41,544 nucleotides of DNA from Burkholderiaceae bacterium (GTDB lineage Bacteria; Pseudomonadota; Gammaproteobacteria; Burkholderiales; Rhodocyclaceae), in the NCBI GenBank assembly GCA_021738065.1, contig JAIPCT010000025.1, positions 1-41,544 of the forward strand, written 5' to 3'. Positions 1 through 41,544 of this stretch are shown piece by piece. A program made the position numbers and the translations under genes. The notes below the pieces were generated by a model, which saw nothing but the letters and a program-made list of their open reading frames with translations, had not been told where the DNA came from and did not search any database. Position 1 is the first letter of the stretch; every line of letters begins with the position of its first letter.

Positions 1-1
1 T

Positions 2-436
2 CCTTGGGCTCAAGTCACCGCGATCGACGCTTCAATAGCCGCATTGTCCATGGCGAAAGCCAATGCGGAACGACATGGCGCCGCCTTGCGCCTGCTGCGC
101 AGCGACTGGTTCAGCGAACTGAAAGACGAGCGCTTCGATCTGATCGTCGCCAATCCGCCCTACATCGCCGCTGGCGACCCGCATCTCGCCGCGGGGGATC
201 TGCGCCACGAACCTCCGGCGGCACTGGCCAGCGGCGGCGACGGGCTTGATGCCCTGCGCCAGATCATCGACGCCGTGCCGGCGCATCTGGAATCCGGTGG
301 GCAGCTCTGGCTGGAGCACGGCTACGACCAGGCCGAGGCGGTGCGCGATCTGCTCTTGGCGGCTGGCTTCAACGATATCGGGCAATACCGCGATCTGGCC
401 GGCATCGTGCGGGTAAGCGGCGGACGGGCTACATAA
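2..436 (+). CDS. prmC: Peptide chain release factor N5-glutamine methyltransferase (PrmC/HemK), 3' part
   Basis: The gene enters from the left edge, so its start and the N-terminal helical domain are missing; about 144 C-terminal residues remain. The reading frame is open from base 2 to the TAA at 434-436. It carries the NPPYI motif, which in N5-glutamine methyltransferases binds the target glutamine side chain, followed by GDPHL and by a GGDGLDALRQI segment typical of PrmC. The family uses S-adenosylmethionine to methylate the GGQ glutamine of release factors RF1 and RF2. PrmB, which acts on ribosomal protein L3, shares NPPY, but the segment after the motif fits PrmC better. The gene runs into a bidirectional terminator shared with the converging cytochrome gene. 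Confidence 0.9.
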   Translation, partial: PWAQVTAIDASIAALSMAKANAERHGAALRLLRSDWFSELKDERFDLIVANPPYIAAGDPHLAAGDLRHEPPAALASGGDGLDALRQIIDAVPAHLESGGQLWLEHGYDQAEAVRDLLLAAGFNDIGQYRDLAGIVRVSGGRAT

Positions 437-472
437 TCCCGAGCGGATAGTGTCGCCGTCCGGAACGCGGCC

Positions 473-503
473 AAAAAAAAGCCCGGGAAACCCGGGCTTT
501 TTT
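473..503. terminator. Bidirectional Rho-independent terminator
   Basis: A perfect GC-rich hairpin (GCCCGGG, AAA, CCCGGGC) has an A-run on its left and a T-run on its right. It can therefore stop transcription from prmC on the plus strand and from the cytochrome c4 gene on the minus strand. Confidence 0.9.
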
Positions 504-522
504 CAATCAAATGCGGCGCGGC

Positions 523-1176
523 TCAACGCAGGCCGGCGATGTAGTCGGACACCGCCTTGATCTCGGCGTCGGTCATTTTGATCGCCACCATGCGCATCAT
601 CTTGTTCGGATCGTTGGCGCGGGTGCCATCGCGGAAACCTTTCAGCTGAGCTTCGGTGTATTCGGCGAACTGACCGCTGATGCGCGGGTATTGTGCCGGC
701 ATGCCCGCCCCGGCCGGACCGTGACACGCGGCACATGCCGGCAATCCCTTGGCCTGAACACCGGCTCGATACAGTTTCTGCCCGAATTCAATGCTGTCCC
801 GATTCTTCGCAGCTTCGTTGCTCTGCTTCTGTGCGGCAAAAAAGGTCGCCAGATCGAGCATCTGGCCTTCATCGACGGCGGCGATCATGCCGTTCATGAT
901 CGCGCTCACGCGCCCGGGCTCCTTGCCCTCGGCCGCCTTGAAATCCTTCATTTGTTTGAACAGGTATTCGGGGTGTTGTCCCGCCAGTTTGGGGTTGGCG
1001 GCGAGCGGGCTGTTGCCGTCGGGACCGTGACAGGCGACGCAGACCGTCGAGGCGACCGCCTGGCCGCGTGCGGCATCACCTTTGGGGGCGGCTTTGGCTG
1101 CATCGGCCGCATGGGCGCCGAATACGGTCAAAGCGGCAGTCAAGCCGCACAACAAGGTAGATAGGGAAGGTTTCAT
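523..1176 (-). CDS. Diheme cytochrome c4
   Basis: This 217-residue protein has a Sec signal peptide (cleavage near AHA-AD, residue 23) and two heme-c sites, CVACH at residues 46-50 and CAACH at 148-152. That gives two similar monoheme halves as in cytochrome c4. Methionines in SAIMNGM and NKMMRM are the likely sixth ligands. The family carries electrons in the periplasm between the bc1 complex and terminal oxidases. I chose the ATG at 1176 because GAGGAG lies 8 bases upstream; a TTG two codons earlier sits too close to that site. The gene is divergent from engB, with 116 bases between them. A TACAAT box at 1211-1216 (minus strand) could be a -10, but no convincing -35 accompanies it. Confidence 0.92.
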   Translation of the reverse strand: MKPSLSTLLCGLTAALTVFGAHAADAAKAAPKGDAARGQAVASTVCVACHGPDGNSPLAANPKLAGQHPEYLFKQMKDFKAAEGKEPGRVSAIMNGMIAAVDEGQMLDLATFFAAQKQSNEAAKNRDSIEFGQKLYRAGVQAKGLPACAACHGPAGAGMPAQYPRISGQFAEYTEAQLKGFRDGTRANDPNKMMRMVAIKMTDAEIKAVSDYIAGLR

Positions 1177-1292
1177 GGACAAAACTCCTCGGAAACTCCG
1201 GGATTCGGAAATTGTAAACCTGATATTCTATCCCAGCTCACCCGATTTCTGCAGGTCGGCCCTCCCGCCGACCTGCCTCACGCCTACCGCAC

Positions 1293-1910
1293 ATGCCCCT
1301 ATTTCGCCACGCCACGTTCGAGATTTCCGTCGCCCAGCCCAGCGGGCTGCCTCCACCGAATGGCGCGGAGATCGCTTTTGCCGGTCGCTCGAACTCCGGG
1401 AAATCCAGTGCCATCAACACCTTGGTTGGCCACACCCGACTCGCTTTCGTTTCCAAGACACCCGGTCGGACTCAGTTGATCAACCTGTTCCGTCTGAAAA
1501 ACGGGGCGGCTCTGGTCGATCTGCCGGGTTATGGCTACGCGCAAGTGCCTTTGGCGGTGCGCCTGCAGTGGCAAGGACTGCTCGAGCATTACCTGACCTG
1601 CCGTTCCAACCTGGTCGGTCTGGTGCTGATCATGGATTCGCGCCGCCCGCTGACCGAACTCGACTGGAAAATGATCGGCTGGTTCGGTTCCACGGGGCGA
1701 CCCATTCATTGCCTGCTGACCAAATCGGACAAGCTTGGCCGCCAGGAACAAACAAAAACCCTGCACGAAACCCGTGCGGCACTCGCCAGCTTTGGCGAAC
1801 AGATCACGGTGCAAATGTTTTCCAGCCTGAAAAAAACCGGCATGGACGAAGCGGAAAAGATCATTGGAGACTGGTTGCAGAATGACCAATTGATGCTGCC
1901 AAGCGCTTGA
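1293..1910 (+). CDS. engB: Ribosome biogenesis GTP-binding protein EngB (YihA/YsxC)
   Basis: The 205-residue protein is a small TRAFAC GTPase needed for assembly of the 50S subunit. The G motifs are in order: P-loop GRSNSGKS at residues 31-38, switch-I PGRTQ at 57-61, DLPGYGYA at 76-83 (G3) and TKSDK at 143-147 (G4). Length matches the family. The ATG at 1293 has no clear Shine-Dalgarno site, yet the protein begins where homologues begin, a few residues before the first beta strand. It is divergent from the cytochrome c4 gene, a common arrangement in betaproteobacteria. Confidence 0.95.
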   Translation: MPLFRHATFEISVAQPSGLPPPNGAEIAFAGRSNSGKSSAINTLVGHTRLAFVSKTPGRTQLINLFRLKNGAALVDLPGYGYAQVPLAVRLQWQGLLEHYLTCRSNLVGLVLIMDSRRPLTELDWKMIGWFGSTGRPIHCLLTKSDKLGRQEQTKTLHETRAALASFGEQITVQMFSSLKKTGMDEAEKIIGDWLQNDQLMLPSA

Positions 1911-1929
1911 CGCAGTCGCCAATTTGGTC

Positions 1930-2009
1930 GCCCCCTTTCTTGAATATGCGAAGCATTTCAGAGAAGGCTAACGCCCGCGAAGCGGGGCTTAGCCGCAGCT
2001 AAAGGGGGC
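1930..2009. repeat. Palindromic intergenic element, GGCTAACGCC family (copy 1)
   Basis: The outer arms GCCCCCTTT (1930-1938) and AAAGGGGGC (2001-2009) are perfect 9-bp inverted repeats. Inside them an imperfect hairpin spans 1966-1994, with perfect outer stem GGCTAA/TTAGCC. A related sequence that begins with the same GGCTAACGCC and ends in a similar GCAGC...CTAA segment lies at 7980-8026. It occupies the first part of the 349-base gap between engB and hemB. Its function is unknown; it looks like a small dispersed repeat. Confidence 0.5.
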
Positions 2010-2041
2010 CGCGGAATAAGCCATATAATTCGACCGCAGGA

Positions 2042-2159
2042 CTTTTATTTGGGCCAGGCCAGCAGTCTGGCCCAAATAAAAGCCCCCGACCAAAGGGGAG
2101 AAGGTCGAGGGCAAAACACCTTGATAAATCAAGGTACCCGCTCAGGGAGGTGAAGCGGG
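2042..2159 (+). ncRNA. Four-hairpin structured RNA upstream of hemB (leader or small RNA)
   Basis: Four hairpins follow one another almost without spacers. A: perfect 16-bp stem, arms 2042-2057 and 2067-2082. B: 10-bp stem with one mismatch, 2082-2091 with 2103-2112, loop AAAGGGGAGAA. C: perfect 8-bp stem 2118-2125 with 2128-2135. D: 6-bp stem 2137-2142 with 2154-2159, loop CAGGGAGGTGA. The loops of B and D carry GGGGA and GGGAGG, the kind of exposed GGA that CsrA/RsmA proteins bind and that also resembles a ribosome-binding site. The hemB start codon is 100 bases further on. No terminator follows D, so a hemB 5' leader is more likely than a free RNA. The class is not recognised and the strand is inferred from hemB. 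Confidence 0.45.
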
Positions 2160-2205
2160 AGCCGGCACGAACTCAAGGTCCGCCACCGTCTGCTTACTAT
2201 GATAA

Positions 2206-3270
<1,065 letters not shown>

Positions 3271-3292
3271 TTGCTGCCGGGATTGACGCCAA

Positions 3293-4837
3293 GTGAGGCT
3301 ATCCACGCAGCTTCTGGTTCGAGGCTTCGACGCCTTGATTCGTCGACCAGCATGGTGGCCACTGCTGATCCTGTTCTGGGGGCTGGTCACCTTTGCCTCC
3401 TACGCATGGCACATCCACGAGCTCGAGCGCCACGCTAACACCATGGCGGCCATGCGCGGTCGTCTGGTCTTTGATCTGATCGAGTCGACACGGCTATGGG
3501 CCGCCAAACATGGCGGCGTGTATGCGCCAGTGACAGCAGACTCCCCGCCCAACCCATGGCTGGATAGTGCAGAGAAGAACATTTCCACGCCATCCGGCGT
3601 ACTACTGACGCTGATCAATCCCGCCTACATGACAAGGCAACTCAACGAGTTGATCGCTGCCGGGAGCGACATGCAAGTCCACTTGACCAGCCTCAAACCG
3701 CTCAATCCCGACAATCGGCCGGACTCCTGGGAACGCGAGTCTCTCGATCACTTCGAGACGGATCGGTCCGAGCGGATTTCAATAGTCGGCGCTGGCGCCA
3801 CGGCGAGTTTTCGCTACATGGCTCCCCTAGAAGTGAAACAAGCCTGTCTGACCTGTCACGCCAAGCAGGGATACCGATTGGGCGATGTCCGTGGCGGCAT
3901 CAGTGTTAGCTTCCCCGCCAGCTATATCTACACCATCATCGACGCACAAAAGCGTGACTTCATGGACATTCATGGCGCGGTTTTTGTCCTCTTCGGCTTG
4001 CTGGCATGGGGAAGTTTACTCGTAACCCGGCGCAACCTTCTCTCACTGGAGGAGATACGCAGAGACCTGATCGAGAACGAGAAAATGGCCTCGCTCGGGC
4101 GCATGGTGGCCGGCTTCGCCCATGAGCTGAACACACCCGTCGGGGTTGCCGTCGGCGCCACCTCGCAGTCCCAGGAACTGGTCGCCGAACTGGGCCGCCT
4201 GATTGATCGGGAAGAAGTCAGCGAAGCAGATCTGCGTCAACGATTGAGCCTACTTGGCGACACATCGGCGTTGGCGTTGTCCAATCTACGCCGGGCGGCG
4301 GCCATGGTACAAAGCTTCAAACGCACGGCGGTCGATCAAACTTCAGAGGCCGAGCGCAACTACGATCTGGCCGGAGTCATCGATGACGTCAGTCGGACAC
4401 TGTACGCCAGCTTCAAGAATACCGGGATACGCGTCGAGATTGATTGCCCGCGCGACATCAAGCTTTTCGGTTCGGCCGGCGCGCTGGAACAACTGCTGAC
4501 CAACCTGCTGCAAAACAGCCGCTTGCATGCCTTTGAGGATGGCACGCGTTCCGGCGTGGTGCGCATTCAAGCACGGCTGGAAGAGGACCGCGTTCGCATC
4601 GATTTCAGTGACGACGGTGCGGGCATGGACGCAGACACGCTGGCGCATGCGTTCGAACCGTTCTTTACCACACGCCGTGGCAGCGGTGGCAGCGGACTCG
4701 GACTGTACATCGCCTACAATCTCGCGACCCGGATACTTGGCGGCACCATTTCCTGCAGCAGCCAGCCGGGGCACGGAACCCGGTTCCTGATCGTGTTCCC
4801 TCGCAACTGCCACGAGAAGGATTCAGCGCAATCATGA
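3293..4837 (+). CDS. Sensor histidine kinase with periplasmic heme-c (DUF3365-type) domain
   Basis: The 514-residue protein starts at a GTG. A first membrane helix (about 21-39) is followed by a periplasmic domain of roughly 185 residues that resembles DUF3365 and contains one c-type heme site, CLTCH at 185-189. A second helix lies at about 226-245. The cytoplasmic kinase has the phospho-acceptor histidine H277 in FAHELNTP, an N box near 404-415, DDGAGMD at 440-446, an AFEPFFTTR F box and the glycine box GSGGSGLGL at 463-471. The heme suggests redox or gas sensing; that is inference from the family. Its stop overlaps the next gene's start (ATGA), so it almost certainly signals to that regulator. 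Residues 164-172 are encoded by DNA resembling the window's dispersed repeat. Confidence 0.88.
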   Translation: MRLSTQLLVRGFDALIRRPAWWPLLILFWGLVTFASYAWHIHELERHANTMAAMRGRLVFDLIESTRLWAAKHGGVYAPVTADSPPNPWLDSAEKNISTPSGVLLTLINPAYMTRQLNELIAAGSDMQVHLTSLKPLNPDNRPDSWERESLDHFETDRSERISIVGAGATASFRYMAPLEVKQACLTCHAKQGYRLGDVRGGISVSFPASYIYTIIDAQKRDFMDIHGAVFVLFGLLAWGSLLVTRRNLLSLEEIRRDLIENEKMASLGRMVAGFAHELNTPVGVAVGATSQSQELVAELGRLIDREEVSEADLRQRLSLLGDTSALALSNLRRAAAMVQSFKRTAVDQTSEAERNYDLAGVIDDVSRTLYASFKNTGIRVEIDCPRDIKLFGSAGALEQLLTNLLQNSRLHAFEDGTRSGVVRIQARLEEDRVRIDFSDDGAGMDADTLAHAFEPFFTTRRGSGGSGLGLYIAYNLATRILGGTISCSSQPGHGTRFLIVFPRNCHEKDSAQS

Positions 4838-6390
4838 AGATCCTGCGAAATCTGCCGGAGAATGAACAGGATCAGGCTCCCGCGCCGCGTCTGGAGCCAT
4901 GGCAAGTGCTGGTGGTGGACGACGAGCCTGATGTACGCACTTTGACTATCCTCAACCTACGGGGTTTTGAATTTGCCGGTCGTCCACTGCAAATCATCGA
5001 AGCCGGGTCGGCAGACGATGCGCGGCGGGTGCTGCGTGAACAACCCGGCATCGCACTGGCCCTGATCGACGTGGTCATGGAGACCGATGATGCCGGCCTG
5101 AGACTGGTCGAGTTCATTCGCAATGAACTGCCCAACGACATGATCCGCCTCGTGGTCCGCACCGGCCAGCCGGGGATCGCGCCAGAGCGTTACGTCATCG
5201 ACAACTTCGATATCGACGATTACAAGGACAAAACCGAACTTACTGCACAGAAGCTATATACGACGGTCCGTTCCGCGCTCAAGAGCTATCGTGACCTGCA
5301 AACCATCGAGATCAACCGGGCAGGACTGCACAGGATCCTGGATGTCACTCCGGAACTCTACAGTCTGCATCGCGGCAAGCTCGAGGACTATTTCCGCGGC
5401 CTGCTGCTGCAGGTCATCGGCCTGTGCAATCTCGGTCGTTCAAGCATGATTTCGACAATCGACGGACTAGTGGCGACCCTCGAAGGAAAAGACGTCCGCG
5501 TGCGCGCGGGAACGGGGGATCTGGATGACACTCTCGACAGCGAGTTGCGCCGTCAGGAGATTGCCGACCTTTGCTCTCGCACCATCCTGAACAGCGAGGC
5601 ATCGGAGAAGTTGCGCAGCAGCGCCATGGTCATTCCAATGCGAGTACACGGCGGCGTCCTTGGCTTCATCTATCTCGAGGCGCACGAGAAGCTTTCACCA
5701 ACCGACCGGGAACTGATCCAGATCATGGCCAATCAGTGCGCGGCCGCACTTGATAATTTCTACCTGCATCAAAGCCTTGAGGACTCCTACGACCAAGCGA
5801 TCGATACCTTGGCAGAGGTAGCCGAGTTCAAGGACAGCGCCACCGGAGCCCATATCCATCGCATCGAGGAGTACACCCGCAGACTGGCGCTTGAATTAGG
5901 CCTTGATCACGTCATCGCGGACGCCTACGCCCAGGCAAGCCGATTGCATGACGTCGGCAAGGTGGGCATTGCGGACAACATCCTGCGCAAGCCGGCCGAA
6001 CTCAGTCGGGACGAATACGAAACCATGAAGCGCCACACTCGCATCGGAGACAGCATCTTGCGCCGAAGCCCCTCAATGGCGCTGGCACGAAGCGTGGCGA
6101 GATCTCATCATGAATATTGGAATGGCTGTGGTTATCCGGATGGCCTGCGGGGCGACGAAATTCCGTTCGAAGCGCGCATCGTGGCTGTGGTCGATGTATT
6201 CGATGCCCTGGTCAGCGCGCGTCCATACAAAGAGCCGTGGGATCCTGAAAAAGCGATTCTTCAGCTAACGCAGGAGTCGGGTACCCATTTTGATCCAGGC
6301 ATCGTCACCGCCCTGATTGCGCTCTACCGGCGTGGTGAATTGAGCGACCTGATCGCCAGCATTTACGACGACAAGCCGCACGGCACCTAA
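4834..6390 (+). CDS. Response regulator with DUF3369 and HD-GYP (c-di-GMP phosphodiesterase) domains
   Basis: The 518-residue protein has three parts. Residues 22-150 form a receiver domain with acidic pair D29/D30, phospho-acceptor D79 and a conserved KDKTEL segment. Residues about 160-315 match DUF3369, a GAF-like linker. Residues 320-518 form an HD-GYP domain with HD at 372-373 (LHDVGKVGI), HHE at 425-427 and GYP at 433-435. HD-GYP proteins hydrolyse cyclic di-GMP. The segment HHEYWNGCGYP has Asn where many members have Asp. The gene is coupled to the kinase gene by ATGA overlap and converges on slmA with a 4-base overlap of stop codons. A likely role is switching between motile and surface lifestyles. 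Confidence 0.9.
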   Translation: MKILRNLPENEQDQAPAPRLEPWQVLVVDDEPDVRTLTILNLRGFEFAGRPLQIIEAGSADDARRVLREQPGIALALIDVVMETDDAGLRLVEFIRNELPNDMIRLVVRTGQPGIAPERYVIDNFDIDDYKDKTELTAQKLYTTVRSALKSYRDLQTIEINRAGLHRILDVTPELYSLHRGKLEDYFRGLLLQVIGLCNLGRSSMISTIDGLVATLEGKDVRVRAGTGDLDDTLDSELRRQEIADLCSRTILNSEASEKLRSSAMVIPMRVHGGVLGFIYLEAHEKLSPTDRELIQIMANQCAAALDNFYLHQSLEDSYDQAIDTLAEVAEFKDSATGAHIHRIEEYTRRLALELGLDHVIADAYAQASRLHDVGKVGIADNILRKPAELSRDEYETMKRHTRIGDSILRRSPSMALARSVARSHHEYWNGCGYPDGLRGDEIPFEARIVAVVDVFDALVSARPYKEPWDPEKAILQLTQESGTHFDPGIVTALIALYRRGELSDLIASIYDDKPHGT

Positions 6391-6974
6391 GCACGCAGTA
6401 TCGGCCATTGTGCCGGCCAGTTGGCCAGCGGATCGTCCTTGAAACCGCTTTTGACGAAGCGCTGCCAACGCCCCACGACATAGCAGACCAGCACGTCGGC
6501 GTGTGCGCCAAAATCGTGTTCCGCCGCCAGTGCGCCCTGTGCGGCGGCGACCTTCAGGCATTGCTTGAGCGTGGCGTCGATCCGATCCAGCAACTGGTTG
6601 ATGCGTGCCTGCAGACGCGGGTTCTCGTGCACCAGTGCGTCGCCCACCAGCACCCGGGTCAGGCCCCGGTTCTTCTGCGCGAAGCGCAACAGCGAGGCGA
6701 CGATGGCCTCGGCCTGCTTGAGCCCCGACTCCTCGGCCGCCTCGATCTGGGTAATCACGGAAAACACGCCGCTCTCGATGAACTCGATCAGACCTTCGTA
6801 CATCTGCGCCTTGCTGGCGAAATGACGATACAGCGCAGCCTCGGAAACCTGAAGCTGCTTGGCCAGTAATGCCGTGGTGACCTTTTCCACCGCCGGGCGT
6901 TCCAGCATTTCGGCTATGGTTTGCAGGATCAGGAGTTTTTTCTCGCCAACCTTGGCGGCGCGGGCTTCGTTCAT
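6387..6974 (-). CDS. slmA: Nucleoid occlusion factor SlmA (TetR-like)
   Basis: The 195-residue protein has an N-terminal helix-turn-helix (about residues 28-52, with LLAKQLQVSEAALYRHF) and an all-helical C-terminal half that ends in WPAQWPILRA, matching the SlmA family. SlmA binds specific DNA sites over the chromosome and blocks FtsZ ring assembly there. It could be mistaken for a generic TetR repressor, but the whole length agrees with SlmA. Its stop overlaps that of the converging HD-GYP gene. It lies 18 bases downstream of argB on the same strand, so the two are probably co-transcribed. Confidence 0.88.
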   Translation of the reverse strand: MNEARAAKVGEKKLLILQTIAEMLERPAVEKVTTALLAKQLQVSEAALYRHFASKAQMYEGLIEFIESGVFSVITQIEAAEESGLKQAEAIVASLLRFAQKNRGLTRVLVGDALVHENPRLQARINQLLDRIDATLKQCLKVAAAQGALAAEHDFGAHADVLVCYVVGRWQRFVKSGFKDDPLANWPAQWPILRA

Positions 6975-6992
6975 GGCGGGTTCTACCTGGAT

Positions 6993-7913
<921 letters not shown>

Positions 7914-7979
7914 CTAACGCTCATGGCATCGAGCACCACCTGCGGAAGATGAAACTCGCGAAAACGAAGTATCAGTGGA

Positions 7980-8026
7980 GGCTAACGCCAGCATCATCGG
8001 CGTTAAGCGCAGCAGCCTTAACTAAA
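7980..8026. repeat. Palindromic intergenic element, GGCTAACGCC family (copy 2)
   Basis: It starts with the same GGCTAACGCC as the element before hemB and has a 7-bp hairpin (TAACGCC 7983-7989 with GGCGTTA 7999-8005), followed by GCGCAGCAGCCTTAACTAA. It lies in the 339-base gap between argB and hsp20. The rest of that gap is a C-rich tract (about 8038-8080), the hsp20 terminator, and nothing else I can recognise. Confidence 0.45.
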
Positions 8027-8146
8027 ACCAATGGGGCGCCCGCCCCCCCCTTCCCCCACCCCTCGCGGGGGTTACCAATCGGCGCGCTGCGCGAGTTCAT
8101 CACAGGGGACTCCGAACGAATTGTTTCACGCCAAGTGGGCAGAATG

Positions 8147-8185
8147 AAAACAGGGTGATCCGCCGCGAATCGGCGGATCACCCTG
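8147..8185 (-). terminator. Rho-independent terminator of hsp20
   Basis: A perfect 15-bp inverted repeat (8151-8165 with 8171-8185, 5-base loop) is followed on the minus strand by TTTTC. It starts about 30 bases after the hsp20 stop codon. Confidence 0.85.
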
Positions 8186-8216
8186 GGCGGCCCCGGGCCG
8201 CGACGGGCGGGGAGGC

Positions 8217-8630
8217 TTACTGGATGGTGATCCGGCGCGCCTGGGTCGCGGCCTTTTTCGGCATCACCAGTTCCAGCACGCCGTCGACGTACTTCGCATT
8301 CACCTGGCCTTCGTCGATCTCCTGCGCCAACTGGAAGCTGCGCGATACCTTGCCGACGTAGCGCTCGCTGCGCAGTACGCGCTCGCCTTCCCTGACGTCC
8401 TTTTCTTCACGTCGCTCGGCGCTGATGGAAACCACCGCGCCTTCGATGGCGACATGGATGTCATCCTTCTTCACACCGGGAATCTCGGCGTGAACCAAGT
8501 AGGCGTTTTCCTGTTCCTTGACATCGATTTTCACTGCCGGTGCATCGGCTTGCGATCCGAAATCGACCGGACGGACAAAAAATCCGCGGAAGAAGTCATC
8601 AAGCGGGTCGCGACGAATCAAGTTGCTCAT
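8217..8630 (-). CDS. Small heat shock protein, Hsp20/alpha-crystallin family
   Basis: The 137-residue protein has a short N-terminal arm (DPLDDFFRGFF) and an alpha-crystallin domain from about residue 30 to 125, including the DGVLEL strand typical of the family, then a short tail RRITIQ with the I-x-I anchor. Such proteins are ATP-independent holdases that bind unfolding proteins. AAAGGAG lies 6 bases before the ATG. The gene has its own strong terminator and is monocistronic. I see no convincing heat-shock promoter in the 180 bases upstream. Confidence 0.93.
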   Translation of the reverse strand: MSNLIRRDPLDDFFRGFFVRPVDFGSQADAPAVKIDVKEQENAYLVHAEIPGVKKDDIHVAIEGAVVSISAERREEKDVREGERVLRSERYVGKVSRSFQLAQEIDEGQVNAKYVDGVLELVMPKKAATQARRITIQ

Positions 8631-8809
8631 TTCATTCTCCTTTCGAGTGTGGGTCCAATACCAAGTGAGGCTTTCTCACTACATAGGCGCCCAAAAACGA
8701 ATTTCAAGAGCACTGACAACGGTGGCGGCCCGCGACATCAGGCCTCGCGACCTTCCCGCCGACCGGGATGGCTGGAGAAACGCACGGCATGCGCCGACGA
8801 GGCCGGCCG

Positions 8810-9268
8810 CTAAAGCGGCCGGGCGAGCCCTGGAAAACGGACCGGCAACTCCAGAATGGCATCCCGGTTGCTCCAGGAAAAACAGGCCGCCGCCGCTTCG
8901 CGCCAGGGCAGCCAACGATAGGCCAGGTGCTCGTCGGGTGCGACCGTCACCGTCACCCTGTCGGGAAGGCACAGGCTGAACACATGCTCGGTGTTTTCGG
9001 CGACGCCCGGCGCATAGCGGTCGCGCCATTCGGCAAAAATCTCGAAACGGTGGGTCTGCTTCCAGTCCTGCAGGTCCGCCGTGCCTACCGCGATTCCGGT
9101 TTCCTCCTCGACTTCGCGTCGGGCGGTTTCAAGCAGAGCTTCGTCGTCTTCCTGGCTACCGGTGACCGACTGCCAGAACCCGGGGTGGCGCAAGCGCTCC
9201 AGCAAGAGCACATCCAGCGCCGCCGTGTGAATCACCACCAGCACCGATACGGGTTTCTTGTAGAGCAT
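8810..9268 (-). CDS. nudB: Nudix hydrolase, dihydroneopterin triphosphate diphosphatase type
   Basis: The 152-residue protein starts with MLYKKPVSVLVVI as NudB does and has the Nudix box, Gx5Ex7REVxEExGI, near residues 37-60. NudB removes pyrophosphate from dihydroneopterin triphosphate in folate synthesis. Presence in the aspS cluster supports this, since aspS and nudB are neighbours in Escherichia coli. The ATG at 9268 overlaps the stop of the barstar-like gene (TGATG), so I reject the longer reading upstream. A perfect 8-bp hairpin (8803-8810 with 8815-8822) spans the stop codon, but no T-run follows it. Confidence 0.85.
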   Translation of the reverse strand: MLYKKPVSVLVVIHTAALDVLLLERLRHPGFWQSVTGSQEDDEALLETARREVEEETGIAVGTADLQDWKQTHRFEIFAEWRDRYAPGVAENTEHVFSLCLPDRVTVTVAPDEHLAYRWLPWREAAAACFSWSNRDAILELPVRFPGLARPL

Positions 9269-9720
9269 CAATCCGGCTGGGCAATGGTCGGCAACCAGGC
9301 TATGCCGTCGGCCTGCATGTCGACCAGGCACCAGAAGGGAACGTCATCCTCACGCCAGGTCTGCGCCGCATTCTGGAAGGTCTGCATCAAAGTGACGAAG
9401 TCGCTCTCGGCTCGACCATGGATTCCGTCGCAGTGTTCGAGGATGATCAGGTAGGCGGTGGCCGGCAACCAGCCCATGTCGAGCAGGCAGTCGGTCAGGG
9501 CATCCCAGTTCTGCCCAAACCACTCGGGAAAGCGCAGGTCGCGCGCAATCGCAGCGAGCATGTCGCCCCTGTTGCGCGCGGCGGCAAGATCGACGCGCAA
9601 CACCACACAGTCGGCCGCCGCTGCACCCGCCAACAGCGAGTCGGTGTTGCCGTGCGGCAGGTGATACACCCCGGCGCGGGAGGCGTCGCCGAACAGGGCT
9701 TCGTAATGAGCGGCACTCAT
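9268..9720 (-). CDS. Barstar-like ribonuclease inhibitor
   Basis: The 150-residue protein contains the barstar signature FGQNWDALTDCLLD around residues 68-81, after a hydrophobic strand and a helix. Barstar proteins bind and block extracellular RNases of the barnase type while these are still in the cell. Its start overlaps the stop of the RNase gene (ATGA) and its stop overlaps the nudB start (TGATG), so the three genes are translationally coupled. The N-terminal 35 residues are longer than in Bacillus barstar. The likely role is immunity to the RNase encoded just upstream. Confidence 0.85.
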   Translation of the reverse strand: MSAAHYEALFGDASRAGVYHLPHGNTDSLLAGAAAADCVVLRVDLAAARNRGDMLAAIARDLRFPEWFGQNWDALTDCLLDMGWLPATAYLIILEHCDGIHGRAESDFVTLMQTFQNAAQTWREDDVPFWCLVDMQADGIAWLPTIAQPD

Positions 9721-10067
9721 CGCTGGATCCGGTGAAAGCTGCGGTAGTGATCGGCCGTGTAGTAGAACACGACGGGAGGATTGTCGCCAGTGACGATGCG
9801 CCGCGCGCCTCGATCGGAGCGCCCCGGTGTCGGCACCGTGTATTCGCGGTAGTAGCCGCGCGGCTTGCCGGGCAGGAGGCGTTCGCGGTTTTCGAAAACG
9901 ATGCCGTCACGCCGATAAGGCAAGGGGCCGCCCGCATCGATCAACTGCAGCGTCTGGCGCGCTTCGTCCGGGAGTTGCCCGATGTCTACCGAATTCGCCG
10001 AACCGTCGCGCGCCTGCGCGCTACCCAGCAGGAAGGTAGCGATCAGCGCGCAAAGCAGGCGACGCAT
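9717..10067 (-). CDS. Secreted guanyl-specific ribonuclease (RNase Sa/N1 type)
   Basis: The 116-residue protein has a signal peptide (about residues 1-19, ending SAQA). The mature part shows the microbial RNase catalytic set in the same context as RNase Sa: E75 in YREYTV, R89/R90 in GARR before IV, and H107 in TADHYRSF. Such enzymes cut single-stranded RNA after guanosine. The ATG at 10067 lies 2 bases after the aspS stop. A longer open frame runs into aspS, but that part is antisense-like noise. The gene is coupled to a barstar-like gene, the expected inhibitor. Roles could be phosphate scavenging from RNA or competition; the sequence does not decide. Confidence 0.87.
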   Translation of the reverse strand: MRRLLCALIATFLLGSAQARDGSANSVDIGQLPDEARQTLQLIDAGGPLPYRRDGIVFENRERLLPGKPRGYYREYTVPTPGRSDRGARRIVTGDNPPVVFYYTADHYRSFHRIQR

Positions 10068-10069
10068 GC

Positions 10070-11881
10070 TCAGGCCTTGCCGACCTCGACTTGCGTTTCC
10101 ACCTTCTGGCGCAAGCGGATGTGCAGCTCGCGCAACTGCTTTTCGTCGACATCCGACGGCGCATCGGTAAGCAGACACTGGGCGCGCTGGGTCTTGGGAA
10201 AGGCGATCACGTCGCGGATGGATTCCGCGCCCGCCATCATGGTCACGATGCGGTCGAGGCCGAAGGCCAGGCCGCCGTGGGGCGGTGCGCCATATCTCAG
10301 CGCATCGAGCAGGAAGCCGAATTTTGCCTGTTGTTCCTCGGCACCGATACCCAGGGCCAGGAAGACCTTTTCCTGGACCTCGGCACGGTGGATACGCACC
10401 GAACCGCCGCCCATCTCCCATCCGTTCAGCGCGAGATCATAGGCTTTGGCCAGACACTTTCCAGGGTCGGTCGCCATCAATGCCTCGTGGCCATCCTTGG
10501 GACTGGTAAAGGGGTGGTGGCATGCCGTCCAGCGCTGGTTTTCTTCGTCGAATTCGAACATCGGGAAGTCGACCACCCACAGCGGCTGCCAGGCCGAGCC
10601 ATCGAGGTAGCCCTTGTCGTGGCCGATCTTGCTGCGCAGGGCGCCCATAGCGTCATTGACCACCTTGGTCTTGTCGGCGCCGAAGAAGATCAAGTCGCCG
10701 GATTGAGCGCCGGTGCGCTCGACGATGGTTTTCAGGGCGGCGGCATGGAGGTTCTTTACGATCGGCGACTGCAGGCCTTCTTCGTTGAGTTTCGCGGCGT
10801 CATTGACCTTGATGTAGGCCAGACCCTTGGCGCCGTAGATCTTGACGAACTCGGTGTAGCCGTCGATCTCGCCGCGGCTCAGCGTCTTGTCGCCGCTGCC
10901 ACCGCCCGGTATGCGCAAGGCGGCAACCCGGCCGCCGCTGGAGGCCGGACCACTGAACACTTTGAACGCGACGTCGGCCACCGCGTCGGTGACGTCGGTG
11001 AGTTCCAGCGTAATGCGCAAATCCGGCTTGTCGGAACCATAGCGGCTCATGGCCTCGGCGTAACTGATGCGCGGGAAAGGATCGGGCAGATCGACCGCCA
11101 AGGCCTGCTTGAAGACGCTGCGGATCAGGGCTTCCATGATGGTGGTGATCTGCGTCTCATCGAGGAAGGAGGTTTCCATGTCGATCTGGGTGAATTCCGG
11201 CTGGCGATCGGCGCGCAGGTCTTCGTCGCGGAAGCATTTGGTGATCTGGTAATAGCGATCGTAGCCGGCCACCATCAGGAGTTGCTTGAACAACTGCGGC
11301 GATTGCGGCAGGGCGAAGAACTGGCCCGGATGCACGCGCGACGGCACCAGATAATCGCGCGCGCCTTCCGGGGTCGACTTGGTCAGCATCGGCGTCTCGA
11401 TGTCGATGAAACCCTGCTCGTCGAGGAAGCGGCGGAAAGCCATCGCCACCTTGTAGCGCAGCATCAGGTTTTTCTGCATCTGCGGACGGCGCAAGTCGAG
11501 CACGCGATGGGTCAGCCGCACATTCTCGGAAAGGTTCTCGTCGTCGAGCTGGAAGGGCGGCGTCACAGCGACGTTGAGCACTTCGAGTTCGTGGCAAAGT
11601 ATTTCAATTTCGCCGGAGGCCAGATTGGAATTCTCGGTTCCGGCGGGACGCCGGCGCACCTTGCCCGTGACCTTCAGCACGTACTCGCTGCGCACGTCCT
11701 CGGCGATCTTGAACATCTCCGGACGATCCGGGTCGCAGACGATCTGCGTCAATCCCTGCCGATCGCGCAGGTCGATGAATATCACGCCGCCGTGATCGCG
11801 ACGACGATGATTCCAACCGCACAGCGTGACGATCTGATCGACATGGGAGGCATTTACTTCGCCGCAATAATGGGTACGCAT
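10070..11881 (-). CDS. aspS: Aspartyl-tRNA synthetase
   Basis: The 603-residue class II synthetase has an N-terminal anticodon-binding OB fold (about 1-105), the catalytic core with motif 2 ([20 protein letters not shown]) near residues 215-235, a bacterial GAD insertion domain in the middle, and motif 3 ([11 protein letters not shown]) near 530. It charges tRNA-Asp. Because the organism also has gatC and gatA, it may also charge tRNA-Asn for transamidation; that is possible but not shown here. It lies 35 bases after the DUF502 gene and 2 bases before the RNase gene. Confidence 0.97.
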
Positions 11882-11916
11882 AGGATTTCCGGACGGGTTC
11901 TGGCCCTGACGGGCGG

Positions 11917-12546
11917 TTACTGATTCTGGGCGCGGCCCATGGGATTGCGCATGGGCGGGGCGACGACGCCCATCGAAACGATGTACTTCAGCGCCTCATC
12001 GACGTTCATGTCCAGCACTATGACATCGGCTTTGCGGACGAAGAAGAAGAAACCGTTGACCGGGCTGGGCGTGGTCGGTATGAAAACGCCGACGTATTCC
12101 TCCGGCAGCATGTCGGCCACATCACGCGCCGGATGCCCGGTCTGAAACGCCACGGCCCAGGCCTCGGGGTGGGGATAGCGCACCAGCAAGACTTTGCGGA
12201 AGGCGACGCCGCTGCCCGAAAACAGTGTGTCGCTGACCTGCTTGACGCTGTAGTAGATCGACTTGACGACAGGAATGCGGGCCAGCACGCCCTCCCAGAA
12301 ACGCACCAGTTTCTGGCCGACGATGTTGGTGGTCACCAGGCCGGTGAGAAATACGATCAACAACGTCAGCAGCGCGCCGAGGCCGGGGATGTACATTCCG
12401 AGCAGATGCTCGGGATGGATAGCCTGCGGCAGCAGCAGCAGGGACTGATCCATGGAACGGACGATCAGGGACAACACCCACGCCGTTATTGCCAGCGGGA
12501 CCCAGATCAGCAGACCGGTGATGAAGTATTTTTTTATGGCGGACAC
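11917..12546 (-). CDS. DUF502 family membrane protein
   Basis: The 209-residue protein has two strong membrane segments near the N terminus (about 9-31 and 52-76), then a soluble part with the DUF502 hallmarks [17 protein letters not shown] and [19 protein letters not shown]. Function is unknown in bacteria; plant homologues are the COV proteins. It starts at a GTG preceded by AGAAGA. It sits between the fmdB-type gene (16 bases upstream) and aspS, a common betaproteobacterial order. Confidence 0.88.
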
Positions 12547-12562
12547 TATCTTCTACGGTTCG

Positions 12563-12826
12563 TCAGCTGTTTGCGGCGCAGCTGCCCGTTCCGCCCTGAC
12601 ACGGCGGTGGATTGTCGCTCTTTGTTTCCGCAGGCTTGCCGCCACCGCCCTTGAAATCGGTGGCGTACCAGCCGTTGCCCTTGAGCTGAAAGCCCGGTGC
12701 GGTCAGCTGCTTCTTGAAATTCTCGGTCTTGCACTCTGGGCAGGTAGTCAACTGCGGATCGCTGACTTTCCGCATGACATCTTTCTCAAAGCCGCAATCG
12801 GTGCAGCGATAAGCATAGATTGGCAT
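12563..12826 (-). CDS. FmdB-type zinc ribbon protein
   Basis: This 87-residue protein starts MPIYAYRCTDCG and has a CxxC...CxxC zinc ribbon (C8, C11 and CPEC near 34-37), followed by the LTAPGFQLKGNGWYATDF stretch shared by FmdB-type proteins. The C-terminal 25 residues are low-complexity, rich in Gly, Pro and Ser. FmdB was named as a putative regulator of amidase genes; the real role of the family is not established. It leads the set fmdB-DUF502-aspS. Confidence 0.88.
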   Translation of the reverse strand: MPIYAYRCTDCGFEKDVMRKVSDPQLTTCPECKTENFKKQLTAPGFQLKGNGWYATDFKGGGGKPAETKSDNPPPCQGGTGSCAANS

Positions 12827-12940
12827 GACATTCTCCGATAATCGGGCAAAGAGCGCGATTATAGCCGAAGCCCCTGACTTGCCGGTCGATGTCGGGTCGC
12901 TTGCGGCCCGACGCCAAGGGCCGGCACCGGGTTTGTGCGC

Positions 12941-13795
12941 CTAGAGATTCATGCCCAGATAGGCGTGAGTCAGAGGTTTGCCCCAGATCAGGGAAATCAC
13001 GCCGGCCGCCGCAAGGTAGGGGCCAAACGGTATCGGCACGTTGCGCCCGCGCCGGGTCAGGACCATCAGGGCCAGGCCGACGACAGCACCGACGAAGGAA
13101 GAAAGCAGAATCGTCACCGGCAGCATCTGCCAACCCAGCCAGGCACCAAGCGCCGCCAGCAGCTTGAAATCCCCGTAGCCCATGCCCTCTTTGCCGGTCG
13201 CCAGCTTGAATCCCCAGTACACCACCCAAAGCGACAAGTAGCCGGCCATGGCGCCGATTACCGCACTCTTCAGATCTGTGTAGGCGCCGAATGCGTTGAG
13301 CGCCAGTCCCAGCCAGAGCAAAGGCAAGGTGATGTCGTCGGGCAGCAACTGCGTATCAAAATCGATGCCGGTCAAGGCAACCAGGGCGCCGATGAAGACC
13401 AGGGCGCCGACGCCGGCCACGGAGAAACCAAACTTCCAGGCGACAAAGGCGAACAGCAATCCGGTCACGGCTTCGATCAAGGGATAGCGAACCGAAATCG
13501 GCTTGGCGCAGCCTTTGCACCGGCCGCGCAGCAGCAGCCAGCTAAGGATGGGAATATTCTCCATGACCGTGATCGAATGCCCGCACTGCGGGCAACGCGA
13601 ACGCGGCTTGGACAGTGTCAGCGGCTCGAATTCCGGCGCCGGCTCATTGCGCAGCTCGGCGCACTGCGCCGCCCAGTCGCGCTCCATCATGATCGGCAGG
13701 CGATGAATGACGACATTCAGAAAACTGCCGACCATCAGACCCAACACGCCGGCGACCCAGGCGAACACCAGCGGATCGGCCAGCTGCGCGATCAT
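12941..13795 (-). CDS. pilD: Type IV prepilin peptidase / N-methyltransferase
   Basis: The 284-residue polytopic membrane protein cleaves the prepilin leader and methylates the new N terminus. The cytoplasmic loop has the four-cysteine zinc site CPQCGH...CKGC. The two catalytic aspartates are in GIDFDTQLLPDD and GYGDFKLL. I prefer the ATG at 13795, preceded by AGGTGG 5 bases away; a GTG three codons earlier (13804) is possible. It follows pilC by 21 bases. No pilB gene lies next to them in this window. Confidence 0.95.
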   Translation of the reverse strand: MIAQLADPLVFAWVAGVLGLMVGSFLNVVIHRLPIMMERDWAAQCAELRNEPAPEFEPLTLSKPRSRCPQCGHSITVMENIPILSWLLLRGRCKGCAKPISVRYPLIEAVTGLLFAFVAWKFGFSVAGVGALVFIGALVALTGIDFDTQLLPDDITLPLLWLGLALNAFGAYTDLKSAVIGAMAGYLSLWVVYWGFKLATGKEGMGYGDFKLLAALGAWLGWQMLPVTILLSSFVGAVVGLALMVLTRRGRNVPIPFGPYLAAAGVISLIWGKPLTHAYLGMNL

Positions 13796-13816
13796 CGGCG
13801 CCACCTGAACGCCGGC

Positions 13817-15049
13817 TTAGCCGACAACCGAGCCAAGCTTGAAGATCGGCAGATACATGGCCACCACCAGGCCGCCGATGAGGCCGCCGAGGAAGACCAT
13901 GATGATAGGCTCCATCAGACTCGAAAGCGTTTCCACCGCCTCATCCACCTCGGCCTCAAAAAAGTCGGCGGTCTTGCCCAGCATGGAATCCAGCTGACCT
14001 GACTCTTCACCAATGGCAACCATTTGCGTCACCATGGGCGGGAAGACACCGGAGTTTTCCATGGCAACGGTGAGGCTGGACCCGGTGGACACTTCGGCCT
14101 GAATCTTTTGTGTTGCCAGCATGTAAACATAGTTGCCCGCAGCGCCGCCCACCGAGTCGAGTGCGTCGACCAACGGCACACCGGCAGCAAACATGGTAGA
14201 CAAGGTTCGCGTCCAGCGCGCAATGGAGGATTTGCGCAACAGGTCGCCAAACACCGGAAGCTTGAGGAAATATTTGTCCGCGGCAATCTGCACCGCCCGC
14301 GACCGCTTGAAGGCTTGCAGCATTCCGTAAATCACGGCATAAATGCCTCCAAATATCAGATACCAGTTCTCCACGAAATAATCGGAAATCGCGATAACGA
14401 TCAGCGTCGGAGCCGGCAGTTCACCACCGAAACTGGCGAACACACCCTTGAACGCCGGCACCACGAAAATCATGATTACCGCCGTAATGACAAAGGCGAC
14501 AATCAGAATGGAAATGGGATAGAACAGGGCGCCCTTGATCTTGGACTTGATGGCCTGGATTTTCTCCTTGTAGGTCGCCAGACGATCGAGCAGAGTGTCG
14601 AGAATACCCGCCTGTTCGCCGGCCTCGACCAGATTGCAGAACAACGCATCGAAATGGTTGGGGTACTTGCGAAACGCCGACGCCAGCGTGGCGCCCGTTT
14701 CGACATCGGACTTGATGTCATACAACAGCTTGGCCAGCCCCGGATTGTTGGTGCCCTTGCCGACGATGTCAAAGGATTGCAGCAAAGGAACGCCGGACTT
14801 CACCATGGTGGCGAGCTGGCGCGAAAACAGCGTGATGTCCTTGTCGGTGACCTTGCCGCCGGAACTGAGCTTGTTCTTCTTCAGCTTGGTGATGTTGATG
14901 CCTTGCCGGCGCAGCGCGGAGTTGGCGGCAGCGACGCTGGCTGCCTTGATTTCGCCACGAACGACTTTACCGGTCTTGTTCTTGCCCTCCCAGGAAAAAC
15001 TGAGTTCCTTTGGGCCGTTCTTTTTGTCTGCCTTGCCTGCTGTGGCCAT
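13817..15049 (-). CDS. pilC: Type IV pilus inner-membrane platform protein PilC
   Basis: The 410-residue protein has two tandem T2SS-F domains, each starting with a segment like FSRQLATMVKSGVPLLQS (about 75-92) or WTRTLSTMFAAGVPLVDAL, and three membrane helices (about 180-205, 230-252, 380-402). PilC anchors the assembly ATPases and the growing pilus at the inner membrane. GGGAG precedes the ATG. The gene is first in a two-gene unit with pilD; 107 bases separate it from the CorB/CorC-type gene upstream. Confidence 0.96.
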   Translation of the reverse strand: MATAGKADKKNGPKELSFSWEGKNKTGKVVRGEIKAASVAAANSALRRQGINITKLKKNKLSSGGKVTDKDITLFSRQLATMVKSGVPLLQSFDIVGKGTNNPGLAKLLYDIKSDVETGATLASAFRKYPNHFDALFCNLVEAGEQAGILDTLLDRLATYKEKIQAIKSKIKGALFYPISILIVAFVITAVIMIFVVPAFKGVFASFGGELPAPTLIVIAISDYFVENWYLIFGGIYAVIYGMLQAFKRSRAVQIAADKYFLKLPVFGDLLRKSSIARWTRTLSTMFAAGVPLVDALDSVGGAAGNYVYMLATQKIQAEVSTGSSLTVAMENSGVFPPMVTQMVAIGEESGQLDSMLGKTADFFEAEVDEAVETLSSLMEPIIMVFLGGLIGGLVVAMYLPIFKLGSVVG

Positions 15050-15156
15050 TGGCTGCTCCCGCTTGTTTTTCCGGCATTCTACGCCCCGTCGTTCGGGGTT
15101 ACCGCCCTGACGGGCACTCAGAAACCCCCGAAGATGCCCTCAACATGCCGAGAGTA

Positions 15157-16428
15157 TCATTCTCCGGCGGGGCGGTGAAGACGTACCATCTTGATCTTTC
15201 GGTCCTGTGTTTGAACGATCTCCATCGCCATGCCATCGACTTTAAGCCCGACGCCCACCTCGGGTATGTCCTGCAGATGCTCGAGTATCAGGCCGTTCAG
15301 CGTCCGCGGACCGTCGAGGGGGAAGTCCAGCTGCAGCATTCGGTTGAGTACCCGCAAACTTGCGGCGCCATCGACCAGCACCGTGCCGTCATCGTTCCAA
15401 GACAGCACGCGGCTGACGTCCGACTGGCGCGTGGTGAACTTGCCGACCAGTTCTTCAATAATGTCTTCCAGCGTCACCAGGCCTTCGATCTCGCCGTATT
15501 CATCGACCACGAGGCCCATGCGCTGGCGGTTCTCGCGAAAGAACTGAAGCTGCGTGTAAATCGGTGTCGCGGCCGGAATGAAATAGGGTTCGGACATCCG
15601 CTCGCGCAAGGCGGCGTGGTCCAGGTCCCCGGTAAATGCCTGGGCCAGCAACTGGCGCTGATGCAGAACCCCGACAATGTTGGCCGGGTCGTTCTCGAAC
15701 ACCATCACCCGTGTGTGAAAACTCGTCGCCAGCTGCGCCTTGATGCTCTCGATCGGTGCCGCAATATCGATCGCCTCGATCTCGCCGCGCGGCGTCATGA
15801 TGTCCGCCACCGCCAATTGTTCCAGCTCGAACAGATTGAGCAGAATCGAGCGATGTTGCTTGGGAATGAAGCGGCCGGACTCAAGCACCATCGCGCGCAG
15901 TTCTGCCGGCGAGAGGTGGGAGGACTCGAAACCCTCTTTGGGCTGAAGGTTCAGCAAGCGCAGCAGTGGCTGAACCAGCAGATTGACCAGCCAGACAATC
16001 GGATAGGCCACCCGCAACAGCGGTGTCAGGACATAGACGATACGCACCGCCAGCCAGTCCGGATAGGTTGCGCCGGCGACTTTGGGCGTGATCTCGGAAA
16101 AGACCAGCAGGCAGAGGGTGACGAACAGGGCGCCGGCTTCAAGGGCCCACTTCTCCTGACCGAACATCTGCAGCGCAATATGCCCGGTCAGCATGGCGGC
16201 CACCGAATTGATCAGGGTATTGCCAAGCAGGATCACGCCCAGTAACTGGTCGGTCTTGTTCAGCAAGGTCACCGCCATCCGTGCGCCGCGATGGCCTTCT
16301 TGCGCCATGTGCCGCAGGCGAATCCGGTTGGAAGCCATCATCGCGGTTTCCGACATCGAGAAGAAACCCGAGCAGACCAGCAACAGCGCGAGCGCGGCGA
16401 ATTGCGCCGGTAGAGATATTTCGTCCAT
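15157..16428 (-). CDS. CorB/CorC-type (CNNM, HlyC/CorC family) membrane protein
   Basis: The 423-residue protein has an N-terminal CNNM membrane domain (about residues 1-175, several helices, with FSMSETAMMASNRIR), two CBS domains (about 195-320, with MTPRGEIEAID and YGEIEGLVTLEDIIEELVG) and a C-terminal CorC/HlyC domain (about 335-415). The family takes part in magnesium and cobalt transport or its control. The ATG at 16428 overlaps the stop of the upstream CcsA-like gene (TGATG). The frame stays open far upstream, but that part lies inside the CcsA-like gene. The order ffh, ccsA-like, corB matches ffh-ypjD-yfjD of Escherichia coli. Confidence 0.93.
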   Translation of the reverse strand: MDEISLPAQFAALALLLVCSGFFSMSETAMMASNRIRLRHMAQEGHRGARMAVTLLNKTDQLLGVILLGNTLINSVAAMLTGHIALQMFGQEKWALEAGALFVTLCLLVFSEITPKVAGATYPDWLAVRIVYVLTPLLRVAYPIVWLVNLLVQPLLRLLNLQPKEGFESSHLSPAELRAMVLESGRFIPKQHRSILLNLFELEQLAVADIMTPRGEIEAIDIAAPIESIKAQLATSFHTRVMVFENDPANIVGVLHQRQLLAQAFTGDLDHAALRERMSEPYFIPAATPIYTQLQFFRENRQRMGLVVDEYGEIEGLVTLEDIIEELVGKFTTRQSDVSRVLSWNDDGTVLVDGAASLRVLNRMLQLDFPLDGPRTLNGLILEHLQDIPEVGVGLKVDGMAMEIVQTQDRKIKMVRLHRPAGE

Positions 16429-17252
16429 CAACGACCGAGGATGACTTCGAGCACGAAGCGGCTGCCCACATACGCCAGCAGCAGTGCGGCAAATCCGGCC
16501 AGCGTCCAGCGCAGCGCGACACGGCCGCGCCAGCCGCGCAGATGACGGCCGACCAGCAATGCGGCGAAAATCAGCCAGGACAGGAAGGCAAAGACCGTCT
16601 TGTGATTGAAGCTCAGCGCCTTGCCGAACAGGGTTTCGGAAAAGAACACGCCCGAAATCAGGGTCAGCGTCAGCAGCACGAAGGCGACATGGATCAGCCG
16701 GAACAGCAGGGCTTCCATGGTCAGCAGGGGCGGCAGGCCCGCCAGCAGCGGCGAAATCTGCCCGCGATGCAGGCCCTTTTCGGCGGTCGCCATCAACAGG
16801 GCATGCAGGGCGGCGAGGGTGAATAGGCTGTAAGCCAGCATCGCCATCAGGAAATGCAGGCGGAAGGCCATTGATCCGGCGCTGGTCAGCACATGCGCCT
16901 CGGAAAATACGACCGGCAGCAAGGCCGCCACGGCTGCTGCCGGCAAGCCGATCACCTGCAAACCTTCCATGCGGGCGTAGAAGCTCTCGATCCAGTACAA
17001 GGCAATCGCCAGCCAAAGCATCACGGAAAGCGCGATCGCGAAGCTGAAGCGCATGCTGCCGCCATCGAATATTTCCATGCGCAAACTGACGGCATGCGCC
17101 GCCACCGCAACCAGAAGCAGGCCGCGCTCGCCCAGCTTGAGGCCGCCGGCCGGCTGACCCAGCACCGGTCCGCGCCAACGGGTGCGCCAGAGATGTACCG
17201 CCAGGCCCGCATAGAGGGCTGCGGCCAGCAGATGCATTAAGATTGCGGGCAT
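16428..17252 (-). CDS. CcsA/HemX-like cytochrome c assembly membrane protein (YpjD-type)
   Basis: The 274-residue protein has about eight membrane helices and the cytochrome c assembly domain, with conserved histidines (H in VAAHAVSLR, HFLMAMLAYSLF, FNHKTVFAFLSW). The family handles heme in cytochrome c maturation or related membrane steps; the exact role of the YpjD branch is unclear. It is divergent from ffh (58 bases between the starts) and coupled to the CorB/CorC-type gene downstream. Confidence 0.88.
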   Translation of the reverse strand: MPAILMHLLAAALYAGLAVHLWRTRWRGPVLGQPAGGLKLGERGLLLVAVAAHAVSLRMEIFDGGSMRFSFAIALSVMLWLAIALYWIESFYARMEGLQVIGLPAAAVAALLPVVFSEAHVLTSAGSMAFRLHFLMAMLAYSLFTLAALHALLMATAEKGLHRGQISPLLAGLPPLLTMEALLFRLIHVAFVLLTLTLISGVFFSETLFGKALSFNHKTVFAFLSWLIFAALLVGRHLRGWRGRVALRWTLAGFAALLLAYVGSRFVLEVILGR

Positions 17253-17310
17253 CGGCGAAGTCTACACCAAGCCTCCCATCCCGAATTGCATCCAAGCACC
17301 CCTTTCACCC

Positions 17311-18666
17311 ATGTTAGATAACCTCACCCAGCGCCTTGGCCGCGTCGTAAAAACCATGCGCGGCCAGGCGCGCCTGACCGACGAAAACATTTCGGACATG
17401 CTGCGCGAAGTGCGCATGGCCTTGCTCGAAGCCGACGTCGCCCTGCCCGTCGTCAAGGATTTCATTGCCAAGGTCAAGGAAAAGGCCCTGGGCCAGGAAG
17501 TGATCGGCTCGCTGACTCCCGGCCAGGCGCTGGTCGGCGTCGTGCATCGCGAACTGACCGAATTGATGGGCGGCGCCAGCGTCGGCCTCAATCTCGCCAC
17601 GCAACCGCCGGCCGTGATCCTGATGTCCGGCCTGCAGGGCGCGGGCAAGACCACCACCACGGCCAAGCTCGGCAAATGGCTCAAGGAACGGCAGAAGAAA
17701 AAAGTGCTGACCGTCAGCTGCGACGTCTATCGCCCGGCCGCCATCGAGCAGCTCAAAGCCGTGTCGGCCCAGGCCGGCATCGACTTCTTCCCGTCCACGG
17801 GAGAACAAAAACCTGCCGCTATCGCCGCCGCCGCGCTGGATCATGCCAAGCGCCATTATTACGACGTGGTATTCGTCGATACCGCCGGACGCCTCGCCAT
17901 CGACGAAGCGATGATGGCCGAGATCAAGGACTTGCATGCACTGCTGAAGCCCATCGAGACCCTGTTCGTGGTCGACGCCATGCTCGGCCAGGATGCGGTG
18001 AATACCGCCAAGGCCTTCAACGAAGCCTTGCCGCTGACCGGCGTCATCCTCACCAAACTCGACGGCGATTCACGCGGCGGCGCGGCGCTGTCGGTGCGCC
18101 ACGTCACCGGCAAACCGATCAAGTTCGCCGGCGTCGGCGAAAAGCTCACCGGCCTCGAGGAGTTCCACCCCGAACGCATGGCCTCGCGCATCCTCGGCAT
18201 GGGCGACATCCTCGGCCTGGTCGAGGAAGCCCAGCGCGGCGTCGATCAGGACAAGGCGCAGGAATTCGTCAAGAAGATGAAGTCCGGCAAGGGCTTCGAC
18301 CTGCATGACTTCAAGGCGCAGATCGGCCAGATGAAAAACATGGGCGGGCTGGGCGCCATGCTCGACAAACTGCCGGCGCAGTTCGGCGCCATGGCACAAA
18401 AGGCCGGCGGCGCCATGGAAGACAAATCCGTGCGGCGCCTGGAAGGCATCATCAACTCGATGACGCCGCAGGAACGCAGCAAGCCCGAAATCATCAAGGC
18501 CAACCGCAAACGCGCCATTGCCACCGGCGCCGGCGTTTCGGTGCAGGAGGTCAATCGTTTGCTGAACCAGTTCGAGCAGACGCAGAAGATGATGAAGCAG
18601 TTCTCCAAGGGGGGGATGCAGAAGATGATGCGGGGCATGAAAGGGATGTTGCCGGGCATGCGCTGA
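17311..18666 (+). CDS. ffh: Signal recognition particle protein Ffh
   Basis: The 451-residue protein has the N domain (1-90), a GTPase G domain with P-loop GLQGAGKTTTTAKL (near 107-120), DTAGR (near 190) and TKLDGDSRGG (near 247), and a methionine-rich M domain that ends in repeated MMKQF, MQKMMRGMKGMLPGM. Ffh binds signal sequences and 4.5S RNA and directs ribosomes to FtsY. Full length for the family. A dense cluster of short repeats begins within a few bases of its stop codon. Confidence 0.97.
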   Translation: MLDNLTQRLGRVVKTMRGQARLTDENISDMLREVRMALLEADVALPVVKDFIAKVKEKALGQEVIGSLTPGQALVGVVHRELTELMGGASVGLNLATQPPAVILMSGLQGAGKTTTTAKLGKWLKERQKKKVLTVSCDVYRPAAIEQLKAVSAQAGIDFFPSTGEQKPAAIAAAALDHAKRHYYDVVFVDTAGRLAIDEAMMAEIKDLHALLKPIETLFVVDAMLGQDAVNTAKAFNEALPLTGVILTKLDGDSRGGAALSVRHVTGKPIKFAGVGEKLTGLEEFHPERMASRILGMGDILGLVEEAQRGVDQDKAQEFVKKMKSGKGFDLHDFKAQIGQMKNMGGLGAMLDKLPAQFGAMAQKAGGAMEDKSVRRLEGIINSMTPQERSKPEIIKANRKRAIATGAGVSVQEVNRLLNQFEQTQKMMKQFSKGGMQKMMRGMKGMLPGMR

Positions 18667-18748
18667 CGTGTCCGTTCGTGGTGAGCTTGTCGAACCACTT
18701 GTCCGTCATTCCCGCGAAAGCGGGAATCCGGCACCAGGCCTGTTTCGT

Positions 18749-18773
18749 CGCCGTAGCACCAGCGCCGACTTTT
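18749..18773 (+). repeat. CACCAGCGCCGACTTTT dispersed repeat, copy 1
   Basis: It reads CGCCGTAGCACCAGCGCCGA, then CTTTT. Intergenic, inside the repeat island after ffh. Confidence 0.8.
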
Positions 18774-18825
18774 CGGGCGCCGTCATTCCGGCGAACGCCG
18801 GAATCCAGTGCTTCTTTGATTCCTT

Positions 18826-18843
18826 CGCCGTATCACCAGCGCC
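18826..18843 (+). repeat. CACCAGCGCCGACTTTT dispersed repeat, copy 2 (partial)
   Basis: CGCCGTATCACCAGCGCC is present, but the GACTTTT end is missing. It is in inverted orientation to copy 3. Confidence 0.65.
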
Positions 18844-18934
18844 AGCGCTTTGCGTCCCTTCGGGAACTTTTCAGGGTGTGCCCTTAACCTGCATGCCGGG
18901 ACTCGCCCCGGCGCGGCCTTGGAAGCGAAGTGAG

Positions 18935-18958
18935 AAAGTCGGCGCTGGTGACACGGCG
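18935..18958 (-). repeat. CACCAGCGCCGACTTTT dispersed repeat, copy 3
   Basis: The plus strand reads AAAGTCGGCGCTGGTGACAC, then GGCG, the reverse complement of the consensus. Confidence 0.8.
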
Positions 18959-19035
18959 ATTTAACGGGGTGGTTCGACAAGCTCACCACGAACGGCTCAA
19001 ACCCACCACGAACGGGTGGTGGATCAGCGCAGAGG

Positions 19036-19650
19036 CTACCTCGGCCCGACCACCCTCGGCCCCCACCCCCATTGCCTCTCCCACGCCCCCCGCACCATGT
19101 TCGGATACTCGGGCTTGCCCAGGCTGCCGTTGTAACGACCGAGCGCGCGGTAGAGGTCGCCCTTCTCGATGTCGAGATAATGGCGCAGGATGGTGCAGCC
19201 GAAGCGCAGGTTGGTGCGCATGTGGAACAGGTTGCTTTTCTTGTCGCCGATCAGGTCCACCCAGAAGGGCATGATCTGCATGTAGCCGCGCGCGCCGGCC
19301 GAGGAGACGGCATATTTTTTGAAGCCGCTTTCGACCTGGATCAGGCCGAGCACCATCTGCGGATCGAGCCCGGCACGCTTGGCTTCGTAATGCACGGTCT
19401 TGAGAAAATCCAGCCGCGCTTCGCGATCCGGCATGCGGCGCGCCAGCCGCGCCGACATTTCCGTCAGCCAGTTGATTTTTTCCTGGAGCGAGGGGAACTG
19501 CGGCTCGGGCGAAGCACGATCGGCAATTGCCGCATGCAGCCCGGCGCGGACGCTGTCTGCCAACGGTTCGTACTGCTGGGCGCCGGCCTGCACCACCACC
19601 GGCAGGAGTGCGGCGGCAAGGCCCAGCGCCAGGCGGCGTATCAGCCGCAC
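19036..19650 (-). CDS. Lytic transglycosylase (SLT domain), secreted
   Basis: The 204-residue protein has a signal peptide (about 1-22, ending VQA), a short linker and an SLT domain from about residue 85. The catalytic glutamate is E107 in IQVESGF, followed by the usual GYMQIMP and a GRYNGSLG motif. It should cleave peptidoglycan with formation of 1,6-anhydromuramyl ends in the periplasm. It starts at a GTG and overlaps the end of proS by 10 bases, so the two are co-translated. Confidence 0.92.
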
Positions 19651-21353
19651 AGTTCCCGCGTTAGGAAGTCCGTCATTTCGCCGGCCGCCAGCATGCGCGC
19701 CTCGGCGTCGCTGCGGCCCTTGTATTCGAGCTTGCCTTCCTTGAGGCCGCGCTCGCCGACCACCACGCGATGCGGTATGCCGATCAGTTCCCAGTCGGCG
19801 AACATCGAGCCGGGGCGCTCGTCGCGATCATCGAGGATGGCGTCGATGCCGGCGGCGAGCAGCTCGGCCAGCAGCGCGTCGGCGGCCGTGCGCACGGTCT
19901 CGGACTTGGCGTAATTCATCGGTACCACGACGACGGAAAAGGGCGCGAGGCTGGCGGGAAAGACAATCCCGCGCTCGTCATGGCCCTGCTCGATGGCGGC
20001 GCCGACGATGCGCGACACACCGATGCCGTAGCAGCCCATTTCCATCACCTGATCCTTGCCCTGTTCGTCAAGGTAAGTGCATTTCAGCGCCTCGGCATAC
20101 TTGGTGCGCAACTGGAAGATGTGGCCGACTTCGATGCCGCGGCACAGCTCGAGCGCGCCCTTGCCGTCGGGCGAGGGGTCGCCGGGCACGACATTGCGGA
20201 TGTCGGCCACGCTGGCCGGCGGCGGCAGGTCGCGGCCGAAGTTGACGCCGGTCAGGTGGTAGCCCTCTTCGTTGGCGCCGCACACGCAATCGCTCATGGC
20301 GGCAACGCTGCGATCGGCCACGACCTTGCCGGAGAAGCCGACCGGGCCGATGTAGCCGGGCTTGCTGCCCAGCGCGGCGACGATTTCTTCGTCGCGGGCG
20401 AAGCGGAACTCGCCGATCACTTTCTGCGTTTTGATTTCGTTCAGCTCGTGATCGCCGCGCAACAGCAGCAGGACGAATTCGCTGGCGTCCTCGCGCTCGG
20501 CCATCAGCGCAATCGCCTTGACTGTCTGCGTCAGCGGCAGGCCGAGGAAAGCGGCGACGTCCTCGCAGCGGGTCTTGCCCGGCGTGGCTTTTTTCTCCAT
20601 GGTCGCCGTATCGCCAGCGCCGACTTTTACAGGCGCCACCGCCTCGGCCAATTCCACGTTGGCAGCGTAGTCAGAGTCGGGACAGAAGGCAATTGCATCT
20701 TCGCCAGAATCGGCGAGCACGTGAAACTCGTGCGAACCGGTGCCGCCGATGGCGCCGGTATCCGCCGCCACGGCGCGGAACTTGAGCCCGAGGCGATTGA
20801 AAATGCGCGAGTAGGTGTCGTACATGTTGCGGTATTCGCGTTCCAGGTCGGCGTAGGTGGCATGGAAGGAATAGCCGTCCTTCATCAGGAACTCGCGCCC
20901 GCGCATGACGCCGAAGCGCGGCCGGATCTCGTCGCGAAACTTGGTCTGGATCTGGTAGAAGTGGCGCGGCAACTGCCGATAGCTGCGGATATCGCGGCGC
21001 ACCACGTCGGTGATCACCTCTTCGTGCGTCGGACCGATCACGAAATCGCGCTGATGGCGGTCCTTGAAGCGCAGCAACTCCGGGCCGTATTTCGGGCCGC
21101 GCCCGGATTCTTCCCACAATTCAAAGGGTTGCACCGCCGGCATGAGCATTTCCATGGCCCCGGCGCGGTTCATTTCCTCGCGCACGATGTTTTCCACCTT
21201 GCGCAGGGCGCGCAGACCCATGGGCATCCAGGTGTAGATTCCACCGGCGAGGCGGCGGATAAGGCCGGCGCGCAGCATCAGTTGGTGGCTGACGATTTCT
21301 GCGTCGGAGGGCGCTTCCTTGAGCGTGGAGATGAAAAACTGGCTGGCGCGCAT
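19641..21353 (-). CDS. proS: Prolyl-tRNA synthetase (bacterial type with editing domain)
   Basis: The 570-residue class II synthetase has motif 2 and motif 3 regions of ProRS ([21 protein letters not shown] near 133-153, [13 protein letters not shown] near 440), the INS editing domain between about 225 and 400, and a C-terminal anticodon-binding domain. It charges tRNA-Pro and hydrolyses Ala-tRNA-Pro. At residues about 242-250, just before the editing domain core, the segment KVGAGDTAT is encoded by a copy of the dispersed repeat. It sits in a variable linker, so function is probably kept. The gene is divergent from rppH. Confidence 0.97.
20604..20628 (+). repeat. CACCAGCGCCGACTTTT dispersed repeat, copy 4, inside proS
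   Basis: The plus strand reads CGCCGTATCGCCAGCGCCGA, then CTTTT. On the coding (minus) strand it supplies KVGAGDTA in frame. Confidence 0.8.
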
Positions 21354-21484
21354 GGCAGTAGGCGAAAAGGCGGGAAGGGCGCATTTTACCTTTGGCCGGT
21401 GGATTGCGACTGCGGATACTACGGCTTTCCAGCAAGGCGCGATTGTGAAAGAATGGCTGTCAACTAATCATTGGAATATGCATC

Positions 21485-22015
21485 ATGCTCGATCGTGAAG
21501 GCTTTCGCCCGAACGTCGGCATCGTCTTGGTCAACAGTCGCAACGAGGTGTTTTGGGGCAAACGTATCCGCGAACATTCCTGGCAGTTTCCGCAAGGCGG
21601 CATCAAGAAGGGCGAATCGCCCGAACAGGCGATGCTGCGCGAACTCGAAGAGGAAACCGGTCTCAAACCGGAACATGTCCGGATCATTGGTCGAACCCGC
21701 GACTGGCTGCGCTATGAGGTGCCGAAACACTGGATTCGCCGCGAATGGCGAAGCACTTACCGGGGTCAGAAACAGATCTGGTTTCTGCTGCGCATGGTCG
21801 GCCGCGATACCGACGTCAGCCTGCGCGCCAGCGAACACCCGGAATTCGATGCCTGGCGCTGGAACAGCTACTGGGTGCCGCTGGGCAGCGTGATCGAATT
21901 CAAGCGTGGCGTCTATGAAGCCGCCTTGATGGAACTGGCGCGCTTGCTGTTCGTGCATCCCGAGGAGCGGACGCCGCGCTGGGAATCCGCCGACATACTG
22001 GACGAAAAACCGTGA
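21485..22015 (+). CDS. rppH: RNA pyrophosphohydrolase RppH
   Basis: The 176-residue Nudix protein starts [17 protein letters not shown] as RppH does. The Nudix box [20 protein letters not shown] is at about residues 38-57, and [10 protein letters not shown] is a further family mark. It converts 5'-triphosphate RNA ends to monophosphate, which opens messenger RNA to RNase E decay. It is divergent from proS and overlaps the next gene by GTGA. Confidence 0.95.
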
Positions 22016-22557
22016 ACCGCCTGTGGCTTGTTCTCTTGCTTGCCTTGGCGGCAAACGCCGGCGCGGAGACCGGCGCCGCCATCGGCGGTCCCGGCGCCAG
22101 GGCACTCAGCGAAGCGGAAGAAGAGAGCAAGGTTTTCCGCGAGGAGGCGAGCGAGCTGCCCGCGTATCCGCGTCCCGAAAACCTGCGCGAGTTTTACGTC
22201 AGCGCAGTGGCCAGCAACAAGTTCTATGTGGATGCCAGCACGCTCTCAGTCGGCAACGATGGCGTCGTGCGCTACGTGCTGGTGGTGAAAACCTCGGGCG
22301 GCGCCACCAACGTCACTTTCGAGGGCATCCATTGCGATCAGCACACCTGGAAGATCTATGCGACGGGCCACAGCGACGGCACCTGGAAAAGATCGCGTGC
22401 GCTCAGAAACGACTGGCGCCCAATCGAGAACAAGCCGGTCAACCGGCATCATTCCGTGCTGCGCCACGAACTGTTTTGCCCGATGGGCATACCCATAAAA
22501 AACCCTGACGAAGGCCGCAACGCCTTGCGTCTGGGCAAGCATCCCGAAGCCAACTGA
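22012..22557 (+). CDS. CNP1-like family protein, secreted
   Basis: The 181-residue protein starts at a GTG that overlaps the rppH stop. It has a signal peptide (about 1-18, ending NAGA) and a domain with [20 protein letters not shown] and [15 protein letters not shown] that matches the CNP1-like family, found mainly in betaproteobacteria. Its function is unknown. It is probably periplasmic and co-transcribed with rppH and coq7. Confidence 0.82.
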
Positions 22558-22573
22558 CGCACGGGTGACCGGA

Positions 22574-23194
22574 ATGCTCGACGCCCTCATCCCCGAAATC
22601 GACAAAGCACTGCGCGCCGTCTTTGCTTCCGCGCCGACGCGTCGCGCGATGCCCGGCGCCGATCTTCCGGAAAGCGCGATGAGCGATGCCGAGAAGCGCC
22701 ATGCCGCCGCGCTGATGCGGGTCAATCACTGCGGTGAAATCTGCGCCCAGGCCTTGTATCAGGGCCAGGCGCTGACATCGGACGATCCTGCCGTCAGGCG
22801 CGAACTGGCGCACGCCGCCGCGGAGGAAACCGAGCACCTCAACTGGACCGAGCGGCGCATCAGCGAACTGGGTGGCCGCAAAAGCCTGCTCAACCCGATC
22901 TGGTACGCCGGATCATTCGCGATCGGCGCCTTTGCCGGAAAATGGGGCGATGCCTGGAGCCTGGGCTTTCTCGCCGAAACCGAGCGTCAGGTCGAGGGCC
23001 ACCTGGAAAGCTACAAGGCCAAACTGCCGCCGCAGGATCGCAAGTCGTGGGAAGTGCTGGAACAAATGAAATTCGACGAGATCCGCCATGCCGAAACCGC
23101 CATGCATTACGGCGCGCGGGAACTGCCGGCACCGGTCAAACTGGCGATGCAGCTTTCATCGAAAGTGATGACCAGGCTTTCCTACTTCGCCTGA
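22574..23194 (+). CDS. coq7: Demethoxyubiquinone hydroxylase Coq7
   Basis: The 206-residue di-iron protein hydroxylates demethoxyubiquinone late in ubiquinone synthesis. Iron ligands are in NHCGEICAQALYQ, EETEHLNW (ExxH), EVEGHLESY-like and DEIRHAETA (ExxH) segments, arranged as two helical repeats. I chose the ATG at 22574, preceded by GGGTGA; a GTG three codons earlier (22565) is also possible. It ends exactly where the converging OsmC-family gene ends, with no spacer. Confidence 0.95.
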   Translation: MLDALIPEIDKALRAVFASAPTRRAMPGADLPESAMSDAEKRHAAALMRVNHCGEICAQALYQGQALTSDDPAVRRELAHAAAEETEHLNWTERRISELGGRKSLLNPIWYAGSFAIGAFAGKWGDAWSLGFLAETERQVEGHLESYKAKLPPQDRKSWEVLEQMKFDEIRHAETAMHYGARELPAPVKLAMQLSSKVMTRLSYFA

Positions 23195-23611
23195 TCAGAC
23201 CTCGACCACCTCGAAGCTGTGGCTGATTGCGGCGGTCTTGCCGAGCATGATCGAAGCCGAGCAATACTTCTCCGCTGAAAGACTCACAGCGCGCTCGACC
23301 ACCTCCGCTTTGAGATTTTTCCCCGTCACCACGAAGTGCATGTTGATGCGGGTGAACACCTTCGGATCGATCTCCGCGCGCTCCGCCTGAAGCTTGACTT
23401 CGCAGCCGCTGACCTCATGGCGCCCGCGTTTCAGAATCAGCACAATATCGAAAGCCGTGCAGCCCCCCGCACCCGCCAGCAGCAATTCCATGGGACGCGG
23501 CGCGAGATTGCGGCCACCCGCATCGGGCGATCCATCCATGCATACCAAGTGCCCACTGCCGGTTTCGGCAACAAAGCTCATTCCCTCATGCCAGCGAACC
23601 GTACATTCCAT
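23195..23611 (-). CDS. OsmC family protein (YhfA-like)
   Basis: The 138-residue protein has the OsmC fold with its two conserved cysteines, in AGGCTAFD (near 52-53) and AEKYCSASIML (near 117). OsmC and Ohr members reduce organic hydroperoxides through such a cysteine pair. This shorter YhfA-like branch is less well characterised, so the substrate is uncertain. GGAG precedes the ATG. It is transcribed toward coq7 with abutting stop codons. Confidence 0.88.
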   Translation of the reverse strand: MECTVRWHEGMSFVAETGSGHLVCMDGSPDAGGRNLAPRPMELLLAGAGGCTAFDIVLILKRGRHEVSGCEVKLQAERAEIDPKVFTRINMHFVVTGKNLKAEVVERAVSLSAEKYCSASIMLGKTAAISHSFEVVEV

Positions 23612-23839
23612 GTCTCACTCCTTCAGGCAACAAAGCGCATTCTATTCGTGCCGCCGATCCGCCCATACCGCAGCGCAACAGAAGTGCTCGATTTCGGCTT
23701 TCCGGAGTTTCGCAGCGCGCGAATCCGGCAGAAATATATTGGCAATTTGTCGCCTTAACTTGTTCTAAATCAATGCAGTTAATTTTATCAATCCTAAACG
23801 AGTTGGCCCGCAACGAAAGCATGGCGCAACGCACAAAAA

Positions 23840-23998
23840 AACCTTGCATTGCAGCAATGACTGTGCAAAAATTTGCTCAACCTGACGCGCATCGAATTGC
23901 AGCAAAAGTAGCCTTGATTCGCGTTTCACCGCTGTCTCCTCCACCCTCCTCCATTGGTGTGGATTAAGCGCAACCCGATTCGGGTTGCGTTTTTTTTC
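23840..23998 (+). ncRNA. Candidate trans-acting small RNA with anti-Shine-Dalgarno motifs
   Basis: The 478-base gap between the OsmC-family gene and tRNA-Lys is more AT-rich than its surroundings and ends in a textbook terminator (23969-23997) with no clear gene before it. Just upstream, CTCCTCC occurs twice, at 23936-23942 and 23946-23952, complementary to Shine-Dalgarno sequences, as in several known small RNAs. The 5' end is not determinable; I place it only roughly. A 64-codon frame (23773-23967) also ends just before the terminator, but it has no ribosome-binding site. Either a small RNA or, less likely, a short messenger. Confidence 0.4.
23969..23997 (+). terminator. Rho-independent terminator
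   Basis: A perfect 9-bp stem (CGCAACCCG, ATT, CGGGTTGCG) is followed by eight T residues on the plus strand. The A/T asymmetry shows that it acts on a plus-strand transcript. Confidence 0.9.
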
Positions 23999-24089
23999 CT
24001 GCATCCCGGACAATGCCGACAGCCCGGCGTGTCCTTCGGCGCAGGTTTGACAGTCGGGGGTGCAGCCGCTAACATTCGCGGCCTCGTGT

Positions 24090-24165
24090 GGGTCGGTAGC
24101 TCAGTCGGTAGAGCAGCGGACTTTTAATCCGTTGGTCCCGAGTTCGAATCTCGGCCGACCCACCA
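24090..24165 (+). tRNA. tRNA-Lys (anticodon TTT)
   Basis: 76 bases with acceptor GGGTCGG/CCGACCC, D arm AGCTCAGTCGGTAGAGC, anticodon stem CGGAC/ATCCG with loop containing TTT, T loop TTCGAAT, and an encoded CCA. Confidence 0.97.
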
Positions 24166-24186
24166 TCAATTCAAATCAAGCTTTCC

Positions 24187-24262
24187 GGGCTGTTAGCTCA
24201 GTTGGTAGAGCAGCGGACTCTTAATCCGTAGGTCGAGTGTTCGAGCCACTCACAGCCCACCA
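24187..24262 (+). tRNA. tRNA-Lys (anticodon CTT)
   Basis: 76 bases with acceptor GGGCTGT/ACAGCCC, the same D arm and anticodon stem as the preceding tRNA-Lys, loop with CTT, T arm GAGTG/CACTC, and an encoded CCA. It lies 21 bases after the TTT gene and is probably co-transcribed. Confidence 0.96.
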
Positions 24263-24271
24263 GTATTCATG

Positions 24272-24299
24272 CGGCCTCCAGCGATGGGGGCCGTTTTTC
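24272..24299 (+). terminator. Rho-independent terminator of the tRNA-Lys pair
   Basis: CGGCCTCC, loop AGCGAT, GGGGGCCG, then TTTTTCT. The stem is 8 bp with one G-T pair. Confidence 0.85.
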
Positions 24300-24595
24300 T
24301 TTGCTGCCAGGCGTAGGTAAATCGTAGCCAGCAGAAACGGGAACCGGCACGGCCGGCGCAAGCGCCGGCCCAGAAGCCCATTCAGAAGGGCAATTTCCGC
24401 CAAATCGCCATTCTCAAGTGATCGGCCGGGTGCCGTGTCCATCTGCGGCGGTGTCGACAATATCCGCGCACCGGCGGAACTTTCACCAAGAGTATGCTTC
24501 GCTACTCCGAAGTCATGATGCCGCGCAGATTTGTTTGTGCGTCCCGTCGGACCGCTTGAGAACATTCGCGGCCGGCCATTAGCAGGAGTTTTCGC
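24300..24595. other. Intergenic region without recognisable gene
   Basis: Between the tRNA terminator and the aminotransferase gene I see only a perfect palindrome GGCCGGCGC/GCGCCGGCC (about 24352-24371) with no T-run. A long minus-strand frame crosses it but runs antisense through the tRNA and the aminotransferase gene, so it is not a gene. The last bases hold the AGGAG ribosome-binding site. Confidence 0.5.
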
Positions 24596-25918
24596 ATGTC
24601 GCCCACGCCGCAGCCCGATCTTGAGCCGTACTGGATGCCGTTTACGCCCAATCGCGCGTTCAAGAAAGCGCCGCGCATCATTCACTCGGCACAAGGCCAC
24701 TACTACACGGATGCAGCGGGCCGCCAGTTGCTGGATGGCTTCTCGGGCTTGTGGACCTCCGGGCTCGGGCATTGCCATCCGAAGATCGTTGCCGCCGTTC
24801 AGGAGCAGGTCGCGCGGCTGGATTACTCGATGGCCTTTCAGGTCGGCAATGACAAGGCCTTCGCCCTGGCCGAAAAAGTCGTGGCACTGGCGCCGGAGGG
24901 GTTCACCCGGGTGTTTTTCACCAACTCCGGCTCGGAGGCGGCCGACACCGCACTGAAAATCGCGCTGGCCTACCATCGCGCGCGCGGCGACGGCCAGCGC
25001 ACACGCCTGATCGGTCGCGAGAAGGGCTATCACGGCGTCAATTTCGGCGGCATGTCAGTGGGCGGCATCCTGCCCAACCGCAAGGCCTTCTCCGCCGCGC
25101 TGCTGCCCGGCGTCGATCACATCCGACACACCCACAGCCTGCCCGATATGGCCTTTTCCAAAGGCCAGCCAAACTGGGGGGCTCACCTGGCCGAGGATTT
25201 CGAACGCGTGGTGCAGCTGCACGATGCGTCGAACATCGCCGCGCTGATTGTCGAGCCGGTCTCCGGCTCGGCCGGCATCATCGTGCCGCCGCTGGGCTAC
25301 TTGCAGCGCCTGCGCCAGATTTGCGACAAGCACGGCATCCTGTTGATATTCGACGAGGTCATCACCGCCTTCGGCCGTCTCGGCGCCGCATTTGGCGCGG
25401 ATCGCTTTGGTGTGGTTCCCGACATCATCACCACCGCCAAAGGGCTGACCAATGGCGTCATTCCGATGGGCGCGGTGCTGGTCAAGGAATCGATCTACCA
25501 GGCGCTGACGAACGGTCCGGAGAACCTGATCGAGTTGTTCCACGGCTACACCTATTCCGGTCACCCGGTGGCCGCCGCCGCCGGACTCGCGACCTTGCAG
25601 GTCTACGAGGAAGAAGAAAGCTTCGCCCAGGCCAGGGCAATTGAAGCCCCGTTTGAAGAACTGCTGCACAGCCTCAAGGGCGAGCCCAACGTCATCGACA
25701 TCCGCAGCATCGGCCTGATGGGCGGCGTTGAGCTGGCGCCGCGCGAAGGCGCCATCGGCGCGCGCGGATTCGAGGTTTTTCTGCAGGCCTTCGAGGACGG
25801 TGTGGTGATCCGCAGCGCGGGCGACATCCTGCAGTTCTCGCCGATGTTCAAGTCATCGCAGGACGAGTTGGAACGCATTGTGGAAACCGTGCGCCGCGCC
25901 TTGCGCAACACGCCTTGA
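24596..25918 (+). CDS. Class III aminotransferase, omega-amino acid:pyruvate type
   Basis: The 440-residue PLP enzyme begins DLEPYWMPFTPNRAFKK, the mark of omega-amino acid:pyruvate transaminases such as the Pseudomonas beta-alanine enzyme. The PLP lysine is K282 in TTAKGLTNG, and D253 in IFDEVITAFGR contacts the pyridine nitrogen. NSGSEAADTALK (110-121) binds the phosphate. It probably moves amino groups from beta-alanine or other terminal amines to pyruvate. AGGAG lies 8 bases before the ATG. It stands alone, so the physiological substrate is not given by context. Confidence 0.9.
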   Translation: MSPTPQPDLEPYWMPFTPNRAFKKAPRIIHSAQGHYYTDAAGRQLLDGFSGLWTSGLGHCHPKIVAAVQEQVARLDYSMAFQVGNDKAFALAEKVVALAPEGFTRVFFTNSGSEAADTALKIALAYHRARGDGQRTRLIGREKGYHGVNFGGMSVGGILPNRKAFSAALLPGVDHIRHTHSLPDMAFSKGQPNWGAHLAEDFERVVQLHDASNIAALIVEPVSGSAGIIVPPLGYLQRLRQICDKHGILLIFDEVITAFGRLGAAFGADRFGVVPDIITTAKGLTNGVIPMGAVLVKESIYQALTNGPENLIELFHGYTYSGHPVAAAAGLATLQVYEEEESFAQARAIEAPFEELLHSLKGEPNVIDIRSIGLMGGVELAPREGAIGARGFEVFLQAFEDGVVIRSAGDILQFSPMFKSSQDELERIVETVRRALRNTP

Positions 25919-26005
25919 GCGCCAACCGCTGCTGACCGCGTCCGTTGCGGCGCGGCCTATCATCACCATCTGCCTTGACGAATTCATCAAGGTCTTGCAG
26001 CAAAT

Positions 26006-26081
26006 TGGTGCGCTCGGCGGGGATCGAACCCACAACCCCTGGCTTCGGAGGCCAGTACTCTATCCATTGAGCTACGAGCGC
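26006..26081 (-). tRNA. tRNA-Arg (anticodon CCG)
   Basis: On the minus strand: acceptor GCGCTCG/CGAGCGC, D arm AGCTCAATGGATAGAGT, anticodon stem CTGGC/GCCAG with loop containing CCG, T loop TTCGATC, encoded CCA. 76 bases. Confidence 0.97.
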
Positions 26082-26181
26082 GCGGTGGATCGGCTTGGAA
26101 GGCCGAGGCGCATTTTACCGCCACCTCGTTCCGTATTGGCTATACTCGGCCAGAATTAAGCCAAACGCACAGGATCGCACT

Positions 26182-26664
26182 ATGTCCGCAACAACAAACT
26201 CCGAATTCAATTTCAAGAAGATCATTGCCTGGGGTGTGCTGATCGCCATCGGCTGTGTGGTCTTCGTCCTGGCGATGATTTCGATCGCGCGCATGGCGAA
26301 AGGTGACAAACAGATTGACCCGGAAGCCGTCAATCAGCGCATCGCGCCGGTTGCCACGGTCATGCTTGCAGCGCCCATGGCTGCCGGTGGCGGGGCCGCG
26401 CGCAGCGGCGAGCAGATCTACAAGGCAAGCTGCGCCGCCTGTCATGATTCCGGCGTCGCCAATGCTCCCAAGCTGGGCGACAAGGGCGCCTGGGCGCCGC
26501 GTCTGGCGCTGGGCCTTGATGGCCTGCTGAAGTCGGCAATCGCGGGCAAGAATGCCATGCCGCCCAAAGGCGGCTCGGATGCCAGCGATACCGAGCTGGC
26601 GAGCACCATTGTCTATTTGGCCAACAAGTCCGGCGGCAACTTCAAGGAGCCCGCGGCAAAGTAG
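26182..26664 (+). CDS. Membrane-anchored cytochrome c5-type protein
   Basis: The 160-residue protein has an uncleaved N-terminal membrane helix (about 16-37), an Ala/Gly-rich linker, and one heme-c domain with CAACH near residues 90-94 and the likely methionine ligand in NAMPPKGG. The pattern YKASCAACHDSGVANAPKLGD fits cytochrome c5. It probably passes electrons in the periplasm to a terminal oxidase or reductase. AGGA lies 8 bases before the ATG; longer upstream reading is unlikely. A bidirectional terminator follows. Confidence 0.92.
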   Translation: MSATTNSEFNFKKIIAWGVLIAIGCVVFVLAMISIARMAKGDKQIDPEAVNQRIAPVATVMLAAPMAAGGGAARSGEQIYKASCAACHDSGVANAPKLGDKGAWAPRLALGLDGLLKSAIAGKNAMPPKGGSDASDTELASTIVYLANKSGGNFKEPAAK

Positions 26665-26687
26665 TCCGGCCCGGCACCGCGCAATGC

Positions 26688-26717
26688 AAAAGGGACCGTG
26701 AGCGGTCCCTTTTCTTT
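26688..26717. terminator. Bidirectional Rho-independent terminator
   Basis: A perfect 11-bp stem (AAAAGGGACCG, TGAG, CGGTCCCTTTT) lies between the converging cytochrome c5-type gene and rep, with T-runs in both directions. Confidence 0.9.
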
Positions 26718-28697
26718 TCAGGTTTTCGCCGCGAGCATCGCCCTCAGTTGCGCCGCCTTGGCGCGCGCGGTGCCGGCGTCCGGCACGATGTTGCCTTGCA
26801 CCGAGGCTTTCTGCGCGGTTTCACCCATTTCAAGAATGAATCGTGAGGGTTCGCGCGGCATCGATTCACGGCCCTGTTTGCGCTTTTCGCACCAGCTCAC
26901 CGTCAGGCTGGCCTGGGCGCGCGTGATGCCGACATACATCAGGCGCCGCTCTTCTTCCATCTTCGCCGGTTCCAGCGAGTCACGATGGGGCAGCAGGCCC
27001 TCTTCGACGCCGATCAGGAAAACATGGCGAAACTCCAGGCCTTTTGCGGCATGCAGGGTGGCGAGTTGCACCGCATCCTGCTCGCCCTCGTTGCCGTCCA
27101 GCATCGACAGCAGGGCCACGGATTGCGCCAGCTCGAGCAGGGTCTTGCCTTCCTCCTCGCCTTTTCTTCGCAGCCACTCGACGAAATCGCACACATTCGC
27201 CCATTTGGTTTCCGCCTCGCGCACCTCCAGCGATTCGAACAACCAGCTCTCGTAGCCGATGGCCTTGATCAGGTCGCCCAGCACCTCGCCGGCCGGTTCT
27301 TTCGCCGCACGCTGCTCCAACCGGTTGATGAAGTCGCCAAACTCGCGCAACGCGGTGCGCTGCTTGGAGTTGAGCTCGGCGTCCAGCCCCGGCGCAAAGA
27401 TGGCGCTGAACAGGCTTTGCTGGCGGCGTCCGGCGGCGCGCCCGAGGGCCTCCAGCGTGGTGCCACCAATGCCGCGCTTGGGCGTGGTGACAGCGCGAAT
27501 GAAGGCCGGATCGTCGTCCTGGTTGGCCAGCAAACGCAGATAACAGGTGATGTCCTTGATCTCGGCCCGATCGAAAAAAGATTGCCCGCCCGATATGACA
27601 TAGGGAATGCGCTGGGCGCGCAGTTGCTGCTCGATGGCTCGCGCCTGGTGGTTGCCGCGATAGAGAATGGCGTAGTCCGAAAACTTGGTGCGCCGCTCGA
27701 AGCGATGCGCGGACAGGCGCGAACTCACCCACTCGGCCTCGTGATCGCCGTCGCGACACGTCTGGACATGAATCGCCTCGCCCAGGCCGTGTTCCGACCA
27801 CAACTTTTTTTCAAACAACTTCGGGTTGTTGGCGATCAGCGTGTTCGCCGCGCTCAGGATGCGGGCGGTGGAGCGGTAGTTCTGCTCCAGCTTGACCACT
27901 TTCAGTGCCGGATAATCGTCGCGCAGCAAGCGCAGATTTTCACTGTCGGCGCCGCGCCAAGCGTAGATCGACTGATCGTCGTCGCCGACGGCGGTGAAGG
28001 AATCGCGCCCCTGCGTCAGCAGTTGCAGCAGCCGATACTGGCCGCGATTGGTGTCCTGGTACTCGTCCACCAGCAAATGCCAGAGCCGGCTGCGCCAGCG
28101 TTGCGCGGCGGCCTCGTGCTCGCTGAAGAGCTTGACCGGCAGGCAGATCAGATCGTCGAAATCCACCGCCTGATAGGCGCGCAGCGTGCGTTCATAGTCG
28201 GCATAGAGCTTCGCCGCCGCGGCTTCGATCTCGTCGGCCGCGTTCTGCAAGGCGGCGGCCGGATCGATCAGCGAGTTTTTCCAGAGCGAAATGCGCGACT
28301 GCAATGCCCGCAAGCGGCCCTTGTCGATGTTGCCCGCAAGCTCCTGAAACAGCGCCCCGGTATCGGCCGCATCGAGGATCGAAAAACCCGGCTTGAGGCC
28401 CAGTGTCGCCGCGTCCTGACGCAGGATGCGTACGCCGAGCGCGTGAAAGGTACTGACGATCAGGCCTTCGGCGCGACCGCCGATCAGCTTGCCGACGCGT
28501 TCCTTCATTTCCTTCGCCGCCTTGTTGGTGAAGGTGATGGCGGCGATTTGCGCCGGTTTGATGCCGTAGTCATTGACCAGCCAGGCGATCTTGTGCGTGA
28601 TGACGCCGGTCTTGCCCGAACCGGCGCCCGCCAGCACCAGCAGCGGCCCCTCAAGGTGTTGTACCGCCTCGAGTTGAGCGGAATTCAGTTTGACCAT
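26718..28697 (-). CDS. rep: ATP-dependent DNA helicase Rep
   Basis: The 659-residue superfamily 1A helicase has Walker A AGAGSGKT near residue 28, TFTNKAAKEM (motif Ia), LLVDEYQDTN (motif II) and VGDDDQSIYAWRGA (motif III), LEQNYRS (IV), LATLHAAKGLEF (V) and YVGITRA (VI). Length and the start MVKLNSAQLEAVQ fit Rep more than UvrD or PcrA. It moves 3' to 5' and helps replication forks pass obstacles. The ATG at 28697 is preferred to a TTG six codons earlier. A dispersed repeat copy lies just upstream. Confidence 0.93.
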   Translation of the reverse strand: MVKLNSAQLEAVQHLEGPLLVLAGAGSGKTGVITHKIAWLVNDYGIKPAQIAAITFTNKAAKEMKERVGKLIGGRAEGLIVSTFHALGVRILRQDAATLGLKPGFSILDAADTGALFQELAGNIDKGRLRALQSRISLWKNSLIDPAAALQNAADEIEAAAAKLYADYERTLRAYQAVDFDDLICLPVKLFSEHEAAAQRWRSRLWHLLVDEYQDTNRGQYRLLQLLTQGRDSFTAVGDDDQSIYAWRGADSENLRLLRDDYPALKVVKLEQNYRSTARILSAANTLIANNPKLFEKKLWSEHGLGEAIHVQTCRDGDHEAEWVSSRLSAHRFERRTKFSDYAILYRGNHQARAIEQQLRAQRIPYVISGGQSFFDRAEIKDITCYLRLLANQDDDPAFIRAVTTPKRGIGGTTLEALGRAAGRRQQSLFSAIFAPGLDAELNSKQRTALREFGDFINRLEQRAAKEPAGEVLGDLIKAIGYESWLFESLEVREAETKWANVCDFVEWLRRKGEEEGKTLLELAQSVALLSMLDGNEGEQDAVQLATLHAAKGLEFRHVFLIGVEEGLLPHRDSLEPAKMEEERRLMYVGITRAQASLTVSWCEKRKQGRESMPREPSRFILEMGETAQKASVQGNIVPDAGTARAKAAQLRAMLAAKT

Positions 28698-28715
28698 GGA
28701 AACATGTACCCGCAA

Positions 28716-28739
28716 CGCCGTATCACCAGCGCCGACTTT
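28716..28739 (+). repeat. CACCAGCGCCGACTTTT dispersed repeat, copy 5
   Basis: CGCCGTATCACCAGCGCCGA, then CTTT, preceded by CGCAA as in copy 6. It lies in the 77-base gap between rep and the DUF4197 gene. Confidence 0.8.
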
Positions 28740-28774
28740 CTAGTATCAGCGCGGCACGCCGCGCATCGTCCGGC

Positions 28775-29455
28775 TCAGCGAAGCGCGCCGAAAACTTTCT
28801 GCGCCAGTCGGCCGGCGGCTTCGGCCGGGTTCTGACGGATGGCCTTTTCCTCTTCGGCGATCATCAGATACAAACCGTCCAGGGCTTTCCGCGTCACATA
28901 GTCTTCCAGATGAGCGTCCTGCTCGCGCACCAGACCGAACTTGGCGGCCTTGCCGGCCAGCTGATCATACTTTTCCGCCAGCTTGACCCTGGCAATGGCC
29001 TTGCGCACCACCGGCTTGAATTTCGCCGCCAGCGGTTCCGAGGTCGTGCGGCGGAAATACTGGGTCGCGGAATCCTCGCCACCCGAAAGTATCCCCTTGG
29101 CGTCTGCCACCGACATGCTCTTGATCGAATTCACCAGCAAGGCCTTGGCCTGCGGCACCGCCGCTTCGGCCGCACGATTCATCGCCGTTATCAACTCGTC
29201 CGCCTGCTGGTTCATACCGAAGCCGCGCAACAGGCCTTCGATTTTCTGCACGCTCTCCGGCAGGGGAATCATCACCTTCGGATTGCCAAGAAAACCGTCC
29301 TGCTTTCCCAATAGCGCAACCGCCTTGCCAGCGCCCTGGGTCAGCGCCTCCTTGAGGCCGCGGTCCGCGTCCCTGACGGAAATGTCATCCAGCGAAAATG
29401 CGTGGGCGCTCGTGGCGAAAAACACGGCGGCAATGAAAGTTAGAACAAGACGCAT
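28775..29455 (-). CDS. DUF4197 family protein, secreted
   Basis: The 226-residue protein has a signal peptide (about 1-19, ending AHA), then an all-helical DUF4197 domain with LSLDDISVRDADRGLKEAL-like start, LGNPKVMIPLP, and ATQYFRRTTSEPLAAKFKP. The function of the family is unknown; it is common in proteobacteria and expected in the periplasm. I chose the ATG at 29455, with GAGGAG 10 bases upstream; the frame is open far upstream without support. It lies upstream of rep on the same strand, with a repeat copy between them. Confidence 0.87.
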   Translation of the reverse strand: MRLVLTFIAAVFFATSAHAFSLDDISVRDADRGLKEALTQGAGKAVALLGKQDGFLGNPKVMIPLPESVQKIEGLLRGFGMNQQADELITAMNRAAEAAVPQAKALLVNSIKSMSVADAKGILSGGEDSATQYFRRTTSEPLAAKFKPVVRKAIARVKLAEKYDQLAGKAAKFGLVREQDAHLEDYVTRKALDGLYLMIAEEEKAIRQNPAEAAGRLAQKVFGALR

Positions 29456-29662
29456 CCTGGAGTTTCTCCTCTGGGCTTTCTGCTTTTGATACTGCGGCGC
29501 ACGCTGCGTCGCCTCGATAGGCGCGGCGGCGAGTCGCTTCGCTGGAGGGTGCCCTGACCAAGCCGGGGCCGCTCGTTGCGAGCAATCAATATACCTTGCT
29601 TGCTGCTTGCTGGCGAATGTTGGGCGACAATCCAGACTCATCACCAATCCGAACCGCCGACC

Positions 29663-30016
29663 ATGACTACGTCTACGCTTTACTACAATCCGAACTGCTC
29701 CAAATGCCACGCGGCCCTGGCCTTGCTGCGGGAGCGGGGAATCGAACCGCAACTGGTCGCCTATCTGGATCAGCCACCGACACCCGCCGAACTGGTCGAC
29801 CTGCTCGACCTCCTCGGCCTGACCGACGCCCGCCAGTTGATGCGCAAAGGCGAAGCCGAGTATGCGGCGCTCGGCCTGGACGATCCCGGCCAGTCGCAGG
29901 AAGCGCTGCGCGCCGCACTGATCGAGCATCCGCAGCTCATCGAGCGGCCGATATTCGTGCACCTTGGCCGCGCGGTGATCGGGCGCCCGCCGGAAAAGGT
30001 GCTGGATATTCTCTGA
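29663..30016 (+). CDS. ArsC-family thioredoxin-fold reductase (YfgD-like)
   Basis: The 117-residue protein starts MTTSTLYYNPNCSKCHAAL; C12 is the likely catalytic cysteine and C15 a second. The rest follows the arsenate reductase pattern: LMRKGEAEY and ERPIFVHLGRAVIGRPPE, with the conserved arginines. It could reduce arsenate with glutaredoxin, but no ars genes lie nearby and YfgD-type relatives have no proven role, so I leave the function open. The gene is divergent from the DUF4197 gene. Confidence 0.88.
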   Translation: MTTSTLYYNPNCSKCHAALALLRERGIEPQLVAYLDQPPTPAELVDLLDLLGLTDARQLMRKGEAEYAALGLDDPGQSQEALRAALIEHPQLIERPIFVHLGRAVIGRPPEKVLDIL

Positions 30017-30050
30017 ACCTGGCGAAAGCCGGTTCCCGAGCGCAACGCAC

Positions 30051-30074
30051 ACCGTATCGCCAGCGCCGACTTTT
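30051..30074 (+). repeat. CACCAGCGCCGACTTTT dispersed repeat, copy 6
   Basis: ACCGTATCGCCAGCGCCGAC, then TTTT, preceded by CGCAACGC. It lies between the convergent ArsC-like gene and lipA. A 9-bp inverted repeat, GAAAGCCGG (30024-30032) with CCGGCTTTC (30076-30084), brackets it. Confidence 0.8.
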
Positions 30075-30082
30075 GCCGGCTT

Positions 30083-31030
30083 TCAGACCACTCCGGCGCC
30101 GCGGGCTTGCTGATCGGCGTGGTAGCTGGAGCGCACCAGCGGCGCCGAGGCGGCGTGCGTGAAGCCCATCGCGGCGGCTTCGCGCGCGTACATGGCGAAG
30201 ACATCGGGATGCACATAGCGCAGCACCGGCAGGTGGTGGCCGGAAGGCGCCAGGTACTGGCCGATGGTGAGCATCTCGACCCCATGGGCGCGCAAGTCGC
30301 GCAGCGTGTCGAGGATCTCGTCGTCGGTTTCGCCGAGACCCACCATCAAACCCGACTTGGTGGGGGTGCCGGGCACACGCACCCTGAAGGCCTTGAGCAG
30401 CTCCAGCGAATTGGCGTAGTCGGCGCCGGGACGCGCCTGCTTGTAGAGCCGCGGCACGGTTTCCATGTTGTGGTTCATCACGTCTGGCGGCGTCGTCGCG
30501 AGAATGTCGAGCGCGATGTCCAGCCGGCCGCGAAAATCCGGCACCAGCACTTCGATCCTGGTGCCTGGCGAATACTCGCGAATCTTCGCGATGCAATCGG
30601 CAAAGTGCCGGGCACCGCCGTCGCGCAGGTCGTCGCGATCGACGCTGGTGATCACCACGTATTTGAGCTTCATCGCGGCGATGGTGCGCGCGAGCTTTTC
30701 CGGTTCCTCGGCGTCGGGCGGCAAGGGCTTGCCGTGGCCGACATCGCAGAACGGGCAGCGCCGGGTGCATAGGTCGCCGAGGATCATGAAAGTGGCCGTG
30801 CCGTTGCCGAAGCACTCGCCGATGTTGGGGCAGGTGGCTTCCTCGCACACGGTGTGCAGCTGATGTTCGCGCAGGATCTGCTTGATCTCGCCGAAGCGAC
30901 CCGCGCTGCTGCCGGCCTTGACGCGAATCCAGTCAGGCTTTTTCAGGGCGGTCGTGGCCGGCACGATTTTTATCGCGGTCTTGCCATATGCGCGCGAAGT
31001 CTTGGCCTCGCCTTTCTGTTTGGTCGTCAT
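30083..31030 (-). CDS. lipA: Lipoyl synthase
   Basis: The 315-residue radical-SAM enzyme inserts two sulfurs into octanoyl groups on lipoyl domains. The auxiliary cluster cysteines are C62, C67 and C73 ([12 protein letters not shown]), the radical-SAM cysteines C88, C92 and C95 (CTRRCPFC), and RSSYHA near the C terminus supplies the serine ligand. The ATG at 31030 overlaps the lipB stop (ATGA); longer frames upstream lie inside lipB. It is the last gene of the lipB-lipA set. Confidence 0.97.
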
Positions 31031-31650
31031 GATGTGGCTTCTTCCAGTTGCCGGGCCAGATGTTCCGCAAGTGCGTCGCCCACCTTCACTGTATCGCATT
31101 CGCCCTCGCAGTTTGGCAACAGAGCGCGCAACTGCGTCACCGCCAAACCCTCGTAACCACAAGGGTTTATCGCGTCATACGGCCTCAAGTCCATGTCGAC
31201 ATTGAGCGAAACGCCGTGATAGCTGCAGCCGTGCTTGATGCGCAAACCCAGAGCGGCAATCTTGGCCTCGCCGACATACACGCCGGGCGCGCCGTCGCGA
31301 CGCGCCGCACTGACACCGTAGTCCGCCAGCAGATCGATCACCGCCTGCTCGATGCGTTGCACCAGGCCGCGTACCGTGATCTGGCGGCGACGCAAATCGA
31401 GCAGCAGGTAGGCGACGACCTGGCCGGGGCCGTGATAGGTGATCTGGCCACCGCGATCGATCTGCACCACGGCAATGCCGAGGTCCTTGAGCAGGTGCTC
31501 GGGCTTGCCCGACAGGCCCTGGGTAAACACCGGCGGGTGTTCGCACAGCCAGATCTCGTCGGCCGTGTCGTCGCTGCGTGTCGCGGTGAAGTCCTGCATC
31601 GCGGCGAAGACCGCCGGATAGTCGATCCGGCCCAGCCGTTTGACGATCAC
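31027..31650 (-). CDS. lipB: Octanoyltransferase LipB
   Basis: The 207-residue enzyme moves octanoate from acyl carrier protein to lipoyl domains. [21 protein letters not shown] (about 70-90), KIAALGLRI with the catalytic lysine, and [14 protein letters not shown] with the catalytic cysteine are present. It starts at a GTG overlapping the ybeD-type stop (GTGA) and overlaps lipA by ATGA. Confidence 0.96.
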
Positions 31651-31907
31651 AGGACGACTTTCACCATCGGGTGAGCGGTCAGTTCGCGATACAAGGCGTC
31701 GAGCTGTTGCTGGGAAACGGCCCGCACCGTGCAGGTCAGCGATAGATACTTGCCGCCTTTCGAGGCGCGCATCTCGACCAAACCCGGATCAAAATCCGGT
31801 GCATGCGCTAGCACCACGGCAACAATGGACTGGGCAAAATCCGCTTCCGCCGCGCCCATGATTTTCAGTGGAAAATCGCAGGGAAACTCGAGCAGCGTTT
31901 CTGCCAT
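31647..31907 (-). CDS. ybeD: DUF493 family protein (YbeD-like)
   Basis: This 86-residue protein has the YbeD fold pattern: LLEFPCDFPLKIMG, then SKGGKYLSLTCTVRAVSQQQLDALYREL and HPMVKVVL at the end. YbeD lies beside lipB in Escherichia coli as well and is thought to be regulatory, but its function is not established. It is coupled on both sides: its start overlaps the aminotransferase stop (TGATG) and its stop overlaps the lipB start. Confidence 0.9.
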   Translation of the reverse strand: MAETLLEFPCDFPLKIMGAAEADFAQSIVAVVLAHAPDFDPGLVEMRASKGGKYLSLTCTVRAVSQQQLDALYRELTAHPMVKVVL

Positions 31908-32776
31908 CACGCACGCATCACGGTTGCCTTGAACTCCTGGTACCACGCGTACATCCGGGCGAATACCGGCCCCGGCGTAGCGCCAGCGCCGACTTTTCCG
32001 ACGGCGCGGCCGTCGAGCATGACAACCGGCAGCACTTCCTTGGTCGAGGAGCACATCCAGAGCTCGTCGGCGCCGCGAGTTTCAGCTTCGGTGATGTCGC
32101 GCACCTCGTGCGGCAGGCCGTGCTGCGCGGCGAGCTCAAGGATGATGTCATAGGTAATGCCCGGCAGCATCAGATGATTCTTGATCGGTGCCAGCAACAC
32201 GCCATCGCGGATGACGAAAATCGACGAGGCCGAACCTTCGGTCAGAAAACCGTCGCGGAACAACACGGTTTCAACGCAGCCGGCCGTGACCGCGAGCTGG
32301 CGCAGCAGGCAATTGGCGAGCAGCGACGTGGTCTTCAGATCGCAGCGCAGCCAGCGAATATCGGCGGCCGAGACCACCGCGATGCCTTGTTCGCGCTGGC
32401 TCGCCGGTGGCGTCAGCATCGGCTCGGCGAGGATCAATACGGTCGGAATGACCTCCGGCGGAAAGGCGTGGTTGCGCACCGCCATCGGTCCGCGCGTGAC
32501 TTGAATGTAGATTGACTGGTCTTCCCATTCAGCCTCAAGGGCCATTTGCGTGACGAAACCGATCCATTCGTCGGTGCGATGCGGATTGGCCAACTGGATG
32601 CCATCCAGGCTTTGCTGCAGGCGGGCCAGATGCTGCTCAAGGCGGAAAGGGCGCCGCGAGTAAACCGGGATCACCTCATACACGCCATCGCCGAACAGAA
32701 AGCCGCGATCCATGACCGACACCCGCGCTTCCTGCGCCGGCAGCCATTGACCGTTGAGAAAAACCCGAGCCGTCAC
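31907..32776 (-). CDS. dat: D-amino acid aminotransferase (class IV)
   Basis: The 289-residue fold-type IV PLP enzyme has the lysine in CDLKTTSLLANCLL (near residue 150), LTEGSASSIFVI and ELWMCSSTKEVLPV. It is closest to D-alanine transaminases, which make D-glutamate and other D-amino acids; its place next to dacA fits wall metabolism. A branched-chain or aminodeoxychorismate enzyme is less likely. I chose the GTG at 32776, which overlaps the dacA stop (GTGA); a GTG at 32803 is possible. Residues about 260-268 (GKVGAGATP) are encoded by a repeat copy. Confidence 0.85.
   Translation of the reverse strand: MTARVFLNGQWLPAQEARVSVMDRGFLFGDGVYEVIPVYSRRPFRLEQHLARLQQSLDGIQLANPHRTDEWIGFVTQMALEAEWEDQSIYIQVTRGPMAVRNHAFPPEVIPTVLILAEPMLTPPASQREQGIAVVSAADIRWLRCDLKTTSLLANCLLRQLAVTAGCVETVLFRDGFLTEGSASSIFVIRDGVLLAPIKNHLMLPGITYDIILELAAQHGLPHEVRDITEAETRGADELWMCSSTKEVLPVVMLDGRAVGKVGAGATPGPVFARMYAWYQEFKATVMRA
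31974..31997 (+). repeat. CACCAGCGCCGACTTTT dispersed repeat, copy 7, inside dat
   Basis: The plus strand reads GGCGTAGCGCCAGCGCCGAC, then TTTT. On the coding strand it supplies KVGAGATP about 22 residues before the C terminus. Confidence 0.75.
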
Positions 32777-33903
32777 TGGAAGTACAGCCGCAGGCTGTCC
32801 CACAGACGGCCGAAGAAACCTGCCACGGCAATATCGCTTTGAGCGACGACCGGGTACTCACCCCAGGCTTGGTCGCCGACGCTCAGCGTCAGCGTGCCGA
32901 CCACACTGCCGGCGGCAACAGGAGCGATCAGGGGTTGCCGGCTAACCAGCGTGGCCTTCACCTTGTCGGCCATGCCGCGCGGCACGGAGATCACGAAATC
33001 TTCGTTGAAGCCTGCGGCGACCGTGTTTTGCGCGCCCTTGAACACTTTCAATTGCGAGACCGCCTGCGCTTTGTCATAAAGTTTCACCGATTCAAACGCG
33101 GTAAAGCCCCAGTTGAGCAGATTCAGCGAATCCTGCGCGCGGGCCGACTCGGATTCGGTACCGAGCACCACCGAAATCAGACGGCGTGGACTGCGCATGG
33201 CGGTCGCGATCAGGCAATAGCCCGCGGCGTTGGAATGCCCGGTTTTCAATCCGTCGACCGTCGGGTCCGCCCACAGCAGCCGGTTTCGATTGTGCTGGCG
33301 GATGCCGTTGTAGGTGTATTCCTTGACGGCGTGCAGGGCATGGATTTCCGGATGATCGCGAATCAGGGCGGCGGCAAGGCGCGCCATGTCGCGCGCCGTG
33401 GAATGGTGGCTCGGCGTCGCCCCGTCGAAAAAACCGCTGGCATTGAGGAAGTTGGTGTCCTTCAAGCCCATGCGCTGCGCGGTGCGATTCATCATGCCGG
33501 CAAAGGCGTCCTCACTGCCGCTGATCGCCTCGGCCAGGGCCACCGACGCGTCGTTGCCGGACTGGATCACCATGCCCTTGAGCAGATCATCGACCGACAC
33601 CGTCTTGTTGACCGGAATGAAACTGCGCGAACCCAGCGTGCGCCAGGCCCGCTCGGAGACCGTGACCGGCTGTTGCAGGGACAGGGTTTTCTGCACCAGC
33701 GCATCGGCCACCAGATAGGTGGTCATCACCTTGGTCAGCGACGCCGGCTCCATTCGCGTATCGGCCTCGTGCGCGGCCAGCACCTGACCCGTAGCGTAAT
33801 CCATCAAAATCCAGGCGCGGGCGCTGAGGGTCGGCGCGGGAATCGGTTGGGCGTAGCTCGCTGCAAAAGGCAGCAGCGCCAGAAACAAGGCAAAAAATCG
33901 CAT
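32773..33903 (-). CDS. dacA: D-alanyl-D-alanine carboxypeptidase (PBP5/6 type)
   Basis: The 376-residue protein has a signal peptide (about 1-18), the S11 peptidase motifs SLTK (S55, K58), SGN (115-117) and KTG (near 213), a PBP5-type C-terminal beta domain, and a C-terminal amphipathic helix (GFFGRLWDSLRLYFQ) that holds it to the inner membrane. It trims the terminal D-Ala from wall pentapeptides. The ATG at 33903 is preferred to an upstream start that would spoil the signal peptide. It is followed by dat with a 4-base overlap. Confidence 0.96.
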   Translation of the reverse strand: MRFFALFLALLPFAASYAQPIPAPTLSARAWILMDYATGQVLAAHEADTRMEPASLTKVMTTYLVADALVQKTLSLQQPVTVSERAWRTLGSRSFIPVNKTVSVDDLLKGMVIQSGNDASVALAEAISGSEDAFAGMMNRTAQRMGLKDTNFLNASGFFDGATPSHHSTARDMARLAAALIRDHPEIHALHAVKEYTYNGIRQHNRNRLLWADPTVDGLKTGHSNAAGYCLIATAMRSPRRLISVVLGTESESARAQDSLNLLNWGFTAFESVKLYDKAQAVSQLKVFKGAQNTVAAGFNEDFVISVPRGMADKVKATLVSRQPLIAPVAAGSVVGTLTLSVGDQAWGEYPVVAQSDIAVAGFFGRLWDSLRLYFQ

Positions 33904-33957
33904 ATCGGATTCGCTTTCAGGGGTAAGCCGCAATTATAGACGGCTCGGTCTGCCCCC

Positions 33958-35052
33958 TCAGCGTTGCACGCGGACCGATCTCATGCCCAGGCTCTCGCGC
34001 AGCAGGATTGCAGCCTGTTCCGCGGCGGCTGCGTCAAGCCAGGGACCCAGCTGGACCCGGAAGACGGAGCCGGCGGACTGGATCACAAGTTTTTGCGCCA
34101 GGCTGCCAAGTTCGCGCGTCAGCCGTGCGTGCAGGGCCTCGGCGTTGTCGCGATTGCCGAAAGCGCCGAGTTGAAGGAAGTGGCCACCGGCCGCTTCCAC
34201 CCGCGGCAAGGGAGTGTCGGGTTCCGTCGCGTCGATTTGCGTGATCGCTTCCTCGGTTTTGATCGGCGAGACGGCGACCAGAGTCTGCCCCGGCAAGACG
34301 CTTTCCACCTCGACCAAAGTGCTGCCCTCGCCGATATAGTCCAGCTTGTAGGCTGCCGTCCAGGAAAGATCGATCAGCCGTCCGGCATGGAAGGGACCGC
34401 GATCATTGACGCGCACCACCACCGATTTGCCGTTGGCCGGATTGCTGACGCGGACATAGGACGGAATCGGCAAGGTCGGATGCGCCGCGGTCATGCCGTA
34501 CATGTCGTAGGGCTCACCGCTCGACGTCTTCTGTCCGTGAAACTTGCGTCCGTACCAGCTGCCGATACCGCGCACCTTGTAGGGTTTGATCTCGCGCTGC
34601 GGCACATAGCTTTGTCCCAGCACCGTATAGGGATTGTTGGCAAAACGGTGCAGCGGTTCGACGCGCGGCGTCGCGTCGGGAATTGCGTCGATATCCTCGG
34701 GTTGCGCGTCGCCCGGGCCGTCGTCCTTGTAGAAGCCGCCGCTGTACTTGATGGCCGGCTTTTTTCCTTGTGCCTTGAAAGTCGGCGCTGGCGAAACGGC
34801 GTCCGTCTCGCCGCGGTCGATCACCGGACGCGGTGCCTGCGTGCCGCAGGCGGCAAGAAACAGGGCAGCTAACGGAATGAGCGCGCGCCAGCTGACTTTT
34901 GGCGCAAGACCGGTCCGAGGCCCGGCTGCGCGCTCGCCAGGAGCACACCGACGTTCCTCATCGTTCGAAGCGCCCCGCGACTGCCGAGCACAGCGCGCTT
35001 GCAGCTTTCCCATCGCGAGAGGGGAGTAGGGGAAGCGAGCGTTCATTTTCAT
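33958..35052 (-). CDS. rlpA: Septal-ring lipoprotein RlpA with SPOR domain
   Basis: The 364-residue protein has a lipoprotein signal (WRALIPLAALFLAACG, lipid-modified C69), a double-psi beta-barrel RlpA domain (about 150-240, with GIGSWYGRKFHGQKTSSGE and VNDRGPFHAGRLIDLS), and a C-terminal SPOR domain (about 290-364). RlpA-type proteins bind or cleave denuded peptidoglycan. The ATG at 35052 overlaps the rodA stop (ATGA), but it leaves about 50 Arg-rich residues before the signal peptide. No later start is visible, so the N-terminal stretch is odd and may be inserted DNA. Residues 85-93 are encoded by a repeat copy. Confidence 0.88.
   Translation of the reverse strand: MKMNARFPYSPLAMGKLQARCARQSRGASNDEERRCAPGERAAGPRTGLAPKVSWRALIPLAALFLAACGTQAPRPVIDRGETDAVSPAPTFKAQGKKPAIKYSGGFYKDDGPGDAQPEDIDAIPDATPRVEPLHRFANNPYTVLGQSYVPQREIKPYKVRGIGSWYGRKFHGQKTSSGEPYDMYGMTAAHPTLPIPSYVRVSNPANGKSVVVRVNDRGPFHAGRLIDLSWTAAYKLDYIGEGSTLVEVESVLPGQTLVAVSPIKTEEAITQIDATEPDTPLPRVEAAGGHFLQLGAFGNRDNAEALHARLTRELGSLAQKLVIQSAGSVFRVQLGPWLDAAAAEQAAILLRESLGMRSVRVQR
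34778..34801 (-). repeat. CACCAGCGCCGACTTTT dispersed repeat, copy 8, inside rlpA
   Basis: The plus strand reads AAAGTCGGCGCTGGCGAAAC, then GGCG. Relative to the gene it lies opposite to the copies in proS and dat, so here it encodes AVSPAPTFK just after the lipidated N terminus. Confidence 0.78.
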
Positions 35053-36158
35053 TTTTGCACCAGCATTCGATTGCCGTGAATCGACATGAGTATCCCGATT
35101 CCGCTGAACAAGGTTACCAGGGCGGTACCGCCGTAACTGACCAGCGGCAGGGGCACACCCACCACCGGCAGGATGCCGGAGACCATGCCCATATTGACGA
35201 AAGCATAGGTAAAGAAAATCATCGTGATGGCGCCGGCCAGCAAACGCGAAAACAAGGTTGCCGCATTGGCCGCGATCATCAATCCGCGTCCGATCAGCAG
35301 CGCATACAGTGTCAGCAGCAAACCATTGCCGAGCAGCCCGAACTCCTCGGAGTACACCGCAAATATGAAATCGGTATGGCGTTCCGGAATGAATTCGAGT
35401 TGCGCCTGGGTGCCCTCGCGCCAGCCCTTGCCGAGAATGCCGCCGGAACCGATGGCGATGGTTGATTGAATGATGTGGAAGCCCTTGCCCAGAGGGTCTT
35501 TCTCCGGATCGAAAAGGGTAATGATGCGGTTGCGCTGATAATCGTGGAGCAGCGTCCACGCCATCGGCGCTGCGGCAAGTGCCGCGACGGCCATGCCGGC
35601 CATGATTTTCCAGGAAAGCCCGGCGAAGAAGATCACATAGAAACCGGCAGCCAGCACCAGCAGCGCGGTACCGAGATCCGGCTGGCGGGCGATCAGCGCG
35701 ACCGGCAGCAGCAGCAGCACGGCGGCCAGGCCGAAGTCGCGCAGGCGCGGCATGGCTTCGCGTTTCTGGAAAAACCAGGCCAGCAGCAACGGCATGGCGA
35801 TTTTCATCAACTCGGAGGGTTGCGCGCGCATGAAGCCCAGATTGAGCCAGCGCCGCGCGCCTTTGGAAACATCGCCGAACAGCGCGACCGCAATCAGCAA
35901 CAACAGCCCGACCAGATAGATGGGAACCGCCAGATGCATCAAGCGCGGCGGGGGAATCTGCGCCAGCACGCGCATCACCACCAGGGCCACGGCAACGTTG
36001 AGCAGTTGGGAGTTAAGCCGCTCCGGCGATGCGCTGCCCATCATGGCGATCGCCAGCAGCACCAGGAGTCCGGTGATCATCATCAACGGCAGATCGATCG
36101 GCGCAAACAGACGCCGCGCCAGATCGCGCACGCCAACAAAACTGAAGCCGTGATTCAT
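35049..36158 (-). CDS. rodA: Peptidoglycan glycosyltransferase RodA (SEDS)
   Basis: The 369-residue SEDS protein has about ten membrane helices. Family marks are GARRWLNLGFMRAQPSELMKIAMPL (about 120-145), IQSTIAIGSGGILGKGW with the WREGTQAQLEFIPERHTDFIFAV loop, and the C-terminal VGVPLPLVSYGGTALVTL. It polymerises glycan strands for side-wall growth together with PBP2. Starts and stops overlap mrdA (ATGA) and rlpA (ATGA), so all three are translationally coupled. Confidence 0.97.
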   Translation of the reverse strand: MNHGFSFVGVRDLARRLFAPIDLPLMMITGLLVLLAIAMMGSASPERLNSQLLNVAVALVVMRVLAQIPPPRLMHLAVPIYLVGLLLLIAVALFGDVSKGARRWLNLGFMRAQPSELMKIAMPLLLAWFFQKREAMPRLRDFGLAAVLLLLPVALIARQPDLGTALLVLAAGFYVIFFAGLSWKIMAGMAVAALAAAPMAWTLLHDYQRNRIITLFDPEKDPLGKGFHIIQSTIAIGSGGILGKGWREGTQAQLEFIPERHTDFIFAVYSEEFGLLGNGLLLTLYALLIGRGLMIAANAATLFSRLLAGAITMIFFTYAFVNMGMVSGILPVVGVPLPLVSYGGTALVTLFSGIGILMSIHGNRMLVQK

Positions 36159-38047
36159 TCTCCGCCCTCCTCGACGGCGGCTTCGTCGACCGGTGCCGGC
36201 GCTTTGGGTCGTTTGCCGAGCAAATAGTAGTCAAGCACCTGGCGCGCGATCGGTGCCGCGGCCTGGGCGCCGAAGCCGCCGTTTTCAACCACGATGGCCA
36301 GCGCAATCGTCGGCACCTCGGCGGGGGCAAAAGCGATGAACAGGGCGTGGTCGCGCAGATCCTTTCTAACCGAACTTTCTTTGTACTCGGCGCCTTTCAG
36401 GGAATACACCTGGGCCGTGCCGGTCTTGCCGGCGGAAGTGTATTCCGCTCCGGCAAAGGCGCGCGCGCCGGTGCCTTCCACGTTGACGCCGACCATGGCT
36501 CTCCTGATTTCGTTGATGTGCTCGGTTTTGAACCCCAGGTCGCGTATCGGCCTGGGCTCGATCAATGTTCGCTCGCCGCTTCGGGTATCCGTGACGAACT
36601 TCACCAGATGTGGGCGAAACACGACTCCATTGTTGGCCAGGATCGCCGTTGCCTGCGCCAGCTGGATCGGTGTGTAGGCGTTATAGCCCTGGCCGATGCC
36701 GATCGAAATGGTTTCACCGGCAAACCATTTTTTCTGCTCCGGTTTTTTGAAACGTTTTCGCTTCCACTCCTGCGAAGGCAGCACACCCTCCGATTCGCCG
36801 TCGATGTCGATCCCGGTGCGCTGCCCCAGACCGAGCTGTCCCATGAAGCGCGAGATATTGTCTATCCCCAGATCGTTGGCCAGCATGTAGTAATAGGTAT
36901 CGCAGGATTGCACGATGGACTTGTACATATCCACCATGCCGTGACCGCCTTTTTTGTCGTCGCGAAAGTGGTGGCCGCCGAAGTTGAAAAAGCCAGGGTC
37001 GGAGATTGCCTGCTCCGGGCGGCGCTTGCCCAGCGTCAGCGCGGCCAGTGCCATGAAAGGCTTGAACGTCGAACCCGGCGGATAGGTTCCATTCAGCGCT
37101 CGATTAACCATGGGCTTTTCGGGCGACTCATTGAGTTCCTTCCAGTTTTGCGTGTCGATCCCATCGACGAACATATTCGGATCGTAGTTCGGCACCGATA
37201 CCAGCGCCAGAATTCCACCGGTGGCCGGCTCGATCGCGACCAGCGAGCCGCGCCGCGAGCCGAAAGCCTGCTCGGCAATACGCTGCAATTCGGCATCGAT
37301 GGTCAGGGTCAGGTTGTTGCCTGCCACCGGTGCGGTGCGCGCCAGCGTACGTACCGCACGGCCTCCGGCATCGACTTCGACTTGCTCGAAGCCGGTGATG
37401 CCGTGAAGTTCGAATTCGTAATGCTGCTCCAGCCCCGCCTTGCCGAAATGATCGGTGCCGCGGTAGTTCGCCGACTGTTCCTTGTCCTCGATTTTTCCAA
37501 GATCGCGATCATTCACCCGGCCGATGTAGCCCAACAGGTGCGAGGCGAATGGCCCGCCTGGATACTGGCGAAACAGGCGTGCCTTGATATCGACGCCGGG
37601 AAAGCGGTAGCGATGCGCGATGAACTTGGCCACCTCGGCGTCGGTCAGGCGCGTCCGGATCGGCAGCGATTCAAAGTTGCGACTCTCCTCCAGCAGCTTC
37701 CAGAAACGCTTGCGATCCTTGGGCTGGATATCGACAAGCTCGGCCAGTCCATCGATGATCTGCTCCAGATTGTGGGTCTTGGAAGGAATGATTTCCAGGG
37801 TATAGGCCGAGTAGTCGTTGGCCAGCACCACGCCATTGCGATCGATGATCAGGCCCCGGTTGGGCACCACCGGCACCAGTGATATGCGATTGTCCTCGGC
37901 GCGTGTCTGGTAGTAATCGTGCTGAATGACCTGCAGCCACGCAAAGCGCGCAAGCAACAGGCTGAAGCAGACCAGAACGAAGCCACCCGCAACGGCAAGC
38001 CGTATCCGGAATCGTTCCAGCTCCTCCTGGGAATTCTTGAATTCCAT
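36155..38047 (-). CDS. mrdA: Penicillin-binding protein 2 (elongation transpeptidase)
   Basis: The 630-residue protein has one N-terminal membrane helix (about 17-37), a PBP dimerisation domain, and a transpeptidase domain with STFK (GSTFKPFM, near 336), SCD (QSCDTYYYM, near 390) and KTG (SAGKTGTAQV, near 555). It crosslinks new wall as the partner of RodA. The ATG at 38047 overlaps the stop of a 64-codon frame (TGATG) and has no Shine-Dalgarno site of its own, which suggests coupling. Its stop overlaps the rodA start. Confidence 0.96.
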   Translation of the reverse strand: MEFKNSQEELERFRIRLAVAGGFVLVCFSLLLARFAWLQVIQHDYYQTRAEDNRISLVPVVPNRGLIIDRNGVVLANDYSAYTLEIIPSKTHNLEQIIDGLAELVDIQPKDRKRFWKLLEESRNFESLPIRTRLTDAEVAKFIAHRYRFPGVDIKARLFRQYPGGPFASHLLGYIGRVNDRDLGKIEDKEQSANYRGTDHFGKAGLEQHYEFELHGITGFEQVEVDAGGRAVRTLARTAPVAGNNLTLTIDAELQRIAEQAFGSRRGSLVAIEPATGGILALVSVPNYDPNMFVDGIDTQNWKELNESPEKPMVNRALNGTYPPGSTFKPFMALAALTLGKRRPEQAISDPGFFNFGGHHFRDDKKGGHGMVDMYKSIVQSCDTYYYMLANDLGIDNISRFMGQLGLGQRTGIDIDGESEGVLPSQEWKRKRFKKPEQKKWFAGETISIGIGQGYNAYTPIQLAQATAILANNGVVFRPHLVKFVTDTRSGERTLIEPRPIRDLGFKTEHINEIRRAMVGVNVEGTGARAFAGAEYTSAGKTGTAQVYSLKGAEYKESSVRKDLRDHALFIAFAPAEVPTIALAIVVENGGFGAQAAAPIARQVLDYYLLGKRPKAPAPVDEAAVEEGGE

Positions 38048-38241
38048 CAGGCCGCGCCGGCGAAGGACCGCTCCGGGTCCGCGCAAGACTGAAACACGGA
38101 CGCGCCGCTCTGTGTCTGGCGTGTGTCACCCGCTTCTCTCGGTAAGTTGGGCGTTGCCGGGATTTCGCAAAGCACGGCTTTATGCCGCCGCAGCCGGCCC
38201 GCCAGGCAACGCGGACAGTGGAACGGTGGAAAGGCTCTCAT
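38047..38241 (-). CDS. Possible small protein (64 residues) bridging mreD and mrdA
   Basis: The 190 bases between mreD and mrdA are filled by one open frame. Its ATG overlaps the mreD stop (ATGA, 38238-38241), and its stop overlaps the mrdA start (TGATG, 38045-38049). The protein would be basic, with a CPRC pair near residues 9-12 and cysteines near 25 and 53, no membrane helix and no family I recognise. The N-terminal MRAFPPFHCPRC might bind metal. It could be a real small protein, a translated coupling element, or inserted repeat DNA. Confidence 0.4.
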   Translation of the reverse strand: MRAFPPFHCPRCLAGRLRRHKAVLCEIPATPNLPREAGDTRQTQSGASVFQSCADPERSFAGAA

Positions 38242-38759
38242 ATCGGCCGATTGACGTCCTTGTCTTCCGGCTGAAACTGGGGCGTCAAGAGCACATAGGT
38301 CGCCGGATACCAGAACAGCGTGGCGGTGAAGCTCGACAGAAACCAGAGCAGACCGGGGAACTCGGCACCACCCAGCATGCGTGTCAGCAGCATCACCAAC
38401 TGCATGGCAAGGAACATGGGCAGCACATGCAGCGCCTGCTGTGCCAGCGGAAACCAGAGTATCCGCCGCGACAGTCCGGCCGCGGCGAAGGCCAGCAGCA
38501 CATAGGCCAAGGCGTGCTGACCCATTACGCTGGCATCCGCCACGTCCATCGCCAGACCCAGCACAAAACCCGCCGCCATGCCCACCTTCAAGGGCTGATG
38601 CACGCACCAGAACGCCAGCACCAGGGCCACCCAGTCGGGGATGCCGGGCAGCCGGCCAAACGGAATCAGATTCAGCAGCAAGGCAAAAAACAGCGTCAGC
38701 AAAATGAACCAGTTGCTGACTGGCCGCAGAATCCGCCGCGAGGAGTGGGTGGGCTGCAT
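38238..38759 (-). CDS. mreD: Rod shape-determining protein MreD
   Basis: The 173-residue membrane protein has five or six helices, with PDWVALVLAFWCVHQPLKVGMAAGFVLGLAMDVADASVMGQHAL-type core typical of MreD (about 41-85). It joins MreC, PBP2 and RodA in the elongation complex. The ATG at 38759 directly follows a TAA that ends a 23-codon frame (TAAATG). Confidence 0.93.
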   Translation of the reverse strand: MQPTHSSRRILRPVSNWFILLTLFFALLLNLIPFGRLPGIPDWVALVLAFWCVHQPLKVGMAAGFVLGLAMDVADASVMGQHALAYVLLAFAAAGLSRRILWFPLAQQALHVLPMFLAMQLVMLLTRMLGGAEFPGLLWFLSSFTATLFWYPATYVLLTPQFQPEDKDVNRPI

Positions 38760-38831
38760 TTATGTCGCCTCGCCGTTCCAGTCCAATGCGCGGCTGTTGT
38801 CCGCAAGCAGAATTCCGTGGCGACTTGTCAT
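38760..38831 (-). CDS. Mini-ORF (23 residues) filling the mreC-mreD gap
   Basis: An ATG lies 3 bases after the mreC stop (TAGACCATG) and the frame ends in TAA directly before the mreD ATG. It begins MTSRHGILLADNS. It has no recognisable domain and may act only to carry ribosomes to mreD. A chance frame of this length is quite possible. Confidence 0.25.
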   Translation of the reverse strand: MTSRHGILLADNSRALDWNGEAT

Positions 38832-38834
38832 GGT

Positions 38835-39755
38835 CTAGCGTGCTTTCCTTTTTGTTCTCGTGCCCTGCGCTGCCGGGTCATCGGCGTTCTCGAGGTCGTC
38901 GGGTTGCGGCGGCATTGCCGCGCGCCTGCTCAGCACCAAAGCCAGGCCATTGCGCTCGACTCCGGCCAGCGGGACGCAGGTGATGCGGGCGAACGAGTGG
39001 GTGCTGTCGCGGTCGACCTTGACCACCTTGGCCACCGGCAAACCCGGCAGATAGACACCGTCAAGCCCCGAGGTCACCAGGATGTCGCCGACCTGCACTT
39101 CCGTATTCGCCGCCTGAAAGCGCAGCTCCATCGTACCGGCGCCCGCGCCGGCGAGGATCGCGCGCAAACCGTTGCGCTGAACCTCCACCGGAATCGCCTG
39201 ATCCTTGTCGGTGAGCAACAAAACCTCCGACGTGAGCGGGAAAACGCGCACCACCTGACCAATCACACCGACGTCGTCCACCACCGCCTGACCCGCGCTG
39301 ATACCGTGCTGGCTGCCTTTGTCGATGATTACCCGCCGCGAAAACGGGTCGCGTGTGGCATAGAGTATTTCTGCAATGCGGCCTTCAACTGGCTGGCGGG
39401 CACGCATGTCCAGCAGGGCTCGCAGACGGATATTTTCCTGTTCGAGGTGGCGCTGGCGCAGCAGGAGATTGGCAGTCTCGAGCTGGCGCCGATGAAATTC
39501 CTCGCTCTCTTTCAGCAGCGTCGATTGCCGCGCAAGATAAGCGCCGAAATCACTGGCGGCATCGATTGGCATTCCGGTGGCGCGCTGCAGGGGCCAGGCA
39601 GCCGTCGCCACGGCCAGGCGCACCCACTCCAGAGTACGAAAGCGCAGATCGGCAACCAGCAGGACCAGGGAAAGCGAGACGAAAAAGAGCAGCCGCACCA
39701 GCGGTGCCGGACCCCGTTTGAAAAAGGGCGGCGGTGCATGGCCAACGACGGACAT
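38835..39755 (-). CDS. mreC: Rod shape-determining protein MreC
   Basis: The 306-residue protein has one N-terminal membrane helix (about 17-37), a coiled-coil region (about 65-105) and a periplasmic beta-domain with GASQGIRAGQAVVD-like IDKGSQHGISAGQAVVDDVGVIGQV (about 135-160). It scaffolds the elongation complex. The start is ATG at 39755, one codon after a TTG. The C-terminal tail after residue 285 is polar and basic. Confidence 0.95.
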   Translation of the reverse strand: MSVVGHAPPPFFKRGPAPLVRLLFFVSLSLVLLVADLRFRTLEWVRLAVATAAWPLQRATGMPIDAASDFGAYLARQSTLLKESEEFHRRQLETANLLLRQRHLEQENIRLRALLDMRARQPVEGRIAEILYATRDPFSRRVIIDKGSQHGISAGQAVVDDVGVIGQVVRVFPLTSEVLLLTDKDQAIPVEVQRNGLRAILAGAGAGTMELRFQAANTEVQVGDILVTSGLDGVYLPGLPVAKVVKVDRDSTHSFARITCVPLAGVERNGLALVLSRRAAMPPQPDDLENADDPAAQGTRTKRKAR

Positions 39756-39829
39756 CAAGGCAGACGTGCCCTCGGCATAGGATGGAAGTTCAGATCAAAG
39801 CCCGGTAGTTCCTCGTGATCGGCGATCAC
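39755..39829 (-). CDS. Mini-ORF (24 residues) before mreC
   Basis: A GTG-started frame of 24 codons in the mreB-mreC gap ends in a TGA that overlaps the mreC ATG (TGATG). The peptide begins VIADHEELPGFDLNF (GTG as Met). No family known. Its support is only the position, in common with two similar frames downstream. Confidence 0.2.
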   Translation of the reverse strand: MIADHEELPGFDLNFHPMPRARLP

Positions 39830-39861
39830 AAGGCCTGCATGCACGCTACACGGGGCGGGAC

Positions 39862-41040
<1,179 letters not shown>

Positions 41041-41045
41041 TCATC

Positions 41046-41333
41046 ATGTCCCTGACCCAGGAAGACGTCGCCCGCATCGCCCTTTTGTCCCGCATCGAAC
41101 TATCGACGGCGGAACTCGAAACGACGCGCCAACAGTTGACTGGCATCCTCGGCTTTGTCGAGCAGTTGCAGGCTGTCGATACCAGGGGCATAGAACCCAT
41201 GGCCCACGCCGTGGATGTGGTGCAGCGTTTGCGCCCGGATGTGGTGACCGAAACCGACAGGCGCACGGATTTTCAGGCCCTGGCGCCGGAAACCGAGGCC
41301 GGACTCTATCTGGTGCCGAGGGTAGTGGAGTGA
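41046..41333 (+). CDS. gatC: Asp-tRNA(Asn)/Glu-tRNA(Gln) amidotransferase subunit C
   Basis: The 95-residue protein starts [20 protein letters not shown] and includes [20 protein letters not shown], the GatC pattern. It wraps around and stabilises the GatA-GatB pair that turns Glu-tRNA(Gln) or Asp-tRNA(Asn) into Gln- or Asn-tRNA. No clear Shine-Dalgarno site is seen. gatA follows after 168 bases of repeat-like sequence, unusually far for these genes. Confidence 0.95.
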
Positions 41334-41376
41334 AGCTGGCGCTTCATTTGCCATTGCCGGTCCTTCGCACCGCAAG

Positions 41377-41462
41377 CCCCGCCCCGAGGGCGGGGGTTGC
41401 GCAAGCGCAGCCCTTCGGGGAAAGGTCTGCCCACCCCCCAACCCCCGCCCCGAGGGCGGGGG
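41377..41462. repeat. Pair of GC-rich palindromes between gatC and gatA
   Basis: Two nearly identical hairpins, arms CCCCGCCC/GGGCGGGG (41377-41395) and CCCCCGCCC/GGGCGGGGG (41442-41462), both with loop CGA, enclose about 46 bases. The unit is in a gap that is normally only a few bases in gatCA operons, so it looks inserted. Confidence 0.65.
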
Positions 41463-41501
41463 CGACTGAGTGGCGCTTCCGCGGTGGGGGAGCGAAATAG
41501 G

Positions 41502-41544
41502 ATGTTCAATTCTTCGCTCCGCGAGTTGGGGGCCGGCCTGGCCG
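41502..41544 (+). CDS. gatA: Asp-tRNA(Asn)/Glu-tRNA(Gln) amidotransferase subunit A, 5' end
   Basis: Only 14 codons lie inside the window, reading MFNSSLRELGAGLA, which matches the first helix of GatA. GGGGGAG lies 9 bases before the ATG. The position after gatC supports the call. The frame continues past the right edge. Confidence 0.8.
   Translation, partial: MFNSSLRELGAGLA

What the first reader, a model, noticed from the sequence alone, without database searches (positions are those of the whole stretch)
18749..34801. Short mobile-looking repeat (core CACCAGCGCCGACTTTT) that also enters coding genes in frame
Eight copies of a roughly 25-bp sequence occur in 16 kb: 18749-18773, 18826-18843 (partial), 18935-18958, 20604-20628, 28716-28739, 30051-30074, 31974-31997 and 34778-34801. 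Copies in proS and dat encode KVGAGDTA or KVGAGATP, while the copy in rlpA is reversed relative to the gene and encodes [10 protein letters not shown] conserved protein motif would not be read in opposite orientations, so the DNA itself is what spreads. All three in-gene copies fall in variable or linker regions and keep the frame. This recalls in-frame palindromic elements of Rickettsia, but the sequence is different and I know of no description.
Basis: partly seen in the sequence, partly recalled or inferred. Interest (0 to 1): 0.75.

Follow-up and report, generated by a model that had tools for sequence, protein, structure and literature searches.

The report
DNA-uptake-tag-like repeat, possibly Rhodocyclaceae
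A 24-letter DNA word scattered hundreds of times through this bacterium's genome, inside and between genes, behaves like the 'self' tags by which a few bacteria choose which free DNA to take up; if so it is a new family with such tags, but no uptake experiment has been done.

Summary
The repeat is real. It is a sharply bounded 24-bp word, CGCCGTNNCRCCAGCGCCGACTTT plus T/C, with nothing conserved outside. Its 14-base core occurs 286 times in the own genome (154 +, 132 -; reversed control 0).

It does not insert. Orthologous sites lacking it show no 24-bp gap; 22 of 22 motif-less ProS orthologues from other genera have a linker of equal length. The word was written over existing sequence.

Copies change in concert. 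Three congeners use ...CCAACTYT (250-317 copies, at most 4 in the other 28); at orthologous sites 91 of 97 comparisons show the base swapped. Genus g34 keeps only the frame CGCCGT-N12-GACTTT. High counts occur in eight of 68 genera of one family (probably Rhodocyclaceae) and in none of the other families sampled, except 14 copies in one genome.

Best reading: a DNA uptake sequence with dialects, like Neisseriaceae DUS and Pasteurellaceae USS, called the only two such families in a 2025 paper. Receptor and uptake are inferred. Confidence 0.72.

The parts
3781..3805 (-).
18749..18773 (+). Copy, 0 mismatches, intergenic between the ORFs 17311-18666 (+) and 19036-19650 (-)
18826..18871 (+). Interrupted copy: left part 18826-18843, 22-nt segment 18844-18865, right part ACTTTT 18866-18871
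   Evidence: a second own-genome occurrence of the interrupted form at L108 8657-8695
18934..18958 (-). Copy, 0 mismatches, same intergenic region, facing the copy at 18749
20604..20628 (+). Copy, 0 mismatches, inside proS (19641-21353, -), reads KVGAGDTA
28716..28740 (+). Copy, 0 mismatches, intergenic upstream of the UvrD-like ORF (-)
30050..30074 (+). Copy, 1 mismatch, intergenic between ORFs 29576-30016 (+) and 30083-31162 (-)
31973..31997 (+). Copy, 1 mismatch, inside the dat-like ORF 31907-32803 (-), reads KVGAGATP
34777..34801 (-). Copy, 0 mismatches, inside the rlpA-like ORF 33958-35559 (-), reads AVSPAPTF

Best explanation
The repeat is a DNA uptake sequence: the recognition word of a surface DNA receptor used in natural transformation. 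DNA carrying the word is taken up more readily and recombined into the homologous place, so good copies are kept and poor ones overwritten. The word therefore builds up at permissive positions (intergenic DNA, protein linkers), on both strands and in any frame, without inserting. When receptor specificity drifts in a lineage, hundreds of copies follow and a dialect results. Shown here: abundance, sharp bounds, both orientations, conservation at the DNA level, replacement and not insertion, concerted dialect change, family-restricted occurrence.
For: 286 exact cores, both strands, control 0. Sharp 24-bp unit, about 26.5 bits. Genic and intergenic copies alike; 52 of 97 copies in genes, 1 over a gene end, 44 intergenic, in a sample 86.3% coding by a home-made gene model; seven of the 44 form one tandem array. 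The same kind of deficit is cited for H. influenzae USS, 65% in ORFs with about 86% coding (PMC2346458, passage). No 24-bp empty sites. Dialects: AACTYT in G001 250, G027 317, G015 289, at most 4 in the other 28 genus genomes; 91 of 97 comparisons at orthologous sites show A in one dialect and G in the other, 4 A, 2 T; g34 keeps the frame with another inner part. High counts in eight genera of one family, background elsewhere. No strand or regional bias detected in the listed part of G002. ComEC in 30 of 31 genus genomes.
Against: No uptake test. ComEC and PF16732 pilins are as common in relatives without the word (25 of the 30 non-genus genomes each), and G016 keeps ComEC but has 5 exact cores. 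The word is longer than the 9-13 nt usual for uptake sequences (PMC12616744, passage). Occurrence over genera is patchy: carriers lie both near (82-85% ProS identity) and far (63-76%) from g1. Phage-like contigs carry copies, two of ten tested near portal or capsid genes. One array of seven head-to-tail copies exists. No close facing pairs as in terminator-type DUS/USS: the closest is 74 bp apart. G001 is not shown to group with G015 and G027.
Confidence: 0.72

Rival explanations
1. The word is the binding site of an intracellular DNA-organising or DNA-processing protein (nucleoid, segregation or recombination factor), with sites kept by selection on chromosome function.
For: A trans-acting reader is needed in any case; 24 conserved bases in two blocks fit a protein footprint; sites occur in and between genes.
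Against: No strand or regional bias in the listed part of G002: 28 plus and 38 minus sites in the first 1.508 Mb, dispersion not different from random. Absent from most genera of the family, nearly lost in one congener, G016, and changed in hundreds of copies in three congeners.
Confidence: 0.14
2. A short mobile repeat that inserts into genes in frame.
For: Dispersed, both orientations, one tandem array of seven; short hairpin-like segments do interrupt some copies.
Against: No empty site 22-27 bp shorter among 61 motif-less and 147 degenerate orthologous partners; ProS linkers of equal length in 22 of 22 motif-less orthologues; no terminal repeats or conserved flanks. Five of the 61 partners are 32-43 bp shorter, which fits no fixed insert.
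Confidence: 0.06
3. A regulatory or terminator element.
For: 44 of 97 copies are intergenic in a mostly coding sample.
Against: 52 copies lie inside genes, in both orientations and all six frames, equally conserved.
Confidence: 0.03

Closest known systems
DNA uptake sequence (DUS) of Neisseriaceae and its dialects (PMC3630211, passages; PMC2397512, passages)
   Same: Hundreds or more dispersed copies on both strands, in genes and between them, at permissive places; dialects differing by few bases; concerted maintenance.
   Different: DUS are continuous words up to about 13 nt (PMC12616744, passage) with receptor ComP. Here 24 bp, no shared word, receptor unknown, uptake untested.
Uptake signal sequence (USS) of Pasteurellaceae (PMC12616744 and PMC2346458, passages)
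   Same: Discontinuous long motif, deficit in ORFs, more than one sequence type in a family.
   Different: USS has a 9-nt core plus weak AT-rich tracts up to 32 nt; here nearly all of 24 bp is strongly conserved and GC-rich.
Rickettsia in-frame palindromic elements (recalled; no paper read)
   Same: A DNA repeat that is also found in frame inside genes.
   Different: Those are longer, palindromic and inserted (recalled); this word is 24 bp, shows no inverted-repeat structure and replaces sequence of equal length.
REP/BIME-type repeats (recalled; no paper read)
   Same: Short dispersed repeats, many copies.
   Different: Those are extragenic palindromes (recalled); here more than half of the copies are in genes and the unit is not palindromic.

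Membership tests
DNA uptake sequences (DUS/USS class) | Strong over-representation, dispersed, both strands | tested here: met
   286 exact cores, 154/132 by strand, control 0
DNA uptake sequences (DUS/USS class) | Copies arise in place, not by insertion | tested here: met
   point mutation and recombination were not told apart
DNA uptake sequences (DUS/USS class) | Present in genes and between them at permissive sites, with a deficit in genes | tested here: met
   52 of 97 in genes, sample 86.3% coding; same profile in and between genes
DNA uptake sequences (DUS/USS class) | Dialects that replace each other at orthologous sites | tested here: met
DNA uptake sequences (DUS/USS class) | Dialects follow the phylogeny | tested here: inconclusive
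   G015 and G027 are 92.6% identical over 7.4 kb; G001, same dialect, was not shown to group with them; no tree was built
DNA uptake sequences (DUS/USS class) | Competence machinery present | tested here: met
   ComEC family in 30 of 31 genus genomes; not discriminating, as 25 of 30 others have it
DNA uptake sequences (DUS/USS class) | Specific pilin receptor | tested here: inconclusive
   PF16732 hits in 30 of 31 genus genomes but also 25 of 30 others; the hits are a mixed set of pilins
DNA uptake sequences (DUS/USS class) | Under-represented in foreign DNA | tested here: inconclusive
   Viral stretches chosen for one copy hold 61 further copies in 1.12 Mb against 91 at the same cut-off in 0.42 Mb of own genome; both samples are biased
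DNA uptake sequences (DUS/USS class) | Word raises DNA uptake or transformation | not testable with these tools
   needs an experiment
Inserted in-frame palindromic elements (Rickettsia type) | Insertion, seen as empty sites in relatives | tested here: not met
Inserted in-frame palindromic elements (Rickettsia type) | Palindromic structure | tested here: not met
   consensus read directly; no inverted repeat within the 24 bp; no folding was run

The most novel reading that the evidence does not exclude
A third, independently evolved self-DNA uptake system in a third bacterial family. Its word is unusually long and conserved throughout, built as a fixed frame CGCCGT-N12-GACTTT whose inner 12 bases carry the dialect, so that the ends and the inner part may be read separately. 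Its patchy occurrence would mean that receptor and word have been repeatedly lost, or exchanged, among genera.
Probability: 0.62. Interest if true: 0.88.

Novelty: new variant of a known kind. Interest (0 to 1): 0.8.

Why it matters
[quoted passage not shown] A further family, in probably environmental bacteria, with at least two strongly different inner parts in one frame, would give a fresh, independent case to test why uptake sequences exist (selfish drive, receptor bias, or sex with kin). It would also give a natural mark for DNA exchanged between genera, and predict natural transformation in this group.

Tried and rejected
Insertion: no 24-bp empty sites (one search shows the alignments). 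Protein motif: all six frames and the same profile in intergenic copies. Replication-polar or regional motif: no signal in the listed part of G002 (the list gave 62 of 81 plus and 38 of 88 minus sites, both strands complete only to 1.508 Mb; the origin is unknown). Competence genes as discriminator: present nearly everywhere. Receptor: the three A-dialect genomes share a 155-aa pilin, 96-97% identical, with four cysteines between residues 60 and 110; full-length matches in other fetched loci are 36-41% identical; a lead only, since no whole-genome search for it was made. The weak own-genome hit on C37 is a different pilin-like protein. Composite element: two facing pairs, at 18749/18934 and in L099, have the same 162-bp spacing, but the DNA between is unrelated. 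Other dialects: k-mer counts in samples of 40-108 kb found none in G016, G032, G034, G036, G168, G095 or G110; G035 gave another repeated word (CTTTGCGAGGAGC, 4 places), not pursued.

Literature (open PMC papers only): 'DNA uptake sequence' with Rhodocyclaceae 0 papers; Sulfuritalea with 'uptake sequence' 0; motif letters in 1 paper, a mouse study, one 12-base match, listing only; Rhodocyclaceae with 'natural competence' and 'uptake' 2 papers, listing only. One search listed 20 of 166 papers, none of them holding the word Sulfuritalea. Searches were listings that led to the papers read in passages.

Limits. The gene model is home-made and missed rlpA. In one search, 406 of 549 pairs passed a 70% flank-identity filter. 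In one search gapped partners and those with more than 4 mismatches were dropped. Pairs in both calls are not independent (many species share a site; overlapping loci of one genome were both used). In one search, 30 ProS loci of 121 genomes were read, the best-scoring ones, plus 19 genus loci. Sister-genus samples for G091 and G061 came from contigs known to hold copies. No folding, RNA-family or structure prediction was run.
Full report
OBSERVATION. In the window the 17-base core has 11 matches with at most 3 mismatches, against 0.27 expected. The copy at 18826 is a word split by a 22-nt segment, and a further in-gene copy lies at 3781-3805. In the whole own genome (3,395,880 bases, 148 contigs) the core CCAGCGCCGACTTT occurs 286 times, 154 and 132 by strand, with 0 for the reversed control.

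THE WORD. In a 419,513-base own-genome sample, copies show a sharply bounded 24-bp word, CGCCGTNNCRCCAGCGCCGACTTT, followed by T or C, with background composition outside. There are 33, 40, 18, 6 and 6 sites with 0 to 4 mismatches; the reversed word has 1 site with 4 and none below. Estimating each half on sites chosen by the other half gives about 26.5 bits. Of 97 copies with at most 3 mismatches, 52 lie in genes, 1 overlaps a gene end and 44 are intergenic, in a sample 86.3% coding by a home-made gene model; the six frames hold 24, 11, 8, 4, 3 and 2 copies, KVGAGDTA (24) and AVSPAPTF (11) being commonest. Seven of the 44 are one tandem array. Genic and intergenic copies have the same base profile, including the two free positions, and the same mean mismatch (0.96 and 0.98). 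Coding therefore cannot explain the word.

NOT INSERTED. Of 406 orthologous pairs kept in the genus (549 before the flank filter), 61 partners lack the word (6 or more mismatches): 20 have equal length, 10 are 3 shorter, five are 32-43 shorter, some are longer, none is 22-27 shorter. Of 147 partners with 3-5 mismatches, 67 have equal length and none is 22-27 shorter. In ProS, 30 loci were read from the best-scoring of 121 genomes: own, 3 congeners and 26 from other genera. Three of the 26 carry the word with 1-3 mismatches (L437, L438, L440); L444, from a carrier genus, has a longer altered segment; the other 22 (7-10 mismatches) have linkers of equal length without the residues. The word has overwritten existing sequence. 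Point mutation and recombination were not told apart; for Neisseria, recombination has been argued (PMC2397512, passages).

DIALECTS. ...CCAACTYT has 250, 317 and 289 copies in G001, G027 and G015 and at most 4 in the other 28 genus genomes. ...CCGACTCT has 6 copies in the own genome but 125 in G004, against 286 and 49 of GACTTT. Where an A-dialect site was compared with a G-dialect genome, the base was G in 91, A in 4 and T in 2 of 97 comparisons (not independent). Over the family (297 genomes, 68 genera) CGCCGT-N12-GACTTT is abundant in g1 (92-335 in 10 of 13 genomes; G001, G027 and G016 have 26, 33 and 10), g32 (639), g34 (190-441 in 9 of 11; 44 and 4 in two), g43 (117-378 in 4 of 11, 57 in one, 0-15 in six), g47 (76 in one of two), g62 (518), g70 (82-311 in 4 of 4) and g88 (160-278 in 9 of 9), weaker in g69 (22) and g90 (24 in one of six, 1-6 in the rest), and 0-8 elsewhere; the reversed control reaches 7. 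Two g43 genomes low by this count, G072 and G132, have 114 and 227 cores; G132 copies mostly begin with T. In g34 the inner part differs (...GGGACTGACTTT) while length and ends are kept. Among 399 genomes of the order, outside family f1 only G395 (f38, 14 copies) stands out; the next highest has 5. G016 has 5 exact cores and 1 site with at most 4 mismatches in 85 kb.

MECHANISM. A word kept alike at hundreds of places on both strands, in any frame, that replaces existing sequence and changes dialect in concert needs a trans-acting reader and a copying process with a bias. Uptake sequences have these properties: dialects (PMC3630211), permissive core-genome sites and molecular drive (PMC2397512), a deficit in ORFs and an orientation bias within genes (PMC2346458); all seen as passages. 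ComEC is in 30 of 31 genus genomes and PF16732 pilins in 30 of 31, but 25 of 30 other genomes have each, so neither discriminates. Receptor and uptake remain inferred. The main rival is a site for an intracellular protein; the lack of strand or regional bias in G002, change between congeners and absence from most genera speak against it.

AGAINST. Length exceeds known DUS. Occurrence is patchy: carriers by ProS identity lie near (82-85%) and far (63-76%). Of ten proteins beside copies in viral stretches, 4 match PHROGs families, among them a portal and a major head protein, so some phages carry the word. Further copies in those stretches number 61 in 1.12 Mb, fewer per base than in the own sample (91 in 0.42 Mb at the same cut-off), but both samples are biased. 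The closest facing pair is 74 bp apart among 35 neighbouring pairs under 500 bp, so hairpin-type pairs were not found. G016 keeps ComEC without the word.

NOVELTY. A 2025 paper names Neisseriaceae and Pasteurellaceae as the only families known to do this (PMC12616744, passage). My searches, limited to open PMC papers, found none on uptake sequences in this group. I call it a new variant of a known kind: it works like an uptake sequence, the word and its architecture are new, and membership cannot be closed without an uptake test.

Noticed in passing
window 18844-18865; L108 8657-8695; L062, L065, L110, L112, L139, L206, L222, L075: Short segments with hairpin-like sequence interrupt the word at nearly the same point, between GCGCC(G) and ACTTT or ACTCT. 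Counting the G as lost or kept, several lengths come to multiples of 3 (21, 24, 27, 39). At least two sequence types. Possibly a second small element that targets the word.
   Followed up: partly
L100 11466-11636 (own genome C38): Seven copies of the word directly head to tail with a 24-25 bp period.
   Followed up: partly
L150 229-5904 (titled Sulfuritalea sp. bin.273): Several same-strand copies spaced 125-316 bp.
   Followed up: no
L493-L495 (G135, C1 1455001-1510000): All five exact cores of this 3.66-Mb chromosome lie on one strand within 41 kb, in a stretch with metal-efflux-like and multicopper-oxidase genes: perhaps DNA acquired from a carrier of the word.
   Followed up: partly
G395 (f38), places: The only genome outside family f1 with many copies (14); both inner types (...CAGCGCC and ...GGGACT) are among the ten listed.
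   Followed up: no
L515, L526, L538: The three A-dialect genomes share a 155-aa pilin with four cysteines, 96-97% identical; full-length matches in other fetched loci are 36-41% identical. Possible receptor lead.
   Followed up: partly
   Followed up: partly
window 18672-18698 and 18969-18995; 18703-18729 and 18780-18806: The same intergenic region holds two other repeats, an inverted pair 27 bp long with 100% complementarity and a direct pair. Matches to the two patterns tried number 2 and 3 in the own sample.
   Followed up: partly
L095 about 2599-2622: A near-match falls in a 920-aa ORF at RRIVSADYSQVELRI, which resembles a conserved DNA polymerase I motif (recalled); there the protein itself may come close to the word.
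   Followed up: no
L391-L395 (G035): Another repeated word, CTTTGCGAGGAGC, at 4 places in 87 kb of a genome without this word.
   Followed up: no
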